DNA of 64,000 nt, taken from positions 21,059,744 to 21,123,743 of the forward strand of contig OX637393.1 in the NCBI GenBank assembly GCA_951799425.1, in the 5' to 3' direction. Positions within the stretch are counted from its first letter, which is position 1. Every line of letters starts with the position of its first letter. The notes beneath the pieces were generated by a model. That model made no database searches and had not been told where the DNA came from. It saw nothing but the letters and a program-made list of their open reading frames with translations. This document shows positions 1-64,000 of the stretch, in pieces. The DNA is from Ilex aquifolium (Eukaryota; Streptophyta; Magnoliopsida; Aquifoliales; Aquifoliaceae). The position numbers and the translations under genes are program-made.

Positions 1-163
1 CCCATATCTCACAGCAAATCAAAAAGGTTACCATCAAAAGGTCTCTACCACTGCTTACCTTAGAAATATCAACAAAAGTTCCCTGTGGATTCGACTCCGG
101 ACTCAAACCGGATTATTACTACAGCTTGACCGCCTGCACTTGGGTGTACATTGGATCAATCGC
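1..163 (+). repeat. LTR-A 3' end fragment
   Basis: Matches the 3' end of the family A LTR in plus orientation (same block as 22650-22829 and, reversed, 12918-13090). The shared core contains GATTCGACTCCGGACT and CTTGGGTGTACA. It meets a family A piece of opposite orientation at about 165-171, so it is either a second LTR or an inverted part of the element A 3' LTR. Confidence 0.75.
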
Positions 164-170
164 TGTCAGT

Positions 171-331
171 AGTCCTGAGGATCCAGTTGGGGTACTTGCC
201 TTGAACCGATGAGTCTTTCTATGCAAGAGTCATCCGTGTCATAGAAAGACCCCACGGTTATACAAAGTACCTTAGCTTTGCTAGATGCAATCAATCATCC
301 AATAAGCAAAAAGAGATAAACATTGCATATT
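171..331 (-). repeat. LTR-A internal fragment (element A 3' LTR)
   Basis: Nearly identical to 13451-13606 in the element A 5' LTR, in the same orientation. It is the far part of the element A 3' LTR, cut off from 7616-8493 by the insertion of B1. About 375 bp of LTR (equivalent to 13607-13983) is missing at the split. Confidence 0.75.
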
Positions 332-389
332 TGATTCAAGCATACCCCGTGACGATGCCTACGGTGTATCAAGAACTCACAACCATGTC
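332..389 (-). repeat. short LTR-B fragment
   Basis: Resembles 20443-20500 of the B2 LTR and, reversed, about 1745-1800 of LTR B1. A minus-oriented scrap of family B therefore sits directly beside the plus-oriented B1 element. Confidence 0.6.
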
Positions 390-2300
390 TGATGAGAGCA
401 AAATATTGCATATTTGATGGCCTCATTATATGCATTTTAACTCAACTTTTGCATTTAAGTACTTAGTGTTAGCCAAAGTTGTGAATAATATTGATATTTT
501 GATGTTGCATGTTTTGATAGCTTAAATGATGGATTTTAGGACTTTGCAACTATGTTGGATGTGAGGTGAAGTGGTGAACTCATGAAATGAGGATTGAGAG
601 GCTTGGAAGGTAAAGAAATCAAGAAAAATGCATTTTGGATGAAGACCTTCCGGAAGGTTTATGAAGACCTTCCGGAAGGTTTAGCCCACTGGAATTTCGT
701 AATTTTGACACTGTACCACTGTTTTTCTAACTTTTGACCATGATCTACTTCGAATTTGAAAAAGTGAAAAACATGAAAGTTGTAGATATGGATGTCCTTT
801 TTATTGTGTCAAAATTTCAGCTCAATCCAACGGTTGGATCAAAATTTATTATTTTTCTACCAAAACTGGTCCAGAGCTGTCACCAGATTCCAGTAGGTTA
901 AACCTTCCGGAAGGTTGTCATCGTTCTTCCGGAAGGTCTTGCCCAGAATGCGAAAAACAGCCTGCAACTCAACTTTGCGTCTTGGGGGTCCCACCTAATC
1001 TTCTCCCACTTGCTCCCCAACATTATCTTACACAAGCACATGCTTCCCTTACACATTTGGAGGACTTTGGAGGCTTTGCATTGAAGAAGGCATGGGAGGG
1101 AAGTGGGCTACCATGGGGGTGTTGTTCTAGCTTGTCCAAGGCAATCAACTCAGCCCCTCTTTGGTGTAAGACCTGCACACACCTAGGGGGACCCTCCATG
1201 GACGAAATTCAAGGCTTTCACTCTCCATTATACATTCAACATTCAACACACAAGAAGAGGGGTTGGCTACCTAAGCTTAGGATTAGATATAGAAAGCTCC
1301 AAGGGGGAAGATGATGAATAGTGCTCAAAGTGACGTTTTTGCATTTTTCTTCCACTCTTTCACTTGTAGTTTAATGTAAGAACCTTGTAAACTTCATTTA
1401 TTGTCTTTAATGTCATTCCTTTCAAGTTTATTGCAAGTTTACTTTCATGTTCTTCATTTCACCATTGTTATTTAAGTTTTCTTCATTTCAAGCTTTTATA
1501 TTGGGTATTGCATATTTTTCCTTCATAGTTTTAGATTTCTTGTTGTAAGTTAAGTTCCATGCTCCATTTCCCTTCCATGTTCATTTCCTTTATGCTTGTC
1601 TTGCATTGTTAATATGAGTAGCTAGGATTTAAGTTGGTTAATCCAAGGGAAAATTCCTCTTGGGAATACCATTTTCAACTCTTCTTCATTCCTCCCTTTA
1701 GAGTCAAATGGTTCGGTTTGACGGGGTTGAGAGTGGATGAGTTGGTGAGCCTTTGATATTTCGTAGGCCTAGTCACGGTTTATGCTTAAATACTCACCAA
1801 TCTCGTCCCTAGCTTCCCCCGAATCAATCGTTCATTCATGCTCAATCGGAGGAAGGCTTTGAGTTGATTTGATATTCCCATTGGAATGAACCCTTTGGAT
1901 TAGCCAACACTTGCTTTATTTGCATTTTCATTTACAAACCAAACACAAAACTCAAACAAAAGATTTTACATTTTCTTTTCATTTTTGCAAAATCACTTTC
2001 ACAAAACTCCCTTTCCTTCCCTGAGGAGACGACCTTGGAATATTTTCCAAGTAAAACACACGACCACAAAAGACTCCTTTCAATTGGGGAGCACTTTTGT
2101 TCACACGCATTCCATTCCACATTTCATTCCATACATTTTGTTCATTCCACATTTCCATTCACATTTGTTGTTGCTCCTATATCTCTTGCATTATCCGGAG
2201 GGAGAGTGACACTCCCCCATCACTATAAGCCACATACACACATTGATGGTGAGGGTGATGTTTAGGGGTTAGGTAATACAACACGGTTTTCATTCAATCA
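390..2300 (+). repeat. B1 5' LTR
   Basis: Begins TGATGAG and ends CAATCA, giving TGAT/ATCA inverted ends, four bases before the primer site. About 1.7 kb is roughly 99% identical to 5743-7440 (I counted about 17 single-base differences by eye). The last roughly 200 bp does not match the other LTR but resembles the B2 LTR. Confidence 0.88.
645..938 (+). repeat. family B palindrome array in 5' LTR
   Basis: Perfect 14-bp palindromes ACCTTCCGGAAGGT lie at 645-658, 667-680 and 902-915, with an imperfect copy at about 925-937. The phrase GCCCACTGGAATT follows the second copy. Repeated at the same offsets in the 3' LTR (about 5998-6290). Confidence 0.9.
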
Positions 2301-2303
2301 TTT

Positions 2304-2321
2304 TGGCGCCGTTGCCGGGGA
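2304..2321 (+). promoter_or_regulatory. primer binding site (tRNA-Asp)
   Basis: TGGCGCCGTTGCCGGGGA is complementary to the 3' end of plant tRNA-Asp(GUC), the usual primer of Athila elements. It lies three bases after the LTR end. Confidence 0.93.
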
Positions 2322-2431
2322 AGGTTAAGCGTTGAGTTCAAGAGGTGATTTTGGGACGGCATAAGGTAAGTCTTGTGATTTTCATCACGGGCCAAGGTAT
2401 GTCGTCTAACTTGTAAATATTTTATTTTAGT

Positions 2432-3418
2432 TTGTGTTTTGTAATGTTTTCTAATTATTATGGAAATGTATATAATGCCCAAAATTTGCAAAATGTGTGT
2501 AAGATTTGTGATGAGTATGGGCATATTACTAGTGAGTGCCCAAGAATGGCCTCTTATTTTGAAAACGTTTGCAAGATTTGTGGTGAATATGGACACATCA
2601 CTAGTGAGTGCCCTATAAATGCCCCTTATTTTGGAAACGTTTGCGAAATTTGTGGTGAAAATGGACACCTCACTAGTGAATGCCCAATAAATTATCCGGT
2701 TCAACACTTTGAATGCGAAGGTTCAAATTCAAATTTGGCCTCCGAAATTTTTTACCATAACCATTATGTTACACCGAGTTATTCGAGTTATGGTTGGGAG
2801 AATGAACCTCATGATTGGTCATCCGATCTCACACCACCAAATGAATCTCCCCATTATCCAACATATGAGGACTCAACCGAACAAGCATTGGAAAATACTT
2901 TTTATGAGTTTATGCAATCCCAAATGGAATGCAATGCCCAAATGGAATGCATTGCCCAACAACTTAATGCATTGACTAATGCTACAATTGTTATGCATGA
3001 AGAACAACACCTTGAGTATAGTCAATGTATTGAGGATGACCCCCCCAATGAAATGCATATGGATGTTGAATCTCCCACCACTATAGATTGTGAAACATTT
3101 GATGAAGTTATTATCTTGCATGAGGCTAATGAGCCCAAGGACATTTTGCCATCTATGAGTGGTGTTGAGATTCACATTTCTCAACTTGGGGAGGGCATTG
3201 CAATGGAGTTAAGTGTTGAGACTCTTAAAGAAAAATTGAATACTCCACCTTTTGTATTGCATAAACTTGCCTATATCTTGGTTTGGTTGAGATTTTTGAC
3301 TTCTTTTCCTTTGTATTGTTGGATAGATTGGTTAGAAAGGGCATTGATGCAACAAAAAAAATTTAAAATCAAGAAAATCCATGGGCGCAAGGTCATATCC
3401 GAATTGAAGCCGGATTGA
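2432..3418 (+). CDS. triple CCHC zinc-knuckle protein of B1
   Basis: An open frame of 328 codons, the only sizeable ORF of B1. Three near-identical CCHC knuckles sit at the N-terminus: C23-C26-H31-C36, C47-C50-H55-C60 and C71-C74-H79-C84, each with a C-x2-C-x4-H-x4-C pattern and a GHITSEC-like core. Such knuckles bind nucleic acid in Gag nucleocapsids. No capsid domain is recognisable upstream, so this is not a normal Gag. The middle is acidic and rich in Met, Gln and Asn; a hydrophobic stretch lies at about residues 285-310 and the tail is basic. The ATG at 2432 is the first in frame, but the true start is uncertain. Possible roles are RNA packaging in trans or a chance-preserved relic. Confidence 0.72.
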   Translation: MCFVMFSNYYGNVYNAQNLQNVCKICDEYGHITSECPRMASYFENVCKICGEYGHITSECPINAPYFGNVCEICGENGHLTSECPINYPVQHFECEGSNSNLASEIFYHNHYVTPSYSSYGWENEPHDWSSDLTPPNESPHYPTYEDSTEQALENTFYEFMQSQMECNAQMECIAQQLNALTNATIVMHEEQHLEYSQCIEDDPPNEMHMDVESPTTIDCETFDEVIILHEANEPKDILPSMSGVEIHISQLGEGIAMELSVETLKEKLNTPPFVLHKLAYILVWLRFLTSFPLYCWIDWLERALMQQKKFKIKKIHGRKVISELKPD

Positions 3419-3618
3419 CAAGAGCCCTCTTTGTTTGTTTTAATGTACATAGTAGTTAGCCCTCTTTGTTTTTATTTTCGTGTATATATGTGTGATTCAA
3501 GTTTTTGATAGGTTATATGTCTTAGAAAGGGTGTTAAAATGTTTTGGAGTTGAGGAGATTTGGTTTGGTTGAGAATTTTTTTTTAAAGCAATGGAATGGT
3601 TTTGCAGCAAAAGGCAAT

Positions 3619-3791
3619 ACCTTCCGGAAGGTTTTGCCTACTGGAATTTTTTGCCTCAGGCGATAAGCAAAACCTTCCGGAAGGTTTTGTCTACTAGAAT
3701 AAACCTTCCAGAAGGTTTTACCTGTTGACCTCTTTATTCAACTGTTCCTGCTCAAACCTTCCGGAAGGTTTCTATCGACCTTCCGGAAGGT
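3619..3791 (+). repeat. family B palindrome array, internal
   Basis: Perfect ACCTTCCGGAAGGT at 3619-3632, 3672-3685, 3756-3769 and 3778-3791, and a one-base variant at 3703-3716. The block around it (3500-3900) is homologous to the region upstream of the B2 post-pol ORF (25545-25260, minus strand), although B1 has lost that ORF. Confidence 0.88.
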
Positions 3792-3839
3792 TTTGCCCAA
3801 AATGCTAAAAAAAGTGGGTTTTATGTTAAAATTTTTGAA

Positions 3840-3926
3840 AAACCCTTTACATTTCCCCCAAACCTCAAGCTCCCAAGCTTTCTCCTCTCCTTCTGCTCTA
3901 TTCAACTCTTCGACATACCTCCTCTA

Positions 3927-3960
<34 letters not shown>

Positions 3961-5722
3961 GGGTGTATCTTATTTTTCCACTTTCTTTCATTTTTCTCAT
4001 TGCATGATTCTTTGTGCATTGAGGACAATGCATAGTTCAAGTTGGGGGGTGAGGTGCACCATTTACATGTTCCGCCACTTTTTGTATAGAATAAGTTGGA
4101 AATGTGAAAATTTTAAAAAAATTTGGAACATTTTTGTGAAAAATATTCAATATTGAACTATATTCCTCTATCTTAGTTGTTATGGGATTTGTGAATTGCT
4201 TGATCTTCATTTTGAACTTTGAATACATGAGCACATTATAGAAGTTTATCCTATTGCCAAGAGTATCACATATGTGTTTTCTTTCAAACTTAACCATAGT
4301 GCACCATGAACTTGTAATTTTGGTAATTTACGGATTGAGTTCACATTTTAGTGCTTGACATGAATAGTGGAGATGAGTAAGAACCCATGTGAGTTTTAGT
4401 GCCAATTCTTGTTGGAGGGAACTTACATGTACTCAAGGAACAATTTTTTAAATTTCACGTTTGTTCAATAATCTCATTATGCTTGTTTTGGTTAGGTGCA
4501 TTTGTGTAGTTGATTGACTTTGTCTTGAAATGCAATTTGCTCTCCCATGCCTATCTAGAAATGATCTTAGGCCATCTTTGATTTGCTTTGAGCCTTAGCC
4601 TTTTTCTTGTGAAAAATTTATCCCTAGTGCCATGGTTGAGCCTAATTGAATTCGTTTCTATGCCATACGTTTGACCAAGCCAATGAAAATGATAAATATC
4701 TACCTTACCTTGGTTGTTCCTAGAGCTAAGTATGAGTAATCATAAAAGAGAAGGAAGTATGGTGTGGAAACTCAAACAAAAAGGATGAATGATGTTGGAA
4801 CTCAAAGAGTTCAAACGGAAAAGAATGATAAAATACAAGAGAAGGAGAAAAATGGGTGAAAGAAGAAAAAAAGAAAAGAAAAGAAAAGAAACAAAGAATT
4901 GGTGATGGTGTGAGAATCAAAATCCCATGAAAAGGGAAGTGTTTGTCCAAGATTTAAAGTCTCTCACTCGGAACAACCCTCTTTGTTATCCTATACCCTT
5001 CATTTCACCTACCTAGATACCACCCCAAGGCCCCATTATAACCCTTGAAAGTCCTAAATGATCTAGAGAAGCATGGGGAAGACACACTTTTAAAGAAAAA
5101 GTAAAGTTAATTTTGCTATCTAATGCCCTAGCATTCCTTTCATGAGATTATGCCAAGGTTGTTTCATTTGTATACATGTGCTTCATTTTTGGATTATATG
5201 TGAGCACTTTGTTTTGAGCACAAGATTCTATCTCACATATACACATGGAGAGCATGCTAGGATAATCATGAGTGATTCATTGTTGAGAGAACACCCTTGG
5301 TGAGTTTTTGCATTGAAGCTTAATTTGGATAGCCATGTGAATGTGAATTACGTTGAGTAAATGCTTAAATTACATGTTCATTCCACACACACACGAGTTT
5401 GAAAATGAATGTGTAGGTGAATACTCTAGAATAGCATTTAAAGCTATAATGTGTTTCATTTGTTTTTAGTTCGGGTGTTTTGAACAAAGCTATTTTTGAA
5501 ATCCCATTGCTAGTTAAGATAGGGGAATATGCTTTAAATATTGGATATTAGCAAAAGAAGTTTGTAGGTACCTTCACTGGAAACCTTCACGAGACAAAAC
5601 TCGTCCACTAGGGATCACCTAGGGGTTTAAAGGCTTATTGCATATGCTAAATGCAATTTCGGAATTAGTATAGGTTTATTTTTTGTTTGCTTGCTTTTAC
5701 ATTTTGTTTGCTAGGGACTAGC
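3840..5722 (+). other. Athila non-coding spacer of B1
   Basis: No credible ORF. It holds a 27-A run (3928-3954), the phrase ATTGAGGACAATGC near 4019 followed by a G-rich stretch (a common mark after pol in Athila elements), and a long spacer that aligns in pieces with B2 (about 25750-27350, minus strand) and A (about 8560-9760, minus strand). Confidence 0.7.
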
Positions 5723-5742
5723 AAATCTTAAGTTGGGGGGTG
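5723..5742 (+). promoter_or_regulatory. B1 polypurine tract
   Basis: AAGTTGGGGGGTG lies immediately before the TGATGAG start of the 3' LTR. The equivalent lies at 23456-23475 in B2 (minus). Confidence 0.85.
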
Positions 5743-7615
5743 TGATGAGAGCAAAATATTGCATACTTGATGGCCTCATTATATGCATTTTAACTCAACT
5801 TTTTCATTTAAGTACTTAGTGTTAGCCAAAGTTGTGAATAATGTTGATATTTTGATGTTGCATGTTTTGATAGCTTAAATGATGGATTTTAGGACTTTGC
5901 AACTATGTTGGATGTGAGGTGAAGTGGTGAACTCATGAAATGAGGATTGAGAGGCTTGGAAGGTAAAGAAATCAAGAAAAATGCATTTTGGATGAAGACC
6001 TTCCGGAAGGTTTATGAAGACCTTCCGGAAGGTTTAGCCCACTGGAATTTCGTAATTTTGACACTGTACCACTGTTTTTCTAACTTTTGACCAAGATCTA
6101 CTTCGAATTTGAAAAAGTGCAAAACATGAAAGTTGTAGATATGGATGTCCTTTTTATTGTGTCAAAATTTCAGCTCAATCCAACGGTTGGATCAAAATTT
6201 ATTATTTTTCTACCAAAACTGGTCCAGAGCTGTCACCAGATTCCAGTAGGTTAAACCTTCCGGAAGGTTGTCATCGTTCTTCCGGAAGGTATTGCCCAGA
6301 ATGCGAAAAACAGCCTGCAACTCAACTTTGCGGCTTGGGGGTCCCACCTAATCTTCTCCCACTTGCTCCCCAACATTATCTTACACAAGCACATGCTTCC
6401 CTTACACATTTGGAGGACTTTGGAGGCTTTGCATTGAAGAAGGCATGGGAGGGAAGTGGGCTACCATGGGGGTGTTGTCCTAGCTTGTCCAAGACAATCA
6501 ACTCAGCCCCTCTTTGGTGTAAGACCTGCACACACCTAGGGGGACCCTCCATGGACGAAATTCAAGGCTTTCACTCTCCATTATACATTCAACATTCAAC
6601 ACACAAGAAGAGGGGTTGGCTACCTAAGCTTAGGATTAGATATAGAAAGCTCCAAGGGGGAAGATGATGAATAGTGCTCAAAGTGACGTTTTTGCATTTT
6701 TCTTCCACTCTTTCACTTGTAGTTTAATGTAAGAACCTTGTAAACTTCATTTATTGTCTTTAATGTTATTCCTTTCAAGTTTATTGCAAGTTTACTTTCA
6801 TGTTCTTCATTTCACCATTGTTATTTAAGTTTTCTTCATTTCAAGCTTTTATATTGGGTATTGCATATTTTTCCTTCATAGTTTTAGATTTCTTGTTGTA
6901 AGTTAAGTTCCATGCTCCATTTCCCTTCCATGTCCATTTCCTTTATGCTTGTCTTGCATTGTTAATATGAGTAGCTAGGATTTAAGTTGGTTAATCCAAG
7001 GGAAAATTCCTCTTGGGAATACCATTTTCAACTCTTCTTCATTCCTCCCTTTAGAGTCAAATGGTTCGGTTTGACGGGGTTGAGAGTGGATGAGTTGGTG
7101 AGCCTTTGATATTCCGTAGGCCTAGTCACGGTTTATGCTTAGATACTCACCAATCTCGTCCCTAGCTTCCCCCGAATCAATCGTTCATTCATGCTCAATC
7201 GGAGGAAGGCTTTGAGTTGATTTGGTATTCCCATTGGAATGAACCCTTTGGATTAGCCAACACTTGCTTTATTTGCATTTTCATTTACAAACCAAACACA
7301 AAACTCAAACAAAAGATTTTACATTTTCTTTTCACTTTTGCAAAATCACTTTCACAAAACTCCCTTTCCTTCCATGAGGAGACGACCTTGGAATATTTTC
7401 CAAGTAAAACACACGACCACAAAAGACTCCTTTCGATTGGGGAGCATTTTTGTGCATACATATCCCATATTTACATCTTCCCATTTCCCTTTCCTCATTG
7501 CCCTTTCTTTTGACACTATCCCTAGGGGAAGAAACTCTTCTCCCCCGTCCATACATTGCATACATTGAGGGATAGTAATTAGGGGTTAGGAAAGACAACG
7601 TTTTTGTGACAATCA
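5743..7615 (+). repeat. B1 3' LTR
   Basis: Starts TGATGAG after the polypurine tract and ends CAATCA. Matches the 5' LTR until about 7440, then changes to an unrelated-looking terminal segment that still shares AGGGGTTAGG and the CAATCA end. An apparent 110-residue frame at 6335-6667, repeated at 982-1314, is LTR sequence and not a gene. Confidence 0.87.
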
Positions 7616-8493
7616 CTTCCTTAACCAAAAGATGAACTAACTCCCTTCTATGCATGTAAATGAAAGCATAAACATAAAACTACTCTTATAACAAGCAAGG
7701 AGATGTTGGACTAAAGCCAAACTAATCTCTAAAATAAAGACTTCATACAAGGAAAACATAAGCTTAAATCTACAATGTGAGTGGGAGTCTAAGCCTCCAT
7801 CAACCCTTCTACTTGGCTCCTTTAGCTCTCCAACAATGGGAGTATTTATAGGCAAGATGAGGAGACAAGAGGAGGTGAAGGAATAGTGTATGCCGCCCAT
7901 GTCCAAGTGAAAAACCAACTACTCTGCTGCCAGTCTGTGGAGAACGTTCGAACGTGAGTTGGCGTTCGAACGTTGTTTCTGTTTTGCTTTATAGTCGTTC
8001 GAACGTTGACTGACGTTCGAACGTTTCTTCTGTTTTTGCACTAAGGGCGTTCGAACGCCAGATGTGTTCTGACCCTCTCACTCGAGTGATCTGTTGGTCT
8101 TCTGTGAAGTTCAGTTCCACACTCTATGCAGTAGTCTGGTCTTCAATCAACTCAAGTGCACGTTCGAACGTGAGTTGGCGTTCGAACGTGACACTCAAGT
8201 GCCTAAGAGCTTCACAGTCTTCTTTCCTAACTGCAACACGACTTCTCTTAGTAGTTGAGTCTGCTACAGTTCATTGTGGCCGTTCGAACGTGAGTTGGCG
8301 TTCGAACGTTCTGGTTGTACTCCAAGCTTTTCCAATTTTGTGCTCTAATGTGCTGGTGTTGCATTCAAGTGTGGTACTTGTTGTTCTTGAGTCTTTGTTC
8401 AGTTTAGGGAATGAAATGACATCACTTAAACTCCATCAAAATACAATTAGTCTTAAAACGACATAGTAATATGCTAATTTTAAGTGCTAATCA
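7616..8493 (-). repeat. element A 3' LTR (proximal part)
   Basis: Nearly identical to 13984-14857. Its start in minus orientation is TGATTAG at 8493. Contains the family A palindrome array (7944-8311) and a TATA-like CCTATAAATACTCCC at 7838-7852, both read on the minus strand. Confidence 0.87.
7944..8311 (-). repeat. family A palindrome array in 3' LTR
   Basis: ACGTTCGAACGT-type palindromes (core CGTTCGAACG) occur in close pairs separated by TGAGTTGG-like spacers, for example 7944-7972, 8160-8189 and 8280-8309, with further copies near 7998-8022 and a partner-less copy near 8048. The array lies upstream of the TATA box at 7838-7852. Confidence 0.9.
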
Positions 8494-8512
8494 CACTCTC
8501 CAACCTAAATAT
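8494..8512 (-). promoter_or_regulatory. element A polypurine tract
   Basis: On the minus strand a purine-rich GGTTGGAGAGTG stretch abuts the TGATTAG start of the 3' LTR, preceded by a CTAGAGACTAGCAA phrase also seen before the B1 and B2 polypurine tracts. Confidence 0.75.
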
Positions 8513-10322
8513 TGCTAGTCTCTAGTAATATAAAAACAAATCTACTCCTAATGCTCGTTTTCGTAGGTCATCCGGTTGCATTTAGCTTATGCAACAAGCC
8601 GTTGAACCACTAGGTTTACTCTAGCGGACGAGTGTTGTCTCGTGAGGGTTTCCAGTGAAGTTACCCACAAACTTCAGTTGAACAGATGTGTATGTGGGAT
8701 TGCTAATTAAAGTAAATTAGCATTATGGTCGTTGAGGCACCCAATTCTCAATTTTGACTTATATCCCTCATGTCCCTCTTTCATAGGTATCTATTCTATA
8801 CAAAAATTAGCATCTGTTACATTGGCATTTGGAATTCCCAATGTAGTAGGAATGATCATTCACGCCACAGGAATTGTTACATAACAAACCCTCCCTTTTT
8901 CCACCTTCCATGGATAGCTTCGATTCCACAAACCTCTCGTAGAATGCTCTCAGTAAAAAGTTCACTCGGATTATAGTGACTTGTTTCTCACAGATCATGT
9001 GATTAGAAGGTGGCCAATCGAAAAATCACATGCATAATTAGGAAGGGAGTGAGATTTTAAGGAAGCAACTACTCATGTTTGACATAATCTCATGAAAGAA
9101 TATTGGCGCAATTTAAAGAAATACTATTTACCATATCCCAATTTTGATTAACAACACATGCATGTAATAGACTTGAGATCAATTAGGGCTTTTCATAGGT
9201 TGTAGCGTGGCCAGAGGTCAGTGGCTAACGAAATGACGTCAGAAGTATTCAAAAGATATCTTCTGTTTATGTAGTGTAGCACACATTTTTCTAACTTTTC
9301 GATATTTTGCCCAGAGATGATATTTCTTTCTTTCATTTTTCACTTTCTTGGCAATTTCTTGCCTTTTTGCTTCTTTTCTGTTTTAATTGTTCCCATTGAT
9401 TCTTCTTGTCATCGAAAAGTAGCCCCCACAGTCTTCCCCATTTCCTTGCATTTCTGTGTCATATTGATTTTCAAGAGGGTGCAAGAAAATTAGATAGCAA
9501 TGGTGTGTCAAGTATGTTTTCTTGTGGCTTGGTAATCATACGGGTTTATCGAATAAGAAATCATACATTGAGGGCTCAAGCATGGCTGACTAGGGAAATA
9601 ATTTTTTTTTAAAAGAAATGGCTAAGGCTCAATATCAAATCAAAAGATGGCCTAAAATCATTTCTCAAGTATGTGTACATGTATGTGTAGTATGTGAAGG
9701 CTTCTTGTGGGATATGTTAATAGATCGCTTTTAATTGCGTCAATCAAAGCAAGATTAATGAGACTATTCAAAATTGAGAGTGAAAGAATTTACTTGAGTA
9801 CACATCGATTATCTCTCGAAAGCATCGTAGGGCTCGAAGCTCACCATGGTATTCTTTGTTATCTCCACTAGTTATGTTGGGTTTTTCAGGGGATGTCGAT
9901 TATATATCGATTCCATTTTCGAGTCAGATCATCCTGTACCTTGAAAATAACAGATATCGACGCACATTTGACAATTTAAGCATAGAAATAATACCAATTG
10001 TCCAAGAGATGTGGTTTTAAGTCTCGATTGATAGGTCGAGGTGTCAAACCGATCATGTGCGTAGTTACTCTAACAAGCATTCTTAACATCCACATTCGTT
10101 CCATCATATTTTAAGTTTAAGCTAAATCTACATATGCATTAAAACAAATAAAAGTGATAAATGGAACCATTCATTTCTCAAAATATCATCGTTTAACATT
10201 AATATCAACGATTCAATTCATCCACAATCACACAAAAACTTACAACTATCAAAGAAGAAATTCATAAAAAGAAGCACTTAAATAAAAACAAGAACAAGAA
10301 CAAGAACAGGGATCCCTCTCTC
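8513..10322 (-). other. element A 3' non-coding spacer
   Basis: No gene. Parts match the Athila spacer in the other elements: about 8565-8680 corresponds to 5530-5690 (reversed), and about 9060-9760 to 26120-26850. In A this spacer lies after the ORF, whereas in B2 it lies before it. Confidence 0.6.
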
Positions 10323-11556
10323 TCACTCTCCTCCATGCCCACCATCTCCACCAGGTCCACCCCTCAGAAGCCTCAGAATCTCATCCTGCTTAGCTTCAAT
10401 GCTAAGCATGATTTCTCGTAAAGAACGTCGGGAGCTGGTGCTAGGCCCTGCCTCCTATGGCTGATCTCTCTCTCCTCCATCTCATCAAGCCCATCTTGCA
10501 CCTCATCCACTCCGTGGGCAGGGGGCTTTTCTTGTCTTGCCGCTGGGCCGCCACTATGACTTTGGCTTCTTCGGAATGAAGCCTTGTTCAGTGGCCCCAT
10601 TGGCTTTTGAATTTCCATCTCCGGCTTCACCCTAACCCCATGGTCCTTGCATATCTCAGTCACTAGGTTGCCGAAGGGAAGTGAATTCCGCTTCACGTCA
10701 CACCCTTTCTTCATCTAGTCAACACTAGGGAGGGGAGGTCAATACTTTGCCCTTTTCCAATAGCATACAAAAGTCGGGCCATGTCGGGCATAATTTCATT
10801 TTTCCTTCCAATTGGGGCAAAGTTTGACACCGCAATCAAGTTTAACATTTTGTATTTGTCAGTTAGCTCCCCTTGTCTGAAAAATTTCTTCCCAGTCCAA
10901 GAAAAATTAGGCATTCCCGTTATTTCCCTTCCCACAACATTCATTGCTACGTTCTTTCTTGGGGGATAGGCGGGACTTGGGACTCGAGGCACTTCTTGCC
11001 TAATCTCTCTTATGTAATCCTCGTTCACCTCGATGTGGATCCCCCTCACATAGCTCCTCAATGCTCCATTAACTATTTCGGCGTTGGAGTAAAACTCCCG
11101 CACCAAGTCAATTATGGCCTCTCCGCCGTTTTGCAAATACAACTTGCAACCCCTTCTCTCCATCTCTGCCATTATCCCCAATTCAACAAAATCAGTCAAA
11201 ACTACACCTCTCTCACACACCACAACATGTTTTTGGTAAAAATTGTCGTACCTGTCAGCTTTCAAAGCTGTGGGGAACCGGGTCTTGTCGTATCTTAGCG
11301 TGAGTGGTGGCCTTCCTTCTCGTACTTCCACAACCTCCTCGACGAAATTGGGCTCCAGGGTGTTTGGGTTGCGCCTGGCAGGAAGCTTGACTCTTGGCAT
11401 GGTGGTTTTGGTTTTTGAGTTTTGAGGGCTTTGAAATCTTGAATTTCTTTGTGAAAATGGAGGTTTTTGATATGGGAATGGTATTGGGAGGGTTGATTTT
11501 AGGTAAAAATGGAGAATGGGAGGTGTTTTGGGGTCTGGGTAGTGAAGAGTCACCAA
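10323..11556 (-). pseudogene. post-pol ORF of element A ('putative plant transposon protein' type)
   Basis: Read downward from 11556. The intended start may be the later ATG near 11400 (MPRVKLPARR). The first frame runs to TGA at 10711-10713 and includes YDNFYQKH, the family-like core LVREFYSNA and GMPNFSWTG. The next frame starts at an overlapping ATGA and carries LPFGNLVTEIC, which continues the same domain, so about one base was gained or lost there. A second frame change near 10430-10470 leads to a C-terminus with LSIEAKQDEILRLL and a Gly-rich tail ending at 10323. The B2 ORF at 23782-25086 is a homologue (LPFGNLVTQMC, REFYKKL). It sits where Athila elements carry their env-like ORF. Function unknown; assignment is by eye. 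Confidence 0.75.
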
Positions 11557-11612
11557 GGTTTTTTCGGTTTCTCAAGGGTTTTGGAGGGTTTTGAAATGAA
11601 GAAGATGAACCA

Positions 11613-11625
11613 GGCTTTTATAGCC
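11613..11625 (-). promoter_or_regulatory. TATA box of internal promoter (element A)
   Basis: GGCTATAAAAGCC on the minus strand, about 57 bp before the longest ORF start and directly downstream of the palindrome array. This suggests a dedicated promoter for the post-pol ORF. Confidence 0.6.
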
Positions 11626-11633
11626 TGAGTCGT

Positions 11634-11901
11634 GACGTTCGAACGTTGATAACGTTCGAACGTGTGTAGAAGGATTTTAAGCAGATCGTTCGAACGTAGT
11701 TTGGCGTTCGAACGTAAGGAGCTCTCAGTACTTTTAAGTTTCATCAGAGGTCAAAGTACTGTAGGTTCTCTTCGTTCGAACGTTCTATTGGCGTTCGAAC
11801 GGACTGAGCTCCCAGTACTTTGAAGTTCCATCCGAAGCTTCATCAGAGGCTGAGTACTATAAGCAGGTGACGTTCGAACGTCACCTGGCGTTCGAGCGTT
11901 G
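11634..11901 (-). repeat. family A palindrome array, internal
   Basis: About eight CGTTCGAACG-type sites between 11636 and 11900 (for example GACGTTCGAACGTT at 11635, GACGTTCGAACGTC near 11870), mostly paired, with GAGCTC(T/C)CAGTACTT phrases between pairs. Same palindrome as in the family A LTRs, but the array lies upstream of the ORF. Confidence 0.9.
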
Positions 11902-12893
11902 AATCAAAATCAAAAATTTTCTCCACTACACTATACACAATCAAAGAGGGCCAAACACACAATTTTAAATCAAAAACATATGACGTCTCAGGATAAGCCC
12001 CTACCCACGCTTCAGGTTGGTATTTTAGGACATTCCTTACTCGGCCTATATTTTCATTCTAGTCAAAAGAGTTTATACAAAAAGATTTTTACACTTTTTA
12101 CAAGAAAATTCGGACCTTTGGCTTTCACCCCCGACAAAAGTACACATTTCCTACAGAAAATTATTTAATCCGAGTCTCCCTCTGTGTCTGTGTAGAACGG
12201 ACAACCAGTGACTCTCCCAACTTCATCTCTCACAAATCGGTTAAGCAAAGTACCGGAATAGCATGGCGTATCAGGGTAATCCTTATTCAGCCCATTCACT
12301 ATCCAGTCTAATTGATTGAGTGCGCGACCGGAGATTGGTTCAGAACACTAGTTGTATCTTTTCTCGTGAAAGATTCTGTCACACTGTTTACAAGCACCAA
12401 GTCTTTTGGCACGACGCCGTTTGGCAAAGCTGCTTCTGCCACAGAGGGGTTTCGCTTGTTTTTCTTGGATTTCGGTCTTCCTTACTAGTCTTGCTTTTCT
12501 CATGATTACAGAATGCACATCAGATGGAAAAGTGCGTAGAACTCCTAGACTAAACCAAAAAAGTTTAACATCCATGATTTCTAAGCTTTAAGACTCACTA
12601 TCTGGTTCTTTAACGTCTGCCAGTCACAAAGACGATTGATGTTGACTCACAAACATAATCATCAATTTATACAAGACAATGTACATAAAAGGATCAGAAT
12701 AACAACAACAATAACAACAAAAATTTTAAAAATTTACGGGCAAATATGAACTGTATTCTCACACCACCCAACCTAAACTGAACATTGTCCCCAATGTTTC
12801 GAATTTACCAGTTCACGGATCTTGGAGATGAGGTTGAATGGCAGAGATCTGTTCATCTGCTGAAACCTTTTACCTTAAAACACCTTTCAAAGT
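11902..12893 (-). other. element A leader between primer site and array
   Basis: No credible ORF. It contains ACATTGGGGACAATGT near 12783-12798 followed by a G-rich run (minus strand), the phrase normally found after pol in Athila elements. Its place just after the primer site suggests that gag-pol was deleted between them. Confidence 0.6.
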
Positions 12894-12911
12894 TCCCCGA
12901 CAACGGCGCCA
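12894..12911 (-). promoter_or_regulatory. primer binding site (tRNA-Asp), element A
   Basis: TGGCGCCGTTGTCGGGGA on the minus strand: one mismatch (C to T) to the B1 site and to plant tRNA-Asp. Confidence 0.9.
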
Positions 12912-12917
12912 AAAACT

Positions 12918-14857
12918 TGACTTGATCCGAAATGTGTACACCCAAGTGCAGGCGGTCAAGCTGTAGTAATAATCCGGTTTGAGTCCGGAGTCGAATCCAC
13001 AGGGAAATTTTGTTGGTATTTTTGAGATAAGCAGTGGTGGAGACCTATTATTTGTAACCTTTGAGATTTGTTGAGAGATGTGAGATTTCCTAGACAGAAT
13101 ATAAGATTCTTTCCAAGAGAATTTTCTTAACAAAACAGGAGATAAATACTAATGAAAATGGGTCACTCTTTAGTTCAAGGATCTGGACATGTAGTTAATC
13201 ATCCGGTTTATTATACTTGTGCTTGATAACTCAATTAACTCCCGTGTCAACAACAAGTTAATCGGAAGATAAAGATGGACTGTGAGAATTAAGAACATGA
13301 TTCCGATGTCTTTCTAGAAGTTTACAAGAATTGTCTGTGCCGAGACTTAACCCGTCTACAAACAAGCAAGTGTTTCTACAAGACATCCAATCATGACATT
13401 AATATTTTATTCTTTAAATGAAGCACAATAAGGGGGAGGATTGAAGGGTAGTCCTGAGGATCCAGCCGGGGTACTTGCCTTGAACCGATAAGTCTTTCTA
13501 TGCAAGAGTCATCCGTGTCATAGAAAGACCCCACGGTTATACAAAGTACCTTAGCTTTGCTAGATGCAATCAATCATCCAATAAGCAAGAAGAGATAAAC
13601 GTTAATCATAAGAACAGTGCACAAATATAATTCCCGGATAACTTATACATGCCCTTCTCCTCTTACTAAAGAGTGAATGAGAAACTACTCACTCTTCATG
13701 GCTTTGGTAAAGCTAGAAAAGTGGGTGATGCTCATCCCTCCAAGTAGAAGACTTAAAAGATAATGTAACAATGAACAAGGAGCCAATCTTTAACAAAGAT
13801 TGAGTGAATCACGTTCCACCCTTCACGATTTTGGTAAATCTCTAGAAAAGTGGAAGAGTTTCACTCTTCTAAGAAAGAAAAAAGCTCAAGCAATGGAAGT
13901 GAAGTACATAAACAATAAAAGTAGAAGAAAGCTAGTCACATTTGGAGGGTGGCTTCCTCAACCAAGAAATGGAGGGTTGCTCCCTCAACCAAAAGATGAA
14001 CTAACTCTCTTCTATGTATGTAAATGAAAACATAAACATAAAACTACTCTTATAACAAGCAAGAAGATGTTGGACTAAAGCCAAACTAATCTCTAAAATA
14101 AAGACTTCATACAAAGAAAACATCAGCTTAAATCTACAATGTGAGTGGGAGTCTAAGCCTCCATCAACCCTTCTACTTGGCTCCTTTAGCTCTCCAACAA
14201 TGGGAGTATTTATAGGCAAGAGGAGGAAACAAGAGGAGGTGAAGGAATAGTGTATGCCGCCCAAGTCCAAGTGAAAAACTAACTACTCTGCTGCCAGTCT
14301 GTGGAGAACGTTCGAACGTGAGTTGGCGTTCGAACGTTGTTTTTGTTTTTGCTTTATGGTCGTTCGAACGTTGACTGACGTTTGAAAGTTTCTTCTGTTT
14401 TTGCACTAAGGGCGTTCGAACCCTAGATGTGTTCTGACCCTCTCACTCGAGTGATCTGTTGGTCTTATGTGAAGTTCAGTTCCAACTCTATGCAGTAGTC
14501 TGGTCTTCAATCAACTCAAGTGCACGTTCGAACGTGAGTTGGCATTCGAACGTGACACTCAAGTGTCTAAGAGCTTCACAGTCTTTTTTCCTAACTGCAA
14601 CGCGCCTTCTCTTAGCAGTTGAGTCTGCTACAGTTCATTGTGGCCGTTCGAACGTGAGTTGGCGTTCGAACGTTCTGGCTGTGCTCCAAGCTTTTCCAAT
14701 TTTGTGCTCTAATGTGCTGGTGTTGCATTCAAGTGTGGTACTTGTTGTTCTTGAGTCTTTGTTCAGTTTAGGGCCTGAAATGACATCACTTAAACTCCAT
14801 CAAAGTACAATTAGTCTTAAAATGACATAGTAATATGCTAATTTTAAGTTCTAATCA
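12918..14857 (-). repeat. element A 5' LTR
   Basis: Starts TGATTAG at 14857 and ends ATCAAGTCA at 12918, six bases before the primer site (about 1.94 kb). Palindrome array at 14306-14671 and TATA-like CCTATAAATACTCCC at 14202-14215, all in minus orientation. Matches 7616-8493, 171-331 and the solo LTR 21070-22829. Confidence 0.9.
14306..14671 (-). repeat. family A palindrome array in 5' LTR
   Basis: Same array as 7944-8311, with a few decayed copies (for example GACGTTTGAAAGTTT near 14380 and GGCATTCGAACG near 14540). It begins about 90 bp upstream of the TATA box on the minus strand. Confidence 0.88.
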
Positions 14858-17817
14858 GTAACAATTCCAACAATTATAACCCTGGTTGGAGGAATCATCC
14901 GGGTTTTTCTTGGAACAATAATCAAGCCCAAACCTCTGCTCCAAGACAAGCATACCCACCAGGCTTTCAAAATCAAGCTCCACCACAACAGAAAAAGAAG
15001 TCGAATTTGGAGGAGTTGCTTTCCAAGTATATAGCACAGAATAAGACCAGGATGAACAGTCATGAAGTATCAATTCGAAACCTACAAAATCAAATGGGTC
15101 AGCTTGCTAATGTCATTAACAACAAACCTCAAGGAACTTTACCTAGTGATACGGAGATCAATCCTACGAGAGAAGGAAAGGAGCACTGCAAGACTATTAC
15201 ATTACGAAGCGGAAAAGAGCTATCTGAAGTTGTTGGTGGAATTCCAAAACAATCACTTGGAGAGGATAGTAAGGATGAAGATAGAGATAGCAAGAATGTG
15301 GAACATGCAAAGAAGGAAGAAGAGTCAGTGGTAAATTCTGATGAAGGCGAGCAGGGTCTTATTGTGCCTCCCGTGCCGTTTCCACAACCTTTGCAGAAAA
15401 AGAAGTTAGATAAGCAGTTCTCAAAATTTTTGGAAGTATTCAAGAAGCTCCAAATTAATATCTCTTTTGCATATGCATTGGAGCAGATGCCTAGCTATGT
15501 GAAATTTATGAAGAAAATTTTTTCAAGGAAGAGAAAACTAGGTGGTTTTGAGACAGTGACACTCACTGAGGAGTGCAGTGCTATCCTTCAAAAGAAGCTA
15601 CCACCAAAGCTCAAAGATCCGGGTAGCTTTACAATTCCATGCACAATAGGCAGCCAGTTTTTCGGGAAAGCATTGTGTGACTTGGGAGCTAGTATTAACT
15701 TAATGCCACTCTCAATTTATCAGCAATTGGGTTTGAATGAAGCAAAGCCTACCAATGTTACATTGCAATTAGCGGATAGATCACTCACTTATCCAAGGGG
15801 CATAGTTGAAGATGTTCTAGTTAAAGTGGATAAGTTCATTTTTCCAGTTGATTTCATAGTTTTGGATTGTGAGGAAGATAGGGAAGTACCTATAATTCTT
15901 GGGCGACCATTCTTAGCGACGGGGAGAACACTTATCGATGTACAGAAATGTGAGCTAACTATGCGAGTCCAAGATCAAGAGGTGACATTTAATGTATTTT
16001 CAGCTATGAAATTTCCTAAGGAAGCAGAAGAATGTTTTCGGGTTGATTTGATGGAAGATGCAGTAAATGAGATATTCGTAGGAAGCTGTATTTCAGATCC
16101 CCTTGAGACATCACTGGTTAGTCCCACTGCTTCGGACTACCCGGCTCCTCTAGAGTATGTACAGTTGTTGAATGCTTCTCCACGGGTTGTCAAGTTTAGG
16201 CAACAGTTTGAGACTTTGGATCACTCATGAAGCTCTACTCGTCCAAAGTCATCTTTGGAAGAACCACCTATATTGGAGCTTAAACCTCTTCCAAATCATC
16301 TACGGTATGCGTATTTGGGTGACTCTTTTACTTTACCTGTTATTGTTTCTGCTTCACTTGATGAATTTCAGGATAGTAAGCTGCTGTGAGTTCTTCGTGA
16401 GTACGAAATGGCTTTAGGATGGTCTATTGCAGATATTAAGGGCATTAGTCCCTCAATTTGTATGCACAAAATTCTGCTTGAAGATGATGCTAAGCCCGTG
16501 ATTGAGCAACAACGCCGATTAAATCCTATCATGAAGGAGGTAGTCAAGAAAGAAATCAACAAATGGTTGGATGCCGGAATCGTATATCATATCTGAGACA
16601 GTTCATGAGTTAGTCCAGTTCAATGTGTTTCGAAGAAAGGAGGCATGACGGTAGTGTCCAATGAGAACAACGAGTTAATCCCAACACGAACAGTGACTGG
16701 GTGGAGAGTATGTATGGATTATCGCAAACTCAATAAGGTAACTCGAAAAGATCACTTCCCTCTACCATTCATTGATCAGATGCTTGATAGATTGGCTGAG
16801 CATGTATTCTATTGTCTATTGGATGGTTATTCCGGCTATAATCAGATCGCAATAGCACCCGAGGATCAGGAGAAGACTACGTTTACCTGCCCCTATGGAA
16901 CCTTTGCATTTCGGAGGATGCCTTTTGGATTATGCAACGCACCTACAACGTTTCAACGATGCATGATGGCAATATTCTCCGACATGGTCGAGCAAAATCT
17001 TGAGGTATTTATGGATGATTTTTCGGTATTTGGAGATAGCTTTGACCTATGTTTAGAGAACTTAACCCTTGTGCTGAAAAGATGTGTGGAAACAAACTTG
17101 GTGTTAAACTGGGAAAAGTGTCACTTCATGGTTCAAGAAGGTATTATTTTGGGGCACAAAGTTTCTGCTAATGGCATAAAGGTGGATAGGGCAAAAATAG
17201 AGACTATTGAGAAACTACCACCACCAACATCAGTCAAGGGGATTCGGAGTTTCTTGGGCCATGCAGGATTTTATAGGCGATTCATAAAGGACTTTTCCAG
17301 GATCGCAAAGCCTCTGTGTAACCTTTTAGAGAAAGATGTGCCCTTTAAGTTTGATAAGGCTTGCCTAGAGGCCTTCGAGGTGTTGAAAAATAAGCTCATA
17401 ACTGCCCCCGTGATAGTTGCACCAAATTGGGATTTGTCGTTTGAGCTGATGTGTGATGCTAGCGAGTTTGCAGTTGGCGCAGTTTTAGGTCAACGGAAAG
17501 AAAAAATGTTTCATGCTATCTATTATGCTAGCAAGACATTATCGGACACACAGCTCAACTACACAACCACTGAGAAAGAATTATTAGCAGTTGTTTTTGC
17601 TTTCGACAAATTCTAATCTTATCTCATTGGTACAAAGGTGATAGTGTTCACAGATCATTCTGCCATTTAGTATTTAATTTCGAAAAAGGACGCCAAGCCA
17701 CGCTTGATTCGATGGGTCCTTTTGCTTCAAGATTTTGATCTAGAGATTCGGGACAGAAAAGGGTCAAAGAAGGTTCACTTTTCACATAGTGAGCTGAGCC
17801 GGTTTGGGAAGGCATGA
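14858..17817 (+). pseudogene. element C gag(C-term)-PR-RT-RNaseH, Athila type
   Basis: A single reading frame from 14860 to the stop at 17815. Order: Gag tail with YNPGWRNHPGFSW; a long hydrophilic linker; protease with DLGASINLMP and the PIILGRPF flap (about 15680-15915); RT with VCMDYRKLN and FMDDFSVFG (catalytic DD at about 17015); RNase H with LMCDASEFAVGAVL and TDHSAI. Six in-frame stops at 16228, 16387, 16594, 16606, 17614 and 17668 break it, yet I see no frameshift. The Gag N-terminus is missing because element A interrupts it, and integrase is missing altogether. The motifs fit the Athila clade. Confidence 0.9.
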
Positions 17818-17841
17818 TACTACTTTCTATGTGCTAAACTA

Positions 17842-18080
17842 ATGCCTACCACACACTTTATTGAATTACTCTGTGACAGGGCAGTATTGCTCTATTGCAT
17901 AGTTACAGGCAAAACCATTAATGTGGGACAAGTTATTGCAGATTCAATCACAAAGGCTATTAAGAGTGGTTCAAATACCGGGTTGCCTCACCCATCATTA
18001 ATTTGCGAACTATGTAAGAAAGCAAGAGTCACATGGAGTGCTGATGAAGTAGTTCAACAACCACAGGTGCCAATTGATCA
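17842..18080 (+). pseudogene. C-terminal scrap of post-pol ORF, element C
   Basis: The frame contains LLYCIVTGKTINVGQVIAD and GLPHPSLICELC, alignable with LLYAIGKGQSID and LPFGNLVTEIC of the element A ORF and LPFGNLVTQMC of B2. It follows RNase H at once, so integrase and most of this ORF were deleted. The last 13 or so codons of the open frame (to 18120) are not part of it: on the opposite strand they read as integrase ([16 protein letters not shown]) of element D. Confidence 0.65.
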
Positions 18081-19257
18081 TAGGGTTTGGATTGTACGTT
18101 TAGACTGCCCGTCCATCTGAGGATAATAGGCTATGCTGAATTTCAAGGTAGTACCCATGGCATGCTGTAAACTAGCCCAAAACCTGGATGTAAATTTGGA
18201 TCTCTATCTGCCACATTGGATACAGGAGCACCATGCAAACGCAAAATTTCATCCACATAAATTTGAGCATACTTTTCAAGAAAATAAGTAGACTTGACAA
18301 CTAAAAAGTGAGCTGACTTCGTCAATCTGTCCACAATAACCCAAATGGAATCATGCCCGCTTTGAGTTCGTGGAAGTCCCAATACAAAATCCATGGTAAT
18401 ATGTTCCCATTTCCATTCTGGAATAGGAAGAGACTGCAATAAACCTGCAAGATGTTGATGATCAGTCTTTACCTGCTGACAGACTAAACATCTAGAAACA
18501 AATTCAGCAATTTCTCTCTTCATTCCACTCCACCAATAATACTCTCTCAAATCTCGATATAATTTTGTACTCTCAGGGTGCATAGCATATAAAGAATTAT
18601 GAGCTTCATCTAGAATGTCCTTCGTCAAGGTAGTATCATTTGGCACACAAAGTCGAGTACCAAAGCATAACATATCGTTACCACGAACTACAAAATCTGT
18701 CTTACTTCCATTATGCACTTCTTTTCTAATTTTTTCTAGTTGTGGATCTTAATGTTGTAACTCTTTGATATGATCCACCAGCACAGGTCTAACTTTAAAT
18801 TGTGCTAGTAGAACGTATGTATCACTTAATACCATATCCACTCCCATCATTCTCAATTTAGTAATATTACTCATATGGCTACACTGAATGCACGACAATC
18901 TCCCCGATGATTTCCTACTCAGTGCATCAGCCACCACGTTAGCTTTCCCTAGATGATACTGTATCGAGCAATCATAATCCTTAATTAATTCCATCCCCTT
19001 CCTTTACCTCAAATTCAACTCCTTTTGAGTGAATAAGTATTTTAAGCTTTGGTGATCTGTAAAAATCTCACATGTCTCGCCATATAAGTAATGTCTCCAA
19101 AGCTTTAGAGCAAAAACAATAGCAGCCAACTCCAAATTATGAGTAGGATAATTCTTTTCATGGTTCTTTAATTGTCGAGAGGCATAGGTAATCACCCTAC
19201 CATGCTGCATTAACACACAACCCAAACCTTGATGAGAGGCATCACTATAAATTTGGC
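18070..19257 (-). pseudogene. element D RNase H-integrase fragment (chromovirus)
   Basis: One minus-strand frame from about 19257 down: RNase H with [25 protein letters not shown] and [18 protein letters not shown], then KANVVADALSRK, then integrase with the zinc-finger half CLVCQQVK, MDFVLGLP, VIVDRLTKSAHF and [13 protein letters not shown]. Stops at 19004 and 18749 and a one-base deletion near 18195 break it; beyond that the frame resumes as [17 protein letters not shown]. These motifs are of the Tekay-like chromovirus kind. No RT, chromodomain or LTR remains. Confidence 0.88.
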
Positions 19258-19988
19258 GGTAATGCCAACCGGTAAGTGACTGCACCAACCCTCTCGAGTA
19301 CTTCGAAGGGCCTGATATACCTCAATGACAGCTTTCCCCGCTTCTCAAATCTAACCACTCCCTTCTTAGGCATCACTTTCAAGAAGACTTGATCTCCGAC
19401 CTCGAACTCTAGAGGTCACTATCGCATGTCGATGTAGCTTTTCGACCGGCTCTGAACCGTGAGAAGATGCTTCCGTATCAAGTCCACCTTCTCCGAGGTG
19501 TCTCTAATCAAATCCAAATTCGTAGAGGGTCTCTCTCCAACCTCCGTTCAAAAAATCAGAGAATGGCACAATCTCCCCTAAAGTGCCTCATAGGGTGCCA
19601 TTTGTATGTTCGCTTGATAACTGTTGTTGTAGGCGAACCCCACTGAGGGTAAGTGCTCCTTCCAACTACCTTTGAGATCAAGGACACATGTCTGTAGCAT
19701 GTCCTCTCAAGTCTGGATGGTCCTCTCTGACTAACCATCTGTCTGGGGATAAAAAGAGGTGTTCATCATCAATTGTGTCCCCATAGCCCGCTGGAAATTT
19801 TCCCAAAAAAATGGGCTGTGAACTTAGGATTTCGATCTGATACAATAGATACGAGTACTCTCATGCAATTGGATTATTTCCCATATATATAACCGACAGA
19901 ATTTCTCCAGTATGAAGGTCAACCGCACTACCAAAAAGTGTGCCGATTTCGTAAGCCGATCCACAATCACCCATATCGCGTCATTGCT
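19258..19988 (-). pseudogene. element E integrase core and C-terminus (chromovirus)
   Basis: Read downward from 19988: AIWVIVDRLTKSAHFLVV, a decayed core, SERTIQT, then VFLKVMPKKGVVRFEKRGKL and [18 protein letters not shown], the GPY/F-type tail. The tail runs straight into RNase H of element D at about 19258, an order no intact element has. Several stops and frame changes. Closely similar to the fragment at 37270-37940. Confidence 0.8.
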
Positions 19989-21064
19989 TGACTTATTTCA
20001 TCGTTCCTAATTTTCGATCATGATTCTGGTAATGTGTATGTGGCTTATACGGTTAGGTGAATGTCACTCTCCCTCGGATATCTTGCATGAAATGGGAAAA
20101 CGGATGTGCGAATGAAATGTGTGTGTGTACAAAAGTGCTCCCTAAGCGTAGAGAGACTTCTGAGTGTCGTGTTTTACTTGGAATTGGTATTCCGATGTTG
20201 TCTCCTCAGGGAAGGAAGGTGAATTGCGTTGAAGGTGATTTTGTGAAAATAGAAAAGTGTAAAAAACTTTTGAATATGTGTTTTGGTGAGTTGTGTTCTT
20301 GATGAAAAAAATGGGAAACAATTGTTGGCGAATCCAAAGAGGTCATTCCAATGGGAATGTCAAATCGACTCAAGGCATTCTTCCAATGGTGCCTAGACGT
20401 TCGATTGATTCGTAGGAAACGAGAGACTAAAACGAAGGTGAGGATTCAAGCATACCCCGTGACAAGTCTACAGTATATCAAGAACTCACAACCACGTCCA
20501 CACTCAACCTAGTCAAACCAAACCGTCTTACACTACGAGGAGGAATGAAAAAGAGTTGATTTAGCATACCCCAGAGGAATTCTCCCTTGGATTAGTCAAC
20601 TTAAATCTTTGCTACTCATATTTAATGCAAGAACATGCAATGTGTAGAGAGACATGGTATTGAAATGGAAGTTAAACTTGTATTAACGTGAAAAGAAGTG
20701 AAACTACAATAATAAGTGCATTTAATACCCAACTAAAAAGCTTGAAATGTAAAACTTGAATGTAACAATGGTAGATTGAAAGATACTTGACTAAACTTGC
20801 AATACACTTGAAATAAATGACATTAAGTGCAATAAATGAAGCTTACTAGAGTCTTTCAGAAGATTACAAATGAAATGGGTAAAGAAAATGCAAAAATCTA
20901 ACTTCTCTCTCTAAAACTATGTCTTCCTCATTGAGCTTCTCTCTCTACAATGCTCTACAATCTCAATAATCTGAAGTCCCTTTTGCATTTTCGTCCATGG
21001 AGGTCTTCTAGCATGTGTGACAGGCTTCCATCCATAGGAGGCTGAGTTGATGACTTGTGACAAG

Positions 21065-22834
21065 CCTAGTGATTAGTAGTTAAAATCAGCATATTACTAT
21101 GCCTTTTTTAAGACTAATTATACAGTGATGGAGTTTAAATGATGACATTTCAGGACATAAACTGTACAAGGGACCAAAGGCAATGAATATCAAACTTTCG
21201 TGCAACACCAACATATTCTGGAGCAAAATTGGAAAAGTTTGGACCAAGGCAAGAACGTTCGAACGCCAATCCACGTTCGAACGTTCTCTTGAATTATGGA
21301 AGATCAGACTACTGAAGTGCTAATGTATGGCGTGTTGCAGCAAAGACACACATAAGTACTTGAGTACAACGTTCAAACGCCAATCCACGTTCGAACGTTG
21401 TCCTAATTTATTGAAGACCTGACTGATGAGTGCAAGGGCAGTGGTTCATGGCGTATAGAAGTAACTCTCCCAAAAGAATAGAGGCCACTTGAGTAGGAGG
21501 TTCAAACTACATCTGGCGTTCGAACGCCATCAAGCAAAAATAGGAAGAACGTTCGAACGTTGTCCCCAGACTGGCTGTAGAGTGGTTGGCTTTCACTTGG
21601 AATTTGGCGGCCTTGCACTATTCTTTCACACTCCCTTGTCTCCTCCTCTTTGCCTATAAATACTCCCATTGTGGGAGCTTCAAGGGACTTTTTTTTTGAG
21701 ACTAGATCAACATTTCTTTGCTTTTTATAGATTTAATCTTAGACTTAGGTTTATATTTACTTGCATAAAGGAATATAGATCATCTTTTGGTTGCGGTAGA
21801 AACCCTCCAAAAGTGACTTGTTTTCTTCTACTTTCAGTATTAGTTTCACTCACTTCCATTGCTTGAGCTTCTTTCTTTCCTGAGAGGAGTGAAACTCTTC
21901 CACTTTTCTAGAGCTTTACCAAAGCCGTGAAGGGTGGAACGTGATTCACTCATTCTTCGTCGAAGATCGGCTCCTTGTGTAGTGTGTTTTATCTTGTAAC
22001 TCCTCTACTTTGAGGGATGAGCATCACTCACTTTTCTAGCTTTACCAAAGCCATGAAGAGTGAGAAGTTTCTCATTCACTCTTTAGTAAGAGGTAATTGA
22101 CATGTATAAATCATCCGAAAGTTATATCTGTGCATTTTCGATTACGCTTAATGCTTTATATTTTCCTTGCTTATTGAATGATGATTGCATCTAGCAAAGC
22201 TAAGGTACTTTGCATAACCGTGAGTACTTTCTATAACATAGATAACTCTTGCATAGAAAGACTCATTGGTTCAAGGCAAGCACCTCGGCTAGATCTTCAT
22301 GAATACCCTTCAATCTTCATCATTATTGTGCTTCATTTAAAGAATGGAATATTAATATCATGGTTGGATGCCTTGTAGAAACACTTACTTGTTTGTAGAC
22401 GGGTTGAGTCTCGGCATAGACAATTCTTGTAAACTTCTAGAAAGACATCGGAACCATGCTCTTAATCCACCTTTATATTCCAATTAACTTGTTGTTGACA
22501 TAGGGGTTAATTGAGTTACCAAGTACATGTATAATAAACTGGATGATTAACTACATGTCCAGATCCTCGAACTAAAGAGTGACTTTTTACATTTAAGCTT
22601 ATCGTATATTTTGTCTAGAAAATCCCTTTGGAAAGAATCCTATATTCTGTCCAGAAAATCCCATACATCACACAACTTCAAAACTAAAAGGTAACAGTCA
22701 CTTGGTCTTTGTCACCACTTACTTCAAAACACCGACAACTATTCCCTGTGGATTCGACTTCGGACTTAACCGGATTATTACTACAACTTGACCGCCTACA
22801 CTTGGGTGTACACATATCGGATCAAGTCACCTAG
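21065..22834 (+). mobile_element. solo LTR of family A with 5-bp TSD
   Basis: A single LTR (21070-22829, TGATTAG to AAGTCA) flanked by CCTAG on both sides (21065-21069 and 22830-22834). No primer site or internal sequence follows, so recombination between two LTRs removed the rest. Palindromes at 21253-21562 and TATA-like CCTATAAATACTCCC at 21653-21667. Confidence 0.93.
21253..21562 (+). repeat. family A palindrome array in solo LTR
   Basis: Copies of AACGTTCGAACG at about 21253, 21273, 21388 and 21548, and decayed ones near 21366 and 21518. The spacer CCAATCCACG is the reverse of the paired-site spacer in other copies. Ends about 90 bp before the TATA box. Confidence 0.87.
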
Positions 22835-23455
22835 CCTGCAACTTCCCTGGCTCCCTTCTTCTGTCTCTTCCTCATTAATGTTTGGGCCTCCAAAGTACAA
22901 CCTTATGTGTGGGGAGGCATGTAGATGTGTAAGAGATGTCAGGGGACAAGTGGGAGAATCCTAGGTGGGACTCCCAAATGGCAGAGCTTGAGTTGCAGGC
23001 TGTCTGGCATTTCTGGGCAAAACCTTCTGGAAGGTCGATGCAAACCTTCTGGAAGGTTTATGCAAGAATAGTGAAAATAGTAGTCTAGTGACCCAAACCT
23101 TCTGGAAGGTCGATGTAAACCTTCTGGAAGGTTTATTCTAGTAGACAAAATGTTCCGGAAGGTTTAGGCAGTGCATAGGCATACCAAGTGCAAACCTTCC
23201 AGAAGGTTTTCATCCAATTTTCTTTTTTCTTGGTTTCTTCACCTTCCAATCTTTCCTTTAAGCTATCCCCTCATCTTCATTGACTTTAAACACTACGATG
23301 GGAGCTTAACTCAAGTCATTTACAATTCTTCACCTACATTCACACAAAACTTCATTAAAAGGTAGATTAAATGCATTTCTTTCCAAATTCTCAACAAAAG
23401 CAAGTATAAAAAGTGTATAACAACATACAATATATGCAATATTTTGTGCTAATCA

Positions 23456-23475
23456 CACCCCCCAACTTGAGTTTT
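23456..23475 (-). promoter_or_regulatory. B2 polypurine tract
   Basis: AAGTTGGGGGGTG on the minus strand directly before the TGATTAG LTR start; matches the B1 tract at 5730-5742. Confidence 0.83.
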
Positions 23476-23781
23476 GCTAGTCCCTAGAAAAATTCATTTT
23501 AAACCACAAGATATAAAACTACGACAAAACCCATTCATACAAGTAAATATTCAAACATTCAAAATGCAAAAATCACATTGCAATTAAAGAAATGGACTTG
23601 GGCAATGATAAAATGAAACAACTGTGGTATTTTTCATTAATCATTCACAAAAGTTCAATACAATGGGTTAGAGTTTCAAAAACAAAACGGCCCAAAATCC
23701 TAGAGGTACTTCTACTAGGCCGACAAAACTAACCCTAACTGTACAACCTAAAATCAAAAGAAACAAAATACAAGAGACATC

Positions 23782-25086
23782 CTAATCATCATCATCGAAA
23801 GCATCCTCATCCTCAGCATCACTCTCGGACTCACTCCCCTCATCCTCATCATCATCATCGTCATCGCCGGACTCTCCCACCTCAACAACCGTAGAAGGTG
23901 CGGGAGCAGAGGTAGATGGTCCAGCTGGAGGCTGCGGAGGTCCACCGGAGATGGGCTCGCCCAGGAAAGTATGTTGGAAGATCCTTGTCACCATCATTGA
24001 CAGCCCATACATAGTAGACTACAAGTCATCCATACGCTGTGACATGGTGCGGGCTGGGGCAGAAGTAGAAGGCCCGACAGAGGATGGCCCTGGTCCTGAT
24101 TCTCTGGCTCTCTCCCCTCCTGTCCTGGCTGCCCTCTTACTGTTGCTCGACTTCCCAATGGCACCAGTCTCAAGGGGTAGCAGCGTGTCATGCGCGTAGG
24201 ACTTAACCTTGCTGTGAGAGCACATCTGTGTGACGAGATTGCCGAAGGGGAGATTCACCTTCGACTTTGCAGCCTTAGAGAACTCCCTCATCTCCTCCCA
24301 TATCAACAGAGTCACATCAATCGCCTTCCCTGTCATAAACGCATGGAGGAGGGCGAGCTTCTCAATATTTGGGCTCTTCACGAAGCCCCAGGGCTTCAAT
24401 TTATAGTGGAGTACTTTGTTCATTACTCCATAAGAGTGCTTAAGGCCATCGACAAGAGTCGTCCCTTTAAAAGTGGTTGGGTCCTCGTAGGTGAGCTGCA
24501 CATAATCGGAGAGTGTTCTACCCCCTTCAACATTGTGTGGGTAGACCGGGGTAGTAGGGGGAGGCCTCTCGTACTTCATTACCGTGGCAATCAACTCAGG
24601 GGTCACCTCAAAAGTCTTCCCCCGCACATTAGTTCTTAACCCACTACCATCCTCGCCAAACACCGATAATTTCTTATAGAACTCTCTACACAACCCCAAA
24701 TTGTAGCCACTCACCTCCTCAAACCAAATACCCAAACCATGTCCCTTGATCACCCTCACCACTTCGTCATTTGGCCCAAGCGAGATCTTGTCCACATACC
24801 TCTCACGCTTGACATTTTTTTCATTGATCATTTGTCTACGTGCGTCGTGTCTCGCTTTCGTCCTTCTCTCCTCCCGATCTCCACTACTCGGGCCCTCCAC
24901 GCTCCTCTTGCAGGATGTAGTGCCTGCGGGTGGTGGGGACTCTAGCCCAGTTCTCTTGGTGCGGGCTATGGTGATCAACAGTGCCCCCAAGCCAAGAATT
25001 TTCAAAATCCACATCAAAAGCCACTCAATGGGCTCAAAAGTATCTAGAGAAGTCTTTCCTAAACGAGCCATAGCACGGGATGTCAA
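23782..25086 (-). pseudogene. post-pol ORF of B2 ('putative plant transposon protein' type)
   Basis: A frame of about 434 codons from 25086 to 23782, interrupted once by TAG at 24019-24021; the same frame continues after it. Features in order: hydrophobic N-terminal stretch (about residues 22-42), basic Arg/Lys segment, YNLGLCREFYKKL, MKYERPPPTTPVYP, KLALLHAFMTGKAID, VNLPFGNLVTQMC, a Ser/Pro-rich linker, and a highly acidic Asp/Glu tail at the C-terminus. A homologue of the element A ORF at 10323-11556. It lies after integrase, the env-like position of Athila elements. I see no clear signal peptide or envelope hallmark, so a surface-protein role is doubtful. Confidence 0.78.
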
Positions 25087-25353
25087 GGTTTTGGAGAAAC
25101 CCTAAAAAAGATTTGAAATTGGGGGAAAAAAGTGAGACCTAGGGTTTTTAGAGATTGTCCACAAATTTCGGCAAAATCAACTCAATAATTAACCCTAATC
25201 AAGAGAAAAGTAAGAATTTAGGGCTTGGGTGAAGTGTTTTTGAAGGTTGGAAGAGAGTAGATGGAGATGAGAGAGTTTGGGAGCTTGAGATTTGGAGGAA
25301 ATGTGAAGGGTTTTTCAAAAAATTCTAACTTAAAACCCTCGTTTTTAGCATTT

Positions 25354-25453
25354 TTGGCAAGACTTTCCGGAAGGTTTTGCTCACTGTTGGGGCACAACTT
25401 TCCAATAATGAAAACCTTCCAGAAGGTCGATGACAACCTTCCGAAAGGTTTTG
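25354..25453 (-). repeat. family B palindrome array, internal (B2)
   Basis: Three decayed copies of ACCTTCCGGAAGGT (TTTCCGGAAGGT near 25365, ACCTTCCAGAAGGT near 25412, ACCTTCCGAAAGGT near 25437), about 270-370 bp upstream of the post-pol ORF. Homologous to 3619-3791 in B1. Confidence 0.83.
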
Positions 25454-25499
25454 CCTTTGCTGCAAAACCATTCATTTGCTCCAAAACTCACATCCAACC

Positions 25500-27387
25500 T
25501 AACTTTTTTCAACTCCAAAACATTTTAACACCTTATCTATGACATCTGACCTACCAAAAACTTGAACCACACATATGAACCACAATTGATTGATCATGCC
25601 CAAAGTCATTTCCGAAATTGCAACATGATTTAAAATTTTGATGTTTTCTAAATACAAGATATGTATTTCTAATTTCAACTACCAAAATGAATATCCAAAA
25701 TGCAACACATAGATTCAAATGATAGGACATTCCTAAATCTATCAAATATCGAAAGTTGAGCAATATTCCCCCACCCTTTAAGCATAAGGCTATGAAACAC
25801 AGTGCTCAAATGCCTGAACTAAGCACACATGAGTATCACCATGGATTTAAATGCTATTCTAGAGTATGCACATACACAATCATTTTTAAACTCGTGTGTG
25901 TGAAATAGACATGTAATTGAAGCATTTACACAACATAGTTCACATTCACTTTGGCTATCCAAATTAAGCTTCGATGCAACCTCACTAAAGGTGTCTCTCA
26001 ACAATGAATCACACTATAGTTATCCTGATATGCTCTTCATGTGTATATGTGAGATGAAATCTTGTCCACAAAATGAAGTATGCTCACATATAATCTAAAA
26101 ATGAAGTATGCATAATAATGAAACAACCTTGGCATAATCTCATGAAAGGAATGCTAGGGCATTAGATAGCAAAATCAACCTTTCTTTTTCTTTAAAAGTA
26201 TGCTATCCCCATGCTTTCTCTAGATCATTTAGGACTTTCAAGGGTTATAATGGGGTCTTGGGGTGATATTTAGGGAAAAGAAATGAAGGATATAGGATAA
26301 CAAAGAGGGTTGTTCCAAGTGCACGACATTTATTTCAAAAAGATCTCCCTTTTTATGGGATTTTCAGTCTACACCATCACTTCACTCTTTATTTCTCTTT
26401 CTTCTTTTCCTTTAAATTCTCCTTTTTTCTTTGATCATTCTATCTTCTTTATCCCCTTTTCTTGGATTCATCATTCTTTTTCATTCAACATATGAATTCC
26501 ATATTCATCATCCCTTTTGTTGGGTTTCCACATCACCATTCCTTCTCTTTTCATGTTCAATCATGGTCAACTCTCGGAACAACCAAGGTGTGGTAAATTT
26601 TTATCATTTTTCACTGGCTTGGTTAAATGTGTGGCATGGAAACGAATTTTTAACAAGGCTCAAACATGGCACTAGGGACGATTTCACAAGAACAAGGCTA
26701 AGGCTCAAAATAAATCAAGGACGGCCTAAGATCATTTCTAGATAGGCATGGGGGAACATTGTACATATTAAGACAAAGTCAATCAACTACCCCAAATGCA
26801 CCTAACCAAAACAAGCATAATGAGATTATTGAACAAATTTGGAATTTGAAAAATTGTTCCTTGAGTAAATGTAAGTTTCCTCCAACAAGGATTGACATTA
26901 AAGCTCACATGGGTTCTTATTCATCTCCACTATTCATGTCAAACACTAAAATGTGAACTCAATTCGTAAATTGCCAAAATTACAGGTTCATGGTGCACTT
27001 ATGGTTGAGTTCAAAAGCAAACACATATGCGATACTCAAGCATATGATGAACTTCTATAATGTGCTCATGTATTCAAAATTCAAAGCAAAGATCAATCAT
27101 ATCAATAAACTCATAACACTCTAAATGGGGGAATACAAATCAACATTCAGCTATTTTTTTTACAAAAATTTTCAAAATTTTCACATATTTCAACTATTCT
27201 TAAACAAAAATTTGTAGATCATGTAAACAGTGAATTTCACCACAAAAATTTAGTATTATCAACAAAAAATTTCCACAAACATTGGTGTATCATACAAATG
27301 GTGCACCTTACCCTTCAACTTGATTCGTGCATTGTCCTCAATGCAACAAAAAAATTATGATATGCAATGAAGGACTATTGAGTAGGG
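25500..27387 (-). other. Athila spacer of B2
   Basis: No gene. Holds TTGAGGACAATGCACG near 27335 (minus strand) and the long spacer that in B1 occupies 4000-5470. Short frames here do not resemble any family. Confidence 0.65.
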
Positions 27388-27933
27388 TTAGAGAACACCT
27401 CGCACTTGAGGTTTGACAAAAACACCAATATCAGCAGCTAAGAAAGAAAACACTATATGCAAAAGATAAAGTAAGTAAGCATAAACAGTTAAAGTAAGTA
27501 AAAATGACTGTACACTAAAGACTATAAAAACAGGATAGACCGGATCCATCAATTCTTCCTCCACCCCTTGACTTTCAAAACTCTCAAAAAATGGTTTAAG
27601 TCTTTGGCCATTGACCTTGAATGTCTTGTCATCCTTGGGGTTGGTGATTTCCACAGCTCCATTGGGGTAGGCCACCTTGACAAGATAGGGGCTATCCCAA
27701 CAAGATCGGAGTTTCCCTTGAAAGATAGAGAGACGAGAGTTGTACAAGAGCACTTTTTGTCCAGGTTCAAATGATTTCCTTGAAATGGATTTGTCATGAA
27801 AGATTTTAGCTCTCTCTTTTGAAATTTTTGAACTCTCATACGCATCTCTACGAATCTCCTCTAATTCATTCATTTCTATCTTCATATTCTCTTCGACCAT
27901 TCTCAAATTGAAGTTCAAGATCTTGACCATCAA
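27388..27933 (-). pseudogene. B2 integrase C-terminus (Athila type)
   Basis: A 181-codon frame whose first two thirds is the end of an Athila integrase: NELEEIRRDAYESSKI, SFEPGQKVLLYNSRL, FQGKLRSCWDSPYLVK and FKVNGQRLKPFFES. The catalytic core is absent; homology stops at about 27935, close to a repeated ACAACTTCCCCATTT phrase (also at 28022). The C-terminal third is hydrophobic and of unknown meaning. Confidence 0.85.
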
Positions 27934-28079
27934 GACAACAACTTCCCCATTTATTGTCTTTTTATATTTTGTGTCTCTCGTGTTTGTATGACGATGTTCA
28001 TTCCATACACAATTTTAGTGCACAACTTCCCCATTTGACATTCAGGGGAGCAATTTCAAGATAGTCACAACCCAGCCAA

Positions 28080-28270
28080 TTTCCACGAACTGTTGCAGCA
28101 CCTGCAAAATTGAATCGCCGCATTTTTGCCATTTCTGAAAAAGCAAGACAATCGCAGCACTGACATATAAAATATCCATAATTTTTTCTAGTTCCAAGAA
28201 AAGCTATAGGACAGTAACAGCACCGGCCAATTAAAATGTCGTAATTTTTGTTAGTTCCAAAAGAACCGCA
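28080..28270. repeat. three diverged ~60-bp tandem units
   Basis: Successive blocks read GCAGCACC-N-CGCATTTTTGCC, GCAGCACTG-N-CATAATTTTTTC-N-AGTTCCAAGAA and ACAGCACCGG-N-CGTAATTTTTGT-N-AGTTCCAAAAGAA. They produce a Cys-rich repeat in one minus frame (27998-28297), which I do not take as a gene. Confidence 0.5.
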
Positions 28271-28299
28271 TTCTATGCAAATCAATTCATTGTTCAATT

Positions 28300-29330
28300 C
28301 AAGTTGAACACTTATTCCACATGTACGTGTACCAATTTCAGTTTACCAATTTGAGGGGAGTGTTGCACAGGATCAAATCAAGCTGCCAGACTTGAAGACA
28401 AACAGTCGTAGGAGCCGAAAGGTCGTCATCGGCATTTATGTCAAGAAAGACTTTTGTACCATTCTCACAGACAAATCTCCCATTTAGTCTGTTTATCAAT
28501 AAAGTGGAAGTCCGGATAATTGTGTCTTGGATGCAGACCTGAAGGCCAAATCACGTAAATTTTTGTGTCTTTTATCTTCCCTTATTTTTTATCTTTGATC
28601 TCTCCCTATCCAAAATTTAACACAAATGTTGTAAATACTTATACTTAAAAGTCTTCAAAAGTACATGCTTATACTTGTCAATAAAAAAGATGGCTACTGT
28701 GTGTGTTCTAATTTTCACTAACTTGAAAACAGGTTCATTAGTGGAGTTGAAGCCCAACAAATGGTTGGAAGAGTGTATTTTAGGTGCTTTAGCTGTTAGA
28801 AAGCCGGTTCGATTCTTTAGCCTATTTTCGGTAACGTCCCTCTCTTTTAGCAGGAATTTTCTACTGATCAGTTGTTCATTTTAAAAGTTCGGAGTCCGGT
28901 TGGGTATTGAAATATCATTTTTTAACTATGTACCCCTACTTTTCATCCAATAAAATTTTTAACATTTTATTACTCAATAATGATTACAAATTATCTAACT
29001 AAAAATCAATGGTCAAAGATGAATTGCTATACAGTTTAACCTAAAGTTGTGGTGCTTTTGTTTTTGTTTATCAGTGGGAGTGTGCGTTTGTGTATAATGT
29101 TATCAGCGTGTATGCTTGTCAGTGTATGCAAGTGTGTTATTATTCTAAGATTGGTTATCAATTGTCTACGGCTTTCACCCAATCCATTTTAACCGAACGC
29201 GTTACTTATAAGGCGTATTAAGCGGGCAAAAATAAAATGGGATTGCACAACAACCACCTCGTTTTAATCCGCCAAACCCGCCACATGCCACTGCTATACT
29301 ACCAGATTAGATTCCCGCAGTTAATGGTCT
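28300..29330. other. intergenic, nothing recognised
   Basis: No coding, repeat or RNA signal that I can support. The stretch 28330-28560 looks like part of an unidentified LTR-type repeat. Confidence 0.4.
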
Positions 29331-29349
29331 CTACTTTGTCAGTGCGCCT

Positions 29350-29723
29350 TCTTTAAAACATTGTGTCTCAGAGAATAGGTTCATTTCACACATCAAAATT
29401 GCTCTCGAGACAGCATGCATTTCAACATCTTTGGCATCAAATAGCTTTCAACAAATCGAAAACTTAAACTTCATCAAGATGTGCAAAGATTAAGATACAT
29501 TCAGAAGGTTACTGTGTCACTAACGACCTGTACTATTCTGTGAGAGTGTTACAACAAAATATGGGAAGAAAATGTTATCCCAAAGCTTCTGACTAGGGGG
29601 ATTCTTCTACACCTTTCATTTTTCTTCTCTGCCTATCCTTCAAGAATTAAAATATAATGTTGATTTCTTTCAGTAATAGCAACCAGGACCTTTAAGATGA
29701 TAATGAATTCAATATGTTAGCCC
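29350..29723 (-). other. probable 3' UTR of PECT1-like gene
   Basis: Unique-looking, AT-rich sequence directly downstream of the PECT1-like stop codon. The end point is a guess. Confidence 0.35.
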
Positions 29724-29795
29724 TCAATCTCCTGAGACATATTGCTTCTCAGCATAATATTTCTTCTCGCTAGCTTCCTTCTTGGTATTGCGTAT
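29724..29795 (-). CDS. PECT1: PECT1-like last exon
   Basis: 72 bp starting in phase 0 after a CTGCAG acceptor, encoding IRNTKKEASEKKYYAEKQ and ending with SGD and TGA. This basic and acidic tail with KKYY is the conserved plant PECT C-terminus. Confidence 0.93.
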   Translation of the reverse strand: MRNTKKEASEKKYYAEKQYVSGD

Positions 29796-30486
29796 CTGCA
29801 GAAGCAGTTGCACATTAGTACTAGTACATACCAAGTCCAAATGAGTATAATTTGAATAGGCAGTCCACCATGAGGTGGCCAAAACAACAGAAAATCAAAC
29901 ATAAAATGGTGTCCAACATATATCAAACACACGCCACTGAGGACAGGATATTTTTTTATCTTGGCTTTTAAGTGAACCATTCAAGAAAAATTGATAAAGA
30001 GTTGCAAAAACATGAGAATTTATCAGAAAAAAAAGAAAGAAAGAAAGAAAGATGTGATTAAACCCCCCCCACCACAACACCCACCTGGGGTACTTGAAGG
30101 TACAATAGTAGCGGTAGATGACAATAATAATAAGCACCAGCAAATTTTGAAAGTATGATGAGATCTTAAATACACTAATAATTCTGAATTCGCATCTAGA
30201 GTTGGCCCATAACCATACATGGATGCAACCTGAAAAAATGTATATAAAATCATCTTGATGCTTAATGTTTCTGCATGCACTCATAAAAAATGTTAATCAA
30301 TCTACAGACACAGGATGTCGATAGAAGTTACATAACGTTTTTTTTTTTTTGAACCAATAAGTTACATAACGTCAGACCACTTATTCAATCAATCTTCGGA
30401 TTTATTAATTTGTGAAAAACCACTCATCCAGCAAGGCAGAAACTTGGGAAAACATGCCTATAAAGCGGGAGGATTATGAACGATAC

Positions 30487-30609
30487 CAAGTAAATCTGAT
30501 GATTGGTGGTTATCCTTTGGGCTACCAAAGTGGTAGTAATATCTTTTGGGCTCTCAAGCATTCGGAAAATTCCCATGGTCTTAGGAACTGCATAGGGATC
30601 AGTCTCACT
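30487..30609 (-). CDS. PECT1: PECT1-like penultimate exon
   Basis: 123 bp, 41 codons in phase 0, from an AATGCAG acceptor to a GTATCG donor. Encodes DPYAVPKTMGIFRMLESP and ITTTLVAQRI, matching the conserved block near the end of the second domain. LVAQRITTNHQIYL differs from the more usual I-I-R-R-I-V-x-N-H-E-A-Y pattern of plant PECTs. Confidence 0.93.
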
Positions 30610-30715
30610 CTGCATTACACAAGTTTTCAAGAAAAAAAAAATGATCCTTAGATGTGAGATGGCAGCTAGAAATGATTACAGATTACATCCAAAACTTGAA
30701 GTACATTACATTCAC

Positions 30716-30775
30716 CAAAGAGTTGCTCTCAGAAACTGTCCCACGCACAACCAGAGAGATGTTGAAAGTTGTAAT
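30716..30775 (-). CDS. PECT1: PECT1-like exon (ITTFNISLVV)
   Basis: 60 bp, 20 codons in phase 0, from a GAAACAG acceptor to a GTGAAT donor: ITTFNISLVVRGTVSE and four more residues. Arg replaces the His common before GT in plant homologues (rice has Gln), so the position is variable. Confidence 0.92.
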
Positions 30776-31375
30776 CTGTTTCATGTGAATATATACATAT
30801 ATATCAATTCAAAGAAATAAAAGAAATCAGAAGTAATAATTGTAAGTGAATGCGGATGACAAAAACATGTGTTAGCATCAAGATACTGCGATAAAGAAAT
30901 ATAATGTTTTCAGAAATGCAAAACGACACCTGTACAAGAAAATAATGCATCGAAAGTGTGGGGCTGGAGAAGGGGGCTGGGGAGGGAAAGAGAACAAGAG
31001 GGGAAAAATATTAATACCATGTCTGTTAATCAATTTATATAAGGAACCACCAACATCCAAAGAGATAACTGGTGGGGAAACTTAGGTTCATCATATAGCT
31101 GTTTAAGAAGGGCATTCTTTTTTGGCAAACCAGAGTCACCCAGAAGATGCTCTTACCCTTCATGTTCCAAAATACCAAGTTTGATGTTATCGTAGGCCTC
31201 TTCCTATTTCTTACCTCAGTTCAGAAGTTCAAAAGAAGAAAGGTGAAAATAGGGAAATCAGAGTTGGTTGCAATTTAATAACTCATAAACATAGAAGTTT
31301 TTAGGAAAAGATATTAGAGAGAAACCCACAAAATATAACACCAAACTTGCTTAGGATATATTTACTTAGTTCTAT

Positions 31376-31546
31376 TAAAAAATGGGCAACCTAGTGCATG
31401 AGACTGCCGCCACTTCAGAGTCAAGAGTCACATGTACGCAGCGTCACCCCTGCATGCGAAGAGGCTGTTTTCAAGGCTCGAACCCTTAACTTCCAGATCT
31501 CAACGAAGCAACCTTATTGCTGTGCTAAACCCCACCCTCTATATGC
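31376..31546 (-). mobile_element. Au-like SINE
   Basis: On the minus strand it has a tRNA-like 5' part with the pol III B box GGGTTCGAGCCTTG (about 31475-31488), then the diagnostic CAGCCTCTTCGCATGCAGGG and CTGCGTACA phrases of the Au family, a TTGCCC end and a short T run. Flanked by AGTTCTAT on both sides (31368-31375 and 31547-31554). It lies in the 4.2-kb intron of the PECT1-like gene. Confidence 0.88.
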
Positions 31547-31661
31547 AGTTCTATCCTTTATCAAATTAATTCCAATACAGCAATATCAAACAGAAAATAG
31601 AGAATTGGTGCATTCGAACAGTTCAAAATTCACATCATTATATATAGGATATATGGATATA

Positions 31662-33759
31662 CTATGAAACACGGATACTTCGTCAAGATCGACGTATCTG
31701 TATCGGATATCATATCGAATATGATACTCGTCGGATATTCAAGCATACATAACACACCAAACATATCCAAAAATAAATAAATATATGGATACTCGCATAT
31801 ATTTCTATATGCATAGAAGTATGTGTAATATTTAATTTTAATCTTTACCTCTTCCTTTCGCATTTCACATACAATACAATACGTCAACAATATGACTTTG
31901 AAGACACATGGATGTTTTCCAAATATTATTCACTACCACATGTCCAAAAAATATAAATGAGTTGATTACACTATAATCTTACCAACAAATACTTGTAAGC
32001 AAACAATCTAGTTAAATGTTGGTTCTTATTTAATAATGTTCACTTTGTAGATGTACTATAATGAGATAATAGAAGACTTTTTGAAAATAAAAAATTGTTA
32101 ATGTTGTTTATTATTTTATTAAAGAATACTTAAAAATTATAGCCATCAAGTCATTACATAATAGTACAAATATAAGATACTAGTCATTACCCGTGCCTGA
32201 AGGCACTATACAACAAATAAAAAAAATCCTAAACAATTATCCAAATTTAAAAGGAATGGCCTAAAATATTCATATTAATTCTTATTTTAAAATGACTCAA
32301 AATATATAGTTGACCGTATCCTCCATATTAATGAAACTTTTATAAAAATATATAAAATCTTCTCAAAACAACACCATATATATATATTTGCCTCTTAAAA
32401 AAAATACTAATATAACCCATTGAAATTTACAATCTTTAAGCAATAAATAAAATCTTACTCATTTATAAGACTCACGAATTTATGACCTCTACTACTACTC
32501 AATCCAATAATAAAATATAATTATAAACTCAACCACCATATTTTCAATCCACCTTATCCTCATGTAATAAATGCCCCAAGTAAAAAAAAATACTAATAGA
32601 ACACAATTAAATGCACAATCTTTAAGTGATAAATAAAATCAACAAAATCTTACTTATATATAAAACTCATGAATTTATCGCCACCATCACCATTCAACCG
32701 CAAATGACACAATATAATTATAAATTTAATCACTAAATGTCCAATCCTCCATATATAAATATACACTGAAATACACACACATTTCTTTTTTGGTTACCAA
32801 CAAACTCTTCTAACCAATAGGTGCTTAAGTTTTTAAGATAAAATAATAATAAATTAATGTTTAATTAAAAAAAGGGTAAAAATCATGGACATCTCTTGAG
32901 TTTTGACAATATTACACGGGCACCTTCAGACATTTTATAAATAACACAAAGACCCCTTGAAGTTTGAATTCATTGCACGGAGACCCCCTCTGTCTACCTT
33001 CCTTAATGTTGCTAATGAAAATTGATAATTTCATCCCCAAAAAATTTATTATTTTTACAATTTCCCTTATCCAAATTTAGTAAAAAAAAATTAAAAATTT
33101 AATAAAATCAAATAAAATTTGATTTAGTACCCAAAAAATTGATATAATTTAGTATTCCAAAAAATTGATTAAATGAATTTAATTCGACAAAGTTTAATAT
33201 AACTTGGAAAAAAATAAATGTCAATTTTTTAATAAACTTATATATTGATTTACAATCTAAGGTTTACTTCGTGTTAAATATTATTTGATGTTTATAGTCA
33301 ATGTGCTATTTTTTATTTATATTAAGTGTTATTTACAAATTAAAAAGCAAGTGGCAAAATACATATCGTCATATATATAAAAAATTTAAATTAGTTTCAT
33401 GAAATAAATAATTGCATAAGATGTTGTTTTATTTGTTTTATGGAGTAAATAATAACAAAATCAACATTGGAGAAATAATAAAAAAAGATAATAGTATGAG
33501 AGAGAATATAAGATAGATAGATAGATACAAAGAGTTTTATGACAAATGGGAGTCTTAGAATTGTAAAATGAATTTAAGTCTAATTAGGACCATCCGATCA
33601 AAACGATTTGAGCCGCGAAAAGCTAAAGACAAAGAAATCTAGCTACTTTATTATATAGATACATTTTAGTAGACGTATCCTATTTTTTAGGGTTTTGTTG
33701 TATCGTCATATCTGTATCGTATCGTACCCGTATCTCGTATCCGTATCCGTGCTTCCTAG
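31662..33759. mobile_element. 2.1-kb non-autonomous hAT-like element
   Basis: Terminal inverted repeats CTATGAAACACGGATAC (31662-31678) and, at the other end, the complement of CTAGGAAGCACGGATAC (33743-33759). The 8-bp flanks TGGATATA and TGTATATA match at seven positions. Subterminal GTATCGGATA and CGTATCCGTATC motifs repeat inwards. The AT-rich interior has no ORF and starts, near 32180, a possible nested element (TTACCCGTGCCTGAAGGCAC). Confidence 0.75.
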
Positions 33760-35145
<1,386 letters not shown>

Positions 35146-35394
35146 TTATTATTTCTCCTCATTCCTTCCTATTATTCAAAAGTGCATGAAAGACAAAAAT
35201 GATGATGCCGCTACTTAATTGTTATTACCCTTATTATGGCTGGCTAGAATCAAATTACCATGATAACAAAACTATACCATCACCCAGAATACTAAGAGAA
35301 GTAACAATACCATCATTATCTATACCATGCTGGGGAAAGTGTTGAACTAACCACAAAGAACAGGAAGCTCTGACATGATTATGGATGACAATAC

Positions 35395-35462
35395 CTGACA
35401 GTCTGGTCAGCATAAATTCCAACAAGCAGAAAATCTCCAAGTTGCCGTGCACTTTTGAGGAT
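35395..35462 (-). CDS. PECT1: PECT1-like exon (ILKSARQLGDFLLVGIY)
   Basis: 68 bp (22 codons plus two bases), from an ATGTCAG acceptor to a GTATTG donor. Encodes ILKSARQLGDFLLVGIYADQ, the Rossmann strand after the HxGH motif. Its upstream neighbour lies 17.35 kb away. Confidence 0.94.
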
Positions 35463-36591
35463 CTGACATGTACAAAAACAGTCGCTTGTTGACATACTTC
35501 ATAAATCATAGGGAGAAAAGAATAAGTTTCCTTGATACAATCTAAGTTATAAGAAAATGATGACAGGACAAGGGACAAGACTGCCAATAAAATAATTTAT
35601 CAAAACAAGAAAAAGAAAACGATTACAAGAAAACAAGGCCATGTGTCAAATGATGAATAGGGCTGAATACAAATCCATGCCTTCTTAGGCAACTCTGTTA
35701 TTGAGAGTCCCAATATGATGAACTCAGAAAACCAAAAAAAAAACACACACATGAATTCCAGCACTGCTATTTCTAATGGTTAATAATTCACTTCAATGCA
35801 TTTATAGAGGCTGGATTCGAGGACAAAATTTGAACACCCAGAACTTCAGAAATAAATCGATACATGCAAGTGTTTGCAGGTGTGATATTGTTGGAGGGAT
35901 ACCCACTCTTTCAAACATCCATTTGAAAGCCCAGCCCTAAACACTCATCTCAGTCAAGGCTTCAGGCTATATTGTGCTCATAGATATAGAACAGTGTAAA
36001 AGCACAAAAATAAGCACCCAGTTTAGATGGTCCCCATTGATGGGGTCTAAGAAGTACGGACACGGACACAACACGACACGACGCGGACATGTCAATTTTC
36101 AAAAAAGTAGGATATAGACACGTTGAATAATATGTTTTATTTTATTTTTTAATATGACTATAATAAAACCTAACATTTTTTCCAATCGAATTAGGTATTA
36201 AATCATACAAATCACAACATAATCATCCATCCATCACAAAACAGCAAAGCCATAAATTAAAAACTAAACGTTCCAGAATAAGCACAACAAAAGCACTGAT
36301 TACTCTATGTAGTCATCATTCGACATTCCTGATATAACCTTTTGACATCATAATAATAAACATCCAACACTTGAAACGTTTACACATAAACCATAACCAA
36401 AACAATTGTTCATCCCTTAAAACAAAAAAGTTCTACTCGAACCATCATGATTAGACATAATTTGCATTATCACCAACACCACGTAGAACACCACCATCAT
36501 CAGTAAAGACCATGGCCTATAACTCGGGTTCATCAAGTGAAAGTTGTGCAACCTCAAGCTCTCCCACATCATCCAATGAATCAAATGCATC

Positions 36592-37034
36592 TCAGGCAAA
36601 ATTCCACATCTTGGTTTCTCCATGCATATATGAGGTTCTTCTCGATAGAAAACGGAGATTGCTAAGCTTTGGTGTCATCTTGTTCCTTCTCACAGAGTGC
36701 ACAAAAAAATAAGTTCTCCAATTCCTATCACAACATGATGAAGAAGAAGGTCGCAAAAGTAGCTTTAAAGCTAGACTTTGAAGCAAAGGTGCACTTGCGC
36801 CATGCGTGACCCACCAATTTTTAGGATCCATACCATAACGATCATGAATAGAGTCAATATCCCCAAATTCTTCTGACTTCGTTGAGAAATTAACGAATTC
36901 CTCATTTGCCTTTGTACAATCCTCTGGAGTAGAATAATATTTTCTCAAGCATTTCACTTTTTCTCGAGAAACCTCCACATCTTTGTTGGGATGAATTCGA
37001 TTAAGACCCTCATGAAGCCATTGCGTGCTAAAGT
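36592..37034 (-). pseudogene. hAT transposase, C-terminal dimerisation part
   Basis: Encodes WLHEGLNRIHPNKDVEVSRE, EEFGDIDSIHDRYGMDPKNW, then ALKLLLRPSSSSCCDRNW, the C-terminal dimerisation motif of plant hAT (DUF659-type) transposases. It continues the transposase at 39905-40683 and 41985-42335, but the middle (about 200 residues) is lost and a chromovirus composite starts at 37035. Target DNA would be bound by the BED finger in the other fragment. Confidence 0.82.
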
Positions 37035-37250
37035 TGTGACGCCCCAGAATTTGGGGGTCCTTTCTCAACCCGTTGATCAACCATCAACCCGCAGAAGTAC
37101 CCGTGCATGCCGCATAACCCGATGCCACATCATCATAAGACCATTCCAAGGTCCAATATTCATCAATTTGCCATCAATATTCATCAATTTGCATCTTTTG
37201 AACAAAATGACTCAAGGACCGAAGGCTTAGCAAAATTATTTTAAATTTCT
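37035..37250 (+). repeat. Tekay-like LTR fragment
   Basis: Begins TGTGACGCCCCAGAATTTGG, a typical chromovirus LTR terminus, and resembles 42955-43170. Truncated, so no palindrome array remains. Confidence 0.65.
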
Positions 37251-37259
37251 AAAAATTTT

Positions 37260-39547
37260 GGAGGAGCTGCTAGTAGCTCATGTGTTTTGGAGTGTATTTC
37301 TGAAGCATAGAGACATGGAATACTGCATGAACACCCGATAAACTTGGCAATAACTCCAACCGATAAGCGACTACACCAACCCTCTCGAGTACCTCAAAGG
37401 ACCTGATATACCTTGACAACAGCTTCCCTCGTTTCTCGAATCTGACCACTCCCCTTTTAGGCATCACCTTCAAGAAGACGTGATCTCTGACTTCAAACTC
37501 TAGAGGTCGTCGTCGTCTATCGATGTAGCTCTTCTGCTGGCTCTGAGCCGTGAGAAGACGTTTTCATATCAAGTCCACCTTCAATGAGGTGTCTCTAATC
37601 AAATCTGGACCCGTGGAAGGTCTCTCTACAACCTTTGTCCAACAAACTAGAGAACGGCACGGCCTCCCATAAAGTGCGTCATAGGGTGCCATCTGTATTC
37701 TCGTATGATAACCGTTGTTGTTGACGAACACCACTAAGGATAAATGCTCCTCCTCGCTACCCTTGAGATTCAGGACGCATGCTAGTAGTATGTCCTCTAA
37801 AGTTTGGATGGTCCTCTCTGACTAACCGTCCATCTCGGGATGAAAAACAGAGCATGTCCTCTAAACTCTCCCAAAAAGGGGTCGTGAACCTGGGATCTCG
37901 ATCTGATACTATAGATACGGGCACCCCATGTAACCGGACTATCTTCGTCTGTACAGCCTGCAGAATTCCTCTGGTGCGAAGGTCATTCGCACTGCTAAAA
38001 AGTGCTCCGACTTCGTAAGCTGGTCTAATATCACCGGCACTGCGTCATGCCTCCGCGATGTCCGTAGTAAGTGGATCACAAAATTCATAGTGACGTGTTC
38101 CCACTTCCGAAGGCTGAAGCAACCCCGCTGGTCTCTGGTGCTTAGCCTTGACATGCTAATACGTGAGACATCGACTAACAAAATCTCCAACGTTCCTCTT
38201 CATCCCACTCCAATAGTACTGGCGGCGAAGATCATGGTACATTTTCGTGCCACCTAGATGGTACAGATAGTGGCACTATGTCTTCAAGGCAAAGACAACG
38301 ATCGCCAACTCCATGTCTTGAGTGGGGTAGTTTTGCTCGTGACCCTTTAATTGCCAAGAACTATAAGTTACCACCCTCCCGGACTACATCAATACACATC
38401 CAAGTCCGTCCTTCGAGGCATCACAATATAAATCATCAATCCGCGGCAAAAGGTACTAATTCTTGATGGTGACCCGATTCAACTACTGATAGTCTATACA
38501 TAGTCGAAGAGTTTTGTCATTCTTCAAGGCAAATAGCACCGGAGCGCCCCAAGGTGAGTTACTCGGTCTAATAAAATCCTTGTCTAACAATTTTTGCAAT
38601 TGGACCTTAAGTTCTTGCAACTCTATAGGTGCCATTCCATGCAGAGTCATAGAAATGAGAGATGTATCAGGTTGTAACTCAATGGTAAAGTCTACATTCC
38701 GATGTGAAAGTAATTCTGGTAACACGTTCGAAAAAACATCCGCATACTCACAAACCACCCGAAATAGACTCAACTCATGTCTCACTTCTTCCTGAAGTAT
38801 AAGACTCACAAGTCAACCAATTAACTGTCTGTGCCAACGGTAATCATATACGGTCTGGGGTAAAGCGTCATGCTTTTTCCCCTGAAACTTGAAACAAACA
38901 CCCTCTAGTGTATATGCAGTGACCCTCTTTCGATCACAATTAATGACGACTCGGTGTGCCGCCAACCAACTCAATGGTGAAGTCTACATCCCGATGTGGA
39001 GGTAATCTCGGTAATCTCGTCCAAAAAAATATTCGCATACTTACAAACCACTCGAGGTAGACCCAACTCCTATCTCACTTCTTCTTGAAGTGTAAGGCCC
39101 GCAAGCCAACCCATTAACTGTCCATGCCAACGGGAATCATATACGACTTAGGATAAAGCATCGTGTTTTTCCCCCTGAAAATTGAAACAAACACCCTCAA
39201 GTATATATGCAATAACTCTCTTCCGATCACAATCAATGACGACTCAGTGTGCCGCCAACCAATCCATCCCGAGGATGACATCAAACTCCGACATGTCCAT
39301 AATCCTAAGGCCCACGGTGAGTAAAATCCATGAGATCTCTAGCTCACACCCCCGACATATCTGATCAATGCATACCCTAACTCCTAGGGGAGAACTCACA
39401 TGCAATGGCTCTTCCAAGATCTCAACCTCTAAACCCAAACACTTTACACATAATGTAGCTATAAATGAATGCGATGCACCAGAATCAAATAACACATTTA
39501 CCCATAAGCGAGAAAGTATGAATGTACCCTGAATCACTGACTGATCC
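37260..39547 (-). pseudogene. element I protease-RT-RNaseH-integrase, chromovirus relic
   Basis: Minus-strand order: protease (39621-39244) with VIQGTFILSR, LFDSGASHSF and DVILGMDW; PR-RT linker in two tandem copies; RT N-terminus (38809-38483) with CEYADVFS, DFTIELQPDTS and PSNSPWGAPVLFA, ending DYQ before a stop; a direct jump from PRIDDL to the RNase H phrase YCDASKDGLGCVL near 38420; decayed integrase (38190-37490) with VTMNFV and TKSEHFLAV; then the C-terminal KVMPKRGVVRFEKRGKL and GVHAVFHVSMLQKYTP (37473-37270). Stops and frame changes are numerous. Tekay-like chromovirus. Confidence 0.85.
38676..39260 (-). repeat. 292-bp tandem duplication in element I
   Basis: Unit 1 at 38676-38967 and unit 2 at 38968-39260 begin with AACTCAATGGT and end with GTGCCGCCAACC. 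The units differ at many positions, so the duplication is old. It repeats the PR-RT linker region. Confidence 0.85.
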
Positions 39548-39895
39548 ACCCCCTTAAAGAAATTTTGTCTCCGAAATTCACACACATGCACACATAACCA
39601 CATGCATATGCAACAAGTCATATAATATTATATGACTATAAGAAGATACCTTCATCCCCGAACAAGAACGGATAGGTGGTACGGATAGTGTTATCACGCT
39701 CCCATGTCACCTCCTCCACACCACGGTGATGTCACATCACCTTCACCAGCCTCACAGTCTTGCTTCGCAAAACCTGCTCTCGACTATCCATGATACGTAC
39801 CGGTCTTTCCTTGAAGGTCTCATTCTGCATCAACAACTAGCTCCCCCCACTCCACTACATGCGTAGGATCTGGAGTGTATTTCCAGAGTATGGAG
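39548..39895 (-). pseudogene. element J integrase tail, chromodomain and polypurine tract
   Basis: Encodes KYTPDPTHVVEWGELVVD, PVRIMDSREQVLRSKTVRL and VEEVTWER, a Tekay-type chromodomain with one in-frame stop, followed by the end-of-element phrase AATTTCGGAGACAAAATTTC and a GGGGG tract (39548-39579). No LTR follows; the protease of element I begins directly. J and I are thus joined tail to middle. Confidence 0.78.
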
Positions 39896-39904
39896 AAATG
39901 GAAT

Positions 39905-40683
39905 ACTTAGTAAACACAATATCATCCGCAATATCCGTGATCCAACAACACTCATCATAAGTTACTTGATTATTTTCAACATTCTTCAACGTACAAGTAT
40001 TTTGCAAAGCAAGATTAAGTGTGTGAACAACCAATGGCGTCCAAACAATATTATAGGATGTAATCCTTCAATGAGATATCCCGCATCTGAACAATTCTTA
40101 GCATTGTCGGTGATCACTTGAATCATATTTTGAGGACAAACTTCTTAAATCACTTCTTTTATAAAATAAAAAATAAAAAACTTGTCTTTAATTTCCCCCG
40201 AACAATCCACATATTTAAGGAACACAGGCCTGCTTTCCGTTACGTCATAAAATTAATTAAGGGCCTCTTTTGTGAGTCATTTCATCCATTACTCACAATA
40301 CATACACCTTTTTCACTTCATGTGCTTTTGATGGGTTACAACAATCTCTTAACATTGGCCTTTTATTATTGGAGTAAATTTGTCCACAACGAATTATAAC
40401 CGGGTGGCAAATCACCCAGGAGTTGATTATTAGCGGCAAATGAAAAGGCACTCACATAATAAGTGTTTTTTGCAAGGTGAAATGGTAAGCCTAAGGCGTA
40501 GAACATTCTAACAATAAGCAGATGCAAGTGATCATGAGTCTTTAAGTTAAATGCTTTCTCAAGAGTCGAATTACTTCTACTTCCACTTCCACTCCTACCA
40601 CCCGCCTTTCTTTTTCTCAAATCATACTTTCCTCCATAATCAAAAGTTTCAAAAGCATCTATATTATCAACCAATGACACATT
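39905..40683 (-). pseudogene. hAT transposase, central (DUF659) part
   Basis: Read downward from 40683: SLVDNIDAFETFDYGG, STLEKAFNLKTHDHL, VRMFYALGLPFHLAKNTYY, FAANNQLLGDLPPGYNSL, then in other frames FLKYVDCSGEIKDK, PQNMIQVITDNAKNCSDAGY and an HTLNLAL-like part. These are the DUF659 hallmarks of plant hAT-derived transposases; D in TDNA is a likely catalytic position. Frameshifts are present. Joined in the original gene to 41985-42335, which a MITE now separates. Confidence 0.85.
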
Positions 40684-41984
40684 CATGGTTCAAAGTCGCG
40701 ATATCAGCCCTTAACTCGGAGGCCACTGAAACACATCGGTCGCGGCGTCGCGGCGTCGCGGCGCGGTATCGGCCGATACGCCCAAAACACTATATAGAAG
40801 GCTCAAAAAAATTTGAAAAAATTGTAATAAATATAAACATCATCATCTATGTATTATATCCCTAAAAGACATTATTTAACACATTAATCATTGCAAAAAA
40901 GAATAATAAGGATGCTATCGAAAAATATTTATTATCATCTATATTCAAGGATAATATAATTTAATTTGTAATTTTTAAAAATTATAAAAAAATATAAGTG
41001 TATATATATGGTTAATTTAATAGCTTTAAAAATGAAAATCTATTTATAATGAAATTCTTCATTTAATATGTATCTAATTAGAAATTATATGTATTCTCTC
41101 CATAATGCACATTTAATTATTAAATCATCAATACATATACAAAAGCAACCTTAAGAAGTTAAGTTCTAATTAGATTGTATGATAAATATTAAAAATTATA
41201 TAATTAAAAAATTGGGCCAAAACCGAAAAAACAAAAAGAAAGGGGGGGAGAATAAATTTTTAGGTCTTTTAGGCTAAAGCCTCCCGTATTTTGACCCAAA
41301 AAAAAAAACTCTCTCTTCAACTCTCAGACTTCGACGAACAGGGAGAGAGAGAGAGAGAGAGAGCGCGCGCAGAGACGATGGGTCTGGGAGGCTCGCTGGT
41401 CGCTAAAGGCTCACTGGGAGGTCGCTGTCGCTGAAGGCTAACTGGGTGACTGGGAGGCTTGCTGAAGGGTCGCTAGGGTTTCTGCAATTGATCTGCAATG
41501 TTGATCGATGATGCTGGGTCCTCTGCTACTGCGAAGAAGAAGAAAAGTAAGAACAAATAGTAGGAAAGGGTCTCTGATTAGGGAGATTTACCACAATTTT
41601 TCAGGTTTGTATTCAATTTTGTTCTAATTTCCTTGTTTTATTTTTATTATGGTAAAATGGGGTTTGATTTAGGGTTCAATTTCTCATATTTTTTGCCTTT
41701 TTTTTGGCATTTTCTTTGTTGCTTGAAAGTTGGTGGACAATTCTGTGCGTATTAGTTCGATTCGAAGTGAATCGGCCGAGTTAGACCAAGTTGAATCCGA
41801 GTTTGTCCGAGTTTGACCGAGTTGAATCCGAGTTTGTCCGAGTTGGCCCAAGTCAAAACCGATTCATGGTAGACTCGTGATAATCTGGTATCGTGTATCG
41901 TTATCGGATTGATGCCTGCCGAGGTGGATACGACTCGACCGAGTTGTATCCGACTCGGCCGATACTTTGAACCTTGGACACATT
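40676..41984. mobile_element. 1.3-kb MITE-like element with 8-bp TSD
   Basis: Element 40684-41976 flanked by GACACATT on both sides (40676-40683, 41977-41984). Ends CATGGTTCAAAGTCGCGATATC and, reversed, CCAAGGTTCAAAGTATCGGC. Interior repeats include CGAGTTTGTCCGAGTT units (about 41785-41850), a perfect GTATCGGCCGATAC palindrome near 40767, and a GA/GC repeat at 41341-41371. No transposase. It sits within the transposase coding frame of another hAT copy. Confidence 0.88.
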
Positions 41985-42335
41985 AGAAGGAGGAAATAGT
42001 ACTTTCTTTAGTGCATTTTTCTTTAATCTCTCTTTTGCTTTTTCCTCTAATTTGTGCATCTCCTCAATATCTTGGTTTGTAACTTTTTTGCAAGCTCCAA
42101 TACCAAAACCAGCCAAGTTCCACAAATGTGCTCTTACCCTAGTGTATGAGCTTTTTTTACTTTGATTACAAAAATTGCACTGCTAAGAATATTTCCCCCT
42201 CCATCACTTAGTTTTTCGAATCTTGTAACATTCTTTCCAAAGAGGTTTGCTTGGGTCCTCTTCTGTAGGTGGAGAAGGCACACTACTGGTACCTACGGAA
42301 GCTGTATCATCTAATTCTACAATGGACAAAGAGAC
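41985..42335 (-). pseudogene. hAT transposase, N-terminal BED-finger part
   Basis: Encodes DPSKPLWK, QCNFCNQSKKSSYTRVRAHL, GFGIGACKKVTNQDIEEMHK and KERLKKNALKKVLFPPSN, in two or more frames. The paired Cys and His residues fit a BED zinc finger. Codons for N-V-S at the MITE junction are duplicated by the TSD, showing that the MITE inserted in the coding sequence. Confidence 0.8.
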
Positions 42336-42954
42336 CAAAACAAAAAAAGAATAATTTTTAGTTTGACAGCAGCATGCAATCTGCCCAGACAATTACGGAG
42401 AAAGGGGAGAAAATTAAAGTTTCATAAAAATATCAGTCACAGAAAAAAAGTTCCAAGTGCTGAAAAATAAGGGTTCCTTGTGGAGAAGGAAACCAACTGA
42501 AACCCAAGTGCAACAATCCATAACCAAAAAAAAACCCTAAGCATGCAAACACAAGACAATCACAACGGATATAGTTCTATTGCAGCAAGAAAACAAGAAA
42601 AAGATGGAGAAAAAATAGTGGGTAACTTCGGGTTGAGGGTTACTTGTGTAATAGAAGGAGTTGTCGTTGAAAACAAATTCTTTTCAAAGACCCAGCTTAA
42701 ATGAAAGCCTTAAACGAAAGCCAAACGAAGCTCGTCTGACAGTGGCCGGAGAAAAGGAAGATGGTCGGAGTCTATTGCAGGCAACGATCAGCCCTGTTTC
42801 TCTTGTTGTTCACTCCTCACATCTTTCATCCCTCACGTATGTCGTATCATATGTTAGGTTTCTCAACAGACGAAGGACTTTATCAGAGTAAGGTTTTTTT
42901 TTTTGGCCCCAACAATATTGGTTTTTATTTCAAGATCCAATCACTTTAAAACAT

Positions 42955-44930
42955 TGTGACGCTATAAGATCTGGGAGTCCTTTTTCAACCTGTTAATCAC
43001 CCATCAACCTGCGGAAGTATACCCATGAGTACTGTATAACCCGATACCACGTTGTTACACCCTATTCACCAGGGTCATAACCAAAACGAAATCCATGTAA
43101 AGTCTCCTTTGTACCGGAGCACTACCCAACACGTCACGTGTTCACATATTAACCATATGACCATTCCAAGGTCAAAACCCCATGGTTAGGACTTATTTTC
43201 CTCCATTAACATTCTAAGAGGATTGTTCAAAAAGTGAAAGCCCTTCCGTGTTATATCTTAAAATTTCAAATTCTCGGAAGAGGTATCGGTACCTCTGATG
43301 CGTGGTATCGGTACCTGGTTCTTCTGTTTGCTAGGTACAAGCACATATGTACACTGATACCGGTAACTATATGTCTTGGTACCGATACCTGAGCCCACTG
43401 TCCATCGAGGTACCGGTACCTGATACCTAGGTACCGATACCTGAGCCCATTGGAATCCAGGTACTGGTGCCTATAGGTTTAAGTACTAGTACCTGGGTTA
43501 TCCGACATCGTGGGTACCAGTACTTAATCACTTAGGTACCGGTACCTAAGCCCAAATTTCTCCCAACTCTTATGATTTTCAACTTTTAACCATCCAAACT
43601 CATACCATAATTATCCATTCATTCATTTACATGAAAACCATTGTCAAAAAGAGTTCATTACATGTCCCATTTATACAAATTTACAAGTTCAAAATAAATT
43701 ACATATTTAATTACAAAAATGCAATTTAAGAGCCACATTCTGGCTCCTTCATCAACACGGGCCCAAGTGATAGTCGTCCACCAGCGCTTGTCCAACACCT
43801 GAAATATATCCCCATAAAGGGTAAGCCACGCTCAATAGGGTATCTCCTAAGGAGGCTACTTCCTAACCCAAATGCATATGAAATGTACACATGCGATTCA
43901 TCAATCAATCATCCATTCAAGAATATATAATTCATAAATGAATACCACAATGACATGCATGTCATGAGATGAAACTCACACATGCAATGTAACCCGAGCC
44001 CTCCACTAGCTCCCATCACACATGTCATGTCATGCGTATGTATCCAGGTATTCCAAGCCACCATCATCAATGTTACACATCCAATGACCATTTTATAAAA
44101 TCTCAAATCTTTCTTGGGGTGGATATTTATGAACTTCCACTGGCGGGTACCCAACCGACATGACATCTATGGACTTCCACCAACGGCTCCGCGTACGTCG
44201 ACGCACTTTATGAACTCAATGCCAACGGGAGTACGTATCCTAAGTCACCGGGTCTTGCAACTGAGGAAGAATCTAGCCCTTCTTACTAACCCTGATCCTT
44301 GTTTTCAATACAACCTGTGCGACTCAGTCGAACTTATGTCTAACTTTCCCGAGCCCACGTCTCAACCCACCGAGGACAGTATTTGATAAAAAACATGCAC
44401 ACACACTCACACTCATGTCAAATACTCACGAATGCGATGCTAACTGTGTATATGCAAATATAATGAACAATTGCATTCTATATCACTATGCAATCAAGTT
44501 TTCAATTGCAATTACAATAGCATGTTCATCATATCATGAGCATATTATGAACATATTCCATCTCCACAAACATTTTCAATTTCTCAATTTATACTAATAA
44601 GATAGAGGTAAATTCAAAATTTTTCAATTAAAATCAACCCTCCTAATTTAGGAAAGCATAACGGTTAGGATTTGATTGAAATTTAAGTACACGGTTCAGA
44701 TTTCATCTAAATTCATCTCATTAAATCTAATGGCTCACAATCCATCCCACCCAAATACATTCTCTTGCTCACTTTAACCACAGACACACTACCCATAACT
44801 CAAACCAAACCCAACTAACCCTCCCCATCCCAGGCGTCCTCTCTCTCTCACACACACACAGAACTCCTCTGCATGGCTAAACCATCATCAAAGATCTCCT
44901 CTCTCTCCTCTTATGACACACGATTTTGGG
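42955..44930. repeat. family H Tekay-like LTR (probably solo)
   Basis: Begins TGTGACGC and shares its first 200 bp with 37035-37250. Contains the family H palindrome array and Tekay-LTR-like phrases such as CATGACATCTATGGACTTCC (44159-44178). No adjacent primer site or pol gene. The right end is approximate, and I found no TSD. Apparent frames (43909-44386) are LTR sequence. Confidence 0.6.
43284..43548. repeat. family H palindrome array
   Basis: About ten GGTACCGGTACC-like sites. Perfect AGGTACCGGTACCT at 43408-43421, and a perfect 20-bp palindrome CTTAGGTACCGGTACCTAAG at 43531-43550. Others are one-base variants (GGTATCGGTACC, GGTACCGATACC). Spacers include GAGCCCATTGGAATCCA, like the family B spacer. 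Confidence 0.88.
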
Positions 44931-45194
44931 GGTTTTAGAGGTGGGTTTTGTTTTGTTTCAGAGGTTAATTGATCACAGTTTTTGGGGTTTTGAATTCTGA
45001 TGTTACAGTATTCAAGGCGCTTTGCTTTATCTGCTTTGGTGGATTGTCTTGGTATTGTTCTTTGGCCTTTTCGCTAATACATGATTTTGAAGAGAGAGAT
45101 AGAGATGTTGGGTTGGTTTCGTTAATTGAAGCAAGTCAGGTTGTTTGAGCAAATTACACTTGCAGGTTGTTTGAGCAAATTATCTCCTTTAGGT

Positions 45195-46266
45195 GTTTTG
45201 AATGTTTTGGTTTTAATTTGGTGTTTGACAAATCAAAATCAGTGTAGTCTATGTGTCCTTCCCTCCCCAAAAATTTCCAAAGCCCCCCTTTATTTTACTT
45301 TTATGAGAGTTCCTTTTAAGTATTTAGTTTGCCTCTTCGAAATCTTTTTATGTATTTATAAGGGATTTAGTGAAGAAATCATTTTTACATTTCGGCTTCC
45401 AAGACAAAATTGTTTACTTTACCATCGGGATACAAATGTGGATCATGATTGTTAACCTCTTACTGTTGATGGCCACTAACAATTAGACAAGTTGTGAAGT
45501 GGGTTCACCAATCCCACGAAAGCCTATTTGCTTAGTGATTAAAATGATTAGCCCATGTTATAGTTTGATTTTCAAATTTTAATTTGGTGTTAATTTTGGT
45601 GTTTTGAATGTTATATTTTTTCAAATAAGTTTGATAAGTTTTGTTGTAGTTTAGGTGTTTTGAATATTAAATTAGTTTGAATGTTATAGCTTAGGTGTAT
45701 TGAATGTTATGATTTAGGTGTTAAATTGGTTGGAATGTTATAGTTTAGGTGTTTTTTATAGGGTTTTTATTGAATGTTATAGTAATAATAAGTGCGGTGT
45801 GATAATAGGGTTTTTATTGATTTGATAATTTTGGTTTTAATTTGGTGTTTGACAAATCAAAATGAGTGTAGTCTATGTGTCCTTCCCTCCCCACAAATTT
45901 TCAAAAGCCCCCCTCTATTTTACTTATATGAGAGTTTCATTAAGTATATAGTTTGCCTATTCGAAATCTTTTTATGTATTCATAAGGGTTTTAGTGAAGA
46001 AATCATTTTTACATTTCGGCTTCCAAGACAAAATTGTTTACTTTACCATCGGGAAACAAATGTGTCTTGAATATTATCCTTTAATTTCAATTAACTTAAT
46101 GAAATTTAGGAAAAAAGTTTAAAACAAAGTACTTCTTTTGCATTGAAAATGTGGATCATGATTGTTAACCTTTTACTGTTGATGGTCACTAACAATTAGA
46201 CAAGTTGTGAAGTGGGTTCACCAATCCCATAAAAGCCTATTTGCTTAGTGATTAAAATGATTAGCT
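45195..46266. repeat. imperfect direct duplication, ~630-bp offset
   Basis: 45198-45436 matches 45832-46061 (TTTTAATTTGGTGTTTGACA to TTACTTTACCATCGGGA). After an 86-bp extra segment in the second copy, 45438-45555 matches 46149-46262 (GTGGATCATGATTGTTAACC). No ORF is conserved across both. Confidence 0.8.
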
Positions 46267-46625
46267 CAATATTTTTACCACTCATAAGTCGAATCACACC
46301 CCCATTTCCAAAAAAGAAGGATTTTGTAGTTTTTTGTGTGCCATTCTATTCCTCCTTGCTTTATAAAAAAAGGCGAACCATAGGTCTAAAAGAGAGAGAG
46401 AGTGTATGTGTGTGTGAGCGAGAGTGAGGGAGAGAGAGAGAGAGATAGGTTTGATAAGTTTTGTTATAGCTTCAATGTTATAGTTTGAATGTTATAGTTT
46501 GGGTGTTTTGAATGTTAAATTGGTTTGAATGTTATAGTTTGGGCGTTTCGAATGTTAAATTGGTTTTGAATGTTATAGTTTGGGTGTTTTGAATGTTATG
46601 GTTTAGGTTTCCGAATTGGAAGTTA
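45600..46625. repeat. degenerate GTTTGAATGTTATAGTTTAGG repeats
   Basis: Variants of GAATGTTATAGTTTGGGTGT recur about every 20-45 bp in two patches (45600-45785 and 46440-46625), with a GA-rich microsatellite at 46390-46445. Confidence 0.7.
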
Positions 46626-47669
46626 GGTTTGCGATCAATTTTAGTGTTATTTTGATTGAAATGAGTGTTACTTTCATGGAATGAGATGTTGAGTTAATGA
46701 TTCTTTGTATGATTTTGGATGTTAGGGGTTTTTCAACTTGGATTTTAATTTTATTGATGATATTTGATTGAATGTTAGTGTTTTAAAATTGAATTTTAGG
46801 GTTATTTTTATAAAAATTGGGTTATTTTGATAATAGTTGAAATTTATTGTGTAGCCACCACCATTGCAACTGCACAACCATCAAAAAATGGATGATGTCA
46901 CTATGTTTGGCAGTGTAAGTTCATTATTTCTTTAACTCTCTAAACAACTCTTATTCATCATTAATGTTGTCACAGATGGATGACGAACTATAAAATACCG
47001 TATGATAAGTTTTTTGTCTAATGGTTCGAATGCTTCGTCAAAATAATGTAGGTGTGGTTATTCACAATTAGTATGAACTTAATTGTCTCCGTATATGTGA
47101 GGTAGTGTTATCTCACACCCAATTTGAATTCAATTCAAATTTTATGTTTACCTTGATTTATTTTTTTTTTTAAATTTCTACCAAATATATTATGATATGT
47201 GTATACATTAGTTTTTGGGATTATTGCAATTAGTATTTGATTGGAACTAACTTTTGGAATTAGTATTTGAGAGTAATTGAAACTAAATATTGGAATTAGG
47301 ATTACGCTTTAAAACCTTTTTTTGGAGTAGTTGGGAATTATGTGCTTCAATTGAGATTCGGAGTAGTTGGAGCTATGAGAATTATATGCTTGAATTGAGA
47401 TTGGAATTAGGATTATGGAATTTTTTTTTTCTTAAATAGGGAATTTTATGCTTAAGTGGAAATTATGATTTTGTGCTTGAATTGATTGTTGTTCTATTGG
47501 TACCATTGAAGTCACCTATCTCTTTGTTTAGGAGTTGTGCTTATTCAATTTGTTGTTTTATTGTCATTCCTTTGCCTTGGTTTGTTTGAAATTTAGAATT
47601 TTGACACTTGGCTGTGTGAAATTTAGAATTTTGACATTTTGAAATTTAGAACTTATGTTAGTTGGTGTT

Positions 47670-48552
47670 ATCATATCCAAGGATCGAAATATCGTTTCGA
47701 AGTACCGTTTCGGTCAGCTCAAAAACGGAAACGTTTCGGAAACGCAATGGAAACGCAGAAAAAAATATGGAACATGTAGAAACATGTAGAAATACAAAAT
47801 ACAATCCCTTTATTTATAAAGATAAGCTAAATAATTGTTTAATTTAACATATTTATTCGGTTAACATTCATTTATATAAGAATAAATTTAAATTGGAGGG
47901 AAAAAAGGTTTGACATGAGGCGGAAATCATTTAAATTAGAATATTATCCAATTAATAATACAAATTTATTATAACACTAATTTACTAATTAATAATACTA
48001 AGTGCAGCATATTATTATAATACTAATTTATTAATTTAAATTGTGTCTTCAAATTAATAAATAATATTATTTCATTAATATTAAAATCACTGTGTACACA
48101 ATGATTAAAACACATAAATACTTAATTCTAGATATTTAACAAATAAGTTATAATTAATAAAATGACTTACAGTTATTTAATATGTCAATTTAACAAATAA
48201 TAATAACATAAAACAATAATTATAAAAAGGAAAAAAAATAATGAAGGGTATCAAATTAAATTAATGGTAGTTATGTATAGTTAAAAGTAAAAAATTATAA
48301 TGCAATGGGGTATTAAATGTAATTGTTCATACTTATAACAAAAAAAAAAATATAAAAGGCAGCACAGGTGTTTCGACCTGTTTCGACATGTTTCGATCGA
48401 AACGGTACTGTTTCGACCGAAATGGTCCGACACAGTAACGTTTCGACCGAAACTTTAGAATTTTGGGATTCAACCCATGTTTCGTGTCGGTGCGTTGAAA
48501 TTCCGAAACGTTTCGGACGTTTCGACACGACATTTTGATCCTTGATCATATC
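47670..48552. mobile_element. 867-bp MITE (CAAGGATC family), 8-bp TSD
   Basis: Element 47678-48544 flanked by ATCATATC on both sides. Ends CAAGGATCGAAATATCG and, reversed, CAAGGATCAAAATGTCG. Subterminal GTTTCGACC and GTTTCGGAAACG motifs repeat in both ends, and the middle is AT-rich without ORFs. Same family as 54842-55185. Confidence 0.9.
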
Positions 48553-48797
48553 CCAAGAAGGGTTCTCTTCTATTGTTTTACTACTCAAGTTGTGCTTCTT
48601 TATTTTGTTGGGTTTGACTTTTTATGTTGGCCATATGATGATCTACAGTTTACTAATATTCTTATTTGTTGAGTTCTCATAACTGTCCATGGTTTGCTAT
48701 GTACGTAGTGAACAAATATGTCATGCTACTTATAATACGTTATGGTTTTTTTTTAATTCCTTTGTTTGTACATTGAACCCAATTCTTATTTCCTTTT

Positions 48798-48803
48798 TTT
48801 TTT

Positions 48804-48847
<44 letters not shown>
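48798..48847. repeat. poly-T then poly-G run
   Basis: A T run of about 23 passes directly into a G run of about 35. Such a pure G run is rare in plants and may include assembly error. Confidence 0.8.
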
Positions 48848-48849
<2 letters not shown>

Positions 48850-49540
48850 CCTTGCATTGCACCGAATGAATGTATATGGAAGTGTTGATTTAATGTTAAT
48901 TTGGTGTTTAACTTTTTTTTCGTTACAGGTCTGAAGTTTTGAGTTTCAATATGTTGGTGGAATAAAGAAACTGTCGTGTGACCTTATTCCTTAGGCTCGA
49001 GAGGTCCCTGACTTCATCTATAACATGACTGTCCAAGCCAAACTCAACTTTCCAAGCGATTATGGTAGTTAAACTATGTCGTCGCAGTTGTCCATTTATA
49101 TAGTTTATTCTTCAATTGATAATTCATAATTTTGTGCACCATATTTTTGTTATATTGTCTTCTTTGTGCATCATTCATAAATTGATAATTCATAATTGTG
49201 TCCACTGTAATTTGAGCAGCTTTGAATATAGAATGTGACAAAGAAATGAGACCACATCTAGTAAATTTTGTTGGATGGCATCAAGTTTAAAAACATATCA
49301 AATTGTAAATATCTATATAATAAAACATATAGGAAGTTGAATCTTTATCTCTAAATATTTTTCTCCCCAAAACCATCTCATCACACCCATCACCTATATT
49401 TCTTTCTTTCTTTTTTTTATTTTTAATCAGACATCACCTCTATTTCTCATCGTTACTCTGTCTTTCTATTTCTCTCCCTCCCCCAGCACACCGTCACACA
49501 CTCATAGGTCTCTACTTCACTCCTCTCACATTTTCTTGGT

Positions 49541-50482
49541 GTTTGTGTAGTTCATGTTCAAAGTTTATTCACATACGGTAGCTAAGAGATTAGGCAGGGT
49601 AGATTTATATATACTGCTTTCATCTTCTTTATTTTGTTAATTGTTAATTGCATAGAGTATTTAAACATCGAGTATTTTTGGTTGTAACGGTGAATATTTT
49701 ATGGAATTCATATGTTATAGAATTCATTTGCGTGGTTGCGTTAGTTGGTAAATGGTTGTGCTCCATATGAGCTTGTCTAACCTAAGTTGAGAGTTTAAAA
49801 TTGAAGTGAATATGCCTTTTGGAACCCGTATCACAATTCCAAGTTTTGAGTTTTGAAGCAATCCCAGTAATTCCTTGCATCTCATCTTTTTATCCCATTT
49901 CTATAACATCTCATCAACTTTTTCTTCCATTGTAGGATTCTTTGATAAAGATTTCAATTGTGGATGCATCTAAATTATAACATCAGTTGTTGTCTCGAAC
50001 TTAGGTTAAGGAAGACAGTAACATCAAGAAGCATGGTAATTTGTCATATGTATTCTTCTACACTAAAAAGCAAGTGATTATCTATTTTTTCTGTACGAGT
50101 TAAAAAAAAAAGGGCCAAACAGTGTATAAGGTACTTAGGTGTTTAAAAGTAGTGTGTAAACTGTTGAGATGAACTTTCTCTTTTTACGCTACCTAAGATC
50201 TGCTTATACCTTTGGTGGTAGATGTGAATTTGTTTGAAACCATTTTATTTTTGTTCTTAGCGTTTGTGTAGTTTATGTTCAAAGTTTATTCACATACAGT
50301 AGCTAAGAGATTAGTTTAGGTAGATTTATATACACTGTTTTCATTTTCTTTATTTTGTTAATTGTTAATTGCATAGAGCATTTAAACATCGAGTATTCTT
50401 GGGTGTAACAGTGAATATTTTATGGAATTCATATGTTATAGAATTCGTTTACGTAGTTGCATTAGTTGGTAAATAGTTGTCT
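49541..50482. repeat. ~220-bp direct repeats, ~715 bp apart
   Basis: 49541-49762 and 50256-50480 share GTTCAAAGTTTATTCACATA through TTGCATTAGTTGGTAAAT with about 90% identity by eye. The orientation is direct. They could be short LTRs or a plain duplication; no primer site is visible between them. Confidence 0.75.
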
Positions 50483-51439
50483 TAGGCAGAATTATGTAAT
50501 AGTGAGACCTTTGGTGGCCTTTCTGGGTATGAAAGTAAATTGTTTTACAGGTTGAAATTTTCTAGGGGCCCATTTTTGGTGGAAACTTTGGCCAGATTTT
50601 TTTATATATAATTGAGGGTTAACTTTTTGTGTAATGAATTTCTAATTTTTGCAAATTGTTACTTTGTTTTTGGTTACTCAGCGTCTTTAGGCACAAGCAC
50701 AAGATCAATTGAACCAATCATATTGATTTGTTTTAGTTTTGCGTAGATTTGGGACTTTTGTTGTAGCAATTTTTATATGGGAGTTGATATGTATGTTAAT
50801 AAAATGTGTGCGTTTGGAATTACGAGTTGGATTTGATATATGTAAATTTATATGGATAAAGTTGAACTTTATTCTATTATTAATATTATTATATTGTTGC
50901 GATAATTGATAAATGGTTTTGTTACAGTAGAGGTATGACATTGAATCCGATAAATGAATTGGGACGTGTTGTGTTTAAATTCATGCGTTTCTTTATAATA
51001 AGCAGATCTTACTTATTAGTCATTCGATAAATTATGTATACATATTTATATTTTTTTGTGTTATGTTTTTATTTAAAGTAAACTCTGTCAAATTTTTTTA
51101 ATATTGATTGTGGGTGACGTTAACCAAAAAAATGAAAAAATAAATTACTACTTGGAATATTTGTATGCTACTGAAAATATTTGTATTACATGATTAATGC
51201 TCGATTTTGTGTTGCACAATGTCTTCAAGTATGAGTTCTGTTCATTTTTTTTAAAAAAAAAAGTAGTTATTGCGATTTGATATAGTGGCTCGATTTTTAT
51301 ATTGCACTGTGACTTTAGGCACGGGTTATTACTGGTGTACATTATATCATAAAGCATATAATTACATTCCACAATCTCCCCAAAGTATGTTATATCATCT
51401 TCATTCAAATAACACACTTAATCACCTATAAGGCACAAA

Positions 51440-52735
51440 TATTATGTTTTTGTGTTTTTGTGGGAAAAACGTTTTTGAAACTTTGAGGATTTGTTTTGAA
51501 AACGTGTTTTAAAATGAGTCATGGTATGGAAGTTTTTTAAATACTCCCCATGGTACTTCGGAAGTTGAAAAAGAGCATTTGTTTAGAAGGATAACCAGAC
51601 TCTCTAGCACTAAGGGGAAGTTGACAAATAGATTGGACATGAAAAGAGCAAACCAATGCTTAGCGCTCGCTACAGCCCTCTACTGCTCTCCTAGCGCTAT
51701 CAGAAAGTTAGAAAATGGACTGTAAATGAAAAGAGAAAACCAGTGCTCAGTGCTCGAGCGTTGCCCTGTTCATGGGTAGCAGAATTCTATTCTAGTGGGA
51801 AGTGCTCGAGCGCTACGTCATGGTCAGGATTTTTTGCTTGTCAATTACTTTTTTCTATTTCTATGAATAGAGGATATGTTCTTTGACTTCTTAAGAATTA
51901 AGAGAGATACAGGAGAGGTCCTAGGGTTTAAGAAAGGCTAAAAAGACTTGAGAAAACTTACTCTTGCTCCAATCAAACCCTAATCCCTACATGATCTACC
52001 TATAGTTCTTGAGAGAATTCATGCTAGAACATTCAATGATCTTGTAGAATGCCAAAACCCACTAGACAAAGGATCCAAGGAGGCTACAAAAGATCAAAGA
52101 AGGATTCTAAAGGAGAAGGGAGGATTCCAAAAGGGTGAATTGTAGAGTTCGATTCATTACACCTATTGAAGCTAGTAATCAAGAACTAGCAATGGATTTC
52201 CGAATTGAAGATTCAACGGAAAGAGTGTTTAACCATGATATTGGTTGTTGTGTAAGTCTTTAAACTTGCAATTGAACTTTGAGGCTAGTGGATTAGATTG
52301 GATGAACTTTAGTCCATGGCTTTTTCCAAGATGGTATCCCCGTAAAAATTACTTGCGTTGTGTGTTGTGTTGTGCTTGTTTTTATATACCTGGAATTTTT
52401 ACTTTCCTCCAAGTGTTTGATAAATTACTTTAGTGAATCCAACTTGTGGTGTTGGCCGTTTTAATACCTTAAATCAATTTGGTTAAATTGGTGGAAGGAT
52501 TGGAGTGATAAGGTTGGTTGAATGTGTTTGATTGACATTGAATTAATTGGGAATTTTGCACGCATTCACTAATTAGTTTTTGGGTTGAAGTCATTGATGG
52601 GTTAATTAATTGATTGTAACTGAATGATACAAGTTTTATGTAGGCAAAATTTCCACATAAAAGTGCATAACACCTATTCAACCCCCCCCCCCCCCCCCCC
52701 CCTTCTTTCTCCTCTATGTCAACTTCGTTTGTTCC
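51440..52735 (+). repeat. SIRE/Maximus-like copia LTR (solo or fragment)
   Basis: Contains the run of features usual in plant SIRE LTRs: a TTGAGGCTAGTGGATTAG phrase, a CCCCGTAAAAATTACTTG phrase, and near the 3' end CACCTATTCAACCCCCCC. No TGGTATCAGAGC primer site follows. Both ends are approximate. The 3' end is about 75 bp from the donor site of the PECT1-like exon at 52813-52884. Confidence 0.55.
51690..51818 (+). repeat. GCTCGAGCGC palindrome sites
   Basis: GTGCTCGAGCGTTG near 51758 and GTGCTCGAGCGCTAC near 51803, plus half sites TAGCGCTCGCTA near 51681. A TATA-like CTATGAATAG follows near 51862. Confidence 0.65.
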
Positions 52736-52812
52736 AACGTATCGAGGTCGATCTCTAATTCGCACTACCAATATAGGCTCACCAAAAGTCAAGTTGAGAC
52801 TTTTGAACATAC

Positions 52813-52884
52813 CTCCACATGCCCAGCATGAAAAAGATCAAATGCTCCATCAATGTACACCACACGAGCATTTGGTCCTGGCCC
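52813..52884 (-). CDS. PECT1: PECT1-like exon with HxGH motif
   Basis: 72 bp, 24 codons in phase 0, from a TTTCAG acceptor to a GTATGT donor. Encodes GPGPNARVVYIDGAFDLFH then AGHVE: the nucleotide-binding strand plus the HxGH signature (HAGH) of cytidylyltransferases, second domain. Confidence 0.95.
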
Positions 52885-54000
52885 CTGAAAGTTACATAAA
52901 ACTAAATAATTGTCTTTGTATTCGAAGAGCAAAGAAAAAGAAGAAATACATCCTCCTCTACTCCATCTATTATGCGCTTATGTTATAAATGCAGAGAACA
53001 TCACCTAAAATGGGAAGATGGCATATTACCCATCTAGATCATCAAACCATCAAGTTCATGAATGTACTAAATTAGATTGAACAAAATAAAGTGTTACACA
53101 TATCTTGATAAAAGTATATAGCAGCACTATCAAGCAATGAGAGTTCATGGATATAAAGGCAGGATTATAGCCATCTAAGTTTTCACTATTTCAAATTTTT
53201 GCTCCCAATTCACGAGGACTTTATTCCATGCATTATGCTTAGCCTTTGCCACTACCACCATAATTGCTATGATCACTATCTCCAAGTATATAAGTGAAGG
53301 TTTACTCATGTTCCTATACTATCAAATAAAAACTAACAAATTTTTGTCGGAAAAAAAGAAAAAAACAAAACACAGGACTTTAAGCTATGTATGCCCACCA
53401 CATCATGGAGAAAGTTAGCGGAAATATCATCATCATATTATGTAGAATGCTACTGGAATTTAGGGAATGATTCCAGAGACTCTAATTGTACTTAGGAACT
53501 AGAACTATATGCAAAGAATTGCTTAGGTACAAATTTGACAAAATAAGGTAGACCATCGTTTAAACCAAAAACCCACAGAATTTTGACAAAATATCCTCTA
53601 TGTTCACTCATTTGGATTAGTATGAAGGCCATTCTAGAATTTGGAATATACCCTTCATATGAATATATCAATGATCACCATTTGCATGATTTGAGGACAA
53701 TGTCTTGCATATATCTTTGAATATTGGGCCATCACTCCAGTAGACACCCTTGGCAGCCTGCTAATAAGTTTTATGACGCATTTAATCACCAACTTCAAAG
53801 GCATTTGTTGCTGAAAATATCAATGACCTTTGCTATAGATGTCCATAAATTTTCTTGAATTCCATATTGTTTTAGCACAACCACATCACACTAAAAAAGA
53901 CATATCTCTAGCCTCTCCATTCAGCACTATATTACACATTAAAATTTTCAAGAAAACAAGTATTATCATCAGCCTGTTCTTAGAACTGCATGCAGCAGAA

Positions 54001-54588
54001 AAGTTTCTCATTCATAAATGAAATGAGGATACATATCTCCATTTGTTTGCTGGACACAACAAAGATTTACCACCTGACTTCCAATATAAAATCCCTTCAA
54101 TAAATATTTGACAAATCAATCGTTTGACAAGTCCTAAGTTTTTTAAGTTATACAGAGATTCTACACAAATATATAAGCTACAATCCTTTTTTAAAATTTT
54201 ATTTATGAACAAATGGTTAGCATATGAAAAACATATTGCATTTGTACTTGGAGCCTAGGCTTTAATGAGAACCTCATCACTGATAAAATCTAAGTTTCTC
54301 ATTCACAAATGAAATGAGGATACATATCTCCATTTATTTGCTGGACACAACAAAGATTTACCACCTGAGTACCAATATAAAATCCCTTCAATAAAAATTT
54401 GACAAATCAATTGTTTGACAAATCCTAAGTTTTTTAAGTTATACAGAGATTCTACACAAATATATAAGTTACAATCCTTTTTTAAAATTTTATTTATGAA
54501 CAGATGGTTAGCATATAAAAAACATATTGCATTTGCACTTGAAGCCTAAGCTTTAATGAGAACCTAATATCACTGATAAGCTAAGCCT
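54001..54588. repeat. 291-bp tandem duplication in intron
   Basis: Unit 54001-54291 and unit 54292-54588 begin AAGTTTCTCATTCA and agree at most positions (more than 90% by eye). Confidence 0.88.
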
Positions 54589-54833
54589 CAAGATCACATC
54601 CATTTCTTGAACTTCAAACTGTTAATCCTTACATATCCGTTAAAATTTTTCTAGTTTTATGTATTAGACTATCATTAATTTGACTTAATTGGTTTTTCAC
54701 GTCAAATCAATAAAACTTTTATGCCTAATTCAGAGACACAATTTAATAAACTGGTTGCAGAGTAATCATACTTGACTAAAAAGGTAGCGCGCTACACCAG
54801 ATTCTCGCTACTACAAGGTCTAGCGAGGGCCAG

Positions 54834-55193
54834 ATGTACACCAAGGATCAAAATATCGTTTCAGTGTATTGTTTTGGTCACCTAGGAAACAAAAATGTTT
54901 CGACGTGTTTCGCAAACGTTTCGACCCGTTTCAGAAACATAATGAAAAAAAATAAAAAATTTAAGAATTATTTTTCTAAAACATTGATGGAAATATATCA
55001 AAGTATCTTGAAATATCTTGAAACATTCCAAAACAATTGTGCAAATGCATTAAAATATTATAATACATTTAAAAACATTATGGAATATCTCGAAATATCA
55101 GAATTTCGATTCCATCACTGTTTCATTTCGATTTCCTTAGAAAGGGAAACGTTTTGACCGTTTCGAAATGATATTTTGATCCTTGATGTATAC
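54834..55193. mobile_element. 344-bp MITE (CAAGGATC family), 8-bp TSD
   Basis: Element 54842-55185 with ends CAAGGATCAAAATATCGTTT and, reversed, CAAGGATCAAAATATCATTT. Flanks ATGTACAC and ATGTATAC match at seven of eight bases. GTTTCGACC-type motifs repeat inside. Lies in the 2.4-kb intron, about 130 bp after the exon at 55322-55470. Confidence 0.88.
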
Positions 55194-55321
55194 AACTTTA
55201 CCCCTTGTGAGGAGATGCTATTTCCTAACTTGAACCCATAATGCTCATATCACAATAAAGCAATCTTAATGTCGTGCCGAGCCCGCGTATAACGATATTT
55301 GAGGCATACATTTACATTTAC

Positions 55322-55470
55322 CTTGGCATTTGAGAACTGCACAATTCGTCTAGAAGTAGGTAGAAAATGAGATATATGGCCACTCTTGGTCTGACTTCTC
55401 TCATCCTGAATTCTGCTCATGTTGCAATCCTCAGAGACTTTTGCATCTTTTACAGAAGCAAGTATCCTCC
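55322..55470 (-). CDS. PECT1: PECT1-like exon (linker, SHFLPTSRRIVQFSN)
   Basis: 149 bp, starting with two bases of a split Gly codon after a GTGTTAG acceptor and ending at a GTAAAT donor. Encodes RILASVKDAKVSED, a variable linker, and HISHFLPTSRRIVQFSNAK, the conserved start of the second domain. The first exon of the gene visible here; exons for the N-terminal domain are not in the window. Confidence 0.94.
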
Positions 55471-55670
55471 CTAACACAAAGATAACATATACACAATAAA
55501 TGACAAGAAAACATAAGTACATTTTCCAGAAGTGGTGCTAAAAGAAGTGATATCTACAACATTTTTTGTTCTTTTCATTTTGTTGGAAGCATATAATGCA
55601 TAAGATAGTGAGCTATATAGCAATTAACATAGAAGCTCAGCTCCTGTAATCTTGAGCTTATACCTAAAGG

Positions 55671-55824
55671 GCTTGTTTGGATAATGGGTTAATGGGGTTA
55701 ACACAATAAGGATTGGATAAAATACTAGTGGGTCCCATATATCCCATATTTGGGAAGCCTAAATTGAGGCCGGATATCCGACTCGGGTTATCCTTAACTC
55801 GGCAGCTACAGTGTTTTTTATTCT
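55671..55824. repeat. partial MITE end (GGGCTTGTTTGGATAA)
   Basis: GGGCTTGTTTGGATAATGGG resembles termini of PIF/Harbinger- or hAT-type MITEs. The copia element begins at 55825, and its other half would be beyond the window. Weak. Confidence 0.35.
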
Positions 55825-56030
55825 TGTTAGAATTTGAGAGAAGCTTAATACAATACGAGAAAGGCAAAGAGAGGTTTTGACTTAACCTACCTCTCATTAT
55901 TAATATTATATTTATAGTTACTGAACAACTAAACAAAAGACGAGTATACCCTTTGTGTGGTATACATATTATAATAAACATAAACCCTAATTAATGTAAC
56001 CCTAAATATATTATAGTAGCTTTCTCAACA
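55825..56030 (-). repeat. copia K 3' LTR
   Basis: 206 bp from TGTTGAGAAAGC (56030) to TTCTAACA (55825) on the minus strand, directly after the polypurine tract. Only one copy is visible, so the right border of K cannot be tested. Confidence 0.75.
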
Positions 56031-56039
56031 CTCCCCCTC

Positions 56040-58074
56040 AAGCTGGACTATAGATATCATATAATCCAAGCTTGGAATAAATATCCACAAGACGGGTACG
56101 ACTCAATGCTTTGGTGAACATGTCTGCAAGTTGATCCTCAGATCTCACAACGGAGTTGAAATGTCTTCACTTAGTATCTTGTCTCGAATAAAATGACAGT
56201 CAACTTCAATATGTTTGGTCTTCTTATGAAACACTGGATTGACAGTAATATGAATGGCTGCCTGATTATCACAGAATAGTTGTAAAGGTAGCTGGACTGG
56301 GAAACCAATTTCCCGAATAAAGTGTAATAACCATGTCAACTAATTGTATGTGTCATTGGTCTATACTCAGCCTCAGCACTGGATCGTGCAACCACTGTTT
56401 GTTTGTTACTTTTCCATGAAACATTTACCTCCCAAGAAGGTGCAATAACCAGTAGTTGATCGCCGATCAGAGGGAGAACCAGCCCAATTAACATCCAAAA
56501 AACCTTCCACTCGAAGATGTCCATTAACTCAATATAACAATCCAAGACCAAGAGCACTTTTGAGATATCGAAGACTACGAATGACTGCATCCCAATGTGG
56601 AACTCTAGGACATCCTATAAACTGACTTACCGTACTGACTGCATATGCAATATCTAGTCGGATAATAGTAAGATAATTAAGCTTTCCAACCAACCTGCGA
56701 TACCGACCTGGGTTATCAAATAGAGTGCCATCATCCATCAGCAACTTCTGATTTGAATCCATAGGAGCATCAACCGGTCTACTACCAATAACCCTGCCTC
56801 TTCTAACATGTCAAATACATATTTCCTTTGGGATAGACAGATACCCTTCTTGGATCTGACAACTTCAATATCCAAGAAGTATCTAAGTTTTCCCAAAACC
56901 TTCGTATGAAATTTGTCTTGCAAAAATACTTTTAACCGAGTCATACCCTAAGAATCATTACCAGTGCTTACAATATCATCAACATAAATCACCAATAGAG
57001 TGTACCCTGCAACTGTCTGTCTATGGAAAACAGAATGATATGTTTGACATCGAATAAGCCCAAACTCTAATAATGCATCTGAAAATTTACCAAACCATAC
57101 TCTTGATGATTGCTTCAAATCATACAAAGATTTCTTCAGTCAACATACACTCCTACTCCCTGAGCAATAAACCCAGGTGATTACTCCATGTAAACTTCCT
57201 CAGCCAATTCACCATACAAGAATGCATTCTTGACATCTAACTGAAATAGGGGTCAATCAAGGTTAGCTGCCAAAGAAATCAAAACACGTGTAGAGGAAAT
57301 CTTGGCAACGGGAGAAAACATCTCCGCATAATCAACACCATATGTTTGAGTGAAACCCTTAGCAACAAGACGAGCTTTGAGACACTCAATAGAACCATCT
57401 GGATTAAACTTAACAGTGTACACCCATCGACAGCCAACCGTCCGTTTTCCAGGAGGTAAGGGAACAAGATCCCAAGTCCCATTCTGAAGTAAGGCACCCA
57501 TTTCAACTTTCACAGCTTTCCTCCAACCCGGATTAGACAAGGCACCCTGTAGAGTCTTAGGAATAGAGATAGTAGACAGATGTGTAGTAAAGCAGGAAAA
57601 GACAGGTGATAAGGCATCATAAGAAACAAAGTTACTAATGAGATGATGAGTAACACATGATCTAGTACCTTTCCTAAGAGCAATCGGTAAGGAGTCAATA
57701 TTACTTGAGGAACTTGGATCAGGAGACGGCAAGGAAGCTGGCAAGGGCACTCCAGCTGAGGACCGCACATGATGGGAATATACACGGAGCGGAGCAGGGG
57801 ATGGGGATACAATAGATAGTGGAGTAGGCAACCGTAAGGGGGGGAGGGGTAGACTGCCCAAAGTTAATATCCAAAGGCTGCTCAGGAGCCGAAAAATACG
57901 GAACCTCTTCATTAAATGTGACATCAACACTAGTGAAGTATCGACAAAGAGTAGAACTATAACATCGATACCCTTTTTGTGTACGAGAGTATCCAAGGAA
58001 GACACACTAGGTAGCACGAGAGTCAAGTTTATCAAAACTAGGCCCCAAGTTATGGACATAACAAACACACTCAA
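56040..58074 (-). pseudogene. copia K reverse transcriptase and RNase H
   Basis: From 58074: a Ser/Pro-rich linker, NPGWRKAVKVEMGALLQNGT, WVYTVKFNPDGSIE, LVAKGFTQTYGVDY and FSPVAK, then, across stops, QLDVKNAFLYGEL and the RT signature LLVIYVDDIV (YVDD codons at 56975-56986). Next LVGKLNYLTIIRLDIAYAVS, RRSTTGYCTFLGG and an RNase H end with LFCDNQAAIHI, KHIEVDCHFIRDK and DMFTKAL. At least ten stops or frame changes break it. Confidence 0.9.
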
Positions 58075-58079
58075 AAACT

Positions 58080-58720
58080 TTAGGAGGTAAGGAGAATAAG
58101 GGGGTGAGGTACAAGGACGGAATATAGACTTTGCCCATTTAATACAGACGACGGCATGCGGTTAATAAGATGACAAGCTGTAAGAACAGCATCACTCCAA
58201 AAAACACAAGGTACATGCATATGAAATACGAGTAACTTCCAACATATGTCGATTCTTACGCTCAGTAACACCATTCTGCTGAGAGGTGTAGGCACAAGAG
58301 GTTTGACGAATAATACCTACCTTACGAAGAGAAGAGGATAAGGGATCAAACTCATATTCTCTAGCATTATCAGAACGGAGAATACGAATGCAACAACTAT
58401 ATTGTGTTTTTACTTCTTGTCGAAAGGTCTCAAATATAGAGCATAATTCAGAACGGGTTTTCATAAGAAATAACCAAGTCACACAAGGATAATCATCCAC
58501 AAATGACACAAAATAAGGATATTTATTATATGAAATATTCTTTATTGGGCCCCATACATTTGAATGACCCAAAACAAATGGACTCGATACACGATTATTA
58601 ACTCTTGATTGAAAGAAAACATGGTGATGCTTACTAAGTTGACAAGCCTCACAAGACAAAGACGACACATGACTAAGATTAGGGACTTGGCGCTTCAGAT
58701 TCTGGAGCGAAGGATGACCA
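58080..58720 (-). pseudogene. copia K integrase
   Basis: Starts with the GAG-pre-integrase zinc half CEACQLSKHHHVFF, then HSNVWGPIK, YFVSFVDDYPCVTWLFLM (first catalytic Asp), ILRSDNAREYE (second Asp) and TSQQNGVTERKNRHMLEV (catalytic Glu), followed in another frame by INRMPSSVLNG. One frame from 58668 to 58192, then a shift. Confidence 0.9.
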
Positions 58721-59130
58721 AGCTAACAATGCCACTGAATGGGAGATGATGAGGTCTGAAATGTCCGAGGGGATGTATCAAGGTCAAGATAATAGAGACC
58801 ACCAGCTGCATATCCCGTATCAATTTTTCTCTTTGTCTGGAGATCCTGAAACACGCAGTAGGAAGGGAAAAAGATTACCGAATAATTAAGAGAGTGAGTA
58901 ATCTTGCTAATGAAAAAGAAACTAAAGGGAAACTGGGGAACAAATAATACTGATGATAAAGACGTATCAATACTCAATTGAGTAATCCCCACACCTGAAA
59001 CTTTAGAGAAAGTGTCATTAGCAATGAGTAACACTGTGAGGAATTAACAGACTGATAAGTAGAAAAGACACCAGACGAACCGGTCATGTGGTCAGAGGGG
59101 CCAGAATCTATGATCTAGGGACTGCGAGTT
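58721..59130 (-). pseudogene. copia K protease region
   Basis: On the minus strand DSGPSDHMTG stands where active copia proteases have D-S/T-G-A. It continues as SLLIANDTFSKVSGVG and GYAAGGLYYLD, then leads into the integrase zinc motif with stops at about 59037 and 58721. Ala to Pro at the active-site triplet suggests loss of function. Confidence 0.75.
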
Positions 59131-59486
59131 GAGGATAATAAACAAGTGGAAGCAATACTTGACTGGGCAAACGTGGTAGTGGAGGAGGATGAAGCAACCT
59201 CCTGTTGGGACAGAAGCTGAGCATACTCCTCGCGGACAAGTGTAACAATCCCAGAGTCTGGTGGAGCTGAATGTGATTGGGAGGAAGTATCATCCTGATA
59301 AGAGGTCTGACTAACAACGCCCGAAGGCTTGCCATGTAAATCCCAACAATAATTAGCGGTGTGTCCTCCACGACCACAATGAGTGCACACATGTGAACCA
59401 GATCAACCACCACGACCACAAGTACAGCCTCGAGTACGACTTTCCCGTCCTCCACAACCACCACGATTACCACGACCACCTCGTGA
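59115..59486 (-). pseudogene. copia K Gag C-terminus with zinc knuckle
   Basis: Arg/Gly-rich GGRGNRGGCGGRESRTRG is followed by the CCHC knuckle CTHCGRGGHTANYC and WDLHGKP, usual for copia Gag. A stop near 59402 interrupts it. It continues the Gag at 61811-62533; the solo LTR F separates the two. Confidence 0.8.
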
Positions 59487-61142
59487 ACTGTAACGCCCCA
59501 AATACCACCCTGGACGGCATTACATTCTAAAACATTCACATCATGAGAGCACTAAATATCATCCATAAATAAATTAAACTTCATTCATCATCCATAAAAT
59601 ATTTACATCATTATCCAAAAGAATATGCTCAACCATGGCATTTACATCTCAAAAATTAATTAAAGTACCATAGCGGAATAGCAAAAGAAACTAGACCTTA
59701 CAGTGTCCAAAAGAATAACCTAGTCTAGTACAAAAGAAACTACATCTCCACATATCCACCTCGGGATCTAGGTTCCCCTCGAGTGGAGCCTCCCAATGCC
59801 CTGACTCGTCGATGCCGAGATCCTCCTCTAGCACCAAATCTGAAAAATGTAATTTGTAGGGATGAGCACAAAGCTCTGTAGCAAAATCTTCCCACACTCA
59901 AACAAGGTTTAGAAAAACATATAAAACGGTTGGTCTCATTTTCACAAATAGCATATATACCATTTTGAAGGAAAAGCAGGATATTTTAAATAGATCTCGA
60001 GTTTAAATGTTCGCAAGAATTTAAATGAACCGTAAAGTTCAGTCACAATTATCACCATAACCATTTCCGACAGGTCCTTGTGGAGTCTCATACCTCCACA
60101 AACACTTGTTGGAAACCATTCCGTAACAATAATAATAATCTCATGTTCTTATGTATATTGATTCATCCCCGTACCATGTATGTTGATTGCTTCTCATGAA
60201 TCTACCCAACGATTATACCTAGTCCACCAATCACCATCACATTCACAAGCAGTTTAGGAAAGGGCGTCTACCATCCCAATGGCAGTGACGAGTCCCTTCC
60301 CAGGAAAAGTATACTATCCCTTATTCGAACTCCAGTGAACGATAGTGGTTTCATTACCAAATGACAACCCACTACAAGTGCTAGGAAACCATCTCACCCC
60401 CACTGGGGTAGACTAACATCTAACACTCTACGGCATCTCTCGAAGGCAATCCAAGTCCCTCACAACAACCATACAATTGAGGAAACCAAAATACTCTCAA
60501 TTCATCAACATTTCAAGGAATTACCAAATTCCACAATTTCTAATATAATGTTTCATAATATGATGGAAGAAAATGAGCAAGAGATCATCATAAGTAACAT
60601 TTTGATGTACAATATCAAACACTAAAGTTTTGAAAGCAATACCAAGGGAAAATAGAGGGAAAAGTCAATTTCTCTTTAAAACCAAGGTTTGAAGATGAAA
60701 AGGAGAAATTTAATAGTTACCCAACCATCACAATGTTCAAAACATGGCATTTATTTCAACAGGAACAAGAATCATGTATTTAATAGCAAGTACATATGAT
60801 TTTAAACCAAAAGAATACATATAATGTAGCCCTAGCCTCAATGTAAGAACATAGAAAGAAATCCCCTACCTCAACCAAGTATCTCTAGCAACCCAAGCTT
60901 TAAAGACTCCCTTTTCCCCTTTCTCTTGCTCCCTTGCTACTTTCTCTTTTGGTTCTAAGAGGTTTGAGTGAGGGTGAAGTGAAATTTTAGAAGAGGGAAT
61001 GGATGGAGAAGTGAAATCTTGAAAACTAGGGCTTTGATCTTGTAAATCTCTCCCAATTTTTGTGTTTTTCTCTCCCTCTTTTGCTCTCTAAGGGTGCCTA
61101 GGGTTTGGATGGGTGAAATGAGGCTCAAATAGTCGGCCTTAA

Positions 61143-61152
61143 GTATTTATAG
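61143..61152 (-). promoter_or_regulatory. TATA box of LTR F
   Basis: CTATAAATAC on the minus strand, about 50 bp downstream of the family F palindrome array, followed by a CT-rich leader. Confidence 0.65.
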
Positions 61153-61203
61153 TGGAAGAAATGGAGAAAGACCCGAAGTCGGATCGGGCTGGTTTCTATC
61201 GGG

Positions 61204-61306
61204 CGTACCGGTACGCGTACCGGTACGGTTGAGCTTCTGGAGTCCAGCGTACCGGTACGATCTAGCTTCTGGAGTTCAGCGTACCGGTACGCATACCCGG
61301 TACGAT
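61204..61306 (-). repeat. family F palindrome array
   Basis: Perfect CGTACCGGTACG at 61204-61215, 61216-61227, 61248-61259 and 61280-61291, and one copy with a one-base insertion near 61294-61306. Spacers repeat AGCTTCTGGAGTCCAG and AGCTTCTGGAGTTCAG. Confidence 0.93.
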
Positions 61307-61810
61307 TTGACTTCCAGATTTTTGTTTCAACTTTCAATGCTGTTTTGACCCATTTAGAGGTCGAATTGAAAAATTTTCATGAGACATACTTTTGTAGCCC
61401 TAGATGTCTACTATCTACTGTAAAAATTTCAGATCAATTGGACTTAAGGATAAAAAGTTATGGCCAAAACACTAAGTAGTGTTCAATACCCATTTTTACC
61501 CAAATTCTCGCTAAAGTGTATTTTAACTCCGAGACACTTCCTAACTTCCAATACATCCATATTACCACTCCCAATGTTTTTCGACCTTCCGGATTCAATG
61601 GAATCATGACCTACAAACTTTTAGAAACTTGTCTAATCACCCTTTCCAAGTTTAAACATCTTCGACACGTAACTTCCCAATCAAATTGTCTCCATAGCAT
61701 TTATTCCTACGGTTTATTCTTATGTCACTACATATATCTACATCTTTACAAATATTATTTACTATATATATATCTCTATAAATATATAAAAGAAAATTCG
61801 GGGTGTTACA

Positions 61811-62533
61811 TGAACTATCATTATGGCGAGGAAAAACAAGTGCTGAGCAGTCATGAGATAAACTACGGTCAACACCAAAAGTCTCAGTAGACAATGTAAC
61901 ACACTATAAACGAGAGAAAACCTCAAGTAGAGATGGGAGGAACTTACCAAAATCTGAGAACGAACCACCTCATATTCAGGTTTCAAACCCATCAAGAAAC
62001 GAACAACATTCATATCTTCATACTGCTTCTGCCACATTACAGCATCAGTAGTGAACGGGTAGTAGAGCTTCAGTTCTTCACAAACTCTCGTGACATGGGA
62101 ATAATAATCTGTAAGGCTTAGATTGCCTTGGTCTAAACGAAAGTACTATTGACAAACCTCATATGCACGAGTAAAATTACTTGTGCCCGAATACATAACG
62201 GCCAAGTAATCCCAAATTTCTTTAGCCGTATCAAGATAAAAGTAATGTGGAGCTTATACTAGCCTCAATACTATTCAATAATAAGGAGATAATCTGAGCA
62301 TCTGCCTGTTCCCACTGATCATACCCAGACGTACCTTCCTTGGGTTTAGGGTCCACTAAATATTTCTTGAGACCTTTACCTTTCAGAAATACTTGAACTG
62401 AGTGTGACCATAAAACATAGTTTGTCCCATTAAGCTTAATTGATGTCATAGGACCATTAAATAGAACAGTAGAAGACAAACTAGGTGGCACACGAGAAGT
62501 AACAACGAAAATGTCATCATTCTTGGATTCCAT
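61811..62533 (-). pseudogene. copia K Gag N-terminal part
   Basis: From 62533: SIKLNGTNYVLWSHSVQVFL, GKGLKKYLVDPKPKEG and DQWEQADAQIISLLLNSIEA, a typical copia Gag start, broken by a stop at 62231; then YEDMNVVRFLMGLKPEYE and VRSQIL in another frame, and ETFGVDRSLSHDCSALVF up to the solo LTR. Gag would coat the element RNA. Confidence 0.85.
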
Positions 62534-63166
62534 AGCAATAGGGAGGCTGAACAGTGCACAAAAGAAGCTGAATCAGGCAAAACAATGCTTGACAGTGATG
62601 ATCCGGAGCTGAATGGAACAATGGCAGCTTGCTGGATTGCTGAACCGGCCAAGAAAGGTTCGCTTGATCGCTGAACCAGACAAAATAGGTTAGCTGGACC
62701 ACTGAACCGGACAAGAGAGGGTCACTGGTCTATTGAACCAGACAAGAAAGGTTCACTGGACCACTGAACCGGGAGAAAATCTTCGCTGGACCACTGAACA
62801 GAGGGAAAACTGATAGAACCGGCCTGAACCGGTGTAAGGCTGACTGAACCGGACCTGAACCGGTATTGGACCGGACTTGATCTGAATTGGGCTAGATATG
62901 GCTCTGGTTCTAGATCTGGGCTGGATCTGGATTTGGATTGGGCTTGAAACTAGTTTAAAATCCGTGGACTTGCACCCAACCCGCAACCGACCCGTGTGGG
63001 CCGTCTTTTTCACGAATTAGGGTTTCAATCAAACGCTACTGCTTGTCTTAAATGTTGACGCCATTGCACCAGTCGACGTTACCAAGGAATTCCAGCGGCC
63101 ATACTACCACAGAAGCCACCGGAATCCACACCAGTCGACGGTGACTCACACCCAAACAACGGCTAC

Positions 63167-63522
63167 TGATGTAAATCGTAATAGCTGAAATACCAAATTG
63201 ATGTAGATCGTATTAAGAAAGAATTAGGGATGAGAAGGAAAGAAGAAGGGGATGAGAAAAGAAGAAGGAGATGATAATAGAGAGAGAATTCGAGGAAGAA
63301 GGATTCAATATCAATATCAATATCAATAATCAATAATAATCAAAGTCTACTAAAACAAATACCATATCCCTTATATATATAGGGAGAGCACAAATCCTAA
63401 AAGAACTCTAAAAGAAATAAATAGTCAAAATGACAACTAAGCCTCTGAAAAACAAAATGACAAATAACTCCTAATTCCTACGTCTACACCTACTATAACG
63501 AAATATAATTTGATTCCTATCA
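63167..63522 (-). repeat. element G 3' LTR (chromovirus)
   Basis: 356 bp from TGATAGGAATC (63522) to TTTACATCA (63167) on the minus strand, after the purine tract GCCGGGGGAAA. A TATATATA run lies near 63373 and an ATATTG microsatellite near 63307-63330. Confidence 0.78.
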
Positions 63523-64000
63523 TTTCCCCCGGCTGAAAAGAACTCGTCTTCGGAGAGATACGATCATGATAATGCTCTAGAAGATCAGGGTCAAGCCGAC
63601 GAAACTCCTCAGTAATCCATGAATCATAAGTCTCTGGACGATCTCTCCACCGAACAAGATAACGACGATATCCTCCATCCGAGTAGCCCACAATCTGATC
63701 ATCAAGTACATCTGCAATCTGGTCATGCAGCTATGGTGGAAACGGTGGAAGAATAAGAACTGTAGGTTATGCTGATGACGAAGCTACTCCACCTGTAGGA
63801 ACACCTGCTGGCAACATAGAAGGCTCAAAAGTACCATGATAAGAAAACAAGTCCTCCACATTGAAAATAGGACTAAGACGCATATTCGAAGGTAAGTCAA
63901 GGTGATATGCATTAGGTCCAAGCTTACGAAGAATACGAAAAGGGCCAATAGCTCGAGCATGTAACTTTTTGAAAGAATTTTTAGGGTAACGTTCAGGACG
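63523..64000 (-). pseudogene. element G integrase C-terminus and chromodomain
   Basis: From the window edge: FKKLHARAIGPFRILRKLG and LDLPSNMRLSPIFNVEDL (GPY/F-type domain), then YRRYLVRWRDRPETYDSW and FRRLDPDLLEHY, a chromodomain, which in chromoviruses targets integration by binding histone marks. Stops at 63767 and 63731 lie between the two domains, in the same frame. The frame runs through the polypurine tract into the LTR. The rest of the element lies beyond the window. Confidence 0.88.

Follow-up and report, generated by a model that had tools for sequence, protein, structure and literature searches.

Several LTR retrotransposon families in this window (the whole 64-kb stretch of DNA that was analysed) carry clusters of short palindromes, and the question is whether these are more than accidents of sequence and, if so, what might read them.

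Palindromes in the window and chance expectation

Clustered palindrome arrays, as reported in the initial annotation, do exist. A check against shuffled sequence gave 51 CG-centred palindromes of at least 10 bp, compared with a mean of 6.8 and a maximum of 15 in 100 dinucleotide shuffles, which rules out chance as the source of the arrays. Palindromes with non-CG centres numbered 90, against 65 in shuffled sequence. The exact matches in the window amount to 11 for motif A (ACGTTCGAACGT), 10 for motif B (ACCTTCCGGAAGGT), 4 for motif F (CGTACCGGTACG), 2 for motif H (AGGTACCGGTACCT) and 1 for the SIRE-like motif (GTGCTCGAGCGC), which has 1 further copy with one mismatch.

Single array regions were each compared with 300 shuffles, counting perfect CG-centred palindromes. 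The A regions (5 to 10, shuffle maximum 2), the B region (4, maximum 2) and the F region (4, maximum 3) lie above chance; no excess is seen in the H region (2, maximum 3), the SIRE-like region (1, maximum 1) or either B' region (0). The proposed 3 to 10 copies per family are not reached by H (2 exact) and the SIRE-like sites (1 exact) as perfect palindromes. The motifs are not completely different between families, because F and H both contain GTACCGGTAC. The observed/expected CpG ratio is 1.26-1.75 in the A arrays and 1.60 in F, with 0.58 for the whole window, and 0.36-0.78 in the B, B', H and SIRE-like arrays. Parts of the arrays are tandem repeats.

Elements and arrays

Elements A and B appear to be of the Athila type (Ty3/gypsy), judging from the PBS TGGCGCCGTTG in both and from a 3' extra gene with a PF20167 domain in A and B'. 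A PBS of this type is a mark of Athila elements. Neither A nor B yielded an RT sequence. The features of B and B' are as follows (strand where assigned).

390..2300, plus strand: 5' LTR of B, Athila-type, beginning TGATGAGAGC; ends read by eye
2304-2314, plus strand: PBS of B, TGGCGCCGTTG
645..937: U3 of the 5' LTR, B array with ACCTTCCGGAAGGT at 645, 667 and 902 and, at 924, a copy with two mismatches; 22 bp between the members of a pair
3619..3791: B array of the internal region, with 4 of its 5 sites exact and a spacing of 53/31/53/22
5998..6290: 3' LTR, B array located by motif matches
22830..23455, minus strand: U3 portion of the B' 3' LTR, carrying a decayed B array
23022-23207: this decayed array, 6 sites with 1-2 mismatches each
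24019..25101, minus strand: B' ORF in env-like position, carrying PF20167 (E 3.3e-19), between the integrase-like tail and the 3' LTR
25362..25449: internal B-type array upstream of this ORF, 3 one-mismatch sites, spacing 52/22
27388-28014: integrase-like tail of B', assigned by eye, with no Pfam family above the cut-off

The direct repeat of B (387-2163 / 5740-7515) has 97.6% identity. Element A lies on the minus strand and is accompanied by an A-type solo LTR.

12918..14857, minus strand: 5' LTR of A
12901-12911, minus strand: PBS of A, TGGCGCCGTTG
14309..14672: U3 of the 5' LTR, A array with 6 exact and 3 decayed sites
14207-14215, minus strand: TATA of the 5' LTR, near this array
11636..11898: A array of the internal region, 7 exact sites plus 1 with a single mismatch; pairs 17-19 bp apart
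11615..11623, minus strand: TATA that separates the internal array, 12 bp away, from the PF20167 ORF
10711..11571, minus strand: A ORF with PF20167 (Transposase_32; E 7e-17), first ATG about 11400
7945..8308: U3 of the 3' LTR, A array with 9 exact CGTTCGAACG sites; the near distances are 18 and 33-34
7843..7851, minus strand: TATA box of the 3' LTR, 93 bp from the array
21070..22829, plus strand: A-type solo LTR, target duplication CCTAG by eye
21256-21559: array of this solo LTR, with a TATA at 21654 (plus strand)

Overall, the A arrays hold 6 to 9 sites with the core CGTTCGAACG, a few of them with 1-2 mismatches. At 10376-10714 the PF20167 ORF of A continues weakly in a different frame. The remaining arrays belong to F, H and the SIRE-like sites, a name given by the initial annotation.

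59489..61810, minus strand: F solo LTR of Tekay-like type, beginning TGTAACACCCC; within a copia gag and flanked by the target duplication TGAAC
61204..61304: F array, with 4 exact CGTACCGGTACG sites and a fifth that is damaged
61144-61152, minus strand: TATA of the F LTR, 51 bp from the array
43281..43547: H array, with 9 degenerate GGTACCGGTACC sites besides the 2 exact ones
51750..51813: SIRE-like sites, an exact copy and, at a distance of 52 bp, one with a single mismatch

The termini of the F LTR are of the chromovirus type. H is an array despite its few perfect palindromes, as is seen from the site spacing: its 11 sites comprise 2 exact ones, 8 with 1-3 mismatches and 1 with 4, and all ten inter-site distances are 21-22 or 30-31 bp. 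The description of the arrays as LTR features is correct for the A, B and F LTRs, but incomplete in view of the internal arrays at 11636-11898, 3619-3791 and 25362-25449.

Abundance, spacing and relatedness of the arrays

Across the 800 Mb of the window's own genome, motif A has 12,048 matches against 44 for its reversed control, and motif F 14,692 against 14. The spacing of paired sites is fixed and family-specific. Among 128 successive A-site distances of at most 60 bp, taken from the window and 16 motif-chosen stretches with related copies included, 89 measure 17-19 bp and another 33 measure 34 bp. A TATA pointing away from the array within about 100 bp accompanies 5 of the 12 window arrays, compared with 0.027 per random block; the B arrays of the window have no canonical TATA nearby. 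A double spacing of 51-53 bp seems to be common to the A, B, H and SIRE-like arrays.

By eye, the spacers of different families look alike: a TGAGC..TGGA-TCCAG-like stretch was seen in H, F and B, and TTCTTCTGTTT in A and H. Homology of the arrays between families was not supported statistically. The best local scores between families fall within the null, the lowest being B against the SIRE-like stretch (11 of 200). Anchored comparison gave 28 of 300 for B-H and 2 of 300 for B-F, the latter being another short match, and comparison of masked LTRs gave 34 for B-F (null maximum 35) and 26 for H-SIRE-like (maximum 26), with a control pair also at its maximum, 29.

One motif in two places

Athila-type elements carry one motif in two places, the U3 of the LTR and a second array upstream of the PF20167 gene. 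This layout is clear in clades A and D, decayed in B, and present as sparser half-sites in C. In the 16 motif-chosen stretches, all 7 PF20167-A genes have an A array directly upstream, 6 of the 7 with a TATA in between; in 6 of the 7 cases the stretch contains another A array with a TATA after it, which was taken to be the LTR. The spacers of the internal and LTR arrays of element A have no homology (score 12 against a null mean of 11.4). At the single clade-D locus, 8 sites of GCGTCCGGACGC, 6 of them exact, precede the PF20167 gene and 4 exact sites lie in an LTR-like stretch after it, with pairs 23 bp apart at both places. A TATA is located downstream of the arrays in the A, D and F LTRs and of the internal arrays of A and D.

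The 30 best PF20167 loci were examined, 11 of them on the minus strand. The clade-C loci (n=30) were not picked by motif, and the test blocks were placed after the arrays had been seen. In the block 450-1250 bp before the domain, the 30 loci have 263 AGCGC/GCGCT half-sites and 22 inverted half-site pairs, compared with 0.1 (maximum 1) in shuffles; the block after the domain has neither half-sites nor inverted pairs. A half-site cluster is also found in all 3 clade-C LTR stretches that were retrieved, matched by 10, 0 and 5 of 500 shuffles. A perfect GC-rich palindrome of 10 bp is absent at 13 of the 30 loci, and the clade-C motif GCGCCTAGGCGC is a counterexample to the CpG-containing centre that had been put forward as a general rule. 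As for other clades, the single 406-aa locus has two palindromes upstream and no more, and the single 384-aa locus has no palindromes of such kind upstream; one of the PF20167 loci sampled, L070, has no such array.

Substitution ratios show PF20167 to be under purifying selection: dN/dS is 0.14 for PF20167-A (one usable pair; 2 of 5 frames stop-free) and has a median of 0.26 (0.14-0.86) in clade C, for 173 of 231 pairs from 22 of the 30 domains. The domain also occurs in sunflower Athila, with a predicted nuclear localisation signal in the protein (PMC11728184, in part). With the B' ORF as query, none of 4230 candidates qualified as a homologue at an E-value of 0.001 or below, and a viral contig collection contained neither a match to two paired motifs nor a relative of the protein. 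The paired A motif has 3 bacterial matches in a genome contig collection, which were taken as chance.

Comparison with known systems

The initial annotation knew of no described system that matches. This is wrong because Bousios et al. 2010 (PMC2829016) reported a very similar arrangement in Ty1/copia Sireviruses, the relevant passages describing palindromic repeat boxes. Many copies of a palindromic, CpG-rich RM box lie in the upper half of Sirevirus LTRs, upstream of the TATA, and 77 of 79 linker copies lie upstream of the ENV gene, where an internal promoter was suggested; the motif differs between elements, has a CGG-CCG core in 12 of 13 published cases, and is reported there as Sirevirus-specific (PMC2829016). 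Likewise, several palindrome copies lie upstream of the LTR TATA in A and F (51-94 bp downstream of the array) and in D, and sites of A, B', C and D lie upstream of PF20167 ORFs as the Sirevirus copies do upstream of ENV (PMC2829016), although not at L070. In contrast to the boxes described in that report (PMC2829016), the B array has no canonical TATA nearby, and A (CGTTCGAACG), B (ACCTTCCGGAAGGT), C (GCGCCTAGGCGC), D (GCGTCCGGACGC) and F (CGTACCGGTACG) have no CGG before CCG. Moreover, A and B are apparently Athila-type Ty3/gypsy elements and F has chromovirus-type LTR termini, unlike Ty1/copia Sireviruses (PMC2829016), and the motifs are tied to PF20167 clades. Ty3/gypsy elements with clade-specific motifs thus extend to another group, and in thousands of motif copies, a layout that the report describes for Sireviruses alone (PMC2829016).

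Three other systems are alike in part. VANDAL DNA transposons also have family-specific short motifs, clustered in non-coding parts and shifting between related families, and an extra gene; its product, VANC, binds the motifs and causes methylation loss (PMC5735166, in part). Binding has been demonstrated there, whereas the present arrays are known from sequence; the term palindrome is absent from the text of the VANC paper (PMC5735166). In foamy viruses, which are animal retroviruses, the factor Tas targets both the LTR and an internal promoter before an accessory gene, binding and activation having been shown (PMC4929722, in part); the arrangement of A and D sites, read from the DNA, is similar. 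Finally, Retand elements have family-specific tandem repeats and an additional ORF, TRP28, between pol and the 3' LTR, for which a DNA-binding regulatory role was proposed, but this gene is antisense, has the domain PF04195, and the repeats have no link to U3 motifs in the parts of the account consulted (PMC11963269).

Possible role of the arrays

The arrays probably represent family-specific operators or enhancers, with paired dyads for a dimeric factor at two promoters per element. Of the readings offered initially, this one fits best, given the dyads, the fixed pair spacing, the position upstream of a TATA in A, D and F, and the two places per element; the B arrays without a canonical TATA nearby, the decayed B' and H sites, the few or missing palindromes at the 406-aa and 384-aa loci, the 13 clade-C loci without a perfect palindrome, the array in an F LTR for which no PF20167 gene is known and the single element behind clade D count against it. 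A dimeric, sequence-specific DNA-binding factor would read the paired sites at the LTR, giving genomic RNA, and at a putative internal promoter of the PF20167 gene. This single factor would control both promoters together and, if its specificity differs between families, each family would be switched separately.

As to the identity of such a factor, stress-responsive plant LTRs have taken up host transcription-factor sites. There is a nearly even chance that each family independently acquired dyads for a different host transcription factor, at both promoters. In favour of this version, no new protein would be required, and the F LTR has an array with no PF20167 gene known for F. Host transcription-factor sites are usually shorter and shared, whereas the present sites are long and differ between clades, and the occurrence of the motif twice within one element also argues against host factors. 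Also in favour, Sirevirus boxes matched mainly stress-related sites, according to part of the Sirevirus report (PMC2829016).

Less probably, the PF20167 protein itself might bind the array of the family it belongs to, both in U3 and at the promoter of its gene, in a positive loop or as an anti-silencing device. In four clades the array precedes the gene, and each clade has a different motif, but linked parts of one element co-diverge anyway, and L070 lacks the array. The purifying selection and the nuclear localisation signal predicted in sunflower (PMC11728184, in part) are in favour, while the structure models are uninformative (mean pLDDT 41 and 34) and a PDB sequence search gave no significant solved relative (best E 0.16). 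It is conceivable, if doubtful, that protein and sites change specificity together, as a private switch for each family and a plant counterpart of Tas and VANC. We know of no palindrome arrays in foamy viruses. For the env-like and additional genes of plant retrotransposons, the presence of one clade-specific operator both in the LTR and before the PF20167 gene would provide a concrete, testable role, that of regulator and operator. Should the PF20167 protein be the binder, matched sets of proteins and sites of changing specificity become available.

It is improbable that the arrays act as transcribed hairpins, with adjacent palindromes folding in RNA for packaging, small-RNA production or silencing. 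All 6 folded segments have z = -4.1 to -7.4, but strong folding is expected from any pair of identical palindromes. For Sirevirus LTRs, part of another study (PMC5311732) describes the palindrome motifs as hotspots of small-RNA mapping. The A, D and F LTR arrays lie upstream of the TATA and thus outside transcripts from there, though within the 3' end of the genomic RNA, and the fixed spacing without spacer homology in A suits proteins on DNA better. A functionless by-product of slippage or tandem duplication, to which the tandem repeats and the derivation of the copies from few elements would correspond, is very unlikely, since the internal and LTR arrays of A share motif and spacing but not spacers and the motif stands at two places in four clades.

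The B motif contains TTCnnGAA, for which heat-shock elements were considered as a presumed identity.

Palindrome arrays in the window and the genome

On the sequence evidence, the palindrome arrays are real and widespread, and they are positioned like regulatory sites. All five family motifs reported in the initial annotation (A, B, F, H and SIRE-like) were recovered in the window. Of palindromes with a CG centre and a length of 10 bp or more, the window has 51; shuffled sequence has 6.8 on average and never more than 15 in 100 shuffles. Palindromes with other centres show a mild rise (90 against 65 in shuffles). When regions were tested singly for perfect palindromes against shuffles, A, B and F were supported, and H, the SIRE-like site and B' did not pass. 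Despite failing this test, H is a decayed array of 11 sites. That the motif differs completely between families does not hold, as GTACCGGTAC is common to F and H.

In the 800-Mb genome of the window (103 contigs), the A motif ACGTTCGAACGT has 12,048 matches and the F motif CGTACCGGTACG 14,692, against 44 and 14, respectively, for the patterns read backwards. Fifteen 4-kb stretches, sampled at regular intervals along two contigs, contain 23 CG-centred palindromes against 6.6 (shuffle maximum 11), and in five of the stretches a core is present at least three times. One of these five, L029 (GGGCGCCC), resembles an ordinary tandem repeat; the motifs of the other four are A, F, the TACCGGTA type and a new motif, CGTCCGGACG.

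Position of the arrays

From the primer site TGGCGCCGTTG, and from ORFs of the Pfam family PF20167 (Transposase_32) in A and B', elements A and B are presumed to be Athila-type. The arrays had been described as features of LTRs. LTR arrays do exist, and there are also internal arrays in A, B' and B.

Arrays, LTRs and TATA boxes in the window
12918-14857, minus strand, 5' LTR of element A
up to 8493, minus strand, part of the 3' LTR of element A
14207 and 7843, TATA boxes of the element A LTRs, each 93 bp from the U3 array
21070-22829, solo A-type LTR, TATA at 21654, layout as in the element A LTRs
59489-61810, F solo LTR, target duplication TGAAC, TATA 51 bp from the F array
11636-11898, internal array of element A, own TATA at 11615-11623, precedes PF20167 ORF 10711-11571
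25362-25449, decayed internal array of element B', precedes PF20167 ORF 24019-25101
3619-3791, internal array of element B

A TATA box lies beside 5 of the 12 window arrays, downstream in every case, where a random block has 0.027; a strict TATA was sought near the B, B', H and SIRE-like arrays in the window and none was found. The ORF of B' has an env-like position, with an integrase-like tail (called by eye) on one side and the 3' LTR on the other. In element A, the internal and LTR arrays agree in motif and in 17-19-bp pairing, while their spacers show no homology (the score is 12, and the null averages 11.4).

PF20167 loci elsewhere in the genome

In 16 stretches around A-motif matches, a motif-based choice that biases the test, all seven PF20167-A genes have an A array directly upstream, consisting in one case (L012) of two exact and four one-mismatch sites. 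A TATA lies between array and gene in six of the seven. The stretches of six of the seven also have a second array with a TATA after it, which was interpreted as the LTR.

A search unbiased by motif gave 6661 first-look PF20167 candidates, of which 150 were scored and the best 30 taken as loci. Similarity at the DNA level links all of them into a single group, clade C, with proteins 22-27% identical to that of A (twelve alignments shown). The sites upstream of the gene are of the GCGCCTAGGCGC and CAGCGC-N4-GCGCTG types. In these 30 best loci, an 800-bp block lying 450-1250 bp upstream of the domain, picked after the arrays had been seen, contains 263 half-sites along with 39 perfect palindromes rich in GC (3.8 in shuffles, maximum 10), whereas the 800-bp block from the domain end, which is partly coding, contains none of either, the copies compared being related. 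A perfect palindrome is present in 17 of the 30 loci and absent from 13. All three of the clade-C LTR stretches examined have half-sites within 150 bp (4, 6 and 3), and of 500 shuffles 10, 0 and 5, respectively, have as many.

Clade D, a 377-aa type from one element, has eight GCGTCCGGACG sites, six of them exact, followed by a TATA and the gene; an LTR-like stretch after the gene has four exact sites about 64 bp before a TATA, and pairs 23 bp apart occur at both places. Two types count against a general pattern: the single 406-aa locus has just two palindromes, and the single 384-aa locus (L070) has none of such kind. The arrangement ties motifs that are specific to a clade, and present at two locations, to an additional gene.

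Spacing, decay and the candidate factor

Among 128 distances between successive A sites (at most 60 bp apart, at most one mismatch, window and 16 stretches), 70 are of 18 bp, 33 of 34 bp, 10 of 17 bp and 9 of 19 bp. Spacing is 22, 31 and 53 bp in B, with 44 and 52 bp in addition in B', 21-22 and 30-31 bp in H, and 12 and 32 bp in F; the commonest in clade C is 61-62 bp (16 of 32 distances). Such constant distances, with spacers free in sequence, suggest that proteins sit side by side on the array DNA.

Changes of C to T or G to A in CG or CHG context make up 7 of 10 mismatches in B' (9 sites), 8 of 17 in H (10 of 11 sites used) and 3 of 6 in A (32 sites). The pattern in B' and H is as expected for sites that would once have been methylated.

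The median dN/dS of PF20167-C is 0.26 (173 of 231 pairs past filters, from 22 stop-free domains of 30) and that of PF20167-A is 0.14, from a single usable pair; these values indicate selection on the protein. A factor that acts on the putative operators is inferred.

Comparison with published systems

In Bousios et al. 2010 (PMC2829016), 13 Sirevirus elements have palindromic boxes in their LTRs before the TATA, those with ENV have boxes also upstream of ENV, and the boxes are termed Sirevirus-specific. That arrangement is very similar to that of the arrays here. No report of like arrays in Athila or Tekay occurred among the matches listed from the open-licence PMC literature. With the arrays, a feature known from Sireviruses is extended to Ty3/gypsy elements. 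A sunflower study (PMC11728184) describes PF20167, with a predicted nuclear signal, in the additional ORF of an Athila element. VANC (PMC5735166) and foamy virus Tas (PMC4929722) provide working precedents for element-encoded binders, to which the arrays may be likened by analogy.

Other repeats

The segments of about 120 bp adjoining the B and F arrays (732-849 and 61343-61461) are 64% alike and inverted relative to the LTRs, a likeness suggestive of exchange that does not exceed the top score among 100 shuffles. The F solo LTR is inserted in the gag of a copia element (56339-62572, minus strand), and 31-bp repeats with CTGAACCGG lie upstream of this gag at 62631-62809. At the window edge (63440-64000) there is a further chromovirus, with chromodomain and integrase end, and its presumed 3' LTR has a TATA at about 63378 without an adjoining palindrome array.

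Two stretches, 47680-48540 and 54850-55190, start with AAGGATC(A/G)AAATATCGTTTC, finish in an inverted copy of the TTTTGATCCTTGA type and contain TTTCGACC / CGAAACG repeats; they may represent a family of TIR elements that has CpG-rich repeats of its own. Another TIR-like stretch lies at 40690-41985 (GGTTCAAAGTCGCGATATC ... GCCGATACTTTGAACC); repeats of the CCGAGTT type are close to one of its ends. A hAT-like coding piece (Dimer_Tnp_hAT) lies at 36592-37083. At L070 (G000:C3:47591700-47593500), the region upstream of the 384-aa PF20167 frame has TGATCGATCA and TTGATCAA in tandem repeats of about 220 bp and no GC-rich palindromes. A run of 34 G at 48814-48847 of the window is possibly an assembly or sequencing oddity.
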